Source: Pelagihabitans pacificus
GTDB lineage: Bacteria; Bacteroidota; Bacteroidia; Flavobacteriales; Flavobacteriaceae
Length of the DNA stretch: 64,000 nt
Assembly (NCBI RefSeq): GCF_009371985.2
Contig: NZ_VIKU02000001.1
Location: 310,001 to 374,000, forward strand
Direction of reading: 5' to 3'
This document shows positions 1-64,000 of the stretch, in pieces. Below the pieces are notes generated by a model that worked only from the letters and a program-made list of their open reading frames with translations, was not told the DNA's origin and did not search any database. How positions within the stretch are numbered: position 1 is the first letter of the stretch; the number at the start of each line of letters is the position of its first letter. Both the position numbers and the translations under genes were made by a program.

Positions 1-761
1 CTGGAACGTCTTTTAGGCTTCGGTTTTTCCTTTATTTTTACGTAGATGAGCTTCTTACGCCCCTTTGAATCTTCCCGGCGTTCCACCTCAAAGTTAGGTA
101 TGGAACTGATCAACGGGGTTAATTTTTGAAATCCGTAATTCCTTGAGTCAAAATTTGGTTGTTTCTTCTGTAGCAAACTGCCCACATCACCCAAGAAGGC
201 CCAGCCGTCGTCATCGGCCAAGTCGTTGATGGTGTTCGAAATCCATCGGACTTCCTTTGCGGTAATCTTATCGACACTGCTTTTAACGGCCGATTGGGTC
301 TTCGTACCCGAAGTATCCTCATCCTCCGATTGATTTTTTAGGATTTCGATATAGATGAATTTGTCGCAAGCCACGATAAACGGATTCGGGGTTTTTCGCT
401 CCCCGATTCCAAATACCTGCATCCCTGCCTCCCGTAATCGTGTTGCCAATCGGGTAAAATCGCTATCACTGCTTACGATACAGAACCCGTTTACCTTTCC
501 AGAATAAAGAATATCCATGGCATCGATAATCATCGCGGAGTCGGTAGCATTCTTCCCTTGGGTATAGCCGTATTGTTGGATCGGGGTAATCGCATTTTCC
601 AGAAGAATGTTTTTCCATTTGCCCAAACGAGGATTCGTCCAATCACCATAAATACGTTTAATGGTGGGGTTACCATATTTGGCGATTTCCTCCATCATTT
701 CCTTTACATAGGCCGAGGGAATGTTATCACCATCGATGAGTACTGCTAGGTTGAGTTCCAT
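1..761 (-). CDS. NYN-domain (LabA/DUF88-like) putative RNA-binding nuclease, 3' truncated by window edge
   Basis: The reading frame starts at the ATG at 759-761 and stays open through position 1, so the C-terminus is missing. The first residues (MELNLAVLIDGDNIPS) and the later 'IVSSDSDFTRLATRLREAG' stretch are the signature of NYN/LabA-type PIN-like domains, with the conserved acidic residues (D10, the SSDSDF aspartates) that coordinate metal in this fold. A 'FIYIEIL' segment ends the domain. After a linker, the part from about residue 160 ('WAFLGDVGSLL', 'PNF') resembles an OST-HTH/LOTUS domain, the usual partner of NYN in bacteria. The family is thought to act on RNA; the target is unknown. 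The C-terminus near the edge is very Lys/Arg rich. Confidence 0.85.
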   Translation of the reverse strand, partial: MELNLAVLIDGDNIPSAYVKEMMEEIAKYGNPTIKRIYGDWTNPRLGKWKNILLENAITPIQQYGYTQGKNATDSAMIIDAMDILYSGKVNGFCIVSSDSDFTRLATRLREAGMQVFGIGERKTPNPFIVACDKFIYIEILKNQSEDEDTSGTKTQSAVKSSVDKITAKEVRWISNTINDLADDDGWAFLGDVGSLLQKKQPNFDSRNYGFQKLTPLISSIPNFEVERREDSKGRKKLIYVKIKEKPKPKRRS

Positions 762-882
762 TTTTTAAATAGTTGGTTAATCTTGGCTTCTTTTTTTTAC
801 TGCCGATAATGATACGAAGTTACGGGGTTTTTAGCTTCGATGGAAGGGTCAGCCGGATTAATCGGGGTACCGGCAATAGTGT

Positions 883-1695
883 TTATCTTTTTGTATTTAT
901 GGATAACTCCACATAATAACAGTGTGGAACGTTCTTTCGTTCATCGGTCTTTCCCATGGTACTGGCTTCTTCTAAGAGTAGGTCACCTTCCTTGGAAGCA
1001 ATCTTAAAATAAACCCCTGGACCCGGGAGGGCGGTCAATGGTGTTTCTACATTGATCAAGGGGGTTAGGAAGGTTTTCTTAAAATCCGAACTGGTATAAT
1101 CAATACGAAAAAACCCGGAACTGTCGGTCACTGCGGTACCCAGAAGGTCGTCCGTAATCCAATCAACATCATAGGCAGTAACTCTCAAACCCTCGACCGT
1201 TGGAATATTCCCAGTCGATTTCACATGGCCAAAGATCATCCAGGCATCGAACTGGGCCCTTAGGACACCCCAAAATTCATAGGGGAAGCGGTAGTTAAAA
1301 CTGAAGTGATGATGCTCGGATTGTTTTCGCCAAAAGGGTTGCAACGTTTTCACCAAACACTGTACCCTCTTATCCTGTTTCCCTTTTTGATACGGCACCT
1401 CGGTAATCACTACATCGATGCTGACCGGGCCACGGTTGTAGGTATCGGCCAACTTTACTTTATAGTAGCCATTGGCATCGGTGGTACCTTCCCCGACAAG
1501 CAATTCCCTTTTGAAGGCTACCTCATTCCCATCCAACACTTGGATGTCACCTTTCACCCCTTTAGGTGGTCTTAGGTTATCCTTTCCTTTTTGCGTACGA
1601 TAGATTTTGACCGATACGTTGCTCAGGAACTCAAAGGAACTGCGTGGCAGCGAGCCACTGAGGTTGCCCGAAATTAGATATCCCATAGTCATCAA
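883..1695 (-). CDS. Hypothetical protein with two transthyretin/carboxypeptidase-regulatory-like beta domains
   Basis: This 270-aa protein has no signal peptide. Two beta-sandwich modules can be seen: one at about residues 10-90 ending 'TTDANGYYKVKL', and one at about 150-265 with 'RVTAYDVDWITDDLLGTAVTDSSGFFRIDY'. The second pattern (a domain naming a property, then 'TDssGfFrI-Y') is the transthyretin-like or carboxypeptidase-regulatory-like fold. It resembles modules I know from Tc-toxin-type and neuraminidase-like multidomain proteins, though here it stands alone. Starts at residues 1, 2 and 4 are possible (MMTMGYL); MGYLISG is the most natural. It lies 103 bases downstream of the OmpA-family gene on the same strand. 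Function unknown. Confidence 0.7.
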   Translation of the reverse strand: MMTMGYLISGNLSGSLPRSSFEFLSNVSVKIYRTQKGKDNLRPPKGVKGDIQVLDGNEVAFKRELLVGEGTTDANGYYKVKLADTYNRGPVSIDVVITEVPYQKGKQDKRVQCLVKTLQPFWRKQSEHHHFSFNYRFPYEFWGVLRAQFDAWMIFGHVKSTGNIPTVEGLRVTAYDVDWITDDLLGTAVTDSSGFFRIDYTSSDFKKTFLTPLINVETPLTALPGPGVYFKIASKEGDLLLEEASTMGKTDERKNVPHCYYVELSINTKR

Positions 1696-1798
1696 TTGTA
1701 CTTACAAGTTAGTTCAATTTTTTTTGACTATTGGAAGAAAATAGAATGGCATCTATAGTGAATTCCTTCAAAATGTACGGCGAAACAAGACTGGTTTG

Positions 1799-2950
1799 TC
1801 ATTGCAATTTCAAAGCCGCCTCCTTGCCCGAGGTTCTGCTAATGACAAACTCGACCCGTCGGTTTTGCTGGCGGCCTTCCTCCGTGTCGTTTTCGCTGAT
1901 AGGTTTTGCACCGCCATAGCCCCGCCAATCGATGCGCTCCTTGGAGATACCCAATTTTTGTAGATATGTGGCGACTGCGGCGGCCCTGTCCCTCGAAAGC
2001 CGCTGGTTATAGATTTCCGTTCCTACATCGTCGGTATGCCCATTGATCACAATATGAAGGTTGGCATTGGAATGTAAAAGTGCATAGATCTTTTGGAGTT
2101 CCATTTTCGAAGACTCCAATAAGTTCGATTTGTCGAACTCAAAAAGCACATTCTTAAAAATATAGTTGCGATCTAATTCGATATCCTTGGTTTCCTTACC
2201 ATCCGCAATTGCGATAAGCTCGGTCGGCTCGTCTTGCTTTTTGGCCGTGGTTACCGAGACCATATCCAAATAATAGTAGGCTCCCTGATTGGATTTTTTC
2301 TTGGTCTTGAACAATCGGGTGCGTGCATTGGTCTTGAAATTCCCCAACATCATAAAACGTTCATTGCCTTTTGCCGTAAACTGGGTACTGACCAAAATCC
2401 AATCCTTGGTGTCGGCGTAAAAGTTTGTGTAGCCGATTTCCATATAATTGTACCGATGTCCCGGTAATTGATAGCGGCGCTTTTTGGAGAGGTCTTTTTG
2501 TGTGTTGATCTTGAGTTCGAAATTTGAAAACAGTACCCCAAATTCCTTAATGGCCGAGTCGGACTTTTCGGCGAGACTCACGTAAAAGGAGACCTGGTAT
2601 TTTTGCCCCTTTTTAAGTGGCTCTGTCAACTCTGCCTGAAGGTACTCGCGATAGTCATCAGGGGCGTATACATAAAGACCGACATAGCCATCCCCAAAGT
2701 CGGCAGGTTGTCGCCCCTTAAAATTGTCGGGCGTCCCCATAGCGGTACTGCAGGCATTGAAATAGTCAGTGGTTCCGATAGTCGGACAGGACCAAGAGAT
2801 TACATTGGCATCGAAAAGGCCCAGACGCTCAGGACACTCGGTGTGGTCCTCAAAGCTGGGGTTTTTTACCAGATTTTGGGCATTTACGACCGCGAAGATA
2901 CCCAAGCAAAAGAGTAGTGGAAATCGTTTTTCACCTGTAAGAGCCATCAC
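1799..2950 (-). CDS. OmpA-family outer-membrane protein with N-terminal carbohydrate-binding-like domain
   Basis: The 383-aa protein has a signal peptide (about residues 1-25, cleaved after VVNAQ). Next comes an 'NLVKNPSFE' start typical of CBM/galactose-binding-like modules in secreted Bacteroidota proteins, at about residues 26-235. The C-terminus (about 262-375) is an OmpA domain: 'FEFDKSNL', 'INGHTDDVGTEIYNQRLSRDRA', 'GYGGAKPI', 'NRRVEFVIS'. This domain binds peptidoglycan, so the protein probably tethers outer membrane and cell wall or displays the N-terminal domain. The usual N-terminal OmpA barrel is replaced by the beta-sandwich module, which is common in this phylum. Confidence 0.9.
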   Translation of the reverse strand: MMALTGEKRFPLLFCLGIFAVVNAQNLVKNPSFEDHTECPERLGLFDANVISWSCPTIGTTDYFNACSTAMGTPDNFKGRQPADFGDGYVGLYVYAPDDYREYLQAELTEPLKKGQKYQVSFYVSLAEKSDSAIKEFGVLFSNFELKINTQKDLSKKRRYQLPGHRYNYMEIGYTNFYADTKDWILVSTQFTAKGNERFMMLGNFKTNARTRLFKTKKKSNQGAYYYLDMVSVTTAKKQDEPTELIAIADGKETKDIELDRNYIFKNVLFEFDKSNLLESSKMELQKIYALLHSNANLHIVINGHTDDVGTEIYNQRLSRDRAAAVATYLQKLGISKERIDWRGYGGAKPISENDTEEGRQQNRRVEFVISRTSGKEAALKLQ

Positions 2951-3046
2951 AATAGGACTTTCATAAGCTCTAAAGTAGGAATTTATGGATTAGCGGTACC
3001 ACTTCCTCGACCAAAGTAACTATTTCGGGTTGTCTTACCCAGCATG

Positions 3047-4093
3047 TTAAAAAGCCGTATCGGAGATTTTGATATTGTCCATAAGGAGAACGGTCGCCTC
3101 ATCGATAGCGGAAATACCCACCTCCAGAATATTCTGGAGTCCATTGGCAGTCTGCAGATTGATACCAGTTGCCGCTATTACCAATTCACCGTTCTGCCAC
3201 AACTCCAATATACCATTTTCTGAATTACTTAATTTGAGGTGTACCTTCACTGTAAACCATTCGCCCGAGGGAACCATGATTCCGGAAGTAGTTTCGTATT
3301 GTAGTTTGGCTCCAAACTTATTATTGAAAGCCAATTTGCCATTGGTAATAATGACCCTTGGCCCTGGCGAACCTTCGAAATAGGAACTCTCGAAATCCAC
3401 AAGACTATAGGGCATCCCAGTTTCAATAAAATAATCGCCCTCGAACCATATATGCGATCCTTTGGCAAAATAACCTAAAATGGAAGTCATACTGGCCTTG
3501 GAGGTTACCATATCGACCGTTGGGCTTACAGCTTCAAATCGCGCTACCCGATTCCCCGGGTCGATTGGATCCGAAGTGATATCAATCCTGTTGTCCAGAA
3601 AATCACAAGATCCCGACAAAATACATTGGCTCAACCGTACGTAGTCGGAAACTTCTTTTGCCATGGGACCCTGTAAGGTAAAATTGGTCCAAAAGAGACG
3701 TTCATCATCCAAATCGGAAACAAAAAGATCGATAAAATTCGGTTCTGCCTCAAAGTCTTCCTCAAAATTATTTTTGACAGGCACTAGACCTTCATCGGCT
3801 TTCAAGAAAGCTCCCGAGCCACTAATTTCATAGTTTTTGGATAAAAAGTCGTCATCAAAATATTGAAGTGCAAATTCACAGGTACCATTCCGCTCCAAAT
3901 AAGCCTCCCCATTTTCATAAATAAACAAGGTGTTCCCTTCCGTATCGGTAAAAGATTCCAATAGTGTCTCTTGACTACAGCCCCCTGATGATTGCGGTTC
4001 TATCGTATTTTCAACCGGTTCATCCGTACCACAACCCAAAAAAAGTGAAAAAACCAAAAAAGCAGCAAGAATACGAAGATACATCGTTCCCAA
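3047..4093 (-). CDS. Lipoprotein with concanavalin-like (polysaccharide-lyase-like) C-terminal domain
   Basis: The 348-aa protein begins with a type II signal peptide and a lipobox at 'LFLGCG' (Cys21), followed by an Asp/Glu-rich linker of the kind that sends flavobacterial lipoproteins to the cell surface. The N-terminal half is unrecognised. The C-terminal half, about residues 180-345, has the jelly-roll pattern of concanavalin A-like/heparin-lyase-like domains: 'GYFAKGSHIWFEGDYFIE', 'GEWFTVKVHLKLS', 'GILELWQNGELV', 'LLMDNIKIS'. No catalytic residues can be assigned, so sugar binding is as likely as cleavage. A second Met (residue 4) could be the true start. Confidence 0.75.
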   Translation of the reverse strand: MGTMYLRILAAFLVFSLFLGCGTDEPVENTIEPQSSGGCSQETLLESFTDTEGNTLFIYENGEAYLERNGTCEFALQYFDDDFLSKNYEISGSGAFLKADEGLVPVKNNFEEDFEAEPNFIDLFVSDLDDERLFWTNFTLQGPMAKEVSDYVRLSQCILSGSCDFLDNRIDITSDPIDPGNRVARFEAVSPTVDMVTSKASMTSILGYFAKGSHIWFEGDYFIETGMPYSLVDFESSYFEGSPGPRVIITNGKLAFNNKFGAKLQYETTSGIMVPSGEWFTVKVHLKLSNSENGILELWQNGELVIAATGINLQTANGLQNILEVGISAIDEATVLLMDNIKISDTAF

Positions 4094-4146
4094 ATAAAGA
4101 CTAAGATTTTCTATATGATAACGTTACAATTAAACAATTATTTGAA

Positions 4147-4623
4147 TTAAGCTACCATACGTTTTTCCAAATTGCGTAGTCCTTTTTTAAGGGTTTTTGG
4201 AAACATCACTTTTTTCATGAGCCATTGTTTTAGGAAATTACCCTTGGGTTTCATGTATTGTATCCAGGTGACCTTCGTACGTTCGTTTCCCTGAGCCTGT
4301 AGGGTAACGTAGGCAACATGGTCCGAAATCAGGGTATTATCGGCGATTTTATATCCATATGCTTCATTCTCTTCCCAGAGGATAATCCGCTCGTGAAGGG
4401 TTTCGGCTCCAAATTGACATACCCTTTTGCATCCGAGCCCCTCGGTTCCTTCCTCATTTTGAATTACTTCAACGGAGCTGATGCCGGGCATCCAATCGAC
4501 CATCCCTCGGTGGTTCACAATTTCGGGCCATAGCTGTTCGGGCGTTCTGTCGAAAACGTGGGATACCCTAAAGGTTTCGGGCTGCAGGGTGAAACCCTTC
4601 GCGTGCTGCGCTATGCTTTTCAT
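4147..4623 (-). CDS. SRPBCC-family protein (polyketide cyclase/dehydrase-like), cytoplasmic
   Basis: This 158-aa protein has the START/SRPBCC pattern: 'FRVSHVFDRTPEQLWPEIVNHRGMVDWMPGISSVEV' at the N-terminus, strands ending 'GLGCKRVCQFG', and a long C-terminal helix ('LMKKVMFPKTLKKGLRNLEKRM'). The fold makes a hydrophobic ligand cavity; the ligand is unknown. There is no signal peptide. Its start codon overlaps the stop codon of the secreted SRPBCC gene upstream by 4 bases (ATGA type), so the two are co-translated and probably work together. Confidence 0.85.
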   Translation of the reverse strand: MKSIAQHAKGFTLQPETFRVSHVFDRTPEQLWPEIVNHRGMVDWMPGISSVEVIQNEEGTEGLGCKRVCQFGAETLHERIILWEENEAYGYKIADNTLISDHVAYVTLQAQGNERTKVTWIQYMKPKGNFLKQWLMKKVMFPKTLKKGLRNLEKRMVA

Positions 4624-5204
4624 TTGGCATATTGTTTTTTGATTGCTTTGAAATTCTCCTTGGTCACCCTTTCGCCGGTCTTGGCGTGGTGTTCAATGGC
4701 AATGAAGTAATCCTCTATAAGTTTTTTGAAACCGCCTTTCGCTATACCGCCCATGATAGCCGGTTTGGTACGGTACTGCATATCGAAGGATATTCGGCTC
4801 TTGTTATCGGCCATTGCATCTACCTTATAAACGGCCTTGGTATAATCGGGGTCGACCGGAAATTTACCAGCCTGATAGACCTTATTGACAAAACGCATGT
4901 TTTCCGGGTCATAGTCTACCATTTTCTCCTTTAGGAACTTGGTCCCCTTTTCATTAAAATTACAGACGCGTTCCGCACCTTCCCCTCCCATGAGACTTCC
5001 GTTTACATATTCAGAAGAAATAATCTTGGGATGGGAATAGGCTATGGCACCGTAATCCTCGGCAATGATTTGCCAAACCTGTTCGGCAGGGACATCGATT
5101 ACCTTGCTCACTTTGAAGGCCTGTACTTTTTTCTGTTCTTGGGCGTGTGCCGCCATGGTAATTACAAATACCAATAGCGCACCCAAACGACTTGAATTTT
5201 TCAT
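4620..5204 (-). CDS. Secreted SRPBCC-family protein
   Basis: The 194-aa protein has a signal peptide (about residues 1-21, ending MAAHAQ) and then a START/SRPBCC domain: 'FKVSKVIDVPAEQVWQIIAEDYGAIAYSHPKI', 'GEGAERVCNFNEKGTKFLKEKM', and a C-terminal helix 'GGFKKLIEDYFIAIEHHAKTG'. It probably binds a lipid-like ligand in the periplasm. It shares domain and operon with the next gene (4-base overlap), giving a periplasmic/cytoplasmic pair of the same fold. An AraC regulator gene lies 52 bases upstream on the same strand and is the obvious candidate controller. Confidence 0.85.
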   Translation of the reverse strand: MKNSSRLGALLVFVITMAAHAQEQKKVQAFKVSKVIDVPAEQVWQIIAEDYGAIAYSHPKIISSEYVNGSLMGGEGAERVCNFNEKGTKFLKEKMVDYDPENMRFVNKVYQAGKFPVDPDYTKAVYKVDAMADNKSRISFDMQYRTKPAIMGGIAKGGFKKLIEDYFIAIEHHAKTGERVTKENFKAIKKQYAK

Positions 5205-5256
5205 CTTTGTATGTTTAAAGGTTATACGCTACAAAGATTCGAACTTCGCTATGCTT

Positions 5257-6129
5257 TCACTTGTTCGTTTCGGTCATAGATCTGGTCATTAGGTCCGTTC
5301 GGTATGAGGTGGGTGATAGCTGGAAGTTCCGTTGAAATGACTTGGAAAAATGTGCCAAATCGGAAAAGCCGCAGTCATAGGCGATATCCGAAATCCGCAT
5401 CCGGGTACCTTTAAGCAATTTGCTTGCTTTTTCGAGTTTTCTTTTTTTGATGTATTTCGCGGGGGGACTTTTATAGTGTTTTTTAAATTCCCGCTTGAAC
5501 GAGGAAAGGCTAAGATTTGCCAATTGTGCAAGTTCTTCCAAATTCAAATTGTTGTACACATTTTTTTCAATAACCTCTTTGAATCCTATTTCGTCCGAGG
5601 AAAACAAACTGGCCAAGACCGTACGCACGGTCTCGGCATTATCGGTCCGTGCCAAAAGCAAAATTAGTTCCTTTAATTTGAGTTTCAATAATTCGTCACT
5701 GACCAGGTGTGGATTATCAAAATAAAACTCCAGGTTTTCAATATAGTTCCGCAACAGCTCGGTCGCCGGATACCGTTCCATCCGCAAGGGCCGTACCTTA
5801 TCTACCTCCAACAGAAAATCGGGGAATTCCTTGTCATAAATCATTTTTAAGACCTCGGGGTGTAGATGCACGGCAAGTGCTTCTCCATAGGTCGACTCGC
5901 CGGAACTGAGCATCTCAAAAAGATAATTACCGCACTGCAACACCACCCCTTCCTTTATCTTCATCTTTACTTTTGATGAAGGTGCGAATAGGTTGCAACT
6001 GCCTTCCTTTAAATAAAAAAAGCAGGCTTCGTTGGGCATATGGTAGAAGCCCCGAAATGGCGGCTCTATAATCGCCTTTTCAAAAATCTTCTTTCCAAAA
6101 AGGTCAAATTGTTGATAGTGTTTGATCAT
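5257..6129 (-). CDS. AraC-family transcriptional regulator
   Basis: In this 290-aa protein, residues about 20-150 form an unassigned sensor/cupin-like region ('EACFFYLKEGSCNLFAPSSKVKM'). Residues about 185-285 form the double helix-turn-helix of AraC proteins: 'NLEELAQLANLSLSSFKREFKKHYKSPP' followed by 'ISDIAYDCGFSDLAHFSKSFQRNFQLSPTSYR'. It lies directly upstream of the two SRPBCC genes on the same strand and probably controls them. The inducing ligand is unknown. Start at ATG 6127-6129 (MIKHYQQF). Confidence 0.92.
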   Translation of the reverse strand: MIKHYQQFDLFGKKIFEKAIIEPPFRGFYHMPNEACFFYLKEGSCNLFAPSSKVKMKIKEGVVLQCGNYLFEMLSSGESTYGEALAVHLHPEVLKMIYDKEFPDFLLEVDKVRPLRMERYPATELLRNYIENLEFYFDNPHLVSDELLKLKLKELILLLARTDNAETVRTVLASLFSSDEIGFKEVIEKNVYNNLNLEELAQLANLSLSSFKREFKKHYKSPPAKYIKKRKLEKASKLLKGTRMRISDIAYDCGFSDLAHFSKSFQRNFQLSPTSYRTDLMTRSMTETNK

Positions 6130-6305
6130 TTCATAAAATGTTCAAAACACTAATTTAGAGGATTTTCGAGGGAGTCATTGGTCAAAAAAGGTCAAATGCT
6201 TAGCCATTGTAGCCCTTTGTTCCTTAAGAAGATTGTATCGTTCACAGCGAATACCCGTACCATTCAACTTTTTTTCTTACAGACAGGGGGAGCTGTCGAT
6301 AATAT

Positions 6306-8075
6306 CTAAAAATCAAACTTATAGGTGGCCCCTGCCAATACCTGTAGACCCTGGACCGGAAAGTTGGCCCAGCGCTGGTAATTGTTGTTGGCCAGATTGG
6401 CCCCTTTCAGAAATACCGATAATTGATTGCTCAACCGGTGGCCTACGTGCACATTGGCATCAAAAAAGCTATCCAACGTCAGGATAGTAGCCGGAAACTC
6501 GGAAAATATGCCGCTTGGAGTCGCTACCGTGGCTACATCCTCCCGCTCCCCAACATAAAAAAGGTTTGCTCCCATGAACCACTTCTCCCCGATTTGGTAA
6601 TCCATGAACAAAGAGGCGGTTACCTCTGGGAGGTTCCACGCGGGATTGTCGCTTTCGGTGTTGTAGTTAAAGTATTCGGCGTTGACCCCCATGGTAAAGT
6701 TACGGTTCACATCAACGTTCAACTCACCAAAGACACCCAGGGTTCCAATGTCGTCGTAAAACACCGTAAAGGAGTTCCCAAAATAATAGCCTTTCTCGTC
6801 GGTGCGTGCCGTGTTCTGGGGATTCAACAAAAACAACGGCCTTCTATTTTCCGCGATATAAGAACCTTTGACATTGTAACTCAAATTCGGCAAAAGTTGC
6901 CCTCTAAGTCCCAAATAGGCATCGTACTGTTGGTCGGTAGGCACAATGTTCAAATTGGGTACGAGGCCGAATGTGGGCGATACAAAAGGGTTCTCCTCTA
7001 CAAAACCATAATAGGAGTTCTGCCGCAACGCTCCTTCGATTCCACCGTAGACGATGGCAAATTCGTCCAACAGTCGATAAGAAGCGGTGACTGCCGGATA
7101 GATGTAAAAGTTGCTGTCGCTTTGCTCCGCATCGAAGCCATAGACAATGTTAACACCAAGATTCAATGAGAGGTCATCCCGTAACATAGTAAGGCTTGGA
7201 TTTACTCCTACCTGTAGGTTGCTATAATTACTACCCATATCATTCGTCGGCAAATTCAAGGGAGCGTTTTCAAAACTGCCGTTTACATAGTCGACTTTTA
7301 GGGCAATGCCAAAAGTTTCCTCCGATACCGGAAATTCAAAGGCAGGCTGAAAAACGATTCTGTTCTCCCCCGATTTCACGGCATCCCAAAAACGACGGTA
7401 CCGCAATCGGGCACTTTTAAAATACGAGTCTTCCACGTTGATATGCCCGCCGGCCTCTGCCATAAAATAGTTTTGACGTTCATCGATCCCTCCAAAGGTG
7501 GTCGGATCAAAAGTGTCGGGCGGCAGTCCGTACCAGTTATATAGTTGATGCTGTGCCCCTATATCAAAGCCCCAATCGAAATCACGATCTCTTTTTTTAT
7601 AGGAGCCCTCAAATTCAGTATCGCTATACACATTGTCCAAAATAACTCCCGCGATATCGCCCCGGGAAGAATTATGACTGAGACCTACCGTATAACCCGA
7701 CTCACGATCAATGGTCCTACTCGTGTAGAATTTGGCCATCAGATTTGCGGGGTTACCGCCCCCAGCGGAGGCATAGGAATTGAATAGTTCGGGCGGTGGC
7801 ACTTTCTTGACCCTTGAGGCTTTTCCTTTGGCAGGGGTAAAGGTCGAGGCAACAGGCACTGAAAATATGCTGTATTCAATTTTCTTTTTCTGTAAGACGA
7901 TGGAATCGTTCAGATTGGGCATCGACTTGATTTTAAAGGCATCCGAAATAGTAGGCGAATAAGCCTTCGTTACGGTCACCGTCTCCGTACCCAAGTCTCT
8001 TTCTTCTTCTTGGGCGTTGCCTATCGAAACCACACCCAACAAGAAAATCATTACAAATGAAATGTGCTTTTGCAT
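6306..8075 (-). CDS. Outer-membrane beta-barrel (TonB-dependent-receptor-like) protein
   Basis: The 589-aa protein has a signal peptide (MQKHIS...IGNAQ, about 22 residues). Residues 23-110 form a short non-plug N-terminal segment ('LGTETVTVTKAYSPT'). The rest is alternating aromatic beta-strands with short turns and long loops, ending in 'LQVLAGATYKFDF', a C-terminal Phe typical of outer-membrane barrels. It is shorter than a full TonB receptor and has no clear plug domain. It lies 15 bases downstream of the 1006-aa TPR gene. This TPR/barrel pair is a common flavobacterial arrangement, which suggests a shared envelope role, but the substrate is unknown. Confidence 0.82.
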   Translation of the reverse strand: MQKHISFVMIFLLGVVSIGNAQEEERDLGTETVTVTKAYSPTISDAFKIKSMPNLNDSIVLQKKKIEYSIFSVPVASTFTPAKGKASRVKKVPPPELFNSYASAGGGNPANLMAKFYTSRTIDRESGYTVGLSHNSSRGDIAGVILDNVYSDTEFEGSYKKRDRDFDWGFDIGAQHQLYNWYGLPPDTFDPTTFGGIDERQNYFMAEAGGHINVEDSYFKSARLRYRRFWDAVKSGENRIVFQPAFEFPVSEETFGIALKVDYVNGSFENAPLNLPTNDMGSNYSNLQVGVNPSLTMLRDDLSLNLGVNIVYGFDAEQSDSNFYIYPAVTASYRLLDEFAIVYGGIEGALRQNSYYGFVEENPFVSPTFGLVPNLNIVPTDQQYDAYLGLRGQLLPNLSYNVKGSYIAENRRPLFLLNPQNTARTDEKGYYFGNSFTVFYDDIGTLGVFGELNVDVNRNFTMGVNAEYFNYNTESDNPAWNLPEVTASLFMDYQIGEKWFMGANLFYVGEREDVATVATPSGIFSEFPATILTLDSFFDANVHVGHRLSNQLSVFLKGANLANNNYQRWANFPVQGLQVLAGATYKFDF

Positions 8076-8090
8076 ACCGTGTTCTATTAG

Positions 8091-11000
8091 TTAGTTCCCC
8101 GGATCGACCGATGAATTGCTTTTTGCTTCCTTTGCTTTAATAATGACCAGTTCGCCTTTCGCCTCCGAAACGATTTCCGGATATTGGCTAAAATTCCCTA
8201 TTACGCTTTCCAAAATATAGGACGCCTGATAGGCATCGCCCAATGCATAAAAGTTTTTTGCCATGATTATGAGTCCCTTACCGCCCCATTCCTTGTACGC
8301 AGCGTAATCTTTCGCCAACTTCTGCACAGCGTTATTCGAGTTTTCGTATTCGCCCGATTGGTTCATGAAATATGCATTGTAATATAGGGCTTCGGCAGCC
8401 GTTTCACCCGTTGCAATCTTAAGGACCTCTTCATAGGCCGATTCCGCCTTGGCCACATCGCCGGTGGCAATGGCCGAACGGGCAATCATGATTTGTGCAT
8501 CGCTTTTTATGCGATTGTCGATACTTGAAGTCGACAACACTTTTTCGGCATAGGCCAGGGTCTGGTCATAGTTTTTTTGCTGGTAATAGCCCTTCATCAA
8601 GTTTGACTGGGCAAAGGTTCGGTTCTGTTGAATATCGGCCGTGGCTTCCAAACGCTCCAGATACGGTAGGGCGTTCCCATAATCGTTGTTTCCTATATAG
8701 ATTTCACACACTCGGGTCAATGCCTGTTCACCATATTCACTCCCCCCCTTATCGGCTACGAATTTATAATGGGGAAGCGCTTTTTCTTTCTGACCTTTGG
8801 CGAAATACAATTGCGCCAAGTTGAAATTGGCCTTGATGGAATGCAATCCGTTTGGGAACTGCTGAATATATTTTTCATATCCCCTGATGGCCGCCTCTTT
8901 TTTACCTTCCAGATTTTGTTTGTCGGCCGATTCGAAGGTGGCATTGTCCAACTCGGAATCGGTAACTTCCACAAAATCAAGATCTTTCACCCAAGCGGCA
9001 TATTCATCGACCCTTCCCATATCCACGTAGATCAACTTGGCGGTCGCTACGGCCTGCACCGCTTCCTGTGTATTGGGAAAATCGCGCACAACACTTTTAA
9101 ATCTACCTAGGGCCCGTTCGTTTCGACTGGCGTTATAGTGCACCAGTCCTTGTCGCATCATTGCCTGAGGCACCAATGAGCTGCCTCTGTACTCATCGAT
9201 CAAGCGATCGTAGGTCTGGAGGCCCTGCTGCTCGCGTCCGGTAGAGACATAGGTGTTGCCCAGTTCGAACAATGCATCATCTTTTAAAGTCGACTTTGGA
9301 TAGGCCGACACAAAACGGTCGAGCTCTTCAATTTTTGTATCCCTTTTATCCACAAAACCATAACTCATCGCCTTCTGATAAGCGGCATAATCTTTTTGGG
9401 GACCTGATAAGGCCAGGGCATTGTTATAGGTTTCAATGGCGGGCCAATACTTTCTGGTCACAAAGTAACTATCCCCCAAGCGGAGGTATCCGTCATATAG
9501 TTTTTGGGTATCGTTACTGCCGGAGTCGGTAAAATCGGTGAAGTTTGAAATGGCCTTCGGATAATCACGTAATTTGAAATAAGTGTAGGCCAAATTATAG
9601 TTCAATTCCTTGTACTCTTCGGTCGACGAGGCCATTGGGTTTTGCCGAAAAGCCAAGAAGTTTGCCAATGCCTCATCAAAACGATTGAGCAGATAATCCG
9701 ACTCTGCCTTCCAATAACTGGCCCTTGCCTTAAAGAGCATATCCTCCGCACTATCGAGCGATTTTTGCAAAGCCTCCGAGGCTCCGGCATGATCGCCGTC
9801 TAGAAATAATTCAATCCCACGGTAATAGGCGACTTTTTGGTAGGTGGCCTTACTGGCAAAACCCCTGTTCTTTTCCAATAGTTCCATTGCCCCGGCAAAA
9901 TTTTTGGAGGTGATATACGAATCTACCAACAACTCCTGCATCTCCTGGGTATGGGAATCATTCGGGTATTTTTCCAGATAATCGGAAATTACCTGGGGTA
10001 CGGGCTCATAAGCATTCCCTATCTCGTAGCTGAGGCGGGCATAGTTCAGATAGGCGTCTTTTTGTATTTCCGGGGAGAAATCCATTTGCGAGGCGTTTCG
10101 AAAAGCATTGAGTGCCTCCTGTTTCTTATCCAACTTCAAATAGCATTCCGCCAAATGGTAATACGCGTTTTGCGATACGCTATTGGTGCCTCCGATAATT
10201 TTATTGAATTGCTGAATGGCATTGGCAAAATCGCCTTGTTTGTAGTAGCTATATCCCAACAAATAATAATCGGTATTGCTCCATTTGCCCCTTTTTCCCC
10301 TGTATTGTTCCAAATAGGGAATCGCATTGGCGTATTGGTTTAGATTAAAATAACTTTCGCCGATGATTTTATTGAGTTCCGATTTTTCGGTCCGGTCCGA
10401 TTTTGGGATTTGCTGCTTGGCCAAGGCAATGGCCTCCTCGAACTTGCCCAGCTTAAAATTCATATCGGCCTGATAATAACTAAGCTTTTCTTCCAACAAC
10501 TCCGGGTCATTGATCTCGTCAAAACGTTGGTTCGCCTCTTCATAGTCATCTTGTTGGTAAGAAATGTAACCCATATAATATTTTGCCTGGGATCCATAAA
10601 CGGGGGAATCGCTCACCTTGTCCAAATAACGTTCCGCTTCCTTTTGCTTCCCGGAAGAAAACAGGGAGTACCCGTAATTAAAGTTGAACTTATCCATTTC
10701 CTTACGGGAGAGCGCATTTTGGTCGACCTTGTTGTACCATTTCAGCGCGTACGGATATTTTCCCGTTTCAAAATAGTATTCCGCCACGTCGGCAAAGGCC
10801 GAGTTTCGCTTCGTGGAGGTGGGGTATTTCTCTACAAAATCCTCCATCAACCGGTCCGCTCCCAACTGGTTTAAACGCACTGCGGCATTGGCTTCGTAGT
10901 AAGCACTATTCGCTTTGGTTTCTAAATTATCGGTACTGTTCTTTACCTTGGCGAAGATGGTCTGTGCAGCTTGATACTGCTCATTATTATAAAGTGCCAG

Positions 11001-11111
11001 GGCATCTTGATAGTCTTTATCGTCGTGGGTATAGACTTTGGTTTCCTGTGAAAAACCAACAAATACCATTCCCAAGAACAAGGGAAGAAAAGCGGTTGTT
11101 TTTTTAAACAT
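8091..11111 (-). CDS. Large periplasmic tetratricopeptide-repeat protein (YbgF-like)
   Basis: This 1006-aa protein has a signal peptide (MFKKTTAF...GFSQ). Nearly the whole length is TPR or Sel1-like helical repeats. Typical units are 'ALALYNNEQYQAAQTIFAKV', 'YSYYKQGDFANAIQQFNKIIGG', 'YLRLGDSYFVTRKYWPAIETYNNAL' and 'ALFELGNTYVSTGREQQGLQTYDRLI'. Such proteins scaffold envelope complexes through protein contacts. It is first in a two-gene operon with the barrel protein at 6306-8075. The divergent neighbour at 11254 lies 142 bases away, so the promoters of both face outward from that gap. Confidence 0.92.
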   Translation of the reverse strand: MFKKTTAFLPLFLGMVFVGFSQETKVYTHDDKDYQDALALYNNEQYQAAQTIFAKVKNSTDNLETKANSAYYEANAAVRLNQLGADRLMEDFVEKYPTSTKRNSAFADVAEYYFETGKYPYALKWYNKVDQNALSRKEMDKFNFNYGYSLFSSGKQKEAERYLDKVSDSPVYGSQAKYYMGYISYQQDDYEEANQRFDEINDPELLEEKLSYYQADMNFKLGKFEEAIALAKQQIPKSDRTEKSELNKIIGESYFNLNQYANAIPYLEQYRGKRGKWSNTDYYLLGYSYYKQGDFANAIQQFNKIIGGTNSVSQNAYYHLAECYLKLDKKQEALNAFRNASQMDFSPEIQKDAYLNYARLSYEIGNAYEPVPQVISDYLEKYPNDSHTQEMQELLVDSYITSKNFAGAMELLEKNRGFASKATYQKVAYYRGIELFLDGDHAGASEALQKSLDSAEDMLFKARASYWKAESDYLLNRFDEALANFLAFRQNPMASSTEEYKELNYNLAYTYFKLRDYPKAISNFTDFTDSGSNDTQKLYDGYLRLGDSYFVTRKYWPAIETYNNALALSGPQKDYAAYQKAMSYGFVDKRDTKIEELDRFVSAYPKSTLKDDALFELGNTYVSTGREQQGLQTYDRLIDEYRGSSLVPQAMMRQGLVHYNASRNERALGRFKSVVRDFPNTQEAVQAVATAKLIYVDMGRVDEYAAWVKDLDFVEVTDSELDNATFESADKQNLEGKKEAAIRGYEKYIQQFPNGLHSIKANFNLAQLYFAKGQKEKALPHYKFVADKGGSEYGEQALTRVCEIYIGNNDYGNALPYLERLEATADIQQNRTFAQSNLMKGYYQQKNYDQTLAYAEKVLSTSSIDNRIKSDAQIMIARSAIATGDVAKAESAYEEVLKIATGETAAEALYYNAYFMNQSGEYENSNNAVQKLAKDYAAYKEWGGKGLIIMAKNFYALGDAYQASYILESVIGNFSQYPEIVSEAKGELVIIKAKEAKSNSSVDPGN

Positions 11112-11253
11112 AGCGTTCTAACTATTTACTAGAGTATATAACGTCAAATATGGTGCCTAAGTATATTTTGGGTTTTTCAAAGGAAAAGATTTTCTGGTAA
11201 GGGCAATCTCTTATCCCACGGAACTTATTACTTTTATATCAACAAAAAAGGGG

Positions 11254-11541
11254 ATGAACCAACAAGAGGATGTGTTGCAAATGGCCAACGAAATTGAGGA
11301 ACAAATCCTTGCCGACTACACCTTGAAAAAAAGGGAAAAGGTAAAAAGTCTTTTGTCGGAGCTTACCTTGGAACATGTAATGGCCCGATCCGAATGGAAT
11401 CTTTTAAACGCCAGGAAGGCCATTTTGACCCTTGCCGATGGCCAACTGAATGAAATACCGAAATTGGTGAAAGCCGCTAAAATCGATTTCAGGGATGTTA
11501 TCTATTGGGTGTGGCAAAAAAACAATCCCGAAAAAAAGTAA
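11254..11541 (+). CDS. Small conserved hypothetical protein upstream of ftsE
   Basis: The 95-aa protein is helical, rich in Glu/Lys/Leu, with no signal peptide or membrane segment. The C-terminus 'KAAKIDFRDVIYWVWQKNNPEKK' is its most distinctive part. It lies 6 bases upstream of ftsE and is surely co-transcribed with it. I do not recognise the family. A TACTTTTA sequence at 11229-11236 is one base off the -7 promoter consensus and lies 17 bases before the start. Confidence 0.75.
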   Translation: MNQQEDVLQMANEIEEQILADYTLKKREKVKSLLSELTLEHVMARSEWNLLNARKAILTLADGQLNEIPKLVKAAKIDFRDVIYWVWQKNNPEKK

Positions 11542-11547
11542 ACTTTC

Positions 11548-12231
11548 ATGTCGGAAACTATTTTACAGCTACAGGACGCCTCGATTTTTCAAAAAGAGAG
11601 CCTGGTATTACAGGATGTGACGCTGGAAATCAAATCCGGGGAATTTGTATATCTTATCGGTAAGACCGGAAGCGGCAAAAGCAGCTTTATGAAAACCCTT
11701 TATGGGGATATCCCATTGAAAAAAGGGGAAGGTAGCATCGTAGACTTCGATCTGAAGAAGCTTCGGGAAAAAGACATTCCCTTTTTGCGTAGAAAGCTGG
11801 GGATCGTTTTCCAGGATTTCAAATTACTCCCTGACCGCAACATCAATAACAACCTCAAATTCGTTCTGAAGGCAACCGGTTGGAAAGATACGGTAAAGAT
11901 GAATACCCAAATTGAGAGCGTGCTCGAAAAGGTAGGAATGAAGACCAAGGGTTTTAAGTTCCCCCACGAACTTTCCGGAGGGGAACAACAGCGCATCGCC
12001 ATCGCTCGATCTCTTTTAAACGACCCGGAATTGATTATCGCCGATGAACCTACCGGAAACCTTGATCCCCAGACCAGTGTCGAGGTCATGAAGGTATTAC
12101 AGGATATCAATAAAACGGGCAGAACCATCTTAATGGCGACCCATGACTATGCGCTCATATTAAAATTTCCTTCCAAAACCTTGAAATGTGATGGGGGAAA
12201 GGTCTTTGAAGTGGTACAACGGGCGGTCTGA
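11548..12231 (+). CDS. ftsE: FtsE-like ABC transporter ATP-binding protein
   Basis: The 227-aa ATPase has Walker A at about residues 38-45 (GKTGSGKS), Q-loop 'VFQDFKLLPDRN', signature 'LSGGEQQRIAIARSLL', Walker B 'LIIADEPTGNLD' and the H-loop 'MATHDY'. The 'F-KLLPDR-----N' pattern and length match FtsE, which with the membrane protein FtsX controls cell-wall hydrolases at the division site. FtsX is not adjacent, as is usual in Bacteroidota. An LolD-type lipoprotein-export ATPase is the main alternative. It lies downstream of a small gene in a two-gene operon and converges on 12263. Confidence 0.88.
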   Translation: MSETILQLQDASIFQKESLVLQDVTLEIKSGEFVYLIGKTGSGKSSFMKTLYGDIPLKKGEGSIVDFDLKKLREKDIPFLRRKLGIVFQDFKLLPDRNINNNLKFVLKATGWKDTVKMNTQIESVLEKVGMKTKGFKFPHELSGGEQQRIAIARSLLNDPELIIADEPTGNLDPQTSVEVMKVLQDINKTGRTILMATHDYALILKFPSKTLKCDGGKVFEVVQRAV

Positions 12232-12262
12232 CCTAGTTTTACTTATCCGCTCGGATATGGCG

Positions 12263-13438
12263 CTAAAACTCCAGGCCGTCTGCTTGATCCAAACGTGCAA
12301 TAATACCCCAACCAAAGAAATAATTCGTCACTCCGATGAGCAATTCATTCTCGCCTTCCTGCAAGGGTAGCTTAAACGAAGTGTTTTCGATGGTACATCT
12401 ACCGCGCGGTTCTTTCATTCCTGGGGATCCGTAGTAGTTTTGATCGGTATGCAATGGTTGTCCGTTAATGAAGACCCACACCTCATCGCTAAAGCCCATA
12501 TCAATACGCCGTTCCTGTTCCTTTTGGGACGTGATTTTCGTTTTGATCCATGCCAACCTTCTTTCCCCTTGTTTGGTTTCCCCATACAATCGGGTAAGGT
12601 TTACAAGAGCCCGACGTTCTGCTTTCAAAGGCCTCCATACGGCCGTACTATCGAACAACATGGTGTCGATTGCGACTCCCGGGTTTCTGGGAATACCTAC
12701 AAGCAGGTCTCTCCCGAAGGGAAATACCATCGGTTCGGTGACCAGCCAATTGCGGAAATAGCGAGAGTCGTTGTAAGTGGCATCGTACCCTGGTTCCGGT
12801 GTCAAATCTTCGGTCGCGTCGGGTCGTATCTTAAAATTGGCATAAATCACGTTCCCTGTTAATTCGATACCGCCCGAGCTATTTTCCCCTTCCAGGGCGG
12901 GAACATGCAAAGCGGCTTCTTGCATGTCGTTTACGTAGACTTTCATCTGCCTCCCATGTACTACCAGTTTTATATGGTTCCATCTTTTTTCATAAATCGT
13001 TGCCGCTGCCTGATAGTCATCCGTCATATCCCACATGTTCACTCGGTCTAGAACCGAGGCGTACTGCAACGTGGTTCTCTTGGATGGGTCTGGAGTACCG
13101 AAATAGCGAATGTAAAATATCTCGGAGTTCAACGAATCCTTTGAAGATCTAAAAACGATTCCGGGAAAACCCATCCCCATTAGCTCCACATCGTATTCGA
13201 TAATTCCGTCAGTGAATTCAAAATCCTTCAGGGCTATACCAAACCCTTGCTCATTGTTACTGCGTACCGCCGGTACCGACCGATGGGTAACAAACGCTGC
13301 ATTATCGGTCGTAGGCGACCAATGTTCGGCGGTCATGGGAACTTTGATTTCCCTTCCATTACCTTTACCTTTTCTTTGCCCGCTCGCCATACTACAGAGT
13401 AGCAGCATGCCGATGCCAATAAATACTTTTTTAACCAT
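12263..13438 (-). CDS. Secreted protein with DUF1080/concanavalin-like and galactose-binding-like domains
   Basis: The open frame extends to 13537, but the start at ATG 13436-13438 gives a proper signal peptide (MVKKVFIGIGMLLLC...ASGQ), so I chose it (391 aa). Residues about 45-215 look like a laminin-G/DUF1080 (3-keto-disaccharide hydrolase-like) jelly roll: 'GIIEYDVELMGMGFPGIVFRSS', 'RWNHIKLVVHGRQMKVYVND', 'GGIELTGNVIYANFKIRP'. The C-terminal third ('DEVWVFINGQPL', 'FKLPLQEGENELLIGVTNYFFGWG') resembles a galactose-binding-like domain. It probably handles or binds a carbohydrate outside the inner membrane; catalytic residues are not evident. It is divergent from the gene at 13590. Confidence 0.75.
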   Translation of the reverse strand: MVKKVFIGIGMLLLCSMASGQRKGKGNGREIKVPMTAEHWSPTTDNAAFVTHRSVPAVRSNNEQGFGIALKDFEFTDGIIEYDVELMGMGFPGIVFRSSKDSLNSEIFYIRYFGTPDPSKRTTLQYASVLDRVNMWDMTDDYQAAATIYEKRWNHIKLVVHGRQMKVYVNDMQEAALHVPALEGENSSGGIELTGNVIYANFKIRPDATEDLTPEPGYDATYNDSRYFRNWLVTEPMVFPFGRDLLVGIPRNPGVAIDTMLFDSTAVWRPLKAERRALVNLTRLYGETKQGERRLAWIKTKITSQKEQERRIDMGFSDEVWVFINGQPLHTDQNYYGSPGMKEPRGRCTIENTSFKLPLQEGENELLIGVTNYFFGWGIIARLDQADGLEF

Positions 13439-13589
13439 GATGTTCGCTTTTTGTTCCATTTGCATTTTAAAATTAACTTTGATGAACGCTAAAATTAATC
13501 CCCTAATGCCGGTCGGCCGCTTGTTCGTCTTGTTCAATCCTGTTTAATTCTGTTCAAGGCCGATCGCCCGAAATGCCCTTGTTACATTT

Positions 13590-14867
13590 ATGGACAAATC
13601 GACCTTACATATGAAAAACCGTTTGGTAGCGGCAATTGAGGAAAAACTCGACTGGGGAAGCGGTGACACATGGACGAACAGGGACTTTGAAGCGCTTAGC
13701 GAACAAATTTTTAATACTACCCATAAACGCCTTAGTGTTACCACTTTAAAACGAATATGGGGCAGGGCCGAATGGGTCGCCAATCCTAGTATCGCCACCT
13801 TGGATATTCTTTCGGAATTTTTGGGACACGACAATTGGAGGAGCTTTGTTAAGAGTCGGGAGAATAAAAGAACGGCAAAAAAACCGCTACAGTCCCTGCT
13901 AACATCGTACGGTACATATCTTGTTTTGGGCATCCTATGTTTAGGACTGTTGTTTGGTTTTATCTGGCGCAGTGCCTCGGATCCCGTAAATATGAAAACA
14001 CCATACAAACCTCGGGAATTCTACTTCAACAGCCGACCGGTTGCCGATGGAATCCCAAATTCGGTGGTTTTTGAATACAATGCATCCGTTGCTGAAAAAG
14101 GCGCTAAAATCGAGATTCAACAAAGTTGGGATTCCAGAAAAAGGATCCAGGTAAATCAAAAAGATAGTATTGCGACCTGCATCTATTACCGTCCCGGTTT
14201 CTTCAAGGCAAAATTGGTCGTTGATGGCACCATCGTAAATGAACATGATGTTTTTATTCCTACTAGCGACTGGCTGGCGGTTATCGAAAGGGATACGCTT
14301 CCAATTTACCTTCAAAGGGAAGCGTATATCAAAAACGATCGACTGGCGATTTCTCCCCGTACGTTGGAGACTTATTCCATCAATCCAAGTATTTCACGAA
14401 CCGTCGTAGGTTTTTATCAGGTCAGGGACTTCGGAGAACTTTACACGAACGAATTCGAACTTTCCGTGACGCTTCAAAACGATTACTACAAAGGCATCAA
14501 TGTGTGTCAAGGGGCCCAGATAACCCTGTTATATGATGGGGGCGCAATGATTTTCCCCCTGTCCGATAAGGGATGTACCTCCGAACTGTCGTTGATGGCA
14601 TTCGACCAAAGTGTAGACGGCAAGAAAACCGACCTCTCCGGGTTTGGCGTTGATTTTAAGAAGGCAGCTACCCTCGAATGCATCGCTGAAAATGGGCAAC
14701 TCGATATTCTTGTGAACAATCGACTTGCGTATACCTTTAAAGTACCCGGGCAGGCAAAGAAAATAGTAGGAATCAAGATTCATTTCGAGGGTACTGGTTC
14801 GGTGTATCACCTAAGATTAGGGAACAAGGGCAACACACTGTATGAAACTAAATTTGGGCAGCAATGA
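13590..14867 (+). CDS. Membrane-anchored protein with N-terminal HTH-like domain
   Basis: This 425-aa protein begins with a cytoplasmic domain of about 95 residues ('AIEEKLDWGSGDTWTNRDFEALSEQI', 'RLSVTTLKRIWGR', 'ATLDILSEFLGHDNWRSF') that I know only as a Bacteroidota-specific, HTH-like N-terminus. One membrane helix follows ('YLVLGILCLGLLFGFIW', about residues 108-124). The periplasmic remainder is beta-rich and unrecognised. The Met at 13611 (MKNRLVAA) may be the true start, because a TACATTTA promoter-like box covers 13583-13590. It overlaps the NUDIX gene by 4 bases. Transmembrane regulation is a guess from the layout. Confidence 0.75.
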   Translation: MDKSTLHMKNRLVAAIEEKLDWGSGDTWTNRDFEALSEQIFNTTHKRLSVTTLKRIWGRAEWVANPSIATLDILSEFLGHDNWRSFVKSRENKRTAKKPLQSLLTSYGTYLVLGILCLGLLFGFIWRSASDPVNMKTPYKPREFYFNSRPVADGIPNSVVFEYNASVAEKGAKIEIQQSWDSRKRIQVNQKDSIATCIYYRPGFFKAKLVVDGTIVNEHDVFIPTSDWLAVIERDTLPIYLQREAYIKNDRLAISPRTLETYSINPSISRTVVGFYQVRDFGELYTNEFELSVTLQNDYYKGINVCQGAQITLLYDGGAMIFPLSDKGCTSELSLMAFDQSVDGKKTDLSGFGVDFKKAATLECIAENGQLDILVNNRLAYTFKVPGQAKKIVGIKIHFEGTGSVYHLRLGNKGNTLYETKFGQQ

Positions 14868-15682
14868 TGATTATTAAGAAACAAGTCTATCAAGCCGATA
14901 GGAAAGTCAACCCCTTCATAGGGATTTTGCTCTTTTTAATATCTATTGTCCTGTTGGTGGTAACCGGACCCATAGGATTTGTATATGGGCTGTTTCATTC
15001 GCTATCTACAAAAGGGCTAAGAGGTCTGGGTGAATACCTCCTCAAGATCGCGATCTCGATCGATCAATTGGGTAATGTGATGATGATGTATCTATTGAAT
15101 CTGCTCTGGATAAAAAAAGAGGGGTATCTTTTCGGAAACCGCGACGAGACCATTTCGAGTGCCTTGGGCCGTAACAAACAGCTAGATACCTTAACCGGTT
15201 TCGGAAAATTTATCGATAAGGTACTCGACATCATCGATCCCAACCATTCATTGAACTCGATCGATTACTACATAGAGCCCTCCGATCAGATTATCGACAA
15301 ATTGGCGTGGATACATTTGGAGCACGGAAAAATACTTAGTACCCGGAGTAAAGGCAAAGTCAACTATTACATCCCCGGGGGTAAAAGAGAGGTCGGAGAA
15401 ACCGATGGCCAGGCGCTCTATAGGGAAATCAAGGAAGAATTGAGTGTTGACCTCCAACTACCCACCTTGAAATTTATGGGAATTTTTGAGGCACAGGCCG
15501 ATGGGCATCAACCGGGAATTTTTGTACGGATGACCTGTTATTTCGGTAACTATGCAGGTAAACTGAAGCCCGATGCGGAAATTGAGGAAATGGTATGGCT
15601 TCGCTACGCCGACAGGGACAAGGTTTCCAAAGTGGATGAACTTATTTTTGACTATCTGCACAACAAAGGGCTACTACTATAA
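14864..15682 (+). CDS. Membrane protein with C-terminal NUDIX hydrolase domain
   Basis: In this 272-aa protein, residues about 15-85 contain hydrophobic segments ('IGILLFLISIVLLVVTG', 'LGNVMMMYLLNLLW'). Residues about 140-265 are a NUDIX fold. The Nudix box is complete at about 172-194: G-G-K-R-E-V-G-E-T-...-R-E-I-K-E-E-L. Family members cleave nucleoside diphosphates linked to another group; the substrate cannot be read from sequence. NUDIX joined to a membrane segment is unusual. The gene overlaps the upstream HTH-like membrane protein by 4 bases (ATGA), so the two are coupled. Confidence 0.85.
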   Translation: MMIIKKQVYQADRKVNPFIGILLFLISIVLLVVTGPIGFVYGLFHSLSTKGLRGLGEYLLKIAISIDQLGNVMMMYLLNLLWIKKEGYLFGNRDETISSALGRNKQLDTLTGFGKFIDKVLDIIDPNHSLNSIDYYIEPSDQIIDKLAWIHLEHGKILSTRSKGKVNYYIPGGKREVGETDGQALYREIKEELSVDLQLPTLKFMGIFEAQADGHQPGIFVRMTCYFGNYAGKLKPDAEIEEMVWLRYADRDKVSKVDELIFDYLHNKGLLL

Positions 15683-15747
15683 CAACCATTTGGTAGGTGA
15701 GCGAATCTTTTTTGTTACTTTTACGCCGTAATTTTTAAAACCAATTA

Positions 15748-16497
15748 ATGGAAGTTTTGGGAATCGATGTCGGAGGTTCCGGCATCAAAGGGGCTCTTGT
15801 AAATTCAATCACCGGGGAAATGATAACGGAGCGCTACCGTATTCCTACCCCGGCATCCAGAAAGCCCAAGCCGATGGCCAAAGTAGTGGCTGAAATCGTC
15901 GAACATTTTGACCACAAAGGCCCTGTAGGAGTCGGATTTCCAACCATCATCAGACACGGCATCTGCAAATCCCCTGGCAATCTCCATAAGAAATGGATGA
16001 ATTGCAACGTGAAGGAACTTTTTTCCGAATACACAGGCTTACCCGTGACCGTTGTGAACGACGCGGACGCTGCCGGCTATGCCACCATGAATTACGGTAT
16101 TGGAAAAGGTGAAAAGGGATTGGTCATCATGATCACCATAGGTACCGGTCTCGGAAGTGGCGCCTTTTGGGATGGGGAACTCATACCCAACTTTGAATTA
16201 GGACAGATTCCCTATAAAAAGTATTCCAAAATAGAGCTTTGGGCCGCCGATTCGGCCAAGGAACGGGAAGGACTCACCTATAAGCAATGGGGCAAAAGAT
16301 TTAATAAATTTCTGGAGCTCGTCGAATTACTAGTCTCACCCGATCTTATTATTTTGGGCGGAGGTGCTTCCAAGGACTTTGACGAGTATAAGGATTATAT
16401 CACGATCGATACCCGGGTTATCCCCGCGGAACTCCGAAACAGTGCCGGAATCGTTGGTGCCGCGGCGGCTGCCTTGCACGAAGGACCAAAAGATTAA
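15748..16497 (+). CDS. ppgK: Polyphosphate glucokinase (ROK family)
   Basis: The 249-aa enzyme has the N-terminal phosphate-binding 'DVGGSGIKGALV', 'GVGFPTII', 'VNDADAAGYA' and 'TIGTGLGSGAF' motifs of the PPGK branch of ROK sugar kinases. The length also matches PPGK, and the zinc-binding HxCxxC motif of ordinary ROK kinases is absent. It phosphorylates glucose with polyphosphate (or ATP) as donor. A TACTTTTA box at 15716-15723 with a TTTG at 15689-15692 could be its promoter. Its stop codon overlaps that of the convergent MGMT-like gene. Confidence 0.92.
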   Translation: MEVLGIDVGGSGIKGALVNSITGEMITERYRIPTPASRKPKPMAKVVAEIVEHFDHKGPVGVGFPTIIRHGICKSPGNLHKKWMNCNVKELFSEYTGLPVTVVNDADAAGYATMNYGIGKGEKGLVIMITIGTGLGSGAFWDGELIPNFELGQIPYKKYSKIELWAADSAKEREGLTYKQWGKRFNKFLELVELLVSPDLIILGGGASKDFDEYKDYITIDTRVIPAELRNSAGIVGAAAAALHEGPKD

Positions 16498-16913
16498 TGG
16501 TCAGCACCTCCTATTGAAAATTGAAATAGTTGATGTGATTGCATCCCTACTTTGACTTGATTTGACTTCGTGAATTTCAGCACAAAACCCTCCTTTGCCA
16601 ACACCGTGGCCCAGTATTCCCAATTATCGAACTTGATCAGGTAGCCATCGGTTCTGACGACTCTCCAAAAAGGCAGTTGACTTGCTGTCTTTGAAAGTCG
16701 TTTTAGATGATTCCCTATTCGCAAAGGGCAAGTGACATCGGCCCCATAAGTTTGGGCAAGCGCTCTTGCCAAAGTATCGATAGTGATAACTTTTCCAAAG
16801 GGAACCAAAGCAATGGCTTCTTCCACCATTCCGATTTCGGGATGTAGCATCGATCCCGTACCGTAGTATTTTTGCATTTTTTCGGGCACGGCCACTATTT
16901 TTGGAGATTTCAT
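16494..16913 (-). CDS. MGMT-family, alkyltransferase-like DNA-binding protein
   Basis: This 139-aa protein matches the DNA-binding half of O6-alkylguanine-DNA alkyltransferases: 'GKVITIDTLARALAQTYGADVTCPLRIGNHL' with a wing 'PFWRVVRTDGYL'. The Pro-Cys-His-Arg-Val active site is replaced by P-F-W-R-V, so the alkyl-acceptor cysteine is missing. This is the state of alkyltransferase-like (ATL) proteins that flag lesions for repair. It is last in a three-gene operon with 4-base overlaps after a sigma factor and a membrane protein. Confidence 0.8.
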   Translation of the reverse strand: MKSPKIVAVPEKMQKYYGTGSMLHPEIGMVEEAIALVPFGKVITIDTLARALAQTYGADVTCPLRIGNHLKRLSKTASQLPFWRVVRTDGYLIKFDNWEYWATVLAKEGFVLKFTKSNQVKVGMQSHQLFQFSIGGADH

Positions 16914-17359
16914 ACAGCGGTTGTTTTTAAGGATTTTGCATACAGTTTCGAAGCAATATAGCTAGCGACCACCATCTCTAACCAGCTTAAGGGAAGGGTG
17001 ATCAGAAGTAGCTCCCAGTTTGCTAGCCCCATATTGGCAGTTGCTATCCAAAAAAGGACAAAAAGAAAAACCCATGAGAAGGTCCCTGCCAGAAGTACGG
17101 TTCGCCGATTGTTCCCGAAGAGGGTTGCAAACATCCAGAAGGTAATCACCACCATTACCGTTAAGAGCATATCCCATGCACCCCAAACCGAGAAAATGCC
17201 CCAATTCATTTCGGCAATACCTTCCTTAAAGTCAAAGAACGCTTTGGTTCTTGGCTTTACAAATACGAAATAACGAAACACTTCCGATAGGTTTACCCAG
17301 ATACTGGTAATCAAGGTAATCATCAGAAATTCCTTGACATTGAACTTTGAGGGCTTCAT
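16910..17359 (-). CDS. Four-helix membrane protein of unknown function
   Basis: The 149-aa protein has four hydrophobic segments: 'FLMITLITSIWVNLSEVFRYFVFV', 'GAWDMLLTVMVVITFWMFATLF', 'TVLLAGTFSWVFLFVLFWIATA' and 'LLLITLPLSWLEMVVASYIA'. I do not recognise it. It lies between a sigma-factor gene and an MGMT-like gene, overlapping both by 4 bases, so all three are translated together. Confidence 0.8.
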   Translation of the reverse strand: MKPSKFNVKEFLMITLITSIWVNLSEVFRYFVFVKPRTKAFFDFKEGIAEMNWGIFSVWGAWDMLLTVMVVITFWMFATLFGNNRRTVLLAGTFSWVFLFVLFWIATANMGLANWELLLITLPLSWLEMVVASYIASKLYAKSLKTTAV

Positions 17360-18165
17360 AAGAGGTGAATCGTTTCCCTTATCTTCCGTACCACGTTCTC
17401 AGGGGTAGCAAATTGAGGAGTGGAACGAAAAATGGCAGCAGAGCGCTCCAAGGTGTCGATGGTTTTCATCAAGTCTAAACTTCGTTTTTTTTGGTAAGCG
17501 AACCGCAGTTTTTCAGGAAGCACTAATTTTTCACTGATCAGATGGTCGATCTTTCTGTGGCAGCGGCAAGGGTTGTCCGCGTTGGCCAATCCACATTTCG
17601 ATTGTAGAAAATTTCGAAGTTTTGAGCGGGCCCTTGATAGTTGTTTTCGAAAATTTTCAGGGGTAATCCCTAAGATTTCACCACCCTCGATGCTATTGAA
17701 TTCCAGGATTTCCCCAAGAATATACACCAATCTTCCCGATTCGTTGAGACACTGAAGCATGCCATGGGTACAGCTTATCTTGACCTCCTCCTCCAACAAG
17801 CGTTGTTCCCCCTTATTTTGGGTGTAGGCAATGGTTTCCGAATGGCCGGTATCGATGAGTTTTCCATACGCCTCGAAGTCCATGGCGAATTCCCTGTTCT
17901 TTTTACCCTTAATGGTCAATAAGTAATTGGTTGCGATCCGATATACCCAGGTCTTGAACTTACTTTGGTTCCTGAACATACTCAGATGCGTTACGATTTT
18001 TACGAGAATCTCCTGGGTGGCGTCCTCGGCATCCTCCGGAAACAGGAGCATCCGAAGGGAGAGATTATAGACCATATCCTTGATGCCCACGATTACCCTC
18101 TCCAATGATTTTTTATCACCCCGGTTCGCATTTTCCACCAGTATTTCAAGTGTTTTCCTTACCAT
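17356..18165 (-). CDS. ECF-type RNA polymerase sigma factor with long C-terminal extension
   Basis: In this 269-aa protein, region 2 is at about residues 10-95 ('IVGIKDMVYNLSLRMLLFPEDAEDATQEILVKI', 'FKTWVYRIATNYLL'). Region 4 is at about 130-190 ('RLVYILGEILEFNSIEGGEILGITPENFRKQLSRARSKLRNFL'). A further 75 residues follow, starting with a Cys/His cluster ('SKCGLANADNPCRCHRKI') that could bind zinc. The extension makes it longer than typical ECF sigmas of about 190 aa. It leads an operon with a membrane protein and an MGMT-like protein; neither looks like a standard anti-sigma factor. Confidence 0.88.
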   Translation of the reverse strand: MVRKTLEILVENANRGDKKSLERVIVGIKDMVYNLSLRMLLFPEDAEDATQEILVKIVTHLSMFRNQSKFKTWVYRIATNYLLTIKGKKNREFAMDFEAYGKLIDTGHSETIAYTQNKGEQRLLEEEVKISCTHGMLQCLNESGRLVYILGEILEFNSIEGGEILGITPENFRKQLSRARSKLRNFLQSKCGLANADNPCRCHRKIDHLISEKLVLPEKLRFAYQKKRSLDLMKTIDTLERSAAIFRSTPQFATPENVVRKIRETIHLL

Positions 18166-18402
18166 CCTTTTAATTAGACTTCAGAAAGATAGCAAGTGTG
18201 ACGGAATTGGTTTAAAAAAATGAATACCGTCTTGTCATCCCGAACGAAAATAGGAACCGCTCGACTGTGCCGAAGTATCGTTCTTAGTGTCTTGGCCGAT
18301 GGAAAGGCATCCGTTTGGATTCCTCCCCCATTAGCCATCAGCATCGGAATGCGAAGACTGCGACCTGCCTAGGAGTGATAAAGGAAGAGAACCGTCGAAA
18401 TC

Positions 18403-18432
18403 AAAAAAGCCCCGAGCATTTGCAAGGGGCTT
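18403..18432 (-). terminator. Rho-independent terminator of typA
   Basis: Read on the minus strand, AAGCCCC (18432-18426) pairs with GGGGCTT (18413-18407) around a 12-base loop and runs directly into a T tract (18408-18403). It begins 23 bases past the typA stop codon and is the clearest intrinsic terminator in the window. Confidence 0.85.
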
Positions 18433-18454
18433 CATTCTTTGAATAGATTAGGCC

Positions 18455-20254
18455 TTAGGCAATCTTGTTCCGTTTGCGGTCTACTTCCTTTAAGAAAATC
18501 TTTCGCAAACGAAGGTGCTTCGGTGTCACCTCTACATATTCGTCTTTCTGGATGTATTCCAAAGCCTCCTCCAACGAAAACTTAATGGCGGGCACTATCT
18601 TCGCCTTATCATCGGCTCCAGCGGAACGCACGTTTGAGAGCTTCTTGGTCTTGGTGATATTGATGGTCATATCGTCCCCACGGGAATTCTCCCCGATGAC
18701 CTGCCCCTCGTAAATATCCTCTCCGGGGTCTACGAAAAACTTTCCTCGATCTTGCAGTTTGTCAATGGAATAGGGAATCGCTTTTCCATTCTCCATCGAA
18801 ACCAAAGAACCGTTCTGACGCTGTGGAATGTCGCCTTTCATCGGTTGGTACTCCAAAAATCGATGGGCCATAATAGCCTCTCCCGCCGTCGCCGTCAACA
18901 ATTGGTTACGTAGACCGATAATACCTCGGGAAGGAATCAAAAATTCGCAAACCATGCGGTCACCTTTGGCTTCCATACTGGTCATTTCGCCTTTCCTGAT
19001 AGAGACCATCTCGACCGCTTTGCCGGATACTTCCTCAGGCAGATCGATGGTCAACGATTCCACTGGCTCGCATTTTACCCCATCGATTTCCTTGATGATC
19101 ACCTGCGGCTGTCCGATTTGCAATTCATACCCCTCACGCCGCATCGTTTCAATCAATACCGAAAGGTGCAATACCCCACGGCCATAGACCAGGAATTTAT
19201 CGGCGCTGTCGGTCTCGCTGACCCGGAGTGCCAAATTCTTCTCCAACTCGCGCTCCAAGCGCTCCTTGATATGTCGAGAGGTCACGAACTTGCCATCCTG
19301 CCCAAAAAACGGACTGTCATTGATCGTGAACAACATGCTCATGGTAGGTTCATCGATGGCAATGGTCTGTAACCCTTCCGGGTTTTCGGCATCCGCAATG
19401 GTATCCCCGATTTCAAAACCTTCCAAACCTACGATTGCACAGATGTCGCCTGTAGCCACTTCCTTCACCTTTTTTCTTCCCAAACCCTCGAACGTAAAGA
19501 GTTCTTTCACCTTTGACTTGACAATACTTCCATCCCGTTTCACCAACGACACCTGTTGTCCTTCGGTTAAACTACCTCGCTGTAATCTGCCGATAGCAAT
19601 TCGTCCGGTAAAGGAGGAGAAATCGAGCGATGTAATGAGCATTTGGGTATTGCCTTCCTTGGGTTCAAAAGTGGGAATGTGTTCTACAACCATGTCCAGT
19701 AAGGGTTCTATGGTATCGGTCGGATGTTGCCAATCTTCGCTCATCCAGTTGTGTTTTGCCGAACCATAGACGGTAGGGAAATCGAGCTGCCATTCCTCGG
19801 CACCCAATTCGAACATCAAATCGAATACTTTCTCATGCACTTCTTCAGGGGTACAGTTCTCCTTGTCGACCTTATTGATCACCACACAAGGTTTTAATCC
19901 CAAATCGACTGCCTTTTGCAATACAAAACGGGTCTGGGGCATCGGGCCCTCGAACGCATCTACCAACAATAATACACCGTCGGCCATGTTCAACACCCGC
20001 TCTACTTCCCCCCCAAAATCGGCGTGACCAGGGGTATCGATAATATTGATTTTTGTATCCTTATAAACTACTGAAACGTTCTTTGAGGTAATGGTGATAC
20101 CCCTTTCGCGTTCGAGGTCATTATTGTCCAAGATCAACTCTCCGGTATTCTCGTTGTCACGGAACAACCGGCAGTGATACATGATTTTATCGACCAGGGT
20201 AGTCTTCCCGTGGTCAACGTGTGCGATAATCGCAATATTTTTAGTAACAGACAT
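18455..20254 (-). CDS. typA: Ribosome-associated GTPase TypA/BipA
   Basis: This translational GTPase is 599 aa from the ATG at 20252-20254 (MSVTKNIAIIAHVDHGKTT). The open frame extends 54 codons upstream, but that part is not conserved and crosses the promoter. G motifs are present: AHVDHGKTT (G1), the 'RGITI' of G2, DTPGHADF (G3), NKVDKE (G4). The EF-G-like domains III and V and the BipA-specific C-terminus ('RSAGADDK', 'LEYIQKDEYVEVTPKHLRLRK') follow. It assists late 50S assembly under stress or cold. It has its own promoter (20273-20307) and terminator (18403-18432). Confidence 0.97.
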   Translation of the reverse strand: MSVTKNIAIIAHVDHGKTTLVDKIMYHCRLFRDNENTGELILDNNDLERERGITITSKNVSVVYKDTKINIIDTPGHADFGGEVERVLNMADGVLLLVDAFEGPMPQTRFVLQKAVDLGLKPCVVINKVDKENCTPEEVHEKVFDLMFELGAEEWQLDFPTVYGSAKHNWMSEDWQHPTDTIEPLLDMVVEHIPTFEPKEGNTQMLITSLDFSSFTGRIAIGRLQRGSLTEGQQVSLVKRDGSIVKSKVKELFTFEGLGRKKVKEVATGDICAIVGLEGFEIGDTIADAENPEGLQTIAIDEPTMSMLFTINDSPFFGQDGKFVTSRHIKERLERELEKNLALRVSETDSADKFLVYGRGVLHLSVLIETMRREGYELQIGQPQVIIKEIDGVKCEPVESLTIDLPEEVSGKAVEMVSIRKGEMTSMEAKGDRMVCEFLIPSRGIIGLRNQLLTATAGEAIMAHRFLEYQPMKGDIPQRQNGSLVSMENGKAIPYSIDKLQDRGKFFVDPGEDIYEGQVIGENSRGDDMTINITKTKKLSNVRSAGADDKAKIVPAIKFSLEEALEYIQKDEYVEVTPKHLRLRKIFLKEVDRKRNKIA

Positions 20255-20272
20255 ACGTTTGTTTTGAGCGCG

Positions 20273-20307
20273 CAAAGATAGGGGTATTTTTGGCTTGGTA
20301 ACACAAA
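20273..20307 (-). promoter_or_regulatory. typA promoter (TTTG-N23-TATCTTTG)
   Basis: On the minus strand TTTG (20307-20304) and a perfect TAnnTTTG box, TATCTTTG (20280-20273), are 23 bases apart, matching the Bacteroidota primary-sigma promoter. Transcription would start about 10-12 bases before the typA ATG at 20254. A palindrome covers the upstream box. Confidence 0.6.
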
Positions 20308-20316
20308 GTTGTGTTA
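20299..20316. promoter_or_regulatory. 18-bp palindrome over typA upstream promoter element
   Basis: TAACACAA-AG-TTGTGTTA has perfect 8-base arms around a 2-base centre. It spans the TTTG element of the typA promoter, so a bound protein would block the polymerase. No T tract follows in the typA direction, which argues against a terminator for the upstream minus-strand gene. No regulator can be named. Confidence 0.45.
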
Positions 20317-20342
20317 TTTTTAGATGATTGATTTTGAGGAGG

Positions 20343-20885
20343 TTATTTTCTAGGTTTACCGATAACCCACCCCAGTCTGGCATCGAGAAAGAGTCCGAAA
20401 TCGGTATCAAACTCATCTATATAAAAGCCCGGTCCGAAAGAAACACCCCAGTAGAACCCCTTTTTTCGGGTGCGCTGAATGCCGTATAGTATCCCTGTAT
20501 TGTAGTAATAGCTACTGCTAAATTCCAAATCCCCAATAATGGGGGTGCCGAACTGAACCTGATTTACGAATGCCAAATAATTTCCCGTATTTCCCGATAT
20601 GTTTTTGCCTTTTCCCTTTCTTCTTTCCATATTGACAAAGTATCTGAAATCGGCCTGTAAAGTAGGATATAAACCAAACTCCGTATCCCGGTCGGATCCG
20701 CCTCTTGCGGCAAAGGCTATGAGGGCATCCGAACTGAACGTCATGTTTTTTCCCAATCCCAGTTCGTAGGAAACTCCAGGTAGTAGGGCATTTACCTTAA
20801 AAAGCTGGGGCTCCACATTTTTATCGGATTGGGCAATGAGCAAGGCGTTACAAAGCAGGAAGAAATAAATTGGCAACTTTCGCAT
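20343..20885 (-). CDS. Small outer-membrane beta-barrel-like protein (paralogue of 25946-26518)
   Basis: The 180-aa protein has a signal peptide (MRKLPIYF...LIAQ) followed by beta-strand-like sequence. It shares clear blocks with the protein at 25946-26518: 'LLPGVSYELGLGKN' against 'LLGPGLRYELGLFRN', 'NISGNTGNYLAF' against 'NIVGNSADYVAV', and 'YGIQRTRKKGF' against 'YGIQRTNRKGF'. Function unknown; likely in the outer membrane. The two paralogues flank the receptor and two-component genes between them. Confidence 0.78.
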   Translation of the reverse strand: MRKLPIYFFLLCNALLIAQSDKNVEPQLFKVNALLPGVSYELGLGKNMTFSSDALIAFAARGGSDRDTEFGLYPTLQADFRYFVNMERRKGKGKNISGNTGNYLAFVNQVQFGTPIIGDLEFSSSYYYNTGILYGIQRTRKKGFYWGVSFGPGFYIDEFDTDFGLFLDARLGWVIGKPRK

Positions 20886-20948
20886 AGTCGGTCGGGATTC
20901 AAATGAAACGTATCCTTAGCAACAAATACTGGGCCAAAATATCCTCAA

Positions 20949-23351
20949 TTAATCCTCGATACGTCCTTTTTCGTCTTCCAAGCCTGTTTGTCGGTCTCGA
21001 GCTTTCTTGACTTCCTTGCTACCGAAATTGTAGCTCAAGCTAAAAGCAAGCTGTCTGCTGTCGCCTCCTCCACTGCCATCAATGAACAAATCACCGAATT
21101 GTGTGGTTCCGCTCCACGGGGAGGTATAAAGAACATCGTTGAAGGAGAGCCGAGCCGTTAGTTTATCCTGTAAAAACTTCCTTTGAAAAGCGAAGTTCAA
21201 CGAGCCAAGAGCCTTGGTTTGATAGGTACCTCCCCATACCGAGGGGGAATTGTACCAGCCGGAAACTTCCATTCGTATCGCCGCTGGAAGCTTGAACGTA
21301 TTCTGGGCATATAGACTCAATGTTTCCTGGGTAACGGGTAAAAACTCGGGACTCGTCGCCTCGTATTTGCTCTGGTAGGCATTCAAGCTAATGTATACGT
21401 TCCACCAATCATTGATTTTTCCCGGATAGGAAACCCCCAGATTGATGATCTGCTGATTCGCAACATTTAGGGTGGTTAAAAAATTACGGTTTTCTCCCTC
21501 CGCCACGGTGACCCGGGCAAAAAAATCGGATACAAAGCTATAGCTTATCGAAGTGGTCAATCGGTATTTGTAGGTGTGTGATAGTTTCAGGTTATCGGTA
21601 TATTGGGGTTGTAAAAAGGGATTTCCCCTGCTAAATGATAGTTCATCGATCTTATACTCGAACGGATTCAACGATTGATAATTCGGCCGTTGAATTCGCT
21701 TGCTGTAGGTAAGCGCAAGCTGATTGTTCCGATTGTGTTGGTAGGTGAGTCCGCCGGAGGGGAAAAAATCCACATAGTTGCGTTCGACCCGATTGTTGGC
21801 GTTGGATCTTCCACTGACAAGGTTTCCGTCAGAAATAGTGTTTTCCATCCGGAGTCCCAACTGTACGTTCCATTTCCCCCACTTTCGGTTGTAGTTAAAG
21901 TAGGCTGCATTGATGTTCTCATCATAGTCGAACTGATTGCTTTGTAGTACATCCAACGATTCCCGATCATTGACAATATTGAAAAAATCGAACGTATTGG
22001 CCGTTTTGACGATGGATAACTTTACCCCCAGTGCCAGTACTCCTTTCAAAAAATTTTGCTCATAATCGACTTTGGCAGTCGCAATATCGATCTCAATGGG
22101 TGTTTCCTGCCTAGTGATCCGTTCATCGATGACTTCGGTTTCGCTACCGTTAAAATAGAAATTTGGCTGAAAAGCGTTCCGATCGCTTTTGTATTTCCCG
22201 TAATCCATATCGATATTCAGCGTATGCCCCAAGGTATCGGCGTAGCGATAGTTGATATTTGCATTGATGTTTGCGGATTTGAAAGATGTTCGGTTGTCGG
22301 CTATCAATACACTGTCGTTCTCCACGGCACCGATCGGACGAATCGGGGTTCGAGAATTGTTTTCTCCAAAACCATTATTGAAATTACCATTAAAGATAGC
22401 TCCAAAAGTGCTTTTGTCACTCGCATAATAATCGTAGCCTAGCTTTATGTTGTTGCTGTTTTGGTCATAAACGCTCTTGGTCCGTGCATCGAATTCGGTA
22501 CCTGACTGCTGGCGAAAAAGATTGATAAAATTGGCATTCTTTCCAAAGCGGTTACTATAGGTACCATACAGATTGCTTTTCTTTCCTCGAGTATTGAAGG
22601 AGAGACTATTGTTGTATCTTTTGAAATTTCCAATAGTAAGCCCGGAAGTAACGGAGCCGTTGGTGCCCAAACTCTTATCTTTCTTAAGTACGATGTTAAT
22701 GATACCTGCATTGCCGGCGGCATCGTATCTGGAGGAAGGTTGTGTAATGATCTCCAAAGACTCGATATCGGTCGCCTGTAAACTTTCCAGATAATTATTC
22801 AAATCCTCTCCCTGAAGTATAGATGGTTTCCCATCGATATAGAACTGTACCCCGGCCTTCCCTTCCAATATTACACCTCCGTTATTATCGATGATAACCC
22901 CTGGGGCTTTTCGCAATAATTCGAAAGCGCTGGTACCCGTGGCATTGATGGTATTCTCCACGTTAAATACGGTCTTGTCGGCCAATACCTGTACCATGGG
23001 TTTCTCCCCCACCACCGTTACTTCTTCGAGATTTTCGGTTTGTGAACCCATGGTAATCGTTCCTAGGTCAAGGTCTTGTGCGGCAAGCCCTATGGCTCTG
23101 GAATAGCTGGCAAAACCGATGCTGGAAATAATCAACTGGTAGGTTCCCGGGGCCAGGGATTTGAGCTCAAAAAAACCAGTGTCTCCACTAGTGGTCGCCT
23201 TGACCAGCACACTGTCCTTTTCGTCGTTTAAGATGACGGTAGCGTATGCCACGGGCTCTTTGGTCTCTGATACGAGCCTTCCGGAAATTGATTGGGCCCA
23301 AGAATTTCCCGTAATAGCATAAAGACAAAATATGGCAAAGACACTTCTCAT
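20949..23351 (-). CDS. Outer-membrane TonB-dependent receptor-like protein with carboxypeptidase-like N-terminal domain
   Basis: I start at ATG 23349-23351 (MRSVFAIFCLYAITGNSWAQ), which gives a clean signal peptide; a start nine codons upstream is possible. The protein is 800 aa. Residues about 20-100 are a carboxypeptidase-regulatory-like beta-sandwich ('ISGRLVSETKEPVAYATVIL', 'GDTGFFELKSLAPGTYQLIISSIGF'). Then comes a plug ('LRKAPGVIIDNNGGVILEGKAGVQFYIDGKPS', 'YDAAGNAGIINIVLKK') and an outer-membrane barrel of the OMP_b-brl_3 type. The cargo is unknown. It is divergent from the secreted protein/kinase/regulator operon at 23550 and may be its target. Confidence 0.9.
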   Translation of the reverse strand: MRSVFAIFCLYAITGNSWAQSISGRLVSETKEPVAYATVILNDEKDSVLVKATTSGDTGFFELKSLAPGTYQLIISSIGFASYSRAIGLAAQDLDLGTITMGSQTENLEEVTVVGEKPMVQVLADKTVFNVENTINATGTSAFELLRKAPGVIIDNNGGVILEGKAGVQFYIDGKPSILQGEDLNNYLESLQATDIESLEIITQPSSRYDAAGNAGIINIVLKKDKSLGTNGSVTSGLTIGNFKRYNNSLSFNTRGKKSNLYGTYSNRFGKNANFINLFRQQSGTEFDARTKSVYDQNSNNIKLGYDYYASDKSTFGAIFNGNFNNGFGENNSRTPIRPIGAVENDSVLIADNRTSFKSANINANINYRYADTLGHTLNIDMDYGKYKSDRNAFQPNFYFNGSETEVIDERITRQETPIEIDIATAKVDYEQNFLKGVLALGVKLSIVKTANTFDFFNIVNDRESLDVLQSNQFDYDENINAAYFNYNRKWGKWNVQLGLRMENTISDGNLVSGRSNANNRVERNYVDFFPSGGLTYQHNRNNQLALTYSKRIQRPNYQSLNPFEYKIDELSFSRGNPFLQPQYTDNLKLSHTYKYRLTTSISYSFVSDFFARVTVAEGENRNFLTTLNVANQQIINLGVSYPGKINDWWNVYISLNAYQSKYEATSPEFLPVTQETLSLYAQNTFKLPAAIRMEVSGWYNSPSVWGGTYQTKALGSLNFAFQRKFLQDKLTARLSFNDVLYTSPWSGTTQFGDLFIDGSGGGDSRQLAFSLSYNFGSKEVKKARDRQTGLEDEKGRIED

Positions 23352-23434
23352 GTTGGTTTGTTTTTTAGATATACCCAAAAATCCAACTATGGATGGGTCA
23401 TTGAAAACAATTTCCTATCAATAGACCTATAACC

Positions 23435-23482
23435 CGACGAATGGCCTAAGGGCGATTCATCTGCGCATAGGTCCATTCGTCG
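23435..23482. repeat. Perfect 10-bp inverted repeat between divergent genes
   Basis: CGACGAATGG (23435-23444) is mirrored exactly by CCATTCGTCG (23473-23482) with 28 bases between. The centres of the arms are 38 bases apart. It lies between the receptor start (23351) and the operon start (23550), just upstream of the TACTTTTG box at 23514-23521. It could be the site for the LytTR regulator encoded in that operon, or a long stem. Confidence 0.6.
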
Positions 23483-23513
23483 AATACCGTTTCCCCAAAC
23501 CTCCCTTACCTAA

Positions 23514-23521
23514 TACTTTTG
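23514..23521 (+). promoter_or_regulatory. Candidate -7 promoter box for the 23550 operon
   Basis: TACTTTTG is a perfect TAnnTTTG element 28 bases before the ATG at 23550. The -33 TTG is not evident; GTTTCC is nearest. A weak -33 fits a promoter that needs an activator. Confidence 0.45.
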
Positions 23522-23549
23522 TGGAGCAAGTTTTTAAAAATTACATCGT

Positions 23550-24149
23550 ATGAAATCAATATTACCACTATTAATACTGTTCCTAAGTTTGAAGATGCTT
23601 CAAGCGCAAGACCAATCCTATTTATCCATCGAATTGGACGGTGGTCTGGAAAATGAAATCAATTATCCCCCCGGTACGGATTTCCATCTATTCAACGGTG
23701 ATGGCGACTTGGTAGCTTCGGATGGTGACTTGGAGGTTCCGTACAAGATCGTGACCAGACATATGCTGATCGTATCACCCTCCTATAAAACAGACACCGA
23801 CCGTTATGTAATCTCATCGGGTCGTATACTGATGAAAACGCACTCGCGTACCAAAAATGATGGGGATACTATGGAAGGTCGTAAGAGCAATTTATCAGGC
23901 AACTCGGTATCCCTGCTCCGCAAGGAATTTCTGGAACCTGGAAACAAGGGCGAACAAAACATATTGCTCGTTTTCGACAATGACTTGGTTTTTCGCTATT
24001 TTAACGGGGAGGTTCGGGCTTGGTACGACGGAAACGAGGTGCCTATTCAAGGAATGTATCTCATAGACACACCCCAAGGTACCATGAAAATTAGCTATGA
24101 ACCCATACAGGGTGAATTGTGGTGGGTATTCGAAGAAAAAAGTAATTAG
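23550..24149 (+). CDS. Secreted hypothetical protein, first gene of LytS/LytTR operon
   Basis: The 199-aa protein has a signal peptide (MKSILPLLI...LQAQ). The mature part is beta-rich ('LSIELDGGLENEINYPPGTDFHLFNGDGDLVASDGDLEVPYKI') and ends 'ISYEPIQGELWWVFEEK'. I do not recognise a family. It lies 8 bases upstream of the sensor kinase gene and is surely co-transcribed. A secreted partner or sensed component of the kinase is a reasonable inference. Confidence 0.78.
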   Translation: MKSILPLLILFLSLKMLQAQDQSYLSIELDGGLENEINYPPGTDFHLFNGDGDLVASDGDLEVPYKIVTRHMLIVSPSYKTDTDRYVISSGRILMKTHSRTKNDGDTMEGRKSNLSGNSVSLLRKEFLEPGNKGEQNILLVFDNDLVFRYFNGEVRAWYDGNEVPIQGMYLIDTPQGTMKISYEPIQGELWWVFEEKSN

Positions 24150-24157
24150 CGGAACAA

Positions 24158-25222
24158 ATGGCCATGGGACACAACATTCGAAAACGTAGGGGAAAAGAAA
24201 TTTTAGCCGTTTTATTGTTCTATTTTTTATTTTCGATTCTTTATCGGATTGTTCTCTGGTATAATGGCTTTGGGTACGATAAGGAAGGATTCTGGGGATG
24301 GACCGACGTACGCGATTATTGGTATGGCTCGGGAATGCAATATTTGTTCTTTTTCCTGATGTCGTTAGTAATATGGTTTTTTGGGATTTTCCTTCTACGA
24401 CGGAAAAAAATCATGTACCAAGTACTTGCCGTATTGCTGTTAATTCCGATGGGGGTATATGTGGTGAGAACTCTTCGATACATAATAGTGGATATGTTGG
24501 CGCTAGGACGTTTGCGCGGTGTGGGAGAAGTATGGGACCTCTATATTCCCACTCTCTTTTTCTTAATCCAATTTGGTTTTTACTTCGCCTACCGATACTT
24601 CAAGGAAAATCAACGCAAGCTTCTTGTAGAGGGAGAACTCCGACAGGCTGCCCTTAAGAGTGAACTGGCCGCTATCAAAGCCCAATTAAATCCCCATTTT
24701 CTGTACAACGTCTTCAATACCATAAATGCTTCCGTTCCGCCCGAAAACGAACAAACTCGAAAAATGATCGCCCAGCTATCCGATCTGTTCCGTTATCAAT
24801 TACAGGCGAGCCAAAAAGAATTGGTACCCCTCTCCCAGGAGTTGGAATTCGTAAAAAAATATTTGGACTTGGAAAAAGCCCGTTTTGAAGAACGCCTACA
24901 CGTAATCATTGATGTACCATCCGAGCTCCTTGATGAAAAAATACCCCCTATGCTTCTGCAACCCCTAGTCGAAAATTCGGTAAAACACGGCCTTTCGAGC
25001 TTAATAGAAGGTGGAACGATTACCGTTAGAATTTTCAAGGAAAAAGACAAGCTCAAATTCGAAATCTCCGATACTGGAATTGGGGTAAAGGACAAAAGCA
25101 AGCTGTTCAACAGCGGTGTGGGACTAACAAACACAAAACTGCGTTTGCAAAAGATGTATCAAACCAATTTAGAGTTCTTGGACAATAATCCACAAGGACT
25201 TAAGATCGTATTTTCGATATGA
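24158..25222 (+). CDS. LytS-type sensor histidine kinase
   Basis: In this 354-aa protein, membrane helices occur at about residues 15-33, 60-80, 88-110 and 130-146. The kinase follows with the H-box 'KAQLNPHFLYNVFNTINA' (His180), then an ATPase domain with 'PLVENSVKHGL' (N-box) and 'ISDTGIGVKDKSKLFNSGVGL' (G-boxes). This is the His_kinase (PF06580) class that pairs with LytTR regulators. A start at Met3 is possible. It overlaps the response regulator by 4 bases. Confidence 0.93.
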   Translation: MAMGHNIRKRRGKEILAVLLFYFLFSILYRIVLWYNGFGYDKEGFWGWTDVRDYWYGSGMQYLFFFLMSLVIWFFGIFLLRRKKIMYQVLAVLLLIPMGVYVVRTLRYIIVDMLALGRLRGVGEVWDLYIPTLFFLIQFGFYFAYRYFKENQRKLLVEGELRQAALKSELAAIKAQLNPHFLYNVFNTINASVPPENEQTRKMIAQLSDLFRYQLQASQKELVPLSQELEFVKKYLDLEKARFEERLHVIIDVPSELLDEKIPPMLLQPLVENSVKHGLSSLIEGGTITVRIFKEKDKLKFEISDTGIGVKDKSKLFNSGVGLTNTKLRLQKMYQTNLEFLDNNPQGLKIVFSI

Positions 25223-25941
25223 AAAAGGTAATCATCGTCGATGACGAAAAAGCGGGGAGAAAGCTTATCAGGGAATACATGTCAGATTTTCCCGAATTGG
25301 TATTGATGGCGGAAGCGAATAATGGTGTCGATGCCGTGAAGGAGATTAACCGATTTAAACCAGATCTGGTCTTTTTGGATGTTCAGATGCCGGGAATGAC
25401 GGGTTTTGAGGTTCTTGAGCACCTCGAGGAACTGCCCCAAATAATATTCTCCACTGCCTACGATAAATACGCCTTACAAGCCTTTGAGGTTCATGCGATA
25501 GACTACCTTCTAAAACCCTATACCCGGGATCGTTTTCAGAAAGCCATCGAAAAACTGGAAAAGAACACCGACACCATCGGGGCTCTTGCCCAAAGCCTTT
25601 TAATGGAAAAACCATCGTTTCCCGAACGTGTTTTGGTTCAGCATAATAACAAGTTGATTACGGTAGCGGTGGACGATATTTACTGGATAGAAGCCTATGG
25701 GGACTATTCCAAACTTCATTTGCACAAACCGGTATACCTCAGCAATTTTGGTATATCGGCTTTGGAAGATAAGCTCGATCCGGAGAAATTCATTCGGGTG
25801 CATCGGTCGTCGATCATTCAATTAAAAGCCATCAAAGAATTACACAAGTACGGGAAATCGTATGATGTGACCATGCAAAATGGAGACGTTATTCGAGTAA
25901 GCCGTGGCTACATGGAAGCCCTTAAAAAATTGATGCTGTAA
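25219..25941 (+). CDS. LytTR-family response regulator
   Basis: In this 240-aa protein, the receiver domain at residues 1-120 has the acidic pair DDE (9-10), the phospho-acceptor D54 in 'VFLDVQMPG', T80 region 'FSTAYD' and the lysine in 'LLKPY'. The C-terminal LytTR DNA-binding domain is at about 135-238 ('DIYWIEAYGDYSKLHL', 'FIRVHRSSIIQLKAI'). It is coupled to the kinase by a 4-base overlap. The perfect inverted repeat at 23435-23482 in front of its operon is a candidate binding site. Confidence 0.95.
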   Translation: MKKVIIVDDEKAGRKLIREYMSDFPELVLMAEANNGVDAVKEINRFKPDLVFLDVQMPGMTGFEVLEHLEELPQIIFSTAYDKYALQAFEVHAIDYLLKPYTRDRFQKAIEKLEKNTDTIGALAQSLLMEKPSFPERVLVQHNNKLITVAVDDIYWIEAYGDYSKLHLHKPVYLSNFGISALEDKLDPEKFIRVHRSSIIQLKAIKELHKYGKSYDVTMQNGDVIRVSRGYMEALKKLML

Positions 25942-25945
25942 CGCC

Positions 25946-26518
25946 TCATTTCTTTTTTTTGGTCGGCGTCCAACCAAATGTAAAGTTCAAAAGCGGCCCA
26001 TAGCCATTGGGCACCCCGTCTCCCCGGTAATATCCGGCACCTAGTTCCACATTGAAGTTGAAACCTTTTCTATTGGTTCTCTGAATACCATAGACGCCAC
26101 CGTAAAAGGCAATGGCAAAATCATTTGAATCTACCAAATTATCGGTGAATTGCAACGGACCCCAGAATACACTTCGCGCTACGGCCACGTAATCCGCAGA
26201 ATTACCGACAATATTCTTATTGACATCCAAACGGTTCTCGAAATTATGATAGTATCGAAGCCTTGTATGCCAAGCATAGCCAAAAGTATACCCTTCTTGA
26301 TAGCTGGCAAGTCCGGGTGTGAAACTGGTCGATGCGCTAACATTTCTGAATAAACCCAGCTCATATCGCAGGCCTGGACCTAACAAGTTAAACGTAAACT
26401 GATGCCTTTCAAGGTTAATAAGGTCGAAAGTCCCGCCTTTTTCCCTTATCTGGGCATGGACTTCATTTGTAGTAAAAACACCAAGAATAACGGCGATGAA
26501 GAGTAATTTTTGCGGCAT
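25946..26518 (-). CDS. Small outer-membrane beta-barrel-like protein (paralogue of 20343-20885)
   Basis: The 190-aa protein has a signal peptide (MPQKLLFIAV...VHAQ). The beta-strand pattern and the blocks 'YELGLFRN', 'NIVGNSADYV' and 'YGIQRTNRKGFNFNVELGAGYY' show that it is a diverged copy of the protein at 20343-20885. It converges on the LytTR gene with 4 bases between stops. Function unknown. Confidence 0.78.
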   Translation of the reverse strand: MPQKLLFIAVILGVFTTNEVHAQIREKGGTFDLINLERHQFTFNLLGPGLRYELGLFRNVSASTSFTPGLASYQEGYTFGYAWHTRLRYYHNFENRLDVNKNIVGNSADYVAVARSVFWGPLQFTDNLVDSNDFAIAFYGGVYGIQRTNRKGFNFNVELGAGYYRGDGVPNGYGPLLNFTFGWTPTKKKK

Positions 26519-26571
26519 GTGTTTCTGGTTTAGTTGGGAATAAATCTAAAAAGGAAACCCGACGGAAACAC

Positions 26572-26579
26572 TATCTTTG
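26572..26579 (+). promoter_or_regulatory. Candidate -7 promoter box of kdsA
   Basis: TATCTTTG is a perfect TAnnTTTG element ending 15 bases before the kdsA ATG. This implies a leader shorter than about 10 bases. No TTG lies at the usual upstream distance. Confidence 0.45.
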
Positions 26580-26594
26580 TGCAAATTTTAAGAA

Positions 26595-27416
26595 ATGGAA
26601 CTCAATCAGATTCCCCGGATAAAGCACACCGACGGCGACAACTTCTTCCTGCTTTCCGGACCTTGCGCCATTGAAGGAGAGGAAATGGCCCTACGTATCG
26701 CCGAAAAAGTCGTTTCGGTAACCGACCGATTGAAAATACCCTATGTTTTTAAGGGAAGCTTTAAAAAGGCCAACCGTAGCCGTGTGGATTCTTTTACGGG
26801 CATCGGGGATGAAAAAGCGCTGAAAATTCTAAGAAAGGTTTCAGAAACCTTTGCGGTACCGACCGTTACGGACATCCATGAAGTGTCGGATGCCGGCATG
26901 GCGGCCGAGTATGTTGATATCTTGCAGATTCCCGCATTTCTGGTGCGCCAGACCGATCTTGTGGTCGCGGCGGCCAAGACCGGGAAGACCATCAACCTGA
27001 AGAAGGGCCAGTTCATGAGTCCCGAAAGTATGAAGCACGCCGTGACCAAGGTGACCGATTCGGGTAACGAGCAGGTCATGGTCACCGACCGCGGTACCAT
27101 GTTCGGCTATCAAGATATGGTGGTCGATTTTAGGGGAATCCCAACCATGAAGCAGTATGCGCCAGTGGTATTGGACGTAACCCATTCCCTGCAACGACCC
27201 AACCAGTCTTCAGGGGTCACGGGAGGCCGCCCCGAGCTCATCGAAACGATTGCCCGCGCTGGAATCGCAACCGGGGTCGACGGAATTTTTATGGAAACCC
27301 ACTTCGACCCTTCCATTGCCAAAAGCGACGGTGCCAATATGCTACACCTCGATCATTTGGAGAAATTGTTAACGAATTTGGTCAACCTTCGAAAAACGGT
27401 GAACCAGCTACAATAA
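26595..27416 (+). CDS. kdsA: 3-deoxy-8-phosphooctulonate (KDO-8-P) synthase
   Basis: The 273-aa enzyme joins phosphoenolpyruvate and arabinose 5-phosphate to make KDO-8-phosphate, an early step of lipopolysaccharide core synthesis in the cytoplasm. Motifs are 'GPCAIEGEEMA', 'FKGSFKKANRSRVDSFTG', 'PTVTDIHEV', 'QIPAFLVRQTDL', 'NLKKGQFMSPESM', 'DVTHSLQRPN' and 'ETHFDPSIAKSDGANML'. The length is normal. It stands in front of a DUF3857 protein with its own promoter-like box. Confidence 0.97.
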   Translation: MELNQIPRIKHTDGDNFFLLSGPCAIEGEEMALRIAEKVVSVTDRLKIPYVFKGSFKKANRSRVDSFTGIGDEKALKILRKVSETFAVPTVTDIHEVSDAGMAAEYVDILQIPAFLVRQTDLVVAAAKTGKTINLKKGQFMSPESMKHAVTKVTDSGNEQVMVTDRGTMFGYQDMVVDFRGIPTMKQYAPVVLDVTHSLQRPNQSSGVTGGRPELIETIARAGIATGVDGIFMETHFDPSIAKSDGANMLHLDHLEKLLTNLVNLRKTVNQLQ

Positions 27417-27424
27417 TCCACTTT

Positions 27425-27432
27425 TATTTTTG
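27425..27432 (+). promoter_or_regulatory. Candidate -7 promoter box of the DUF3857 gene
   Basis: TATTTTTG matches TAnnTTTG and lies 24 to 30 bases before the two possible starts at 27457 and 27463. No clear -33 element is seen. Confidence 0.35.
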
Positions 27433-27462
27433 TTACTATCCTGCTAACCAAACCATTTGACC

Positions 27463-29433
27463 ATGTCCCCCAGAATACGCTTTGTTGCCCTTTTATTGTT
27501 TCCCCTTTTCGTTCTCAACGCTCAAATGCCCGATACATTCGGCGAAATCAGTTATATCGAAAAGGAAATGATGTCCTATGACAAAGACCCCGATGCTCCG
27601 GCAGTGGTGTTATATGAGCGTGGGGACAATTATTTCAAGCTGGTCGACGAGCGTCTGGTAATCGTCAAGGAATTCCATTCAAAAATCAAGGTGTTGGACG
27701 AGAAAAAATTCAATGGGGAAATTGTTCCGATATATCTGTACCACAACGGAGCTTCGACCGAAAAATTGATTAAAATCAAGGCGGTAACGCATAATGGGGA
27801 GGAGCAGTTCAACGTACTCCCATCACAGATATTCACTTCGGATGAATCGGAAAGATGGAGGGTGAAAAAATTCACCTTTCCCAATATTAAAAAAGGAAGT
27901 ATCCTAGAGTACCGCTATACGATCACAACCCCTTATCTAAGCCGTTTGGACGGATGGACCTTTCAGTCGGATATTCCAAAACTCTATAGTGAGTTCAATG
28001 CCACCATTCCCGGGAATTATCTTTACAATAGGGCACTCATGGGCTATTTGAATTTGGATACCAACGAGGCTACCATTAAAAAACACTGCTTTTACCTCCC
28101 CGGCTTTAAAAACAGTGCGGACTGTGAGGTAATAAAATACGCTATGAAAGATATTCCCGCCTTTAAGGCCGATGAAAAGTATATGCTGTCCGAGCAAAAT
28201 TATATCTCACGAATCGAGTTCGAGATTTCGGAATGGAGAAAGTTCGATGGTACCACCGATCGGTTTACGAAAACATGGGACGATGTTGACAGGGAATTTC
28301 GCCATGATGCCGATATCGGAAGGCAGTTGACCAAAAAGAGCTTCTTCGAGCGAAACGTGCCGGAAAGCTTATTGACCCAGGGTGATGCGATTACCAGGGC
28401 GAAAAAGATCTATGAGTTCGTCAAAGGCCATTACAATTGGAACGGAGAATACGCTACCTACGGCAATGCCGATGTTAAAGAGGCGTTCAATGCCAAAAAA
28501 GGGAATGCCTGGGAAATCAATATGTCGTTGATCAACCTGTTGAACGCTGCGGATATTAAAACCGAGTTGATGTTACTATCGACCCGTCAGCACGGATTGC
28601 CAAAAAAGGTTCATCCGGTAATGCAAGATTTTAATTATATCGTGGCGAAAACGACCATTGATGGGAAAGAATACCTATTGGACGCCACGGATAAATACAA
28701 TCCCTTCGGCTATCTTCCTTACCGCGCCTTGAACCATTACGGTAGGGTGATGGATTTTAAGAATGATAGTTATTGGCATACCATAAAGCCAATAGCCAAA
28801 AACCGATACACCATAAGGGCCAACGTACAATTCAACATGGAGGCAGGGGAGGCAACCGGGATTTTTGACGTGATGACGATAGGCTATAATGCAATTGACA
28901 AGCGTAAAACCTTGGATGAATACAGCAAGGAAAAATACTTGGACGCCATGGAGGGCGAACTCGAAGGAAGCTACGAAATCACGGACTATCGAAAATTTGA
29001 GGAAAGATGCGACGAGGAAAAAGTAGCCGAGCGGTTTATGTTCGAGATGGGAGATGTTCTGCAGGGAGACCGAGTGTATTTCAATCCTTTTTTAATCCGT
29101 TTTTTCGATGAGAATCCCTTTCAATTGGAGGAGCGCAACTATCCTATCGATTTTGGATATCCGGTTAGCTACCGGTACCAGGTAAATATCGAAATTCCCG
29201 AAGGATATCAAATACAAGAAATTCCCCAACCAATGGCTCTGGCACTCGGGGAAAACAAAAAGGTCCTCTATCGCTTCCATCACGATTCAAATAAAAACAA
29301 TGTGGTCCTGTCCTTTGACTTATCGATAAAGAATACCCATTTCCCTGCCGACGATTACGAGGGGCTAAAAGAACTTTTTAAAAAGGTGACCAATACACAA
29401 AAGAATTCGTTGGTGGTCTTCAAAAGAATATAA
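27463..29433 (+). CDS. Secreted DUF3857/transglutaminase-like protein
   Basis: I start at ATG 27463 (MSPRIRFVALLLFPLFVLNAQ, signal peptide); ATG 27457 is two codons earlier. The protein is 656 aa. Residues about 45-210 are a DUF3857 domain ('VIVKEFHSKIKVLDEKKF', 'WRVKKFTFPNIKKGSILEYRYTI'). Residues about 300-410 form a transglutaminase-like core ('AKKIYEFVKGHYNWNGEYATYG', 'GNAWEINMSLINLLNAADIKTELMLLSTRQHG', 'DATDKYNPFG'). The usual catalytic Cys is replaced in 'GNAWEIN', so activity is doubtful. A beta domain of the DUF3858 type closes the protein. It is likely periplasmic or on the outer membrane; the role is unknown. Confidence 0.88.
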   Translation: MSPRIRFVALLLFPLFVLNAQMPDTFGEISYIEKEMMSYDKDPDAPAVVLYERGDNYFKLVDERLVIVKEFHSKIKVLDEKKFNGEIVPIYLYHNGASTEKLIKIKAVTHNGEEQFNVLPSQIFTSDESERWRVKKFTFPNIKKGSILEYRYTITTPYLSRLDGWTFQSDIPKLYSEFNATIPGNYLYNRALMGYLNLDTNEATIKKHCFYLPGFKNSADCEVIKYAMKDIPAFKADEKYMLSEQNYISRIEFEISEWRKFDGTTDRFTKTWDDVDREFRHDADIGRQLTKKSFFERNVPESLLTQGDAITRAKKIYEFVKGHYNWNGEYATYGNADVKEAFNAKKGNAWEINMSLINLLNAADIKTELMLLSTRQHGLPKKVHPVMQDFNYIVAKTTIDGKEYLLDATDKYNPFGYLPYRALNHYGRVMDFKNDSYWHTIKPIAKNRYTIRANVQFNMEAGEATGIFDVMTIGYNAIDKRKTLDEYSKEKYLDAMEGELEGSYEITDYRKFEERCDEEKVAERFMFEMGDVLQGDRVYFNPFLIRFFDENPFQLEERNYPIDFGYPVSYRYQVNIEIPEGYQIQEIPQPMALALGENKKVLYRFHHDSNKNNVVLSFDLSIKNTHFPADDYEGLKELFKKVTNTQKNSLVVFKRI

Positions 29434-29530
29434 AACCGAAAATTCGGCGTCAGCACTCCATGAATAATACATTTTAAGACAACATAAGGTTATTACATTA
29501 AGGTTCACCATTCGATTTTAGTTTTTGCAG

Positions 29531-29538
29531 TACCTTTG
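29531..29538 (+). promoter_or_regulatory. -7 promoter box touching the SulP start codon
   Basis: TACCTTTG is a perfect TAnnTTTG element only 4 bases before the ATG at 29543. Transcription would start at or next to the start codon, so the mRNA would be leaderless. Confidence 0.4.
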
Positions 29539-29542
29539 AACT

Positions 29543-31285
29543 ATGCAAAGATTCCTTCCCTTTCTAGGGTGGTTGCCGAACTATAAAAAAACCGACTTCC
29601 CGAAAGATTTAGTAGCCGGTCTCACCGTAGGTATTGTGCTGGTTCCGCAAGCAATGGCGTACGCTATGATAGCCGGTCTCCCACCCGTCTACGGTCTTTA
29701 CGCATCCTTGTACCCGGTACTTACCTATGCTTTTTTGGGCACGTCGCGCCAGGTCGGTATGGGACCGGTTGCCATGGATTCCCTTTTGGTCGCCGCCGGT
29801 CTCGGTGCATTGGCGATTTCAGGAATCGAGAATTACATAGCCATGGCCATAGTTTTGGGCTTTCTTGTAGGGGTCGTTCAATTGGTTTTGGGCCTTTTTC
29901 GAATGGGATTTTTGGTTAATTTTTTATCCAAACCGGTTATTAGCGGTTTTACCTCGGGCGCAGCCGTTATTATCATATTTAGTCAACTCAAACATTTACT
30001 GGGTGTCGATATTGATAAAAGCAGCCAGTTTCATCGATTGGTCATCAATGCCTTTCAAAAGCTAGGGGATACCAATGGTTATGACCTGACTATTGGTTTG
30101 ATCGGCATCTTGTTCATTGTGTTGCTGAAAAAATGGGATAAACGAATTCCCGCTATCCTTTTGGTAGTACTTCTGGGCACCTTGGCCGTTTATTTTTTGA
30201 ATCTTGAGCAGTATGGGGTTGAAATTGTCGGGATGGTTCCAAAAGGGCTTCCTTCTTTCCAAGTACCCAACATCACTTCGAAAAACGTTTTGGACATTTG
30301 GCCTATTGCGCTAACCTTGGCACTGGTAGGTTATTTGGAGACCATTTCGATCGGAAAGGCCATTGAAGAAAAGAACAACACCGATTATATTGATTCGAAC
30401 CAAGAATTGATAGCCCTCGGTGGCTCTAATATCGTAGGGGCATTTTTTCAATCCTACATCTCTACCGCCAGTTTTTCGAGATCTGCCATCAATAACGACT
30501 CCGGAGCTCGGACGAATCTGGCCGGAATCATCAGTGTACTATTGGTAGTACTTACCTTGCTATTCCTCACTCCTCTGTTCTATTATTTGCCGAATGCCGC
30601 GTTGGCAAGTATCATCATGGTCTCTGTTTTGGGATTGATCGATATAGGCTATCCGAAACGTTTATGGATACATCGTAAAGACGAATTGGTGGTCTTGTTG
30701 ATTACCTTTTTGGCAACACTCTTCATTGGTATTACCGAGGGGATTCTCGTTGGCGTACTACTATCGCTCTTGTTAATGGTTTTTCGCACCTCGAAACCCC
30801 ACTTTGCAGTCTTGGGCAATATCCGAAATTCGGACTACTATAAAAATATCCGACGTTTTAAGAACGAGGCCGTGTTGCGGGATGATTTGTTAATCGTACG
30901 ATTCGACGCCCAATTGTACTTTGGGAATTCCAACTATTTCAAGAAACAACTGATGAAATATGTAGCACTAAAAGGTAATGCCTTGAAGGCCGTCATCCTA
31001 AATGCGGAGGCTATTAACTATATCGACGCTACAGGGGCAAACACCTTGATCAAGGTTATCGATGAATTGCACCGCAGAGGACTCCAATTCTATATTGCAG
31101 GGGCTATCGGTCCGACAAGGGATATCATCTATCGAAGTGGTATAATAGATGTACTGAAAACCGAATGTCTTTTTGTAAGGATCAAAGAGGCGGTGGACCA
31201 ATTTGATGACCCGGAGTGTATGAACGACCTTCAGCACAAGGTAGCGCACCAATACGGGACACGGGTAACCGATGTTACAGATTAG
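29543..31285 (+). CDS. SulP-family anion (sulfate/bicarbonate) transporter
   Basis: The 580-aa inner-membrane protein has the SulP signature near the N-terminus: 'DLVAGLTVGIVLVPQAMAYAMIAGLPPVYGLYASLYPVLTYAFLGTSRQ', read in parts. There are about 12-14 membrane segments up to residue about 415, and a cytoplasmic STAS domain at about 435-550 ('VIRFDAQLYFGN', 'AVILNAEAINYIDATGANTLIKVIDELHRRG'). The substrate may be sulfate or bicarbonate. The following MBL-rhodanese gene favours sulfur, but this is inference. Confidence 0.93.
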   Translation: MQRFLPFLGWLPNYKKTDFPKDLVAGLTVGIVLVPQAMAYAMIAGLPPVYGLYASLYPVLTYAFLGTSRQVGMGPVAMDSLLVAAGLGALAISGIENYIAMAIVLGFLVGVVQLVLGLFRMGFLVNFLSKPVISGFTSGAAVIIIFSQLKHLLGVDIDKSSQFHRLVINAFQKLGDTNGYDLTIGLIGILFIVLLKKWDKRIPAILLVVLLGTLAVYFLNLEQYGVEIVGMVPKGLPSFQVPNITSKNVLDIWPIALTLALVGYLETISIGKAIEEKNNTDYIDSNQELIALGGSNIVGAFFQSYISTASFSRSAINNDSGARTNLAGIISVLLVVLTLLFLTPLFYYLPNAALASIIMVSVLGLIDIGYPKRLWIHRKDELVVLLITFLATLFIGITEGILVGVLLSLLLMVFRTSKPHFAVLGNIRNSDYYKNIRRFKNEAVLRDDLLIVRFDAQLYFGNSNYFKKQLMKYVALKGNALKAVILNAEAINYIDATGANTLIKVIDELHRRGLQFYIAGAIGPTRDIIYRSGIIDVLKTECLFVRIKEAVDQFDDPECMNDLQHKVAHQYGTRVTDVTD

Positions 31286-31300
31286 AAAATGAATTCGATG

Positions 31301-31308
31301 TATTTTTG
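31301..31308 (+). promoter_or_regulatory. Candidate -7 promoter box of the MBL-rhodanese gene
   Basis: TATTTTTG matches TAnnTTTG 93 bases before the ATG at 31402, implying a leader of about 85 bases that contains the palindrome at 31369-31385. Confidence 0.4.
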
Positions 31309-31368
31309 CAGCGGTTATTACAAGATTCAACTACAAAAATTGGTTGAAAAGGAAATCAAACAAACTAT

Positions 31369-31385
31369 TTTCCGCTTAACGGAAA
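31369..31385. promoter_or_regulatory. Inverted repeat in leader of the MBL-rhodanese gene
   Basis: TTTCCG-CTTAA-CGGAAA has 6-base arms and a 5-base loop, 16 bases before the ATG at 31402. It could be an operator or an mRNA hairpin near the ribosome entry site. Confidence 0.4.
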
Positions 31386-31401
31386 TGAAATAAGTGGTAT
31401 T

Positions 31402-32811
31402 ATGAACATTGAACAGATTTATACCGGTTGTCTCGCACAGGGGGCCTACTATATCGAAAGCCAAGGGGAAGTCGCCATTATAGACCCACTTCGCGAAGTG
31501 GAACCCTATATCAGGAGAGCCAAAAACGACGGTGCGAGTATTAAGTATATTTTCGAAACCCATTTCCATGCCGATTTCGTGAGTGGGCACGTAACACTCT
31601 CCCAAAAAACCGGCGCCCCTATAATCTATGGGCCCAACGCCAATCCAAGCTTTGATGCCATAATTGCCAAAGACGGTCAAGAGTTCAAATTGGGTGAAAT
31701 AACCATTAAAGTGCTGCACACTCCAGGGCATACCATGGAAAGTACTACCTATCTTTTAAGGGATAAAGATGGAAAAGACCACGCTATATTTTCGGGGGAC
31801 ACCCTGTTTTTAGGGGACGTTGGGCGTCCCGACTTGGCCCAAAAGGCAGCTGATATGACCCAGGAAGATTTGGCCGGTATATTATACGATAGCTTGCGGA
31901 CAAAAATAATGCCTCTGGCAGATGAGGTCATCGTGTATCCCGCTCATGGCGCAGGATCGGCTTGCGGTAAGAACATGATGAAGGAAACCGTAGACACTCT
32001 GGGCAACCAAAAGAAAATGAACTATGCCTTAAGGGCAGATATGACGAAGGAGGAGTTTATTGAAGAGGTGACGGAAGGCCTTTTGCCCCCTCCAAAGTAT
32101 TTTCCGTTGAACGTTAAAATGAACAAAGAAGGATATGAAGATATTGGAGAAGTACTCAAAAGAGGCACCACAGCCCTCGAACCAAACGCTTTTGAGGTTG
32201 CTGCAAACGAAACCGGTGCCGTGGTGCTGGATGTGCGCCACCAAGACGATTTCGTAAAAGGGCACATCCCGAGATCCATTTTTATTGGACTCAACGGGGA
32301 TTTTGCCCCTTGGGTAGGCGCCCTAATAGCCGATACCGGGCAACCACTCTTATTGGTGACTCCTGAAGGCAAGGAAGAGGAGGCCATCACCCGATTATCA
32401 AGGGTAGGCTTTGACGGTACCATCGGTTTTTTAAAGGGTGGTTTTGGAGCCTGGAAAAAAGCGGGCAAAGACTACGACACCATCACCTCGTACACCGCGG
32501 CAAAAGCGATGGAAAAAATCAATAAGACAAATGCTCCCGTTTTCGATGTACGCAAAGAAAGTGAGTACGCATCGGAACATGTGGTCAACGCCGAAAACAC
32601 CCCGCTAAGCAGCATCAACGAACACTTGACGACACTTTCAAAAGAAGATGATTTTTACCTACATTGTGCTGGTGGATACCGATCGGTCATTGCTGCATCG
32701 ATACTGAAAAGCCGGGGTATTCACAACCTAATAAACGTAGAAGGCGGTTTTGGGGGCATGAAAGCGGCCGGTGCCAAGGTGACCGATTACGTGTGCCCCA
32801 CTACACTCTAA
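31402..32811 (+). CDS. Metallo-beta-lactamase-fold protein with two rhodanese domains (persulfide dioxygenase-like)
   Basis: In this 469-aa protein, residues about 1-255 form an ETHE1/BlaB-type MBL domain. Metal ligands are in 'THFHADFVSGH' (His54, His56, Asp58, His63 region), 'HTPGHTMEST' and 'FSGDTLFLGDVGRPDL'. Residues about 270-355 and 385-465 are rhodanese domains. Only the second has the active cysteine (C422 in HCAGGYRS); the first reads 'LLVTPEGKEE' there and is probably inactive. The family oxidises glutathione- or other low-molecular-weight persulfides to sulfite and moves sulfane sulfur. The SulP and DUF2892 neighbours suggest a small sulfur-handling locus. Confidence 0.93.
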   Translation: MNIEQIYTGCLAQGAYYIESQGEVAIIDPLREVEPYIRRAKNDGASIKYIFETHFHADFVSGHVTLSQKTGAPIIYGPNANPSFDAIIAKDGQEFKLGEITIKVLHTPGHTMESTTYLLRDKDGKDHAIFSGDTLFLGDVGRPDLAQKAADMTQEDLAGILYDSLRTKIMPLADEVIVYPAHGAGSACGKNMMKETVDTLGNQKKMNYALRADMTKEEFIEEVTEGLLPPPKYFPLNVKMNKEGYEDIGEVLKRGTTALEPNAFEVAANETGAVVLDVRHQDDFVKGHIPRSIFIGLNGDFAPWVGALIADTGQPLLLVTPEGKEEEAITRLSRVGFDGTIGFLKGGFGAWKKAGKDYDTITSYTAAKAMEKINKTNAPVFDVRKESEYASEHVVNAENTPLSSINEHLTTLSKEDDFYLHCAGGYRSVIAASILKSRGIHNLINVEGGFGGMKAAGAKVTDYVCPTTL

Positions 32812-32849
32812 AACTGATGATAATCATATAAGATTCCGTTGACAGCTCC

Positions 32850-32857
32850 TACATTTG
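32850..32857 (+). promoter_or_regulatory. Candidate -7 promoter box upstream of DUF2892 gene
   Basis: TACATTTG is a perfect TAnnTTTG element. It would start a transcript near 32864, giving the DUF2892 gene at 32969 its own message. That start would fall inside the tiny ORF at 32861. Confidence 0.35.
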
Positions 32858-32860
32858 TCC

Positions 32861-32959
32861 ATGAAGTTGGGTAAAGTCGTTAAATTAGTACTCATTTGTC
32901 TGCTATGTCTGGGCATCATCTCAGGGTTAGTGGTATTTATCGAATTTCTTAACCAATAA
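32861..32959 (+). CDS. Possible 32-aa single-span membrane peptide
   Basis: ATG 32861 to TAA 32959 encodes a 32-residue peptide: a basic N-terminus (MKLGKVVK), one hydrophobic segment (LVLICLLCLGIISGLVVFI) and 'EFLNQ'. It lies 9 bases before the DUF2892 gene. The layout fits a small membrane protein in a sulfur operon. The promoter-like box at 32850-32857 would put the transcript start inside it, so it may only be a leader or chance frame. Confidence 0.35.
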   Translation: MKLGKVVKLVLICLLCLGIISGLVVFIEFLNQ

Positions 32960-32968
32960 AACAAGAAT

Positions 32969-33181
32969 ATGAAAACAAACATGGGAAAAGCAGATCGGCT
33001 TATTCGGATTATGATTGCCATTATAGCTGGACTGTTGATTTATTTTGACGTCGTCTCCGGAACTTTGGCCTACATTCTGTTGGCCATTGCTGCCATCTTC
33101 GTACTCACCAGCCTGGTTAGTTTTTGTCCGCTATACGCTGTTTTTGGAATGAACACCTGTAAAGTTAAAAAGAGAGAATAA
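32969..33181 (+). CDS. DUF2892 (YgaP-type) small membrane protein
   Basis: The 70-aa protein has the DUF2892 start 'MGKADRLIRIMIAIIAGLLIYF' and two membrane helices ('IRIMIAIIAGLLIYFDVV', 'LAYILLAIAAIFVLTSLV'), then 'SFCPLYAVFGMNTCKVKK', the conserved Cys-Pro-Leu-Y pattern. In other bacteria this domain is joined to or next to rhodaneses, which fits the gene upstream. A start at Met5 (MGKADR) matches the family better than the first Met. Confidence 0.85.
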   Translation: MKTNMGKADRLIRIMIAIIAGLLIYFDVVSGTLAYILLAIAAIFVLTSLVSFCPLYAVFGMNTCKVKKRE

Positions 33182-33282
33182 CACCACATCTTCAAAAAAT
33201 TGGTTTCCATAGGGGTGTCCCCAGGCTCTTTACGCTCAGGCCTTTGCCTGTGAAAACCATTTCAGGGTCCTTATAGGATTAA

Positions 33283-33504
33283 GTGAGGGTTTATTATCCA
33301 AGTGCTGACAAATATCATATACAACCTCTGCGCAACCCATTAATTTTAACAGTATTAATCAATTCGGTTTTTGCCATGATAAATTACTTGCTACCCTTGG
33401 TCGACTGGAGCAACGGAATTCTAATGATAGGGGTCTTTGCCCTAGTAGTAATAATCTTGATCGCTGTGATGACCACCTTAATGAACAGCGGTAAAAAACG
33501 CTGA
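33283..33504 (+). CDS. Possible small membrane protein (73 aa, GTG start)
   Basis: The open frame from GTG 33283 encodes two hydrophobic segments ('PLILTVLINSVFAMINYLLPLV' and 'GILMIGVFALVVIILIAVMTTLM') and ends NSGKKR. No family is recognised. The start is uncertain; there is no ATG before residue 32. The amphipathic layout supports a real protein. Confidence 0.45.
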   Translation: MRVYYPSADKYHIQPLRNPLILTVLINSVFAMINYLLPLVDWSNGILMIGVFALVVIILIAVMTTLMNSGKKR

Positions 33505-33578
33505 TTTTATTCCTCAAAAACCAAAACTTAGGTGGTATTTAGCTCCCTTCATTGCATAAAAATTGCGAATGAACCAAA

Positions 33579-33600
33579 TTTTGATGCGTTTGTATCAAAA
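33579..33600. repeat. 7-bp inverted repeat upstream of the 33709 gene
   Basis: TTTTGAT (33579-33585) and ATCAAAA (33594-33600) are separated by 8 bases. The half-sites resemble FNR/CRP-type TTGAT/ATCAA, but the spacer is 8 rather than 4 bases. It may be an operator or a chance dyad in AT-rich DNA. Confidence 0.3.
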
Positions 33601-33658
33601 AATAGGTATATTCTTTCCGAATTTTACAAATGTTAAGAAAATCATAAATATTTTAGCA

Positions 33659-33686
33659 TTTGCAGCCGTTAATTTAACTATCTTTA
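33659..33686 (+). promoter_or_regulatory. Candidate promoter (TTTG-N16-TATCTTTA) for the small-protein pair
   Basis: TTTG at 33659-33662 and TATCTTTA at 33679-33686 are spaced 16 bases apart, close to the Bacteroidota consensus (last base A instead of G). It lies 22 bases before the ATG at 33709. Confidence 0.4.
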
Positions 33687-33708
33687 ATAAGAATTACTTT
33701 ACGACCAA

Positions 33709-33891
33709 ATGATCAAAAATTTTATTGAGAGAGTTGGGGCGATGAATGTAATCATGCTCCTGGTAGTTCTATCGATTATTATTGTCTCTGAATATATGTT
33801 CCTTTCGGGGAACAAATTGGATGCCATTTTTATAGCATTCTGGGCACCGACCATACTTGGCTTTATGAATTACTTTAAGCACAAAAAATAA
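33709..33891 (+). CDS. Small membrane protein, 60 aa
   Basis: Two hydrophobic segments can be seen: 'AMNVIMLLVVLSIIIVSEYMFL' and 'AIFIAFWAPTILGFMNYF', with a basic tail KHKK. The family is not recognised. Its stop codon shares one base with the start codon of a second tiny membrane protein (TAATG at 33889-33893), so translation is coupled. Confidence 0.65.
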   Translation: MIKNFIERVGAMNVIMLLVVLSIIIVSEYMFLSGNKLDAIFIAFWAPTILGFMNYFKHKK

Positions 33892-33986
33892 TGGATTTTA
33901 TTCTTTTTTATTCCATTTTTGTAGCCATTGTCTTTATGGTTTGGATGCTTTTTGTCATACGCATGTATAGAAAGCTGAAAGATTAA
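33891..33986 (+). CDS. Tiny membrane protein, 31 aa, coupled to 33709
   Basis: ATG 33891 to TAA 33986 encodes a 31-residue protein with one membrane helix (FILFYSIFVAIVFMVWMLFVI) and a positively charged end (RMYRKLKD). The one-base overlap with the upstream gene and the clean hydrophobic/basic layout argue for a real gene rather than a chance frame. It would be missed by length cut-offs. Function unknown. Confidence 0.55.
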   Translation: MDFILFYSIFVAIVFMVWMLFVIRMYRKLKD

Positions 33987-33990
33987 AAGC

Positions 33991-35373
33991 TCATTGGGCG
34001 ACCTTTTCGACCAATATCGAGATATTCCCTTTATTCTTGTTGAGATATGATTGTATGATACTTTGGGTTTCCAAGGTGTTTTTTTGTGGCTGCAGATACG
34101 CCTCCATGTCGGCCTCACTACGAATACCCGCTATTTTTTCTATGAAGCCGTACCCACGGTAGACACCATTTTTAATAAGTATGAACGCATCTTCCGAAAG
34201 GGTTCTGCCCTTTTCCTTGATACATACGTCTTCATACTTCACCTCCATACTTTCCATGGCCACCTTTACCCGTTCATTGTAAATAGCTATTGGCTCCTTG
34301 CCGCGGCAGACCCCCTTGCAATTTGTAATGCTATAGTGTGAACAACCTCCATTGCGTTCCTGGAGGTGACAAAATTTCGGGCAAAGACCAAAGGTCTCAC
34401 AGATTTCCTGAAGATACGAACGGCAGGCCGTGGGACTGTAAAAAATGGCAACGGCCCTCGGTACCATTTTTATTTTATTATAGGCAAGGTGCACCACTCC
34501 TTTGCGATCCTCATAGGCAAAAATACCATATTGTTGTACCGTCCGTTTTTGGGCCCGATTATAGATAGGGAAATGTCTTTTTATAGCGGCAGACTCCATA
34601 AGTAAAGCCAACAATTCGCTTCCGGATAGCTCGAAATCGATATCCGCCGTTTCCCGGCAGAGACGCACCTCTTTGGTCGACTTATCATAAAAATGGCCCA
34701 ATACCCTTTTTTTAATATTGATGGCCTTCCCTACGTAGATAATAGAACCTTCCCTATTCTTGAAATAATAGATTCCCGGCTTTGGAGGAAGCCTCTGAAA
34801 CGTTTCCCTAGGCAACTCAGGTGGAAGTGTCGCTTCCTGTGAACGCGCGTTCAAAAAAGACTTGAATACCGGTTCGGCACCTTCGGAACGCAATAATTTT
34901 TCAAAAAGCAGTACCGTAGCGTGCGCATCTCCCCGGGCCCGGTGCCTATTCTCCAAAGGAATGTCCAAGGCGGAACAGAGTTTTCCCAAACTATAGGAGC
35001 GATAACCTGGGATTAATTTTCGTGAAAGTCTGACCGTGCACAATTTTTTCCGCACAAAGTCGATTCCGATACCCTTCAGCTCGTTTTTGATGACGTTGTA
35101 GTCAAAATTAACGCTATGGGCCACAAATATTGTACCTTCGGTAATTTCCAAAATCCGGGTGGCGATTTCTTCCAATTTAGGTGCTCCACGAACCGTTTCG
35201 TTATCGATACCAGTCAATCCCGTGATGAAATAAGGAATCTCACATTCGGGATCGACCAAAGAGGTAAACTCGTCGACCACGGCATGCCCATCGTATTTGA
35301 AAATGGAAATTTCCGTAATACGGTTGCCTTTGATGCCATTTCCGGTAGTCTCTATGTCAACGATAGTGTACAC
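33991..35373 (-). CDS. DnaQ-like 3'-5' exonuclease fused to GIY-YIG nuclease domain
   Basis: I start at GTG 35371-35373, which yields MYTIVDIETTGNG, the natural beginning of an exonuclease domain. The open frame runs 43 codons further but that part is not conserved. The protein is 460 aa. Residues 1-165 are a DEDDh exonuclease (DIETTG; 'HSVNFDYNVI'; 'HRARGDAHAT'). Residues about 195-275 are a UvrC/Cho-type GIY-YIG domain ('KPGIYYFKNREGSIIYVGKAINIKKRVLGHF'). A C-terminal part has cysteines ('CPKFCHLQERNGGCSHYSITNCKGVC') that may bind metal. It probably acts in DNA repair, incising and trimming damaged DNA. Confidence 0.9.
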   Translation of the reverse strand: MYTIVDIETTGNGIKGNRITEISIFKYDGHAVVDEFTSLVDPECEIPYFITGLTGIDNETVRGAPKLEEIATRILEITEGTIFVAHSVNFDYNVIKNELKGIGIDFVRKKLCTVRLSRKLIPGYRSYSLGKLCSALDIPLENRHRARGDAHATVLLFEKLLRSEGAEPVFKSFLNARSQEATLPPELPRETFQRLPPKPGIYYFKNREGSIIYVGKAINIKKRVLGHFYDKSTKEVRLCRETADIDFELSGSELLALLMESAAIKRHFPIYNRAQKRTVQQYGIFAYEDRKGVVHLAYNKIKMVPRAVAIFYSPTACRSYLQEICETFGLCPKFCHLQERNGGCSHYSITNCKGVCRGKEPIAIYNERVKVAMESMEVKYEDVCIKEKGRTLSEDAFILIKNGVYRGYGFIEKIAGIRSEADMEAYLQPQKNTLETQSIIQSYLNKNKGNISILVEKVAQ

Positions 35374-35582
35374 GATATTGCATAAATTCTTAGAGGCTTT
35401 AAAGGTAGGATTTCTGGTGCCCGCTTCAAAGCGTTTAGCACAACCACCAATTGTTGCCCCTTTCATCGTGAGGGTAGTCAATCGACAAATAGGTACTCTC
35501 ATTCAACATGGTAGCTGCTATAAAGAGCGATAGCTTAGGATTCAATCGACATTTTCATTTACATCCTTTCCAATCCTTTCGT

Positions 35583-37019
35583 TCAAGACAAGACCAGCGT
35601 ACCGACCGAATGTGCAGGTAATACGACAGTAAGTGATGTTTCGCTTATTTCCAACCTAATTGTCTTATCACCTGTTTCCTTGTTCTGCAAAATAACTACC
35701 ATAGACCCCTCCGGTGTTTTAAAAGCTACATTGGGTATGATTCCATTCGAGTCGGAGGCGATACGTACCGAACCGGGAGGGACAAACTTGGAAGCATGTG
35801 CGATGATATAATATGCAGGATTCCTGATAACCTGATCCCCTATGATGGTAAGGGCTCCAAGACAGCGGTCACAACCACCACGGTCGGTATGGGGGTCTTG
35901 GTTTTCATCGGCGGCTAGATTCCATTCCAAGACTGTCCTGCTCCAATTTCGGGTCGCCCCGATAATCAAGTTCTCGACATGCCAAGCCATATCTTCGGCA
36001 AAATTGCCCGGAGCGCCCACCCATTGCTCCGTGAAATACAGGTTTTTGGAAGGATGTGCTTCGTGTACCCCGCTCAGGGCATCGATGGTTCCTCCGTACA
36101 AATGAAATGCCGAACCATCAATGTACTGTGCTGCATCCGGGTCATTCAAAATAGCAATAGGATAATCGGGTCTATCGGCATTATGGTCGTAAATGACAAT
36201 CTTGGTTTTAATGTCCTCCTCTATGAATTTGGGTCCCAAATGATTTTTTATAAACTCGGCTTGTTGGTCTCCAAGCATTAAAAGACTCGGGTTGTTTCCG
36301 GGATGTAAAGGTTCATTTTGTATGGTAAGGGCATCGATGGTTATCCCCTGTTTTCCCATCTCCCGTATGTATTTGGCCAAATAGTCGGCATACACCGCAT
36401 GGTACTCGGGCAAAAGGCTTCCACCACGGGTGTCCTTATTATCCTTCATCCAAACGGGAGGGGACCACGGTGAGCCCATCAACTTGATGTTAGGGGAAAT
36501 CTCCAGTATTTCCTTCAATATGGGAATTAAATATAGGGTATCATACGCCAAAGAAAATCTGGTGAGGGTTACATCGGTTTCTCCGTCGGGTAAATCATTG
36601 TACGACCATGTCTTTTCATCCAGATCGGAGGCACCTACGCTCAATCGCAAATAACTCACCTGAATGCTGCTGGAGTCTTTACCGAACAGCTCCTGTAAAA
36701 TGGCCGTCCTTACATCATTCGACATGTTGCTCAGATGAAGGGCACTGCCCCCGGTGAGGGTATACCCAAAACCGTCGATCTGCTGGTACGTAGTCGCCGA
36801 ATCAATTGTTAGAATGGCATCCGCATCCTCCGCTTTGCCAATTGCAATGGCCTGCGCTTCCAATAGCTTTGACCGATCCATTGTCGTAAGGTATAACCGA
36901 GGGCCGAGTGACCGCTGTTCCTCTTTGTTGACCTCTTTTTCGGAACATCCTGTGATAATCGTGAAGAAGCAGGAACAGGCCAGCGGCAGCCATCCACTGA
37001 TTTTACTAATCGTGAGCAT
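35583..37019 (-). CDS. Glycoside hydrolase family 30 lipoprotein (glucosylceramidase-like)
   Basis: The 478-aa protein has a lipobox at 'IITGC' (Cys25). The catalytic (beta/alpha)8 barrel has the acid/base Glu236 in 'TIQNEPLHPGN' and the nucleophile Glu331 in 'LYFTEQWVG'. 'QQIDGFGYTLTGGSA' and 'LMGSPWSPPVWMKDN' are classic GH30 blocks. A C-terminal beta-sandwich follows. GH30 enzymes cut beta-glucosides, beta-1,6-glucans or xylans; the substrate is not readable here. It is divergent from a lipoprotein sulfatase 120 bases away, which suggests both act on the same sulfated glycan at the surface. Confidence 0.93.
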   Translation of the reverse strand: MLTISKISGWLPLACSCFFTIITGCSEKEVNKEEQRSLGPRLYLTTMDRSKLLEAQAIAIGKAEDADAILTIDSATTYQQIDGFGYTLTGGSALHLSNMSNDVRTAILQELFGKDSSSIQVSYLRLSVGASDLDEKTWSYNDLPDGETDVTLTRFSLAYDTLYLIPILKEILEISPNIKLMGSPWSPPVWMKDNKDTRGGSLLPEYHAVYADYLAKYIREMGKQGITIDALTIQNEPLHPGNNPSLLMLGDQQAEFIKNHLGPKFIEEDIKTKIVIYDHNADRPDYPIAILNDPDAAQYIDGSAFHLYGGTIDALSGVHEAHPSKNLYFTEQWVGAPGNFAEDMAWHVENLIIGATRNWSRTVLEWNLAADENQDPHTDRGGCDRCLGALTIIGDQVIRNPAYYIIAHASKFVPPGSVRIASDSNGIIPNVAFKTPEGSMVVILQNKETGDKTIRLEISETSLTVVLPAHSVGTLVLS

Positions 37020-37139
37020 AGGATGATTTTCCCCTAAAGATAGGAAGACTTCCGAATATAGGAACCCGACAATTCATTGCATTCCAAATAATCGTCATAG
37101 ATTATGTATTTTAGAGCGGAGGACGCTTAAAAACTTTGT

Positions 37140-38678
37140 ATGAAGAAACTGAAACTCCCCTTTATAATCTTGTCGTTTTTAATGATTTCGTGCGAGTCTG
37201 ACCAGCTTCGGGAAACGCCTCCGAACATCGTGCTCTTCCTCGTCGACGACATGGGATGGCAAGATACCTCTGTCCCTTTTTGGAACCAGCCCACCCCTTT
37301 CAACGACCGTTATCATACCCCGAATATGGAACGCTTGGCGGCACAAGGAATGAAATTTACCCAAGCTTACGCCACCCCGGTCTGCTCTCCTACCCGTATC
37401 AGTTTGATGACCGGAATGAACGCGGCCAGGCACCGTGTCACGAACTGGACCCTTCGAAAAGATAGTATTCAACCAATGGAAAGGGCGCATGACACTTTAG
37501 AGTTTCCGCTATGGAATGTCAATGGAATGAGTCCTTTTACAGGCGATTCGCTTGCGGTACGTGCATTGCCGCTACCCCAAGCACTGCACGATGTCGGTTA
37601 CTATACGGTACACTCGGGTAAGGCCCATTTAGGGGCCATCGACACCCCTGGCGCCGACCCTAAAAAACTTGGCTTTGACGTGAATATCGCCGGGCATGCC
37701 GCAGGGGCTCCTGGAAGCTATTTGGGAACCGAAAATTTTGGCAATGGCAATGAGGAAAGAAAGGTATGGGCCGTACCTGGATTAGAGGCATATCATGGAA
37801 AGGATATCTTTCTGACCGAGGCCATTACAAACGAGGCTTTAAAGGCAGTCGATACGGCCGTCACTAAGGGACAACCCTTCTTTTTATACCTATCGCACTA
37901 TGCCGTGCATACGCCCATTACGGGAGATGACCGCTTTGTCCAAAAATATTTGGAAAGGGGGTTGGATTCCATTGAGGCCAAATACGCTTCCATGATAGAG
38001 GGAATGGATAAAAGTCTGGGCGATGTCATGCAATACCTTGAGGATAAAAACATCGCCGATAACACGGTCATCCTCTTTATGTCGGACAATGGGGGCCTCA
38101 GTGCGCATGCCAGGGGTGGGGAACCCAATACCCATAACAAGCCGCTTGCGAGCGGAAAGGGCTCTATGTACGAGGGGGGCATTCGGGAGCCGATGTTGGT
38201 AAAATGGCCCGAACATACAAAACCCAATTCAGTCACTGACTACCCAGTAATTATCGAGGATTTTTATCCCACTATTCTAGAGATTGCAGGTGTCGATAGC
38301 TTGAAGACCTTTCAAAAAATAGATGGGGAAAGTTTTACCTCGGTATTGGAGGATGCCGGGTATCAGGGCATACGGCCCCTGTATTGGCATTATCCGAACC
38401 AATGGGGGCAGGAAGGACCCGGTATCGGCGCTGCAAGTGCCATTCGTAAGGGCGATTGGAAGTTCATCTATTTTCATTCCGATAGGCGTATGGAACTGTA
38501 CAATCTCCAAGAGGATATAGGGGAAACTATCAACCTATTGGACCAAAATAAGGAGAAGGCCATCGAACTGGCTAAAAACCTGAGCGATCATTTGAAAGCC
38601 GTAGACGCCCAAATGCCCATCGACAAGATTACCGGAGAAGTGGTTGCCTTTCCCTACGAACTTTTAAGCGAGGAGTAA
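37140..38678 (+). CDS. Sulfatase (formylglycine-dependent) lipoprotein
   Basis: The 512-aa protein has a lipobox at 'MISCES' (Cys18). Metal ligands are D36/D37 in 'FLVDDMGW'. The formylglycine site is C-S-P-T-R with Cys82 and the following 'ISLMTGMNAARHR'. Also present are 'HSGKAHLG', 'HYAVHTPI' and 'FMSDNGGLSAHARGG'. It hydrolyses sulfate esters, most likely on an algal polysaccharide, and needs a formylglycine-generating enzyme encoded elsewhere. It is paired with the divergent GH30 gene. Confidence 0.95.
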   Translation: MKKLKLPFIILSFLMISCESDQLRETPPNIVLFLVDDMGWQDTSVPFWNQPTPFNDRYHTPNMERLAAQGMKFTQAYATPVCSPTRISLMTGMNAARHRVTNWTLRKDSIQPMERAHDTLEFPLWNVNGMSPFTGDSLAVRALPLPQALHDVGYYTVHSGKAHLGAIDTPGADPKKLGFDVNIAGHAAGAPGSYLGTENFGNGNEERKVWAVPGLEAYHGKDIFLTEAITNEALKAVDTAVTKGQPFFLYLSHYAVHTPITGDDRFVQKYLERGLDSIEAKYASMIEGMDKSLGDVMQYLEDKNIADNTVILFMSDNGGLSAHARGGEPNTHNKPLASGKGSMYEGGIREPMLVKWPEHTKPNSVTDYPVIIEDFYPTILEIAGVDSLKTFQKIDGESFTSVLEDAGYQGIRPLYWHYPNQWGQEGPGIGAASAIRKGDWKFIYFHSDRRMELYNLQEDIGETINLLDQNKEKAIELAKNLSDHLKAVDAQMPIDKITGEVVAFPYELLSEE

Positions 38679-38957
38679 AGTTGCCATGCCAAGATTGGAG
38701 TATCCATAGCATTTTTCCCATGGCCATGCCGAACAGATTGCCAACTAGTAAGCAATCCTCCAAAACAGTCGTATACGAGCTAAAGCTACCCTAAACATTT
38801 TCCTTCTCACCTCTAATGCATACCTCAAAAACCATCAGTCTAAGATTACTTCAAATAAAGAATTACCTACTGTTCGTATACAAATAGTAACCGATCATAC
38901 AAATGTGCATAAACCGTTGTAAGTTCTTTGGTACATTTATAAAAATGCCCCACAAAA

Positions 38958-39653
38958 ATGAACTTAGCAGAGACAACCCATTGCCTAGAATCCAGGGCCT
39001 CTTTCGAAAGTGCCCTTGAAACCAGGATTTCCAAAATTCTGAAGACCTGTCAATTTTCCAAAAACCTGATGATCTGCGTCTATCAAATTGAGACAGACCA
39101 CTTTCTACATTGCAATAGTCGTTTTAAAACCCTTATTGGCCCAGATTGCGATAGACTCATAGAGGAAGGTTGGCGCTTTTGGCTTTCAAGAATTGATCCA
39201 AAGGAGTCGTTATGGATACGAAATAGTATATTCGATTATTTTGCACTTCCCTTTACCCGGAATCCGCTTACCCTAAGATATCACATGACCAATTCCGACG
39301 CTAAACGGGTTTGCATCAAACATGAAATGCATCTGCACAAAATGGAAAGACAAACCCTATCCCTTAACTACTTTTTCGACGTAACCGACAAGGAACGTAT
39401 AGAGCAATATTTTGAGCTTTCCGAAAAGGTCGACAACCCGCTATTTTCCAACGAACAGTCCCTACATATATCGACGAGGGAAAAAGAGGTGCTTCGGCTT
39501 ATTGCCAATGGTTTTTCATCCAAGGAAATTGCCGATATGTTGTTTATTAGCAATCATACCGCCATTTCGCACCGTAAAAATCTGATTGAAAAATTTCAGG
39601 TAAAGAACACCGCACACTTAATCAAAAAAGCAGCCGCTTTTATCTGCCTATAG
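38958..39653 (+). CDS. Orphan PAS-like/LuxR-type transcriptional regulator beside eCIS locus
   Basis: In this 231-aa protein, residues about 35-150 look like a PAS-type sensor fold ('ICVYQIETDHFLHCNSRFKTLIG', 'YFFDVTDKERIEQYF'). Residues 171-230 are a LuxR/GerE helix-turn-helix: 'ISTREKEVLRLIANGFSSKEIADMLFISNHTAISHRKNLIEKFQVKNTAHL'. There is no receiver domain, so it is not a standard response regulator. It is the last gene before the eCIS structural genes, on the same strand, 193 bases from the first of them. That gap contains two dyads, so it is the best candidate local regulator of the particle. Confidence 0.9.
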   Translation: MNLAETTHCLESRASFESALETRISKILKTCQFSKNLMICVYQIETDHFLHCNSRFKTLIGPDCDRLIEEGWRFWLSRIDPKESLWIRNSIFDYFALPFTRNPLTLRYHMTNSDAKRVCIKHEMHLHKMERQTLSLNYFFDVTDKERIEQYFELSEKVDNPLFSNEQSLHISTREKEVLRLIANGFSSKEIADMLFISNHTAISHRKNLIEKFQVKNTAHLIKKAAAFICL

Positions 39654-39691
39654 GAAATTAGTTAGGTCATATTCAATCATACCGTATTAAA

Positions 39692-39711
39692 AATCCCCAA
39701 AAATGGGGATT
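39692..39711 (+). promoter_or_regulatory. Dyad AATCCCC-AAAAAT-GGGGATT upstream of eCIS
   Basis: 7-base perfect arms (39692-39698 and 39705-39711) with an AT-only 6-base centre lie 39 bases after the regulator stop codon. The lack of a T tract after it makes a terminator unlikely; an operator is more probable. Confidence 0.5.
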
Positions 39712-39750
39712 GCTTTGAAGGTTATTTCTTTAAATCTTGCAGGTAACAAA

Positions 39751-39767
39751 CGATGGGGTACCCATCG
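39751..39767 (+). promoter_or_regulatory. Dyad CGATGGG-GTA-CCCATCG upstream of eCIS
   Basis: A second inverted repeat has 7-base perfect arms and a 3-base centre, 79 bases before the first structural gene. Its centre is about 57 bases from that of the 39692-39711 dyad, and both sites contain G/C runs flanked by AT. Possibly a second binding site of the same regulator. Confidence 0.45.
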
Positions 39768-39846
39768 GCACCAACACCTACTACCCCTACTCTTTCCCCC
39801 GGTAAAAATTCCCCTGACTAGTATCTTGAACTTAATCGTTGTTGGT

Positions 39847-40443
39847 ATGATCAGCAAAGCGTTGTCTTTTATCGAGGAGCAAACCGATTTATATCTTCAG
39901 GGCTTGCTTGGGGCTTCCACACAGAAGTACGCAGTCCTAGGGAACATTGCCAGAATCATAGACAGCGGGGAAACCAGCGAAACGGAAGACACATCCGGTG
40001 TAATCATTACACTGGTGAATATCGAGGAAGATCGGATTTCCAAAAATCCCGATGGCATCTATAGGCAGGTTGACAAAGTTATTCATACCAACCCCAAGAT
40101 TCTCGTGAACCTCTATATACTGTTCTCTGTAAATCTAAATGATTATACCGCCGCCCTCAGTAGAATTTCCAATGTGATACAGTGCTTCCAAAGCAACAAT
40201 TACTTTTCACAGGCCAGCTATCCTTCCTTGGACCCGGGCATTGAGAAATTGCACCTGGAACTCTACACGATGAATTTTGAACAGGTGAACCACCTCTGGA
40301 GTACCCTCGGCGGGAAATATTTGCCATCGGTCCTTTACAAAATGAGAATGGTGGTCATTGCCGATGAAGCCAACCAAATGGGTGGCGGACTAATAAGGGA
40401 AATACAGACGGAGAAGAGTGTCATTGCCAGCACGATAAATTGA
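39847..40443 (+). CDS. eCIS cap/tail-terminator protein (DUF4255, Pvc16-like)
   Basis: I start at ATG 39847 (MISKALSFIEEQTDLYL), the usual beginning of DUF4255 proteins, giving 198 aa; the frame is open to 39703 but that part would cross the dyad sites. 'GVIITLVNIEEDRISKNPDG', 'NLYILFSVNLNDYTAALSRISNVIQCFQSNNYF' and 'LWSTLGGKYLPSVLYKMRMVVI' are typical of the family. Pvc16/Afp16 caps the far end of the sheath and tube and stops their growth. It is the first gene of the particle cluster, 5 bases before the next gene. Confidence 0.88.
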   Translation: MISKALSFIEEQTDLYLQGLLGASTQKYAVLGNIARIIDSGETSETEDTSGVIITLVNIEEDRISKNPDGIYRQVDKVIHTNPKILVNLYILFSVNLNDYTAALSRISNVIQCFQSNNYFSQASYPSLDPGIEKLHLELYTMNFEQVNHLWSTLGGKYLPSVLYKMRMVVIADEANQMGGGLIREIQTEKSVIASTIN

Positions 40444-40448
40444 TACCT

Positions 40449-41690
40449 ATGCGATACACACCCCTGTTTACCATAGAAATAGAACATGATTATTTTTCGG
40501 TGTCCACACCGGAAGTCCTTCGCATTATACCTACGTCTGCCACACGGAGAACATTACGAGGTGCGGGCTTGATTTCGAAATTCTTTCAAAACAAATTATA
40601 TGTCCTCATCAAGCATCTAGATGATACCATGCCTTTTCTACAGTTGGACAATGATTTCACGCTTCAATTTTTTCTAGAGGTGATCGGACCTAATTTTTCC
40701 AACATTACCAACTATGCCCCCGAAGACCCGTTCAACATAAAGCTGTACTTCAGCAATGCCGTTTCCATTCTTGATGGTACTAACAAATCAGTCGAGAATG
40801 TGCTCTATCTACACGAAAAACTTCCCCAATTCAATGCCACGCAGGCCTACAAATACAACGATTTGGTTCGTAGCGGATCAGATACCGCCTACGAATGCCT
40901 ACAAAAGATAGATGCCAATACGGGAAATCTGAATAATGGGTCCCAATTTAGGCAACTGGAAAAAGTAAGCTATGTATCTCCGGCGACTACCTTGTCGTTT
41001 ACGGGACCCGAAAAAATAGTGGCCCTTACCACACCGGCTACGGGAGTAACCCTAAGCTACAACAAATACAATCCCGTTACGAAAGACTTCGATATCGAAG
41101 TGAAACAGACAACCATAGGACCCGAAGAGAATCCCACCGGGGCTATTATCAAAGAGGTCTTGCTCAGTTTTCGTACGGAGGAAAACCTACCCCTGGAGGA
41201 AGGAATCTATAAGGTAATCCTCAATACCACCCAGGAAATAGTCCTATATCTCAGACCGGAAAACGACTGGAAATCGTATTTGGGCCTTATCAACATTCAT
41301 AATGATGCCATGGCGACGGAAGACCAATACCGGTTTCTAAAAGAAGATGGCTCGTTCTTTACGGTTGCCCCGGCAAACACGGAAATCGAAACGCGCAACT
41401 ATAAAATCAGATTCGCCCCTGCCCAATACTTGTTAAAATATAAATGCAAAACCAACAAGGTAACCAATATCACCGACGACGACGGAAAAATCGTTTTCGA
41501 CAGTCTGGGGGGGAATATATTTCAAAGTCAATTACCTGTTCGAATGAACGAAAAGGCCATCGATACTATTTCGATAGCCTATGACGGGTCGGACACTTTC
41601 CAGAAAACAAAGGTCCCGGGCCATCGGAACCTCTCGATTCTGGAGGGTGATGACAAATACATCGTAAGCGAAACATTTTTGAATTTATAA
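40449..41690 (+). CDS. Unrecognised conserved-looking protein between cap and sheath genes of eCIS
   Basis: I start at ATG 40449 (MRYTPLFTIEIEHDYFS), five bases after the stop of the DUF4255 gene (413 aa). It is beta-rich, with no signal peptide or membrane segment. Notable stretches are 'RRTLRGAGLISKFFQNKLYVLI', 'LEVIGPNFSNITNYAP', 'EGIYKVILNTTQEIVLYLRPENDW', and a C-terminal beta segment 'DTISIAYDGSDTF'. I cannot assign a family. Its place next to the cap gene suggests a structural role at that end, for example joining cap and sheath. Confidence 0.8.
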   Translation: MRYTPLFTIEIEHDYFSVSTPEVLRIIPTSATRRTLRGAGLISKFFQNKLYVLIKHLDDTMPFLQLDNDFTLQFFLEVIGPNFSNITNYAPEDPFNIKLYFSNAVSILDGTNKSVENVLYLHEKLPQFNATQAYKYNDLVRSGSDTAYECLQKIDANTGNLNNGSQFRQLEKVSYVSPATTLSFTGPEKIVALTTPATGVTLSYNKYNPVTKDFDIEVKQTTIGPEENPTGAIIKEVLLSFRTEENLPLEEGIYKVILNTTQEIVLYLRPENDWKSYLGLINIHNDAMATEDQYRFLKEDGSFFTVAPANTEIETRNYKIRFAPAQYLLKYKCKTNKVTNITDDDGKIVFDSLGGNIFQSQLPVRMNEKAIDTISIAYDGSDTFQKTKVPGHRNLSILEGDDKYIVSETFLNL

Positions 41691-41711
41691 AAACAATTAA
41701 AATCACACATT

Positions 41712-43802
41712 ATGGCCACAGTTTACAAAACTCCGGGTGTTTATGTCGAGGAGATTCCAAAACTCCCGCCCTCCGTTGCCCAAGTGGAAACGGCAATTCC
41801 GGCCTTCGTAGGGTACACGGAAAAAGCAGAAAAAAGAGGGGAATCTCTCCACCTGAAACCTACCCGTATATCTTCATTACTCGAATTCAGGGAGTTCTAC
41901 GGTGGTGACCATCCGATTGACGACATAAGTGCAGTTGTTGACGAAACCAACAATTATGCGGTCGTCAGTGTAAGTATTGCCAATACGGAAAGGTACCTGC
42001 TATATGACAGTCTTCGGTTATTTTTTGATAACGGCGGTGGGGATTGCTACATAGTTTCGGTAGGGTTATTCGGAACGGCACCATCCTACGGGGACGAAAA
42101 TGCGGCACCACCTACCGGTCTCAGGGCTGGGGTGAAAGCGTTGGAAAAATATGATGAACCTACCATTATTCTATTCCCGGATGCCATCAATGTTGTTACC
42201 AACGGAAACGACGATGCCAACTTTTATAGTCTGCAACAAATGGCCTTGGAACAATGTGCCAAGCTTCAGGATAGGGTGGGACTCTTTGATCTCAAGGAAA
42301 ACATTACCGGAAACGATTTGGATACCGCCATCGAAAATTATAGAAATAATATTGGTATAAACAATCTAAAGTATGGTGCTGCCTACACTCCTTATGTGAT
42401 AGCGACCTATCCAAGGGATATCGATCTCGCTTCATTCAAGGATAATATCGATGATTCGTCAGGTGATATCGATCTGAGCCAATTGTCGTCGGAAAGTGAA
42501 CACTTAGATCTGATAAATAGTTATGAAGCAGCGGAAAGTGAGGCAACCCTTGTGGAGAATACAATCACCAGCATTAAACGAGCGAATACGACCGATGGTA
42601 ATTTTGATGATTCGGTGACGGTAGCGAACATGCCTTCAACCATCAAGGAAAAGTTCCTAGGATACAAAAATACCGTAGACGGTGCCGCTGATTCCGCCAA
42701 TGTATTGCCAGCCATCCAGGCATTGTTCGAATTTTGCCGAAACGCGATCATGAGTTTTCAAGATCTGTACAATGATCCAAACATAAGTGGTACCAATATT
42801 GCTCCTGACATCAATACGTATGCGCTATCGAGTAATATGTGGCGAGGTGCCATACGGGGCATCGTGGCAATTGAAAAAAACACTGATGTGTTCCCCTTAA
42901 ATGGGCTTACCGGAGTTACGGATGTTTATCCCTTATACCAAGATAGCGCAGGTTCTGCACCAAGTAGCGTTTGGGTAGATTCCGCCTTATCCGGCATTTC
43001 TGCAACTACTAAAGACTATGGTGATCCTACCGACACAACGGCGCATCCTGTCATGGCACGACAAATTGCGAATGATGTTTTAAAGGAATTTGAAAAATTA
43101 ATCGCGTATGCCGATGCTGTAAGGGGGGCTGCGAATAGATACAAGAAAGCGGCGCAGGATGCCCTATATGAAAGGCATCCCGTCATCAGTAATCTGGTAA
43201 AGCATATCACTAGAAGCATCAACACCTTACCCCCTAGCGGTGCTATAGCAGGTGTTTACGCAAAAGTGGATAATTCACGGGGTGTATGGAAAGCCCCTGC
43301 AAACGTAAGTTTGAATTCGGTGAGCGAACCTTCTATAGTAATCAGCCATGAAGAACAGGCGAATATCAATGTAGACGCCGTAGCGGGTAAATCTATCAAC
43401 GCTATCCGCACTTTCATCGGAAAAGGTCCCCTGGTCTGGGGAGCCAGAACGCTCGCAGGGAACGACAACGAGTGGCGTTACATCAGCGTCCGACGATTTT
43501 TCAATATGGTCGAGGAGAGCTGTAAAAAATCGACCGAGCCCTTCGTTTTTGAACCCAACGACGCCAATACATGGACCAAAGTACAGACCATGATCGAGAA
43601 CTTCCTGACCCTTCAATGGCGACAGGGAGCACTGCAGGGTGCCAAACCAGAGCATGCCTTCTACGTGGCGGTCGGTCTGGGCAAAACAATGTCGGCCGTG
43701 GATATTCTGGAAGGCAGAATGATCGTTGAAATTGGAATGGCGGTCGTACGGCCTGCAGAATTCATTATCCTACAATTCTCGCACAAGCTGGCGGAATCGT
43801 AA
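41712..43802 (+). CDS. eCIS contractile sheath protein (Pvc2/phage tail sheath-like)
   Basis: In this 696-aa protein, the N-terminal 'YKTPGVYVEEIPKLPPSVAQVETAIPAFVGYTEKA' and 'LRLFFDNGGGDCYIVSVG' are diagnostic of tail sheath subunits, as is the C-terminal domain (about 560-696: 'GPLVWGARTLAGNDNEWRYISVRRFFNMVEES', 'FLTLQWRQGALQGAKPEHAFYVAVG', 'VVRPAEFIILQF'). It polymerises around the tube and contracts to drive it through the target membrane. It is longer than classical sheaths because of an insert in the middle (about residues 220-480). Only one sheath gene is present; PVC-type loci have three. Confidence 0.95.
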   Translation: MATVYKTPGVYVEEIPKLPPSVAQVETAIPAFVGYTEKAEKRGESLHLKPTRISSLLEFREFYGGDHPIDDISAVVDETNNYAVVSVSIANTERYLLYDSLRLFFDNGGGDCYIVSVGLFGTAPSYGDENAAPPTGLRAGVKALEKYDEPTIILFPDAINVVTNGNDDANFYSLQQMALEQCAKLQDRVGLFDLKENITGNDLDTAIENYRNNIGINNLKYGAAYTPYVIATYPRDIDLASFKDNIDDSSGDIDLSQLSSESEHLDLINSYEAAESEATLVENTITSIKRANTTDGNFDDSVTVANMPSTIKEKFLGYKNTVDGAADSANVLPAIQALFEFCRNAIMSFQDLYNDPNISGTNIAPDINTYALSSNMWRGAIRGIVAIEKNTDVFPLNGLTGVTDVYPLYQDSAGSAPSSVWVDSALSGISATTKDYGDPTDTTAHPVMARQIANDVLKEFEKLIAYADAVRGAANRYKKAAQDALYERHPVISNLVKHITRSINTLPPSGAIAGVYAKVDNSRGVWKAPANVSLNSVSEPSIVISHEEQANINVDAVAGKSINAIRTFIGKGPLVWGARTLAGNDNEWRYISVRRFFNMVEESCKKSTEPFVFEPNDANTWTKVQTMIENFLTLQWRQGALQGAKPEHAFYVAVGLGKTMSAVDILEGRMIVEIGMAVVRPAEFIILQFSHKLAES

Positions 43803-43847
43803 TCGGGAAGTTTCAAACAAAAAAATAATCTATAAATAAACAGTATC

Positions 43848-44276
43848 ATGGAAACATATCCATTAACTAAATTTCATTTCAGGGTTGACTGGAGTGGCGC
43901 CAAAATTGGATTTACCGAAGTCACCGGGTTAGACTTTCAGGTGGAGCCCATAGAGTATCGCGAAGGCAGCAGTCCGGAATACCACAAAATCAAGATGCCC
44001 GGCATGCACAAGTTCAGCAACATCACATTGAAACGCGGCACTTATTCCGGCGATATCGATTTCTATAATTGGATGAAAACCATCAACCTCACCAATGTGG
44101 AACGCAGGGATATCACCATTAGTCTTTTGAATGAGGAACACGAGCCCGTCATGACTTGGGGCATCAAGAACGCATTTCCGATCAAGGTACAGGCGAGCGA
44201 CCTAAAGGCAGATGGCAATGAGATTGCAGTGGAGACATTGGAATTGGCCCATGAAGGCCTGAAGATCATCGAATAG
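43848..44276 (+). CDS. eCIS inner tube protein (Pvc1-like)
   Basis: The 142-aa protein has the Hcp-like tail-tube pattern: 'LTKFHFRVDWSGAKIGFTEVTGLDFQVEPIEYREGSSPEY', 'KMPGMHKFSNITLKRGTYSGDIDFYNWM', and a C-terminal strand 'IAVETLELAHEGLKII'. Hexamer rings of it stack to form the tube that carries cargo. It lies 45 bases after the sheath gene and is probably the main tube protein of the pair. Confidence 0.95.
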   Translation: METYPLTKFHFRVDWSGAKIGFTEVTGLDFQVEPIEYREGSSPEYHKIKMPGMHKFSNITLKRGTYSGDIDFYNWMKTINLTNVERRDITISLLNEEHEPVMTWGIKNAFPIKVQASDLKADGNEIAVETLELAHEGLKIIE

Positions 44277-44298
44277 ACATCTCACAGATATACCCATT

Positions 44299-44766
44299 GT
44301 GGCAAAGGATGATTTACATAAAGCAGGGGGGTATTATCCTCCCGTGGGCTTTCACTTTAGGGTCGAGTTCATCAATATCGGCAATGACAACGATGTACGT
44401 TTTCAAAGTGTCGGGGGACTCAATATGGAACTTGATGTGGAAAATATCAAGGAAGGCGGCCAAAACTTGTTCGAGCACAAACTCCCAGGCCGAAGTAAAT
44501 TCTCGGACCTTTCCCTAAAAAGAGGGTTACTGCTCGATTCAGAACTTATCAAGTGGGTGAAAAGTGCCTTGTACGATAGGGAGTACGAGCCTGCCGAAAT
44601 GAACATCAGCCTCCTGAATAGCGACCATGACCCCCTCATGACCTGGAAGGTCTTCAAAGCCTGGCCTCGAAAATGGAATGTCAGCGATCTCAACGCAAGT
44701 GAGAATTCAGTCATGGTCGAAACCCTCGAAATAGCCTACAATTATTTCACCGTTCAAAAAGGATAG
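44299..44766 (+). CDS. eCIS tube initiator or second tube protein (Pvc5-like)
   Basis: The 155-aa protein is homologous in pattern to the tube protein before it ('PPVGFHFRVEFINIGNDNDVRFQSVGGLNMELDVE', 'LPGRSKFSDLSLKRGLLL', 'SVMVETLEIAYNYFTVQ'). It starts with GTG at 44299. In PVC-like particles the second tube protein nucleates the tube on the baseplate hub. It has a longer N-terminus than its neighbour (KDDLHKAGGYYP). Confidence 0.92.
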   Translation: MAKDDLHKAGGYYPPVGFHFRVEFINIGNDNDVRFQSVGGLNMELDVENIKEGGQNLFEHKLPGRSKFSDLSLKRGLLLDSELIKWVKSALYDREYEPAEMNISLLNSDHDPLMTWKVFKAWPRKWNVSDLNASENSVMVETLEIAYNYFTVQKG

Positions 44767-44767
44767 G

Positions 44768-44953
44768 ATGTCTTTGAAAATTAACCATTTAAAAGTGAGT
44801 ATCACTGTCAATCAAGCCAAGTCCGAAGGAGGAGAAGGTAGTAGTACCCCTGTTTCAGAACAGGATGCTGGTAAAAAGGCCGATCCCGAGAAACTGGCAA
44901 AAGATGTCGTAGAGCAAGTTATGCGAATCATGGAGGATAAAAAAGAACGATAA
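44768..44953 (+). CDS. Small eCIS protein (DUF5908/Pvc6-like)
   Basis: The 61-aa protein starts 'MSLKINHLKVSITVNQA', the short beta start of DUF5908 proteins in contractile-system loci, then a low-complexity linker and a charged helix ('KLAKDVVEQVMRIMEDKKER'). It starts 2 bases after the tube gene and overlaps the LysM gene by one base (TAATG). Its exact role is unknown. Confidence 0.75.
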   Translation: MSLKINHLKVSITVNQAKSEGGEGSSTPVSEQDAGKKADPEKLAKDVVEQVMRIMEDKKER

Positions 44954-45645
44954 TGGCACTTGGAAAACTGGAAAAACTTAAAATAATCGCCTTTAAGAAT
45001 GCGGACTATTCCGATGCGCCCAGTGAACAGGAAACCTTTACGGCAATGCTCAACCCGGAGACTTATTCATTGGACTATAAGGTAGAGTATCAGGATGGTC
45101 AGGGACAGGGCACCAGTAGCTCGCAGCAACGCTTCTCGGTCAAAAAGCCAGAGGAATTTGCCTTTGAATTATTGATCGATAGTTCCGGGATCATCGATGG
45201 CAAGCCAAGGGAATCGATCGAGGACGATATCACCGAATTACGAGATCTTTTGCTCAAATACGAGGGGGATATCCATGAACCGAAACACTTCCAAGTACTC
45301 TGGGGAAGCTTGCTTTTCAAAGGGCGTTGTACCGGACTCAATATCAATTTCAAGCTCTTCAACCCCGACGGGAAGCCTATCAGGGCCCTATGCAAGGTTA
45401 CCTTTACCGGAAGCGTCGAAGACAACCTACGAACGGCGGAGGAACGCAGGGAATCGCCCGATATGACCCATTATCGATTGATAAAGTCAGGGGATACCCT
45501 GCCGATGATGTGTTACAAAATTTATGGAAGTTCCAGTTACTATTTACAAGTAGCACAAGTCAATAAACTCCCCAATTTTAGAAATCTCCCACCGGGAACC
45601 GAAATCTTTTTTCCTCCCATCACGAAAAACACCCCTGTAGCATGA
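44953..45645 (+). CDS. eCIS baseplate hub/LysM protein (Pvc7-like, gp53-like)
   Basis: In this 230-aa protein, the N-terminus 'LEKLKIIAFKN', 'FTAMLNPETYSLDYKVEYQD' and 'FELLIDSSGIID' match the contractile-system LysM protein family. The C-terminal LysM domain is at about 170-225 ('HYRLIKSGDTLPMMCYKIYGSSSYYLQVAQVNKL', 'PPGTEIFFPP'). It sits between tube, sheath and spike in PVC particles. It overlaps the next gene by 4 bases. Confidence 0.92.
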   Translation: MALGKLEKLKIIAFKNADYSDAPSEQETFTAMLNPETYSLDYKVEYQDGQGQGTSSSQQRFSVKKPEEFAFELLIDSSGIIDGKPRESIEDDITELRDLLLKYEGDIHEPKHFQVLWGSLLFKGRCTGLNINFKLFNPDGKPIRALCKVTFTGSVEDNLRTAEERRESPDMTHYRLIKSGDTLPMMCYKIYGSSSYYLQVAQVNKLPNFRNLPPGTEIFFPPITKNTPVA

Positions 45646-47387
45646 GCGAAGTGAATACCATACCGAGTACGGCACCAAAATCGGTTTCCACCTTTACGAT
45701 TTTGGTCGATGGCAATAAAATTTCAGAACAGTTCAAAGTACTGAGCATTGTTATACAAAAGGAAATCAATAGTATTACAAAGGCTACTGTTTTATTACAG
45801 GATGGTTCGGCGGCGGAACAGGGCTTTACTACCAGTAATAGTGAGGAACTCGTGCCCGGCAAACCAATTGAAATACAGGCGGGGTATCAAAACGACGAGG
45901 AAACGGTCTTTAAGGGTATTACGGTAAAGCACAGCATAAAAGTAAGAAAGAACGTTTCCGCTTTGGTGGTAGAATGCAGGCACGAAGCGATTAAGATGAC
46001 CACCAAGCTCAACAACAACTATTTCCATGATACCAAGGATGATGAAATCGCAGATCAACTTTGTCGCGATCACGGATTGACGCTTAAAGCCGATAGTACA
46101 CAAATGACCCATAAAGAGGTAGTGCAATTCAACTGCACCGATTGGGACTTTATGGCATGTAGGGCCGAGGAAAATGGTTTTTGGATAACCACCACGGAAG
46201 GCACTACCGTTGGTTTTAAGGCACCCGATTTTTCACAGGAACCGGTCCTGACCTTGGCATACGGTGCCACCATTAAGGAACTCGATGCGGAAATCGATGC
46301 CAGACACCAGTACGAGGCCCTGAAATCGATCGGCTGGAGTCCGGCGGATCAAGAGGCCGTTAACAGTGAAGCCCAAGACCCAGGGGTACCGGCGGCGGGA
46401 AACCTGGCCGCCACGGATTTGGCGGCCACCACCGATAATAATGAGCTTGAGATACGGCATGCCGCCTTGGGTGCCGAAGAACTCCAAATTTGGGCCAATA
46501 GCACCTTGCAAAAGCAGCGTTTGGCCAAAATAAAGGGAAAGCTCAAAATCGACGGTATTCACACCCCTTTACCTGGGCAACTAATCGAATTGCAAAATGT
46601 AGGGGAACGTTTTGAGGGAAAAGTAATGGTATCCGGAGTACGCCATCATATAGAAAAAGGAAATTGGGAAACGTTCATTCAGTTCGGTGAAGTTCCGGAG
46701 CGATTTGCGGAAAAATTCGAGCTCGAACAGCCACTCGCATCGGGTCTACTTCCGGCCGTACAGGGATTGCATATCGGTATCGTGACGGCCCTTGAGGATC
46801 CCGATGCCGAGGAGCGGATTCAGGTGCGATTGCCCATGGTACACGACAGCGATGAAGGTACCTGGATGCGGCTTTGTTCCTTGGATGCCGGCGAGAACAG
46901 AGGTTGGGTCTCCCGTCCGGAAATCGCGGATGAGGTGATTGTCGGATTCTTGAATGCCGACCCACGTTTCGGAGTCATTTTAGGGAAAGTACATAGCAGC
47001 AAAAACACCGCCCCGTTCCCTGCGGCCGACGACAACCATGAGAAAGGTTACCTATCAAGGGAGGGACTGAAATTACTATTTGATGATGATAAAAAATCGA
47101 TCTTGTTGGAAACCCCCGGGGGCCACAAATTCTTTATGAACGATGATGACAGCAGTATTACGTTGGAAGACAGCAACGGTAACAAGTTGATTATGAACAA
47201 TAGCGGCATCGAAATAGAAAGCATGAAGGATGTCAAGCTCAATGCCTCTGTGAACCTGCAAATGGAATCGGGCGCCAATGCTGAAATCAAGGGAGGAGCC
47301 AATGCGAAATTCGAGGGAAGCGCAGCGGCTGAATTATCATCTAGCGGAGCCACAACGGTAAAAGGAAGTATTCTACAATTAAATTAG
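45642..47387 (+). CDS. eCIS spike protein (VgrG/Pvc8-like)
   Basis: The 581-aa protein has a gp27-like hub at about residues 1-350 and a gp5-like OB fold at about 375-470 ('LHIGIVTALEDPDAEERIQVRLPMV', 'LCSLDAGENRGWVSRPEIADEVIVGFLNADPRFGVILGKVHS'). The triple-stranded needle follows, with short repeating beta steps ('LNASVNLQMESGANAEIKGGANAKFEGS'). It trimerises at the tip of the tube. It ends 5 bases before the PAAR gene, which sharpens the point. No effector domain is joined to it. Confidence 0.95.
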   Translation: MSEVNTIPSTAPKSVSTFTILVDGNKISEQFKVLSIVIQKEINSITKATVLLQDGSAAEQGFTTSNSEELVPGKPIEIQAGYQNDEETVFKGITVKHSIKVRKNVSALVVECRHEAIKMTTKLNNNYFHDTKDDEIADQLCRDHGLTLKADSTQMTHKEVVQFNCTDWDFMACRAEENGFWITTTEGTTVGFKAPDFSQEPVLTLAYGATIKELDAEIDARHQYEALKSIGWSPADQEAVNSEAQDPGVPAAGNLAATDLAATTDNNELEIRHAALGAEELQIWANSTLQKQRLAKIKGKLKIDGIHTPLPGQLIELQNVGERFEGKVMVSGVRHHIEKGNWETFIQFGEVPERFAEKFELEQPLASGLLPAVQGLHIGIVTALEDPDAEERIQVRLPMVHDSDEGTWMRLCSLDAGENRGWVSRPEIADEVIVGFLNADPRFGVILGKVHSSKNTAPFPAADDNHEKGYLSREGLKLLFDDDKKSILLETPGGHKFFMNDDDSSITLEDSNGNKLIMNNSGIEIESMKDVKLNASVNLQMESGANAEIKGGANAKFEGSAAAELSSSGATTVKGSILQLN

Positions 47388-47392
47388 AAAAT

Positions 47393-47686
47393 ATGGGAGC
47401 ACCCGCAGCAAGAATAACCGATATGCATGTTTGTCCAATGGTGAACCCCGGTGGCGTACCCCATGTGGGCGGACCTATCTTACCTCCCGGGGCAGCTACG
47501 GTATTGATCGGGGGGATGCCGGCGGCACGTGTGGGAGATATGTGTACCTGTGTCGGCCCGCCAGATACGATTATCGCGGGATCATCGACCGTCATGATCG
47601 GTGGGATGCCTGCTGCCCGCATGGGGGATTCAACGGCCCATGGAGGAACCATCGTCGCAGGGGCCCCTACAGTTTTAATCGGATAA
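47393..47686 (+). CDS. PAAR-repeat spike tip protein (Pvc10-like)
   Basis: The 97-aa protein has three PAAR-type motifs (PAARITD, PAARVGD, PAARMGD) and the metal-binding His/Cys pattern ('MHVCPMV', 'MCTCVGPP', 'STAHGG'). It forms the pointed cone on the spike. There is no C-terminal toxin domain. It is co-transcribed between the spike and gp25 genes. Confidence 0.95.
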   Translation: MGAPAARITDMHVCPMVNPGGVPHVGGPILPPGAATVLIGGMPAARVGDMCTCVGPPDTIIAGSSTVMIGGMPAARMGDSTAHGGTIVAGAPTVLIG

Positions 47687-47690
47687 GGAA

Positions 47691-48140
47691 ATGGCAATGG
47701 AAAATGCGAATAGTTTTATAGGGGTAGGATGGAGTTTCCCTCCATCGTTCAATCGCGAGACGGGACGGGTAGAAACCACCAAATTGTATGATGATATCCA
47801 AAAAAGCCTGGAGATTTTACTGACTACCAGACCAGGGGAACGGGTGATGCAGCCCAAATATGGCTGTCATATGGAACCTTTGTTGTTTGAATCGCTGGAT
47901 ACCGGTACCAAAACCATGATCAAGGAGCGAATAAAAACGGCCATCCTATATTTCGAACCCCGGATAGAGGCCAAGAAAATTACCCTGGATGACTCCAGGC
48001 AAAACGAAGGTGTTTTGTTAATCTCCCTAGAGTACGTGGTCAGTGCCACCAACAGCAGGTTCAACTTTGTATTCCCCTTCTATAGTGAAGAAGCAACGGA
48101 AATGAATATTCTAACCATCAATCATCCATTAGCGGTCTAA
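47691..48140 (+). CDS. Baseplate wedge protein gp25 (Pvc9-like)
   Basis: The 149-aa protein carries the gp25/GPW signature: 'IGVGWSFPPSFN', 'DIQKSLEILLTTRPGERVMQPKYGCHMEPLLFES' and 'NEGVLLISLEYVVSATNSRFNFVFPFY'. It links sheath and baseplate and forms the sheath-start ring. It lies 4 bases after the PAAR gene. Confidence 0.95.
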   Translation: MAMENANSFIGVGWSFPPSFNRETGRVETTKLYDDIQKSLEILLTTRPGERVMQPKYGCHMEPLLFESLDTGTKTMIKERIKTAILYFEPRIEAKKITLDDSRQNEGVLLISLEYVVSATNSRFNFVFPFYSEEATEMNILTINHPLAV

Positions 48141-48141
48141 A

Positions 48142-51100
48142 ATGAGCGACTGTTCAAAAAATAAAAATCCATTGATTAGAAACGGCACCAGTCAAGGCCA
48201 AAGGGCCTTGGCAAAACTCAGTCCGACTTCAGTGGAGATTCTGGATAAATCTACCGAAGACTGGATGGTTTGGGCAGCTAAATTTTCGGATCATGTAGGG
48301 TATACAGCCTCCAACAATGCGAGTGTAGGTACTATGAAACCTTTCTTTCACTCGAATATCAGTGCACAGTTGGCATTGGTGGCCAGCTATTCTCCGGAGC
48401 AGCTGTCAAGATACATCAGGGAAGTACTGTTATTTTTGGAAACCGAGGACGTTGGCCTCAAGGGCAAATATACCGAGCTTTTCGATATCATCTTCTCCTA
48501 TTTCAGCGTGGTGGACCGTCTTTTTAAATTGACCCAAACCGATACCGAATACAACAGCATCCTTTTACATCATATTCGTGCCAAGTTATTACCGTTGGAA
48601 TCAAGGGCCTTCAGTTACTACAAAGTTTCGCTCAATCCGCCCACGGGGCAAGTTTTGATCGTTACCGGCCCGGAGAGCGACCTGGAAATCTTTCATGAGC
48701 CGCTCGTTGCACACGAAGCTTTCATTGCCTCCGGTTTATCCGACTTAAATGGCGCGCGTTACGATGCCAGCTTGGACTTCGCCACTTATTACGGTCTGAT
48801 TTTGCCAGATGAATCTATTTTCGGAGGTGAAACCAGTTTTATAAAACGCATCAAATATGTGACCCAGCACAATTTCTTCACCAGCATTCTGGATGAGATC
48901 AGTGCTTCTGCTACCTTTATCACAAGGCATTCCCAGAAATATCTCAGTAAGTACCTCACCGATTGGCCTGAGCACCAACCGAATTACGCACTTTACCTCA
49001 CTTGGCTGCAGTTATTGGAAGATACTAAAGCCCATTTAAATGAGCTCACAGGACGACATTTGGATTTCTACTACAAAAACGTACTCCGATTACAACCCTT
49101 GGCGCAATCCCCGGATGCCGCCTTTTTGGTAATGGAACTAAACAAGGTAACGGCAACCTATGCAGTAAAGGATGCTACCGTATTTCTAGGGCCCAAAGAC
49201 GACAATGGTGACATCATTACCTATGAGAGCATTCGTGAAACTGTGCTCAACAAAGCTAAAATCAAACATCTGGCCGCCCTGTATTACGGTGGACCGGAAG
49301 ATACTATAGGAACCCAAATTAATGATGGGAGGCTATTTGCGGCTCCGATAATCAACAGTGCCGATGGTCTGGGCGCGGAACTGGCCGATGATGTCATTGC
49401 TTGGCATCCCTTTCATATAAAAGAGTATGTAAATGCGGAATTGGCCCATATCAACATGCCGAAAGCAGAAGTTGGTTTTGCCATTGCCTCCCACTATTTA
49501 AGATTAAGGGAAGGTGAGCGGGAAATCACCTTGACCCTGAACTTGAGCAAGTCGCTTACGTTAAGTAATACAGAATACCGTGCCTATATCACGACCGAAA
49601 AGGAATGGTTGGAACTCGATACGCTTGCTACACAGACCGGGCCCTCCCTAAACCAGATGAGATTCGTACTTTCCATCCCGGCCGATAAAGACCCTATTGT
49701 TGCTTACGACAAGGAGGTACATATGGGAAGTCTTACCGCCACCGAACCGGTATTGAAAATTGTCTTGAATCATACCGATGGTTCAAACTTTCCGTACAGT
49801 ACCCTGAGCGATACTTTGATCTATTCGGTACTTCTAAATGTCAGGGTCGGGGATATTAACGGTAGCTATAACGAAAAAGGCGTCAAAAACCTCGAATTAC
49901 ATAACGATGCAAGTCCGTTGAACCCTTCCAAACCGTTCCATCCTTGGGGTCCGGAGCCTACCGTCGGCAATTCTTTTATTATCGGTAGTGATGAGATTTT
50001 TTACAAGCCGGGGGCCAAACTACAACTGAATTTTAAGTGGAAAGATTTACCGCTTACCACTTCGGGAACCATAGACACGGGTGCAATCGATTTTGATGGA
50101 TATGGTGGCGCACCCTACGTATCCTTCAACAGTGTTGCGGGCCCTGTCACTCCAAATATCAAAATCCTGAAGCTTAGCAAAAACAAATGGGAAGAGCTTC
50201 AAGACGAAAAAAGCGTATTTATCCCGTCGTCAAGTAGCAGTGTGTCCCAGGAAGTCGGTTTGGAACTAAATCTGTCCGGTTCCACGGAAAAAGAAATGTT
50301 CTTATCCAAAGACGAAGACTGGAAAACCTACGGAGCAAATTCCAGTAAAGGTTTTTTGAAAATAAGTCTAAACCATGACTTTGGGCATCGGGACTATTAC
50401 AATGCATTGATCAGTTACTCCAAAGTTGAAGGGAATACGATCACCGCTCCAAAGTACCCTTACAAACCCACTTTAGAAGCGTTTAACATCGGCTACGAAG
50501 CCAGTTGTCAACTGAATATCAACACTTCCAGTACCACCACCTTCAAAAACAGGCCCCTCGAGTTTTATCATGTAGGTCCTTTTGGCGATAGCGAACAACA
50601 CAAGGCACTGCAGAAAACAAATCCAAAATTAGTGCCCAAGTTTCTAAGCAAAACCGGTGGCACCTACAAGCCCCAAGGCAGTTTGTTTATCGGACTGGAA
50701 AATTTAGCTCCCGGGGATACCCAATCCATCCTATTTCAGTTACAGGAAGGAAGCGAGGCCCCGTTACTGGAAAAACCGGAGGAACACCTCTTTTGGGAAT
50801 ATCTCGGTGAAAATAATGTGTGGAAGACCTTCGACGAAGATGGCGTCGGCGACAATACCAGTGGTTTGATCGAATCGGGAATTATCAATTTTATCATCCC
50901 AAAAGACGCAAGCCTGGAACATACCGCCTTGGAGAATACCCTTATATGGATTCGATGTTCGGTAAAAGAGGCCCCCGATGCGGTAGCCAAAATCATCGGT
51001 ATCTACCCTAACGCCATCAAGGTACAGCGGGTGATACCAGACACCAAGGAATACGAATCGATGTTGACGGCCGCAGGAGAAATCAAGAAACTTCAATTAC

Positions 51101-51888
51101 CCGAAGCGAAGGTCAAAAAAATAGAGCAGCCCTATACCAGTTTTGATGGAAAACCCACCGAAGACGACGAAGCATTCTACCTTAGGGCCTCCGAACGGTT
51201 ACGACACAAGGATAGGGCCATTATGATTTGGGATTTTGAACGTCTGATACTTCAGTCTTTTCCCGAAATCTATAAGGTGAAGTGTTTGAACCACACCAAA
51301 ATCACAGGTTCGCTCAGCGAAGGAACTTTAGTGTATAACGAGGTGGCGCCAGGGCACGTTTCCGTTATCACCATACCCGACCTGGCGAATAGAAATGACA
51401 TCGATCCCCTAAAGCCCTATACCAAGAAGAGTACTTTAAAGGACATCGGGGAATTTTTAAGGCAACGGTCTTCCTGCCAGGTTCAGATTCATACGGCACA
51501 ACCCGATTTTGAAGAAGTAAAGGTAAAGTGTTCGATTACCTTAAGGGACGAGTTTCCCGATATCAACTACTACAAAGGGGTAATTCAAAACGATATCATG
51601 AATTTCCTTAGTCCGTGGGCCTTTGCCTCCGATACCGACCTGAATTTTGGAGGCAGCGTGCATCAATCGGTCTTGATCGATTTTATTGAAGAATTACCCT
51701 ATGTCGATTTCTTGACCGACTTTGAACTCTTCCATATCAAATCCTCCGGGGAAACCACCAAAGTAGATGAAGTCATCGCCTCCACGGCAAGGTCTATTTT
51801 GGTTTCGGTTCCGGCCATTGAACACGATTTAGCAGTGGGTCTAAAGGCCCCCGAAACAGTTTCCGAGATAGATTGTAACGATGAATGA
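48142..51888 (+). CDS. eCIS baseplate wedge protein, baseplate-J-like (Pvc11-like)
   Basis: In this 1248-aa protein, the C-terminal third carries the baseplate J pattern (about residues 1010-1230: 'YLRASERLRHKDRAIMIWDFERLILQSFPEIYKVKCLNH', 'VSVITIPDLANR', 'IGEFLRQRSSCQVQIHTAQPDFEEVKVKC', 'INYYKGVIQNDIMNFLSPW'). The long N-terminal part is unrecognised and specific to eCIS. Together with the Pvc12-like protein it builds the baseplate ring. It overlaps that gene by 8 bases. Confidence 0.9.
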   Translation: MSDCSKNKNPLIRNGTSQGQRALAKLSPTSVEILDKSTEDWMVWAAKFSDHVGYTASNNASVGTMKPFFHSNISAQLALVASYSPEQLSRYIREVLLFLETEDVGLKGKYTELFDIIFSYFSVVDRLFKLTQTDTEYNSILLHHIRAKLLPLESRAFSYYKVSLNPPTGQVLIVTGPESDLEIFHEPLVAHEAFIASGLSDLNGARYDASLDFATYYGLILPDESIFGGETSFIKRIKYVTQHNFFTSILDEISASATFITRHSQKYLSKYLTDWPEHQPNYALYLTWLQLLEDTKAHLNELTGRHLDFYYKNVLRLQPLAQSPDAAFLVMELNKVTATYAVKDATVFLGPKDDNGDIITYESIRETVLNKAKIKHLAALYYGGPEDTIGTQINDGRLFAAPIINSADGLGAELADDVIAWHPFHIKEYVNAELAHINMPKAEVGFAIASHYLRLREGEREITLTLNLSKSLTLSNTEYRAYITTEKEWLELDTLATQTGPSLNQMRFVLSIPADKDPIVAYDKEVHMGSLTATEPVLKIVLNHTDGSNFPYSTLSDTLIYSVLLNVRVGDINGSYNEKGVKNLELHNDASPLNPSKPFHPWGPEPTVGNSFIIGSDEIFYKPGAKLQLNFKWKDLPLTTSGTIDTGAIDFDGYGGAPYVSFNSVAGPVTPNIKILKLSKNKWEELQDEKSVFIPSSSSSVSQEVGLELNLSGSTEKEMFLSKDEDWKTYGANSSKGFLKISLNHDFGHRDYYNALISYSKVEGNTITAPKYPYKPTLEAFNIGYEASCQLNINTSSTTTFKNRPLEFYHVGPFGDSEQHKALQKTNPKLVPKFLSKTGGTYKPQGSLFIGLENLAPGDTQSILFQLQEGSEAPLLEKPEEHLFWEYLGENNVWKTFDEDGVGDNTSGLIESGIINFIIPKDASLEHTALENTLIWIRCSVKEAPDAVAKIIGIYPNAIKVQRVIPDTKEYESMLTAAGEIKKLQLPEAKVKKIEQPYTSFDGKPTEDDEAFYLRASERLRHKDRAIMIWDFERLILQSFPEIYKVKCLNHTKITGSLSEGTLVYNEVAPGHVSVITIPDLANRNDIDPLKPYTKKSTLKDIGEFLRQRSSCQVQIHTAQPDFEEVKVKCSITLRDEFPDINYYKGVIQNDIMNFLSPWAFASDTDLNFGGSVHQSVLIDFIEELPYVDFLTDFELFHIKSSGETTKVDEVIASTARSILVSVPAIEHDLAVGLKAPETVSEIDCNDE

Positions 51889-54871
51889 GCATGTAACCAT
51901 ATTAAAAAATCCAGATTTCAGGGAGAGTGAGAACTATGCTACCCTAAGAAAAAAAGGAATCGACCTGATTGAAAAATTAGGCAGCGCCTACTGGACCGAT
52001 TATAACATCCACGATCCCGGGATCACCCTTTTGGAACTGCTCTGCTTTGCCCAAACCGAAGTTGGGTTTAAATTGGGGTTTTCCATTGAAGATTTATTGG
52101 CCTACAGAACCGATCAGGAAGTCAAATGGGATGACCAATGTTTTTATACCGCCCGTGAAATACTCACTATCAATCCGTTCACGAATAACGATTGGCGCAA
52201 GGTCGTCATTGATCGACCCGGTATTGCCAATGCTTGGATGCAATGTACCCCCTGCCCCTGCCACCCAGGGTTCTATGGCGATTGCAAGGATAGCGTTCTC
52301 ACCTATGGGGAAACGGAACACCCGATTCATATCAGGGGATTTTGGGATGCCTTATTAGAGCTCGAAGTCGATTCACAGTACGGAGATCTGAACGGTGGCA
52401 AGATATTTCATCAATTTTCCTTCGACGGAGGTAAACAGAGGGCTACGGCCGAAATCCGTTTTAGTCCCTGGCATATCGCCCAGTTGGATACCGCGTTGAT
52501 GAATGTCATTAAGACAGGCGATATCAAAACAGTAACGATTGTACCTACCAACTACAACCTCGACGTAGCCGATGCCGTATTCTACAAAGCCCTTCGGGAT
52601 CCGTTACGGGTGGATGTAACCTACACCGTTGACACAAACCCTGGATCGGAAGTCGTTAGCTTGGTAGAACTACCGGTGAAAATCTGGTTCAAGACCGGAG
52701 AAGGGAGGAATACCATCCAAAAAAGCGACATTGCAACCATATTTCAGGATACGACGGTCACCGGACCCTTTAGCCAATACCTCTATCAGCTTCAAAAAGC
52801 GAACGAAGCGGTCGAAGCGGCAACCGCGGTACTACAAGCCCATAGAAACCTGGCGGAAGACTATTGCAACATTACAACGGTACCGGTAGTAGACGTTGGG
52901 CTCTGTGCCGATATCGAGATGAGCGCCGACGCCGATATCGAGGCGGTACTGGGGGAGGCCTATTATTTGATTACGGAGTATTTAAATCCGGTCGTCAAGT
53001 TTTATACCTTGAGTGAGTTACTTTCCGATGGCAAATACACCGAGGAGATTTTCCAAGGTCCAAAACTAGATCATGGATTCGTGTTGGATGAAGAATTGGA
53101 TAATTCCGATTTACGGACCACTATTTACACCTCGGACATCATCAACATCTTAATGGATGTGGAAGGTATCGTGGCTGTAAAGAACATAGCGCTGACCCGA
53201 TACGATGATGCAGGTAATTTGGTAGAGTCCCAGCCGTGGGAACTTCATATCGAGCCGGGCCATCAACCACGTTTGTACATCCATGCTTCAAAGGTACTGG
53301 TCTTTAAGAACGATTTGCCCTTTCTCCCATACCAGGACGAATTGCACGATACCTTACAATTATGGAAGGGCATCCGCCAGCAAAATAAGGTAGAACAGAC
53401 CGATAATGACCTTGAAGTTCCAAAAGGGGATTATATCGACCACAATGGTCATTATCCCATGCAATATCATTTGCCTGAAACCTACGGTGTAGGACCCCAT
53501 GGATTAAAGGAACCTTCCTCCCTGGAACGCAAGGCGCATGCCAAACAGTTGAAGGCATACTTACTGTTATTTGAACATTTGTTATCGGTATTTCTGAAGC
53601 AACTCGAACGGTTTAAGGATATCCTGTCTATCAACCCCACCATCTCCAAAAGTTATTTTGCGGGGCTTTTCGCCGAGGAAGAGCTAAAAGGGGTTTCCGA
53701 ACTGTACGTAGCTATCGATGAAAACGCCTTCCACGATTTGTTAGAAAACCGGAACGAGTTCCTAGACCGTAGAAACGGGTTCCTTGACCATTTGCTAGCG
53801 CGCTTTTCAGAGTCGTTCAGCGACTATGCATTAATGCTTTACCAAGCCTATGGCTCTGAGGAAAAAGCAGAGGAGGAACTTATTTTTGACAAAATCAATT
53901 TTCTGGAAAAGTTCCCGGTAATTTCCTCCAATCGGGCCAAAGCATTCAATTACAAAGACGAAACCATGGTATGCCACCCGGAAAATACCGCTGGCCTAAG
54001 TGAACGCATACGGGTGGTATTGGGCCTAAATGGCGCCCATTCCTTTGTGCGATATGAGGTAACAAAAAACGTTTCCGGCAAATGGGACGGGAATTGGACT
54101 CTGGAAGATGAGCTTGGGAAACCTCTCTTACATGGTATTGGGTTCGGCGACGTATCCCAAGAGTACGATCTACGAAATCAACTGAAAGACGCGGTGGGAC
54201 TTGCCTTGGAACAGTTGGCCTTGAAAACACACCTCTCCGTAGTCGCAGACGGTCCCGAATTTGCAGTGCAGCTGGAAAACACAGACGGAGACCTCATCGC
54301 CACGGCCCCGGAACTATTTCCACTTGAGGCCGATGCCGATAATCACAAGGACAGCATCGAAAGTTTCATTGACAACATCGTGCTCAGCGAAAAAGTCTAC
54401 GTAGTGGAACATATACTGCTGCGCCCAAGAAATGCACCTTCCATTACAATACCCGAGGGCGATCCCTTTCTCCCCATCTGTATCGATAAGGACTGCGTCC
54501 TGTGCGGTGAGGAAGACCCCTACTCCTTTAGAATCACCGTAGTGCTGAATGGGGAGCAGGGTGTTGCAAATGGGGGAATCGCATTTAGGAGATTCGCCGA
54601 AAAAACCATCCGTTTGGAAACACCGGCACACCTCGGAGTAAAGATTTGCTGGGTATCCGAGGAACAATTACAGGAATTCGAAACAGATTATTGCGATTGG
54701 CTTTCCGAACTGGCAAAAGTGGAGCCCGATAAAATCGATTTGCACGATAAGCTGGTAAAACTTATAGAAACATTTAAAAATTTAAAAAGTGTGTACCCTC
54801 AGGCCACCTTGCACGATTGCGAAGATGGAGACGATGAAAACAGGGTTCGGTTAAATAGCACTATCATCTAA
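51881..54871 (+). CDS. eCIS baseplate wedge protein (Pvc12-like)
   Basis: The 996-aa protein has near its N-terminus (about residues 40-54) the 'DYNIHDPGITLLELLCF' motif shared by Pvc12-type and J-like wedge proteins. The rest includes helical stretches ('QLKAYLLLFEHLLSVFLKQLERFKDILS') and Cys patches ('CTPCPCHPGFYGDC'; 'CIDKDCVLCGEEDPYSFRI'). It pairs with the Pvc11-like protein to form wedges. It begins before the stop of that gene (8-base overlap) and ends 11 bases before the next gene. Confidence 0.88.
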   Translation: MNEHVTILKNPDFRESENYATLRKKGIDLIEKLGSAYWTDYNIHDPGITLLELLCFAQTEVGFKLGFSIEDLLAYRTDQEVKWDDQCFYTAREILTINPFTNNDWRKVVIDRPGIANAWMQCTPCPCHPGFYGDCKDSVLTYGETEHPIHIRGFWDALLELEVDSQYGDLNGGKIFHQFSFDGGKQRATAEIRFSPWHIAQLDTALMNVIKTGDIKTVTIVPTNYNLDVADAVFYKALRDPLRVDVTYTVDTNPGSEVVSLVELPVKIWFKTGEGRNTIQKSDIATIFQDTTVTGPFSQYLYQLQKANEAVEAATAVLQAHRNLAEDYCNITTVPVVDVGLCADIEMSADADIEAVLGEAYYLITEYLNPVVKFYTLSELLSDGKYTEEIFQGPKLDHGFVLDEELDNSDLRTTIYTSDIINILMDVEGIVAVKNIALTRYDDAGNLVESQPWELHIEPGHQPRLYIHASKVLVFKNDLPFLPYQDELHDTLQLWKGIRQQNKVEQTDNDLEVPKGDYIDHNGHYPMQYHLPETYGVGPHGLKEPSSLERKAHAKQLKAYLLLFEHLLSVFLKQLERFKDILSINPTISKSYFAGLFAEEELKGVSELYVAIDENAFHDLLENRNEFLDRRNGFLDHLLARFSESFSDYALMLYQAYGSEEKAEEELIFDKINFLEKFPVISSNRAKAFNYKDETMVCHPENTAGLSERIRVVLGLNGAHSFVRYEVTKNVSGKWDGNWTLEDELGKPLLHGIGFGDVSQEYDLRNQLKDAVGLALEQLALKTHLSVVADGPEFAVQLENTDGDLIATAPELFPLEADADNHKDSIESFIDNIVLSEKVYVVEHILLRPRNAPSITIPEGDPFLPICIDKDCVLCGEEDPYSFRITVVLNGEQGVANGGIAFRRFAEKTIRLETPAHLGVKICWVSEEQLQEFETDYCDWLSELAKVEPDKIDLHDKLVKLIETFKNLKSVYPQATLHDCEDGDDENRVRLNSTII

Positions 54872-54882
54872 AATACAATCTT

Positions 54883-57800
54883 ATGGCACAATCTATTCAA
54901 CATGATCGGTATCCAAAATTTGTAGCAGATCAAGTGCTTACAGAGAAAAGCCTCAATCAAATGTTCAGCTATTTGGAAGACCAACAACGACTTACCAGGA
55001 CCACCCTGATCGGTATCGGTATCCTATGTGGTATGGAAGTAAGTGTAAACGACGATGGTACGGAGTTGACCATCTCCCATGGGGTGGGTGTCACCTCAAA
55101 AGGATATTTGGTACCGTTTCCCGAAACCACCTACACCTTTTACAATGATGAATTTTCAGCGGAACAGGAATTCTTTTATGAGCCCTTTTTGAATGCGGAT
55201 ACTACCCAAAAGTTTCCTTTGAACCTCTTGCACAACGACGGGGCGGCGGAAATCCAAAAACCACTTACATCAGATTTTTTGGAAGATAAAGTGGTGGTCG
55301 TTTTTGTGGAGCTGCTAAAGGTAGACAACAAAAACTGCGATCCCGATTCCTGTGATGATAAGGGATGCACCGTAGAAGTGACGCATAGACCGCTACTTGT
55401 GGCTCAGGAAGATATCGACAACCTCATCTTTGGAGGGGACGAAGATCCGTTCCTGCATGAACCTTCCTGTGTAGAATGGCCAGAGATCAAAATGCCCAAA
55501 TACAATGTGCCCGCCACCCTGCTATTGAGTTCCCCGGCCATCCTAAAAAACTTTCTCAATGTATTGACCAGCGATTTTATGCTGAATGTCGAAAACGTAC
55601 TTGGGGCCGCTTATGCCTCCTTGGGTTATTACATCAAGGATGAATACCCAAACAATCCGTTCAGCGGACTCAAAAACAGGTTTTCATTTTTGTTCAACGG
55701 CGGTATCAACGCGCAACAGTTGTTGCATGTGCAATATTACTTTGACTTCTTCTCAGATCTAATTATGGCTTACCAGGAACTTCGCAAAATGTGCAACGAC
55801 TGTCTGGCCCTTTGTTGTCCTAACGAAGATTTATTTCCGAGACACCTCATCTTGGGAAACGCGATCGCTCCACCGCTTGGTTTTAGACATCATTGGATTC
55901 AATCTCCTGCGTTTGCATGCGATTGCTGTTCCGAGGAACGAATAAAGTTTCTACTAAAGAAAATCGCCTTACTAATTGAAAAGCTCCGTAACCCTAGAGC
56001 GGTTATTGGCTCCGCCAACAAGCCCCTTGGCGTAAGGATAACCCCTAGCAGCTACGGGAGTATCCCCCTTTCGGAAAAGGCCATACCTTATTATTACGAC
56101 ATCTTTAATGGCCCGAACGAATTGTACGACCACTGGAACTTTAGCAAATCCAAGCTCGGGAAAGGAAAAAACAACCTGTCGTACGATGCCGATCAATATA
56201 CGAACGACCCCTATTTTAAAGACCCATTAAACTATGACCTCGAACCCTTTAATTTTCTCAGGGTCGAGGGGCATATTGGGATGAATTGGAAAAATGCATT
56301 GGCCGAGGTGAACAGCGTTCGATATCAAAAGCGTCTGCCAATGGATGTGGTTGCTTTGAACGGGGACATTTTTGCCCTTATACAAAGTCTCCTTACCAGC
56401 ACGAACAGTTTGGCCGATCTAATTAGCGGAAATAAGGATATTGCAGCTGACCTACGATGCTACTTTGCCGATATTGAATCGCAATACGATGCCCATGCCG
56501 CGGAATTGAGATGTACCATAATAAAGGTAATGGCATATTTTTACAATCTACCAAAGCTCGATGCCCAGGCCCCTCCCGTTGCTACGACCAATCTACCCCA
56601 ATCGACTTTGGTAAGAAAAGAGTTTCCAAATTATAGAACTTTTGCAAATACTTACGGAGCGGATTTCGATGCATTCTACGCACCACTAAAAAATCAGCCC
56701 TACATTACCCCACAAGCTTTCATGAGCCAAGCAGCGACTGTTGGTCTCGCGGCACAGGCCCAATTATTAAGCCCCATTTATTTGATGTACTATTTGGAAA
56801 AAATTTATGAAGCCCTCCCTGATGGGTTGGTACAGCTCCAAATAAATACCCTAACACAGCGGCTAGAAGATGCTTCGGGGGTAGCCGCGGTGATGTTACT
56901 GGCTTTAGACAATATTCCGGATTTTGAATTGCCTGCCATGTGGGAAGAAAGCTTGGATGCCATTATCCGGATATGCAAGGCCGACGTCTTTAACGTTCTT
57001 TTCCGAAATTTTCTCATCAACTATGTGCTATTTATCGCAAACCAGACGTTCGCGTTATATGCGTTTAAAAATCCCGGAGTACAACACAAAGCCGGAACCA
57101 CCACCGGAGGTACCCTGATACTTGTATATACCGATAAACCTGAAATAAGACAAGTAGCGCTAACCAACGAGAGGCGAGTAGTCTCGGCTATTGATACCGA
57201 TGGCCCGGAACGCTTTACACCCAATGGAAACTTTTCCACCACGCGCAATTCAGCCGAAGGAGATTTTGGATTTAGTATGAACAACCTTAAAGCTAGAAAA
57301 AGTGTTGAAAAAGCGGGACGCAACCCAATTCTAGACTACCGAAAAAGAGGGGAATCCGTTAAGGCGGAAGGCCTCGATGATATTTTTGAGATTGCCGACG
57401 CAGCTGGCAAGGATTCGTTTACCGATAAGGAGTTGGCCGCCTTGGTGAATGAATTTCCCGAAGGCACCGTCATTGCGGATTTCTTTGTACCCAATATGTG
57501 CAAATCGTCCTGCATGGCCATGAATTTCATCGTCATGGGGGACAAAGAGCCAGGCCCGGGGGAAACAAATGTTCGCCTGGACATCAAACTAAGGGAATAT
57601 TGTGAGGATGACGACACCGATTACGAAATTAAGTTGGCCCCCGAGGGAGGCGAATTAAAATTGGATGGCACCGTTGTACCAACCGATGAAAAATTCAATC
57701 CGACCAATTTCAAACCCGATGGTAATGACGCATCGAGAGAAGTGGTCATCACCTATACCGTAAATGCCGATGTAAAGAATATCACGGTGACGGTCTTCAA

Positions 57801-58611
57801 AAAGCCAGAAATAAGCATTGCAATCGATACAAAGGATGATGTGAACAAGGTGGTCACCTTTAAAAATGATACCAAATTTGCGGACAGTTATCAGTGGAAT
57901 TTTGGGAACGGACAGTCTTCTACCGACAGAGATCCCGGACCCATCAGTTTTGGGAATTTACAAACAGCCACAGTAACCTTAAAAGCTGGGAATGGTCCTT
58001 GCCAGAACGAATCACAACCCTTGCCGGTTTCTTTTGAAGACACTCCGGACGAAGAACGCAGCTGTACCCCAATTGGTCCTATCGCGGATAAATTTAAAGT
58101 GCTGGACGAAGTGAGCTCGGACAAGTTCAAGGATGCTGTCGATGGATATGCGTTGCTGGTGGAAGCATTCATCAATAAGTTTGCGGAAATTAAAGACCTC
58201 CTGCAGAAAGAACAGTTTGAAAAATTGGTTGCAGACCTTTCGATTTCCGTCATCCAGAAAATGCTGCGGATTCTAAATGCCATGGTGCAGACCAAGCCGG
58301 AACTAAGACGGTTTGCCCTCATGCTTTATGAAGTACTATTAATGCTTGTTCAATTCTATGCATGTTGCCAGAATCAAGATATAGACAAGGCCAAGGTAAA
58401 AACCGGGAATACCTTAAAAATTATGGTCGGCCATCTCAGTTCGTGGAGGGGGCAGATTGATTTCAAGGATGATGAAAAGGAAATTCTTCAGTCGATGCTG
58501 GAGGCGACCCTTAAAGAATTTCAAAAAACGCAGACCGAGACCCCTCATAAAACAAAGTACATCGATTTCTTGAAGGCGTTGGTCAAAATCCTTACCGAAT
58601 TGGCGGTTTAA
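54883..58611 (+). CDS. 1242-aa eCIS protein in the Pvc13/tail-fibre position, with PKD-like domain
   Basis: Residues about 15-105 ('VADQVLTEKSLNQMFSYLEDQQRLTRTTLIGIGILCGMEVSV', 'TISHGVGVTSKGYLVPFP') look like an N-terminal domain used by particle-attached proteins that dock on baseplates. Three Cys-rich patches lie at about 150-165, 302-315 and 344-353 ('ACDCCSEER'). Residues about 975-1045 have a PKD-type beta domain ('SYQWNFGNGQSS', 'TVTLKAGNGPC'). The C-terminal 180 residues are helical. It sits where Pvc13 (host-binding fibre) lies in PVC, but it lacks the collagen-like or adenovirus-fibre repeats of that protein. Fibre, cage or adaptor roles are all possible. Confidence 0.85.
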   Translation: MAQSIQHDRYPKFVADQVLTEKSLNQMFSYLEDQQRLTRTTLIGIGILCGMEVSVNDDGTELTISHGVGVTSKGYLVPFPETTYTFYNDEFSAEQEFFYEPFLNADTTQKFPLNLLHNDGAAEIQKPLTSDFLEDKVVVVFVELLKVDNKNCDPDSCDDKGCTVEVTHRPLLVAQEDIDNLIFGGDEDPFLHEPSCVEWPEIKMPKYNVPATLLLSSPAILKNFLNVLTSDFMLNVENVLGAAYASLGYYIKDEYPNNPFSGLKNRFSFLFNGGINAQQLLHVQYYFDFFSDLIMAYQELRKMCNDCLALCCPNEDLFPRHLILGNAIAPPLGFRHHWIQSPAFACDCCSEERIKFLLKKIALLIEKLRNPRAVIGSANKPLGVRITPSSYGSIPLSEKAIPYYYDIFNGPNELYDHWNFSKSKLGKGKNNLSYDADQYTNDPYFKDPLNYDLEPFNFLRVEGHIGMNWKNALAEVNSVRYQKRLPMDVVALNGDIFALIQSLLTSTNSLADLISGNKDIAADLRCYFADIESQYDAHAAELRCTIIKVMAYFYNLPKLDAQAPPVATTNLPQSTLVRKEFPNYRTFANTYGADFDAFYAPLKNQPYITPQAFMSQAATVGLAAQAQLLSPIYLMYYLEKIYEALPDGLVQLQINTLTQRLEDASGVAAVMLLALDNIPDFELPAMWEESLDAIIRICKADVFNVLFRNFLINYVLFIANQTFALYAFKNPGVQHKAGTTTGGTLILVYTDKPEIRQVALTNERRVVSAIDTDGPERFTPNGNFSTTRNSAEGDFGFSMNNLKARKSVEKAGRNPILDYRKRGESVKAEGLDDIFEIADAAGKDSFTDKELAALVNEFPEGTVIADFFVPNMCKSSCMAMNFIVMGDKEPGPGETNVRLDIKLREYCEDDDTDYEIKLAPEGGELKLDGTVVPTDEKFNPTNFKPDGNDASREVVITYTVNADVKNITVTVFKKPEISIAIDTKDDVNKVVTFKNDTKFADSYQWNFGNGQSSTDRDPGPISFGNLQTATVTLKAGNGPCQNESQPLPVSFEDTPDEERSCTPIGPIADKFKVLDEVSSDKFKDAVDGYALLVEAFINKFAEIKDLLQKEQFEKLVADLSISVIQKMLRILNAMVQTKPELRRFALMLYEVLLMLVQFYACCQNQDIDKAKVKTGNTLKIMVGHLSSWRGQIDFKDDEKEILQSMLEATLKEFQKTQTETPHKTKYIDFLKALVKILTELAV

Positions 58612-58614
58612 AAT

Positions 58615-59994
58615 ATGACGGTAGCACCACAAAATACCATCGATAACGCAGAGCTTCATTTTAAGTTGAGCTCCCTACCACTCCATATGGGAAACGGAGA
58701 TGCTTTCGTTTCCTGGGCCAAAACAAATGTCCTGAAAGCCATTGACCATCATGCGGAAGACCTGACGGCCACCGACGCGATGGTCCAGATTCCCACTTTG
58801 GAGTTAGATATTGTCATAGACCAGGAATCCGATTTTTTCTCGGACCCATCGAACATACAGGCTATTGTTTGGGACAAGGTATACAATGGTTTAAAAAAGG
58901 CCATTCGGCAAAGCGATACGACCGAGACAGCTGTTTCCGAATACCAGGCTACAATTGTACTTGATTTTATTAGAACAGGACAGTTGTCGACCTACTATAC
59001 CGATGAACATTGGAATAATCTTGTGAATGTTTTATATGATACCATTCCCGAAAACAAGCGGTTAAGGGAGCAACTTTTTAAAACCGTTCGTAACGAGGGG
59101 GCATTTAACCGCTTGTCAAACTTGAGAAGCCTCAGGGGTTTAGGCATACTGCTCGATCGAATACTGGGCAAAGCGGCTTCGAATAAGTTGAAAATTGCTC
59201 TACGGTTCATTCAGGACCACCCAGATTATTTTAAACCAATTCATCTAGAGGAATTCTATTACCGGGTTTTCCTCACACTAGGCACTAATGGAAACAATTT
59301 ACAACCCCTACTATTTCGACTTCTAAGAGGCCTACAAGTTTCCAAAGGGCTCACACGGAAAAAGCTTAGGTTTCCCTCAGAAGTGGAGCAAGAAATGAAA
59401 GTGGCCTTTTATGAATCGGTAACCGAGTTGAAAAAAACAAAAGCCCCTGTTCGCGAAAAGGGGTTTGGGGAAGAACCGTCACCGCTTATTGAAAAAGGTG
59501 CCCATGTAGGGCAGGCAGGTCTTGTATTGCTCGCACCCTTTCTCCCCAAATTCCTCAGAAATTTGGGACATATTGGTACTAACGGGCAGCTGAGAAGAAG
59601 AAGTAGCATACCCATGCTTTTACATTACCTCGCCACCGGGGAAACCAGCGCCCTTGAATGGAAATTAACCTTACCCAAGGTGCTGGCGGGAATGGCCCCG
59701 GGAACCCATTGCGCTACAAATATCAGGCCCTCAAAAAAACGGGATGCCCAGATCAATGAGTTGTTAAAGTCAGTCATCGGCCATTGGGAGGCATTGAAAA
59801 ATACCAGTCCGGCCGGACTCCAGGCTACTTTCTTGATGAGGCAAGGGACATTAAAGACCAAAAATGGCTTTGACTACCTCTACATCACCGAACGAACGGA
59901 AGATATTTTACTCAACTATATCCCTTGGAACTATACGACAATAAAGTACGATTGGATGCCAAACATCCTCTTTGTGGAATGGAATAAAAGTTAA
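58615..59994 (+). CDS. eCIS tape measure protein (Pvc14-like)
   Basis: The 459-aa protein has the N-terminus of contractile-system tape measures ('NAELHFKLSSLPLHMGNGDAFVSWAKTNVLKAI', 'LELDIVI'). Its conserved C-terminus, about residues 298-457, has 'QAGLVLLAPFLPKFLRNLG', 'MLLHYLATGETSALEWKLTLPKVLAGM', 'GHWEALKNTSPAGLQATFLMRQG' and 'YIPWNYTTIKYDWMPNILFVEW'. It sets sheath and tube length during assembly. The part between the conserved ends is short, about 185 residues. It lies 3 bases after the 1242-aa gene and 9 bases before the TTG of the DUF4157 gene. Confidence 0.88.
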   Translation: MTVAPQNTIDNAELHFKLSSLPLHMGNGDAFVSWAKTNVLKAIDHHAEDLTATDAMVQIPTLELDIVIDQESDFFSDPSNIQAIVWDKVYNGLKKAIRQSDTTETAVSEYQATIVLDFIRTGQLSTYYTDEHWNNLVNVLYDTIPENKRLREQLFKTVRNEGAFNRLSNLRSLRGLGILLDRILGKAASNKLKIALRFIQDHPDYFKPIHLEEFYYRVFLTLGTNGNNLQPLLFRLLRGLQVSKGLTRKKLRFPSEVEQEMKVAFYESVTELKKTKAPVREKGFGEEPSPLIEKGAHVGQAGLVLLAPFLPKFLRNLGHIGTNGQLRRRSSIPMLLHYLATGETSALEWKLTLPKVLAGMAPGTHCATNIRPSKKRDAQINELLKSVIGHWEALKNTSPAGLQATFLMRQGTLKTKNGFDYLYITERTEDILLNYIPWNYTTIKYDWMPNILFVEWNKS

Positions 59995-60003
59995 TAACGC
60001 CCC

Positions 60004-63000
60004 TTGTTTTCAACAGCGGAAAAAACGGCAAAACCCGCTCTGAGCGTTCAACGCAAAACGGAGCAAGCTTTTTTTGGACCCCAAAAAGAGCCGGTGTCCC
60101 CTACCCCTGAACCAACCTTTTTTCAACCTGCCATACAACCTAAATTAAAGGTGAACCGGCCCGACGACCACTTCGAAAAAGAAGCGGACTTGGTCGCCGA
60201 ACGTGTCGTCAATATGCCTGAAACACAAATCGATCTGGCCCCGACCGCTGTCCCCGAGGTACAGCGAATGGAAGAATCCAAGGAAGAGGAGGAAGAAACC
60301 CTTCAAACCGCTTCCCTCTCGGTGCAGCGAATGATGGATGAGGAGGAAGAATCACCAGCCATCGAGACAAAACAGGCCGATACTGTTCAACGAAATTCAA
60401 ATACTACCTTGCAGACTTCTTCCGAAGAAGAGGAAGAAAGCCTTCAAACCAAATCCAAACAACGGTCACCTGCGATGTACCACTCGGATGTGATACAGCT
60501 GAGTGGCCGTGGTCCCCCGGGTGGCGCCGCGCAATTCCAAAGTCAATTGCACAGTTCAACCTCCAGCGGTAGGCCCTTGGGCAAGTCCGTTGGAAACTTC
60601 ATGTCGACCCGTTTCGGGGCAGATTTCAGTAGTGTGCGGATACATACCGACACGAGCGCTCAGCAGATGAGTAAGCAAGTAAACGCGCATGCCTTTACCT
60701 ACGGAAACCATATCTACTTCAACAGCGGAAAATACGATCCCGATTCAAAAGCGGGACAGACACTTCTTGCGCATGAATTAACACATACCATACAGCAAGG
60801 GGCAAGCCCTGTTATGGCCAAATTACAGCGAAAACACATCTTCACCGCCGTACAGCGCAAATCCATTCTTCAAAGACAGGTAGCACCTCAGCTAACGGCT
60901 GCTGTTGAGCTGGCCCAGGCAGAGCAGGGAAAGGTCATCGCCAACAAAGAAGGGTCAGATGGCTATCGCTATGGTTGGGAACGTCTCATCGAATATTTTG
61001 AGACCACCTTCGGAAAGGATAAAATTGTTAGCCGACCCACCGGGGAAAAAGGGGTCGTCTACAGACCACACATTAAAAAGAAAGCCATCATTCCGGGGCA
61101 GGTGCCCAATCAACCGGATCCCAACGTCAAAGAAAATCGCGATGCCATGCCCAGTTGGTGTGGAATCTTTGCCTTCTGGGCCTTGAACAAGGCCGGTATA
61201 CCCATGCCTAAATGGAAATTAGGGGAAGAGTTCATTCCAAAAGAATCGGTATATCCTTCAGGGTACACCCCGAAACCCGGAGATTTGGCATTCAAACAAA
61301 AACGTTCCCACTACGGTCTAGTAGTGGGTATGGAAGGTCCTAATAGGGTAAAAAGCGTAAACGGCAACACGGCCGGAGATGATAACCTGGGAGGGGAGGT
61401 CCAGGTACAGACCCATGATATCAGTAACTGGCAGGCATTCTATAATCCCCTGGTGGCCAAAACCGGAAAACTCCGGGATGCAAGGCATGGCGATGAAGAG
61501 ACCGAACCAAAAACATTCAAGGAACTACGGAAACTAAAATACAACGTTAGTCGAAAAGCAGAAAGTAAAACCGAGGAGGAAGGATTGCAGGCAAAATCGG
61601 AAGGAGCCGAGAAAGAGGAGGAAGAGGAAATGATACAGGCCAAATCGGAACATCCTGAAAAAGAACAGGAGGAAGAAACGATACAGCGTTCCGAAACGGG
61701 TAGTTCTGGCGGATTTGCCTCTATGGGGGTTGACTATGAAACCGATGATGGAGCTGCCGATATTCAGACCAAACCCATTGCTCCCGCTGCTACCCTGGTA
61801 CGAAACAAGTCCCCGGGAACCATGATCCAAGGTGGTTGGTTGGGCGATGCATGGAATGCCGTTTCCGGCCTAGCGTCTGATGTAGCGGATTTGATCGAGG
61901 AAGGGCTCGAAGCGGCCAAGGATTGGTTGTTGGATAGGGTCCGGGATTTTGTGGTCGAAATTCCTGGGTACACGCTTTTGAGTTACATTCTTGGCTATGA
62001 CCCCATTACCGGCAGGAATGTGAATAAAACGCCCCTCACCCTATTGGATGCCGTACTCGACATTATTCCTATCGGGGGCACGATGGTAAAATGGGTATTG
62101 GACTATTTTGAGGCGATCAATCCCGTTGCCAATTGGCTATTTGAGTCCGTTGCAAGATTCACCAACCTCATTGCCAATGTCGAGACCCGGTTCGAGAATT
62201 TCTGGAACCGGTTGAGTATCGACGATGTGGGCAATCCAGAGCGGGTGATGAACGATGTGGCCGACCTGTTCCGATCAATTGTCACCGACATCGTTGACTT
62301 CGTCGCGGATGTTGGTGGTGATTTCCTCTCCATGGTCACAGACATTGCGATCAGTACCATGGCCACCATTGTCAAGGAGTTTTTCCCGGATGCCTGGGAT
62401 TTGTTGACCGTCTTGTTAGGGGAAGACCCCGTAACCAAGGAACCGGTAGATCGTAACGGAACCAATATTCTAAATGCCGGTTTAAAGGCACTTGGGGATC
62501 GCGGCACCCAGATCAAAGGGCAAATGGAAGAGAACGGCATCTTTGCCGAATGTGCCGCTTGGATCGATCGAGGCATTGATCTCGCGCTTTCCTTGATTTC
62601 CGATGTGGGCAACATCTTTGACGTACTTTGGGATGCCTTGACATTTGAGTCGCTCTTCCATCCTGTACAGACCTTCAATGAAATTGCACAGGCCTTCTTG
62701 ACTCCTATCGCGCGCATCACCTCGTTTATCACGGATGCCATGATACAGTTGCTGGCCATTCTAAGGGATGCCCTGCTGAGCAGGCTAAGTGCCTTTGCAA
62801 GGGAACAACGGGGTTACTTCCTCATCACCGTATTGATTGGTATGGATCCGTTTACTAGACAAGATGTTCCGCGTAACACAGAAAACATCATACACGGTTT
62901 CTTTAGTTTGATGGAAGGTGGGGAAGCCCAGTTCCAGCAGCTAAAAGAAAGTGGGAAAATCGATCAGATGACTCAAAAAATCGAACGGGCCGTCAACCAG

Positions 63001-64000
63001 CTCAATTTCACTTTGGAGTATATACTGGGGCTCTTTACCAGTTTATGGGAATCGTTGGATTGGAACGACTTCCTGAATCCGTTGGAAGTGTTTAGAAGAA
63101 TCGTTGCCACCTTCGGCGATCCGGTCATCCGATTGGTGCGGTTCATAGTGACCGTTGTTCAAATAGCGGTCGAAATCTTGTTGATCGCAATGAACTTCCC
63201 CTTCGAGACGGTGAACAATATCATTCAACGTTCTCTGGAGGCCTTCGGTAATATCAAGCGAGATCCTATCGGCTTCCTCAAAAATATCCTGAGGGGTATC
63301 AAGCAGGGCTTCACCCAGTTTTTCGATAATATCCTCACCCACCTCATGAGCGGCCTGGCCACTTGGTTGTTTGGTTCTCTGGGTGAATTGGGCATACAAA
63401 TGCCACCAGACCTCAGCTTCCGAAGTATCCTGAACCTCATTATGCAGATCCTGGGTATTAGTGTGGATCGAATTATGGAACGGGTCTGGTTAAAACTAAC
63501 CGAACAGATCGGGGCCGAAAAAGTAGCCAAAATCAGGGGTGCCGTTGATAAATTAACAGGTATCTGGACGTTCATCAAGGATGTCATCGATCGGGGTCCG
63601 ATTGCCATTTGGGAGTACGTACAGGAGAAGTTGAGCGAGCTGTGGAACATGGTGCTCGATGCCGCCAAAAATTGGATTATGACCCGAATCATCGCCAGTG
63701 TCACTACCAAATTGCTGAGTATGTTGGATCCAACGGGCATTATGGCCGTCATCAATAGTGTCATCGCTATCTATAGGGCTATTCAATCCTTTATCGAACA
63801 GCTCAGAGCCATGTTGGAAATCTTGAATTCGTTCGTCAACGGTATTGCGGAGATTGCTGCTGGTAACGTGAGTGCCGCGGCCAATTTCTTGGAAGGGGCC
63901 ATGGCACGTGGCATTCCTGTAATGATTGGTTTCCTGGCCAACCAAGTCGGTCTGGGCGGTATCGGCAGAAGACTTGCGGAAATCATCGGAAATATCCGCG
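60004..64000 (+). CDS. Giant eCIS-associated DUF4157 protein with CHAP/NlpC-like hydrolase domain, 3' truncated
   Basis: The frame opens after the TAA at 59995-59997; TTG 60004 is the best start (MFSTAEKTAKPALSVQ). No stop follows up to 64000, so at least 1332 codons are present. Residues 50-70 hold the DUF4157 start (RPDDHFEKEADLVAERVV). The rest of that domain (about 192-265) ends LAHELTHTIQQ, with HELTH at 257-261, a possible metal-binding HExxH. Between them is an acidic insert with repeated VQR and LQT motifs. Residues about 300-470 look like a CHAP/NlpC amidase: Cys386 in 'SWCGIFAFWAL', His436 in 'SHYGLVVG', and NGN at 453-455. A second acidic repeat (about 518-565) and long amphipathic helical repeats follow. 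It is probably exported cargo or an effector of the particle; a toxin C-terminus may lie beyond the edge. Confidence 0.85.
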   Translation, partial: MFSTAEKTAKPALSVQRKTEQAFFGPQKEPVSPTPEPTFFQPAIQPKLKVNRPDDHFEKEADLVAERVVNMPETQIDLAPTAVPEVQRMEESKEEEEETLQTASLSVQRMMDEEEESPAIETKQADTVQRNSNTTLQTSSEEEEESLQTKSKQRSPAMYHSDVIQLSGRGPPGGAAQFQSQLHSSTSSGRPLGKSVGNFMSTRFGADFSSVRIHTDTSAQQMSKQVNAHAFTYGNHIYFNSGKYDPDSKAGQTLLAHELTHTIQQGASPVMAKLQRKHIFTAVQRKSILQRQVAPQLTAAVELAQAEQGKVIANKEGSDGYRYGWERLIEYFETTFGKDKIVSRPTGEKGVVYRPHIKKKAIIPGQVPNQPDPNVKENRDAMPSWCGIFAFWALNKAGIPMPKWKLGEEFIPKESVYPSGYTPKPGDLAFKQKRSHYGLVVGMEGPNRVKSVNGNTAGDDNLGGEVQVQTHDISNWQAFYNPLVAKTGKLRDARHGDEETEPKTFKELRKLKYNVSRKAESKTEEEGLQAKSEGAEKEEEEEMIQAKSEHPEKEQEEETIQRSETGSSGGFASMGVDYETDDGAADIQTKPIAPAATLVRNKSPGTMIQGGWLGDAWNAVSGLASDVADLIEEGLEAAKDWLLDRVRDFVVEIPGYTLLSYILGYDPITGRNVNKTPLTLLDAVLDIIPIGGTMVKWVLDYFEAINPVANWLFESVARFTNLIANVETRFENFWNRLSIDDVGNPERVMNDVADLFRSIVTDIVDFVADVGGDFLSMVTDIAISTMATIVKEFFPDAWDLLTVLLGEDPVTKEPVDRNGTNILNAGLKALGDRGTQIKGQMEENGIFAECAAWIDRGIDLALSLISDVGNIFDVLWDALTFESLFHPVQTFNEIAQAFLTPIARITSFITDAMIQLLAILRDALLSRLSAFAREQRGYFLITVLIGMDPFTRQDVPRNTENIIHGFFSLMEGGEAQFQQLKESGKIDQMTQKIERAVNQLNFTLEYILGLFTSLWESLDWNDFLNPLEVFRRIVATFGDPVIRLVRFIVTVVQIAVEILLIAMNFPFETVNNIIQRSLEAFGNIKRDPIGFLKNILRGIKQGFTQFFDNILTHLMSGLATWLFGSLGELGIQMPPDLSFRSILNLIMQILGISVDRIMERVWLKLTEQIGAEKVAKIRGAVDKLTGIWTFIKDVIDRGPIAIWEYVQEKLSELWNMVLDAAKNWIMTRIIASVTTKLLSMLDPTGIMAVINSVIAIYRAIQSFIEQLRAMLEILNSFVNGIAEIAAGNVSAAANFLEGAMARGIPVMIGFLANQVGLGGIGRRLAEIIGNIR

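What the first reader, a model, noticed from the sequence alone, without database searches (positions are those of the whole stretch)
39847..64000. A nearly gapless extracellular contractile injection system locus, cut by the right edge
Fifteen plus-strand genes in a row encode cap, sheath, two tubes, DUF5908, LysM, VgrG, PAAR, gp25, J-like, Pvc12-like, fibre-position protein, tape measure and a DUF4157 protein, mostly with 1- to 8-base overlaps or gaps of a few bases. The families are known from PVC, Afp and Bacteroidota particles. There is one sheath gene, the cap gene comes first, and there is no T6SS membrane complex, so this is a free particle and not a type VI system.
Basis: partly seen in the sequence, partly recalled or inferred. 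Interest (0 to 1): 0.85.

Follow-up and report, generated by a model that had tools for sequence, protein, structure and literature searches.

The report
Bacterial syringe with swappable toxin cargo
This bacterium carries the genes for a phage-tail-like injection particle of a known kind, and its giant cargo protein looks like an exchangeable DNA- or RNA-cutting toxin paired with its own antidote gene, which suggests that the particle is aimed at other bacteria.

Summary
Fifteen plus-strand genes (39847-64000) encode an AlgoCIS-type contractile injection particle, from cap to tape measure and a DUF4157 cargo. VipB, TssK and IcmF of type VI systems are absent from the genome. The window cuts the operon: beyond it lie the rest of a 1750-residue cargo, a small gene, a second DUF4157 protein and the AAA ATPase. 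A LuxR-type regulator sits upstream.

The particle is ordinary; the cargo is the interesting part. Its first ~1386 residues are 72% identical to two Aquimarina cargos, but its last ~360 are not. That tail matches (41%) a Pedobacter cargo on a different carrier. It belongs to a PF13930-like nuclease family (weak in our protein alone). The small gene belongs to a family that lies directly behind such a toxin in all 8 named loci where it was found (7 independent). A relative's protein folds like SMI1/KNR4 (SUKH) proteins. So this is most likely an antibacterial polymorphic toxin with cognate immunity, carried by an eCIS. Against: 13 of 24 related toxins lack this immunity gene. Nothing was tested at the bench.

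The parts
38958..39653 (+). LuxR/GerE-type regulator, 231 aa, 193 bases before the cap gene; probable eCIS regulator
   Evidence: PF00196 E 1.8e-16; homologues in the fetched eCIS stretches of G148 (50%) and G080 (40%), there behind the AAA gene, and a weak one (32%) before the cap of G096: 3 of 12 relatives; GerE lies next to 25.8% of eCIS loci in PMC8213781 (passage)
39847..40443 (+). cap / tube terminator (Pvc16, Alg16A position)
   Evidence: Pvc16_N E 3.7e-32; start set by 7 relatives
40440..41690 (+). cap adaptor (Alg16B type); ATG start probably at 40449
   Evidence: alone no PDB hit; profile A6 of it and four syntenic relatives hits cap adaptor 7adz_1A E 2.6e-63
41712..43802 (+). contractile sheath
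   Evidence: Alg2 7adz_2A E 8.7e-141; PF17482 E 1.5e-13
43848..44276 (+). inner tube protein 1
   Evidence: Phage_T4_gp19 E 1.7e-48
44299..44766 (+). inner tube protein 2
   Evidence: Phage_T4_gp19 E 1.2e-43
44768..44953 (+). DUF5908 protein, 61 aa
   Evidence: PF19265 E 1.1e-8
44953..45645 (+). CIS_tube protein with weak LysM-like end
   Evidence: PF19266 E 7.7e-52; only one in the genome
45642..47387 (+). hub/spike (VgrG-like)
   Evidence: Phage_base_V E 3.3e-19, Phage_GPD E 3.8e-5
47393..47686 (+). PAAR tip
   Evidence: PF05488 E 2.5e-28
47691..48140 (+). gp25-like baseplate wedge
   Evidence: PF04965 E 8.3e-26
48142..51888 (+). baseplate J-like protein (Alg11 type)
   Evidence: 7aeb_G E 5.2e-134
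51881..54871 (+). baseplate protein (Alg12/Pvc12 type)
   Evidence: All3315 7b5h E 1.4e-131, Alg12 7aeb_A E 1.2e-103
54883..58611 (+). tail fibre (Alg19 type) with PKD-like part and helical end
   Evidence: All3314 7b5h_AA E 1.9e-45, Alg19 9wt0_a E 5.3e-45
58615..59994 (+). tape measure protein
   Evidence: CIS_TMP E 7.1e-68
60004..64000 (+). cargo, in-window part (residues 1-1332 of 1750): DUF4157 (about 60574-60804), CHAP-like cysteine peptidase domain (about 61141-61377), long helical part. Beyond the window (extrapolated coordinates, G000:C1): swappable toxin module 64168-65256, immunity gene candidate 65266-65952 (+), second DUF4157 protein 66087-67232 (+), AAA ATPase 67356-68717 (+)
   Evidence: eCIS_core E 2.9e-31; TIGR02594 E 4e-4, below cut-off; Cys386 and His436 kept in 6 of 6 cargos aligned; module; immunity; second DUF4157 E 8.1e-23, 71-73% in two Aquimarina loci; AAA E 1.6e-28

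Best explanation
The locus makes an AlgoCIS-type extracellular contractile injection particle whose main cargo is an antibacterial polymorphic toxin. Inferred sequence of events: a LuxR-type regulator switches the operon on; sheath and tube assemble on the baseplate to a length set by the tape measure; the AAA ATPase helps to load the DUF4157 cargo into the tube lumen; particles are freed by lysis, bind a target by the Alg19-type fibre and fire. The cargo is modular: a conserved carrier (DUF4157, CHAP-like cysteine peptidase, about 790 residues of hydrophobic helical sequence) and an exchangeable tail of about 360 residues with a PF13930-like nuclease core around His1563. The next gene encodes a SUKH-like immunity protein that spares the producer and its kin. 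Shown by sequence: gene content, module swap, linkage of toxin and immunity gene, predicted fold of a relative's immunity protein. Inferred: nuclease activity, immunity, bacterial target, loading, release.
For: Particle genes. Module swap: own residues 3-1385 are 72% identical to Aquimarina Aq78 (L081) and A. megaterium (L082), own tail only 22-27% over 219-239 columns; the two Aquimarina cargos are 83-100% identical to each other per 100 residues up to 1400, then 19-32%. Own tail is 41% identical over 364 columns to Pedobacter caeni (L145), whose carrier is only 32-33% identical in two pieces; the tree pairs their cores 100/100. Immunity: own P0002 and the gene after the Pedobacter toxin are related, 26% over 179 columns, E 3e-20. 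In 80 named loci a profile of five immunity proteins hits 8 of 1096 ORFs at E <= 1, and all 8 start -20 to +12 bases from the end of one of 20 toxin-profile ORFs; 7 are independent of the profile. In 395 genomes of the phylum a profile of seven finds 6 places in 4 genomes, that is 5 genes: 4 directly behind such a toxin, the fifth about 400 bases behind a toxin fragment in the same array. PF13930 matches 9 of 9 family members at E <= 1, best 7.1e-10. The model of the L145 immunity protein (pLDDT 83.7) matches SMI1/KNR4 protein 3d5p, E 3.8e-5, probability 1.00. Of ten other small genes behind cargos scanned, one is SUKH-1 (L110) and one Tdi1-type T6SS immunity (L139), both above cut-off.
Against: The nuclease match of our own protein is weak (E 0.015, below cut-off) and the toxin model is poor (pLDDT 50.6). 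Of 24 labelled toxins in the tree, 13 have no gene of this immunity family behind them, among them Aquimarina Aq78 with nearly the same carrier as A. megaterium; of the 7 genomes of 395 found by toxin sequence, only our own and G160 have it. Sequence profiles do not link the immunity family to SUKH: no Pfam SUKH hit in 6 members at E <= 5, hhalign probability 1.9%. Only one of 323 fold matches has E <= 0.001, with TM-score 0.42 by query length, and the model is of a relative (26% identical), not of our protein. The core Glu, invariant in 9 of 9 in A1, is not invariant in A5. AlgoCIS particles did not kill E. coli, V. cholerae or Echinicola pacifica (PMC8894135).
Confidence: 0.77

Rival explanations
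1. The particle is an eCIS aimed at eukaryotes (grazers, algae or animals); the nuclease acts in eukaryotic cells and the small gene only protects the producer from leaking cargo during assembly.
For: Four eCIS were known to act between bacteria and invertebrate hosts and some eCIS toxins kill yeast (PMC8213781, start of abstract and passages). 13 of 24 related toxins lack this immunity gene. A nuclease would harm any cell.
Against: The immunity gene sits beside such a toxin in 12 distinct genomes and changes together with the tail; AlgoCIS fibres bind the bacterium E. pacifica (PMC13314943); two neighbours in the same slot hit immunity families. Self-protection from leakage cannot be excluded by sequence.
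Confidence: 0.15
2. The apparatus is membrane-anchored (like T6SS-iv or the thylakoid CIS of Anabaena) or acts inside the producer as a lysis or cell-death device, not a released particle.
For: The best PDB hits of the Alg12-like protein and the fibre are those of the anchored Anabaena CIS; a 2-TM SLATT gene follows the ATPase; the fibre has one hydrophobic helix near its end.
Against: No VipB, TssK or IcmF. No homologue of the SLATT gene at E 1e-4 in the fetched stretches of 12 relatives or in the six named loci listed. The fibre helix carries a lysine in two Aquimarina homologues and scores lower there (1.53-1.59). Alg19 itself is a tail fibre of a particle purified free.
Confidence: 0.07
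3. The tail is a degraded or non-toxic structural end (lumen filler), and the next gene is a loading chaperone rather than an immunity protein.
For: Own PF13930 score is below cut-off; the residue before the conserved His differs (LH in ours and in L145, GH or AH in the others of A1); adaptors and chaperones are known for T6SS effectors, and DUF4157 was proposed to act like one (PMC11297309).
Against: His1563, Asn1587 and Glu1595 are invariant in 9 of 9 in A1; the gene changes together with the tail while the carrier, which a loading chaperone would serve, stays the same; the fold is SUKH-like, a superfamily known as immunity to nucleic-acid-degrading toxins (recalled; only a title seen in the reference list of PMC7073777).
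Confidence: 0.1

Closest known systems
AlgoCIS of Algoriphagus machipongonensis (PMC8894135, PMC13314943; passages seen)
   Same: one sheath, cap plus cap adaptor, Alg11, Alg12, Alg19 fibre, two DUF4157 cargo genes; a cargo with two HExxH motifs (Cgo1) resembles our 381-residue protein in that feature
   Different: our main cargo is 1750 residues with a CHAP-like domain and a nuclease-like tail, followed by an immunity gene candidate; no immunity gene is mentioned in the passages seen for Cgo1 or Cgo2
Thylakoid-anchored CIS of Anabaena (PMC8894136; passages seen)
   Same: near-equal sequence similarity of sheath, Cis11, Cis12 and Cis19
   Different: its membrane-spanning Cis13 was not searched for, but all fifteen of our genes have other assignments; different cargo
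eCIS-associated toxins (EATs) and the EAT5-immunity pair (PMC8213781; passages seen)
   Same: DUF4157 at the N-terminus, very long linker, toxin at the C-terminus, operon end; a few have immunity genes
   Different: the tested pair is a RES-like NADase with an upstream antitoxin; ours is a PF13930-like tail with a downstream SUKH-like gene, and the pair is seen on different carriers
Sle1-type effectors of actinobacterial CIS (PMC13277306; passages seen)
   Same: reconfigurable C-terminal effector domain; one homologue has a downstream gene that relieves toxicity
   Different: tape-measure-related effector in Actinobacteria, DUF4157 on a separate protein; the toxin and immunity families were not compared here
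TANFOR-BaCT polymorphic toxins of Bacteroidetes (PMC7073777; passages seen)
   Same: large carrier, exchangeable C-terminal DNase, diverse immunity genes directly downstream
   Different: TANFOR carrier linked to the type IX secretion system; BaCT is a PD-(D/E)xK enzyme

Membership tests
AlgoCIS-type eCIS | sheath, Alg11- and Alg12-type baseplate proteins | tested here: met
   E 8.7e-141, 5.2e-134 and 1.2e-103 to AlgoCIS chains; the Anabaena CIS is about as close, for the Alg12-like protein closer
AlgoCIS-type eCIS | cap adaptor Alg16B | tested here: met
   profile of five syntenic proteins hits 7adz_1A E 2.6e-63; our sequence alone hits nothing
AlgoCIS-type eCIS | Alg19 tail fibre | tested here: met
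   9wt0_a E 5.3e-45
AlgoCIS-type eCIS | DUF4157 cargo and AAA ATPase in the operon | tested here: met
AlgoCIS-type eCIS | spike cage formed by Alg11 extension | not tested
   not modelled
AlgoCIS-type eCIS | released as free particle, cargo in lumen | not testable with these tools
   needs electron microscopy and mass spectrometry
Type VI secretion system (types i-iii) | TssC/VipB sheath, TssK, TssM/IcmF | tested here: not met
   0 matches in the whole genome; the same searches ring in the control E. coli
Membrane-anchored CIS (T6SS-iv, tCIS) | membrane anchor in fibre or baseplate | tested here: inconclusive
   hydropathy only: no clear helix except one weak segment in the fibre
Polymorphic toxin system | conserved carrier with exchangeable C-terminal domain | tested here: met
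Polymorphic toxin system | C-terminal domain of a toxin family | tested here: inconclusive
   PF13930 in 9 of 9 at E <= 1, best 7.1e-10, but ours E 0.015 below cut-off
Polymorphic toxin system | immunity gene directly behind the toxin | tested here: met
   gap of 9 bases in ours; 8 of 8 family members found in 80 named loci; but 13 of 24 toxins lack it
Polymorphic toxin system | toxicity and neutralisation | not testable with these tools
   bench test
SUKH (SMI1/KNR4) superfamily | fold | tested here: met
   for relative L145 only: 3d5p_A E 3.8e-5, the one match with E <= 0.001; 16 of the first 21 rows are named SMI1/KNR4 or Knr4, the others YobK (2), FBXO3 complexes (2) and 2icg
SUKH (SMI1/KNR4) superfamily | recognised by SUKH sequence profiles | tested here: not met
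   no Pfam SUKH hit in 6 members; hhalign 1.9%; so 'SUKH-like fold', not filed under a Pfam SUKH family

The most novel reading that the evidence does not exclude
AlgoCIS-type particles of Bacteroidota are, at least in the lineages that carry this cassette, a phage-tail-delivered polymorphic toxin system for war between related bacteria: one conserved giant carrier, with nuclease tails and SUKH-like immunity genes exchanged as a unit across families (Flavobacteriaceae and Sphingobacteriaceae), so that a strain's cassette decides whom its particles kill and whose particles it survives.
Probability: 0.5. Interest if true: 0.65.

Novelty: new member of a known kind. Interest (0 to 1): 0.5.

Why it matters
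The natural target of AlgoCIS-class particles is open: AlgoCIS binds a bacterium but killed none of the three bacteria tested, and most antibacterial eCIS toxins were reported to lack immunity genes, which their discoverers called a mystery (PMC8213781). A linked, co-exchanged immunity family gives a direct genetic test of target (kin bacteria with and without the cassette) and a marker for finding other antibacterial eCIS. As an eCIS locus the find itself is ordinary.

Tried and rejected
Rejected: classical type VI system (VipB, TssK and IcmF absent). Left out of the system: the SLATT gene and the MBL/trypsin/FHIPEP genes behind the ATPase, of which no homologue at E 1e-4 appears in the fetched stretches of 12 relatives or the six named loci listed. 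One hit of P0002, G661, is a GNAT acetyltransferase away from any eCIS gene in its stretch and was left out of the immunity profile.

Led nowhere: PDB searches by sequence for the immunity protein, the toxin alignment and the cap adaptor alone; fold of the toxin tail (pLDDT 50.6), so no fold search was made with it; self-comparison of the helical part found no repeat; a strict pre-toxin motif was found in only 7 of 102 cargos, so no general motif is claimed; hhalign of the immunity family with SUKH sequences gave 1.9%. A first hhalign run was made in a wrong (global) mode and repeated.

Rows dropped before counts: in the tree, from the named loci L110 (fragment at the edge), L151 (no next gene) and L150 (516 residues, no eCIS_core); from the unnamed ones G371 (near copy of G351), the 99-residue orphan of G160 and the weak G129 hit; G039 is the same genome as L109. 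G105 was left without a label. 'None' means no gene of this immunity family; L106 and L123b have another small gene there. Ten small genes behind cargos were scanned: nine of the 22 listed, plus L106, whose cargo has no eCIS_core hit.
Full report
What is there. The window is bases 310001-374000 of contig 1 of a 4.56-Mb genome. Fifteen + strand genes run from 39847 to the edge. Families and E-values are in the parts table. PDB comparison names the proteins that Pfam could not: the J-like protein is Alg11-like, the 996-residue one Alg12-like, the 1242-residue one a tail fibre like Alg19, and the 416-residue one, by a profile of five syntenic proteins, the cap adaptor. The sheath is closest to Alg2.

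Synteny. Stretches of 12 relatives of the same family were fetched; four of them (G105, G011, G063, G019) cover only the later part. Where covered, the order of recognised genes is the same, with these departures: no fibre hit in G026, G080 and G077 (9 of 12 have one), extra genes behind the sheath in G080 and G077, and the ATPase before the cargos in G011. An ATPase homologue is seen in 10 of 12, not in the stretches of G105 and G063. In a sample of 149 genomes of the family, 18, our own included, have a match to some part of the cargo.

Free particle or not. VipB, TssK and IcmF are absent from the genome, while all three searches ring in E. coli. This excludes a classical type VI system, but not anchoring of another kind: of the four structural proteins with PDB hits by single sequence, two (Alg12-like and fibre) fit the thylakoid-anchored CIS of Anabaena best, and that apparatus is anchored by its fibre and baseplate. 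A Kyte-Doolittle scan with a threshold of 1.6 finds no membrane helix in the structural proteins except one segment at the end of the fibre (1.88), which in two Aquimarina homologues carries a lysine and scores 1.53-1.59; the cap ORF also scores 1.8, but at residues 29-57, mostly before its true start at residue 49. I read the fibre segment as a helix of a bundle. A released particle is the likelier reading.

The cargo. The last gene in the window continues to 65256 (extrapolated) and encodes 1750 residues: a low-complexity start, DUF4157 with HELTH, a CHAP-like cysteine peptidase domain (TIGR02594 E 4e-4, below cut-off; Cys386 and His436 conserved in 6 of 6 aligned cargos), a long hydrophobic helical part, and a tail. 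The tail contains an H...GPG...NLTP...N...E core; PF13930 (DNA/RNA non-specific endonuclease) matches it in 9 of 9 aligned relatives at E <= 1, best 7.1e-10, ours 0.015. So the nuclease call rests on the family, not on our protein alone. A model of the Pedobacter tail was too poor to use (pLDDT 50.6).

Module swap. Own residues 3-1385 are 72% identical to both Aquimarina cargos; own tail is 22-27% identical to theirs. Those two cargos are 83-100% identical to each other in every block of 100 residues up to 1400 and 19-32% after that. The nearest tail, 41% identical over 364 columns, belongs to Pedobacter caeni, of another family, on a carrier that matches ours only in two pieces at 32-33%. A tree of 25 tail cores (148 columns) pairs the two with 100/100 support. 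The tail is therefore exchanged as a module near residue 1389.

Immunity. Nine bases after the cargo comes a 228-residue gene with no Pfam match. Searched by itself in 299 genomes of the family, it found, besides itself, G604 and a GNAT protein (G661, dropped); the G604 hit turned out to lie 6 bases behind a cargo with a tail of the same family. A profile of five such proteins (own, G039, two of G160, G604) hits 8 of 1096 ORFs in 80 named ATPase loci at E <= 1; all 8 start -20 to +12 bases from the end of one of the 20 ORFs that match the toxin profile. A search of 395 genomes of the phylum with a profile of seven found 4 genomes and 5 genes: our own; G317 and G387 (the latter with the contig length of L143), each directly behind a toxin; and two in G160, one directly behind a toxin, one about 400 bases behind a 99-residue toxin fragment. 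Together the pair is seen in 12 distinct genomes. The model of the Pedobacter relative (pLDDT 83.7) matches the SMI1/KNR4 protein 3d5p with E 3.8e-5 and probability 1.00 (TM-score 0.67 by target, 0.42 by query length), the only match with E <= 0.001; 16 of the first 21 rows are SMI1/KNR4 or Knr4 structures. Sequence profiles alone do not show this.

Wider slot. Of 41 cargos of 1000 residues or more with a next gene in the 80 loci, 19 are followed within 60 bases by a small gene: 8 of this family and 11 others; for eCIS_core ORFs of any size it is 28 of 94. The same count for the ATPase is 10 of 76 and for the tape measure 6 of 53. Of ten such small genes scanned, one is SUKH-1 and one T6SS Tdi1-type above cut-off; one is a CHAP protein, one TPR, one ankyrin, one DUF4241, four have no match.

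Against. Of 24 labelled tails in the tree, 13 have no gene of this family behind them, and the label changes at least 5 times (12 of 500 shuffles as low). Of 7 genomes of 395 found by toxin sequence, only our own and G160 have it. Aquimarina Aq78 has almost the same carrier as A. megaterium, a tail of the same broad family and no immunity gene. Either such tails are harmless to the producer, or protection comes otherwise; PMC8213781 discusses the same puzzle.

Mechanism. Shown by others for AlgoCIS: DUF4157 proteins fill the tube and are lost on firing, and Alg19 fibres bind a bacterium (PMC8894135, PMC13314943; passages). The Pvc15 ATPase helps to load effectors in PVC (PMC11495950, start of abstract in a search listing only). 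By inference the same steps apply here, with a nuclease tail that must reach the cytoplasm; the CHAP-like domain and the hydrophobic helices could help it through wall and inner membrane, which is conjecture.

Novelty. eCIS loci, DUF4157 carriers with long linkers, antibacterial eCIS toxins and single immunity pairs are in print (PMC8213781, PMC11297309, PMC13277306; passages). I did not find this toxin-immunity pair or tail exchange between Bacteroidota eCIS carriers described, in five searches of an open-access library and the passages seen; most subscription papers and all preprints are not covered. Hence a new member of a known kind, with one feature, co-exchange of tail and immunity gene, that makes the target question testable.

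Noticed in passing
G000:C1 behind the eCIS, L004:13652-16923 and L011:905-6345 (about 69652-78345 in extended window coordinates): An MBL-fold gene (LmuA model E 1e-112), a trypsin-like gene and two genes with the cytoplasmic domain of FlhA (FHIPEP), one with many TPRs, overlap each other in a row. MBL-trypsin pairs are known effectors of Hachiman, Avs, Lamassu and DRT (PMC12799240, passages; the word FlhA does not occur there); an FlhA-like partner may be a new sensor.
   Followed up: partly
G000:C16:223534-225033 (L002:724-2223): A second, orphan sheath gene (499 aa) near a GH108 lysozyme-like gene and a GH18 gene, with no second CIS_tube protein in the genome.
   Followed up: partly
68795-69361 in extended window coordinates (L004:12795-13361): A 2-TM SLATT_4 protein directly behind the eCIS ATPase (NF033632 E 3e-38); no homologue seen beside the eCIS of the relatives compared.
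   Followed up: partly
L073 (G160), reversed 7870-9365: An orphan toxin-tail fragment of 99 aa followed by an immunity homologue, behind an intact pair: looks like a displaced cassette.
   Followed up: partly
L143:8589-9815 and L167:7599-8825 (probably one genome): The immunity gene is a double-length protein with two copies of the domain.
   Followed up: no
66087-67232 in extended window coordinates (L004:10087-11232): Second DUF4157 protein with HELKH and HEQDH motifs, kept at 71-73% in Aquimarina just before the ATPase; AlgoCIS Cgo1 also has two HExxH motifs.
   Followed up: no
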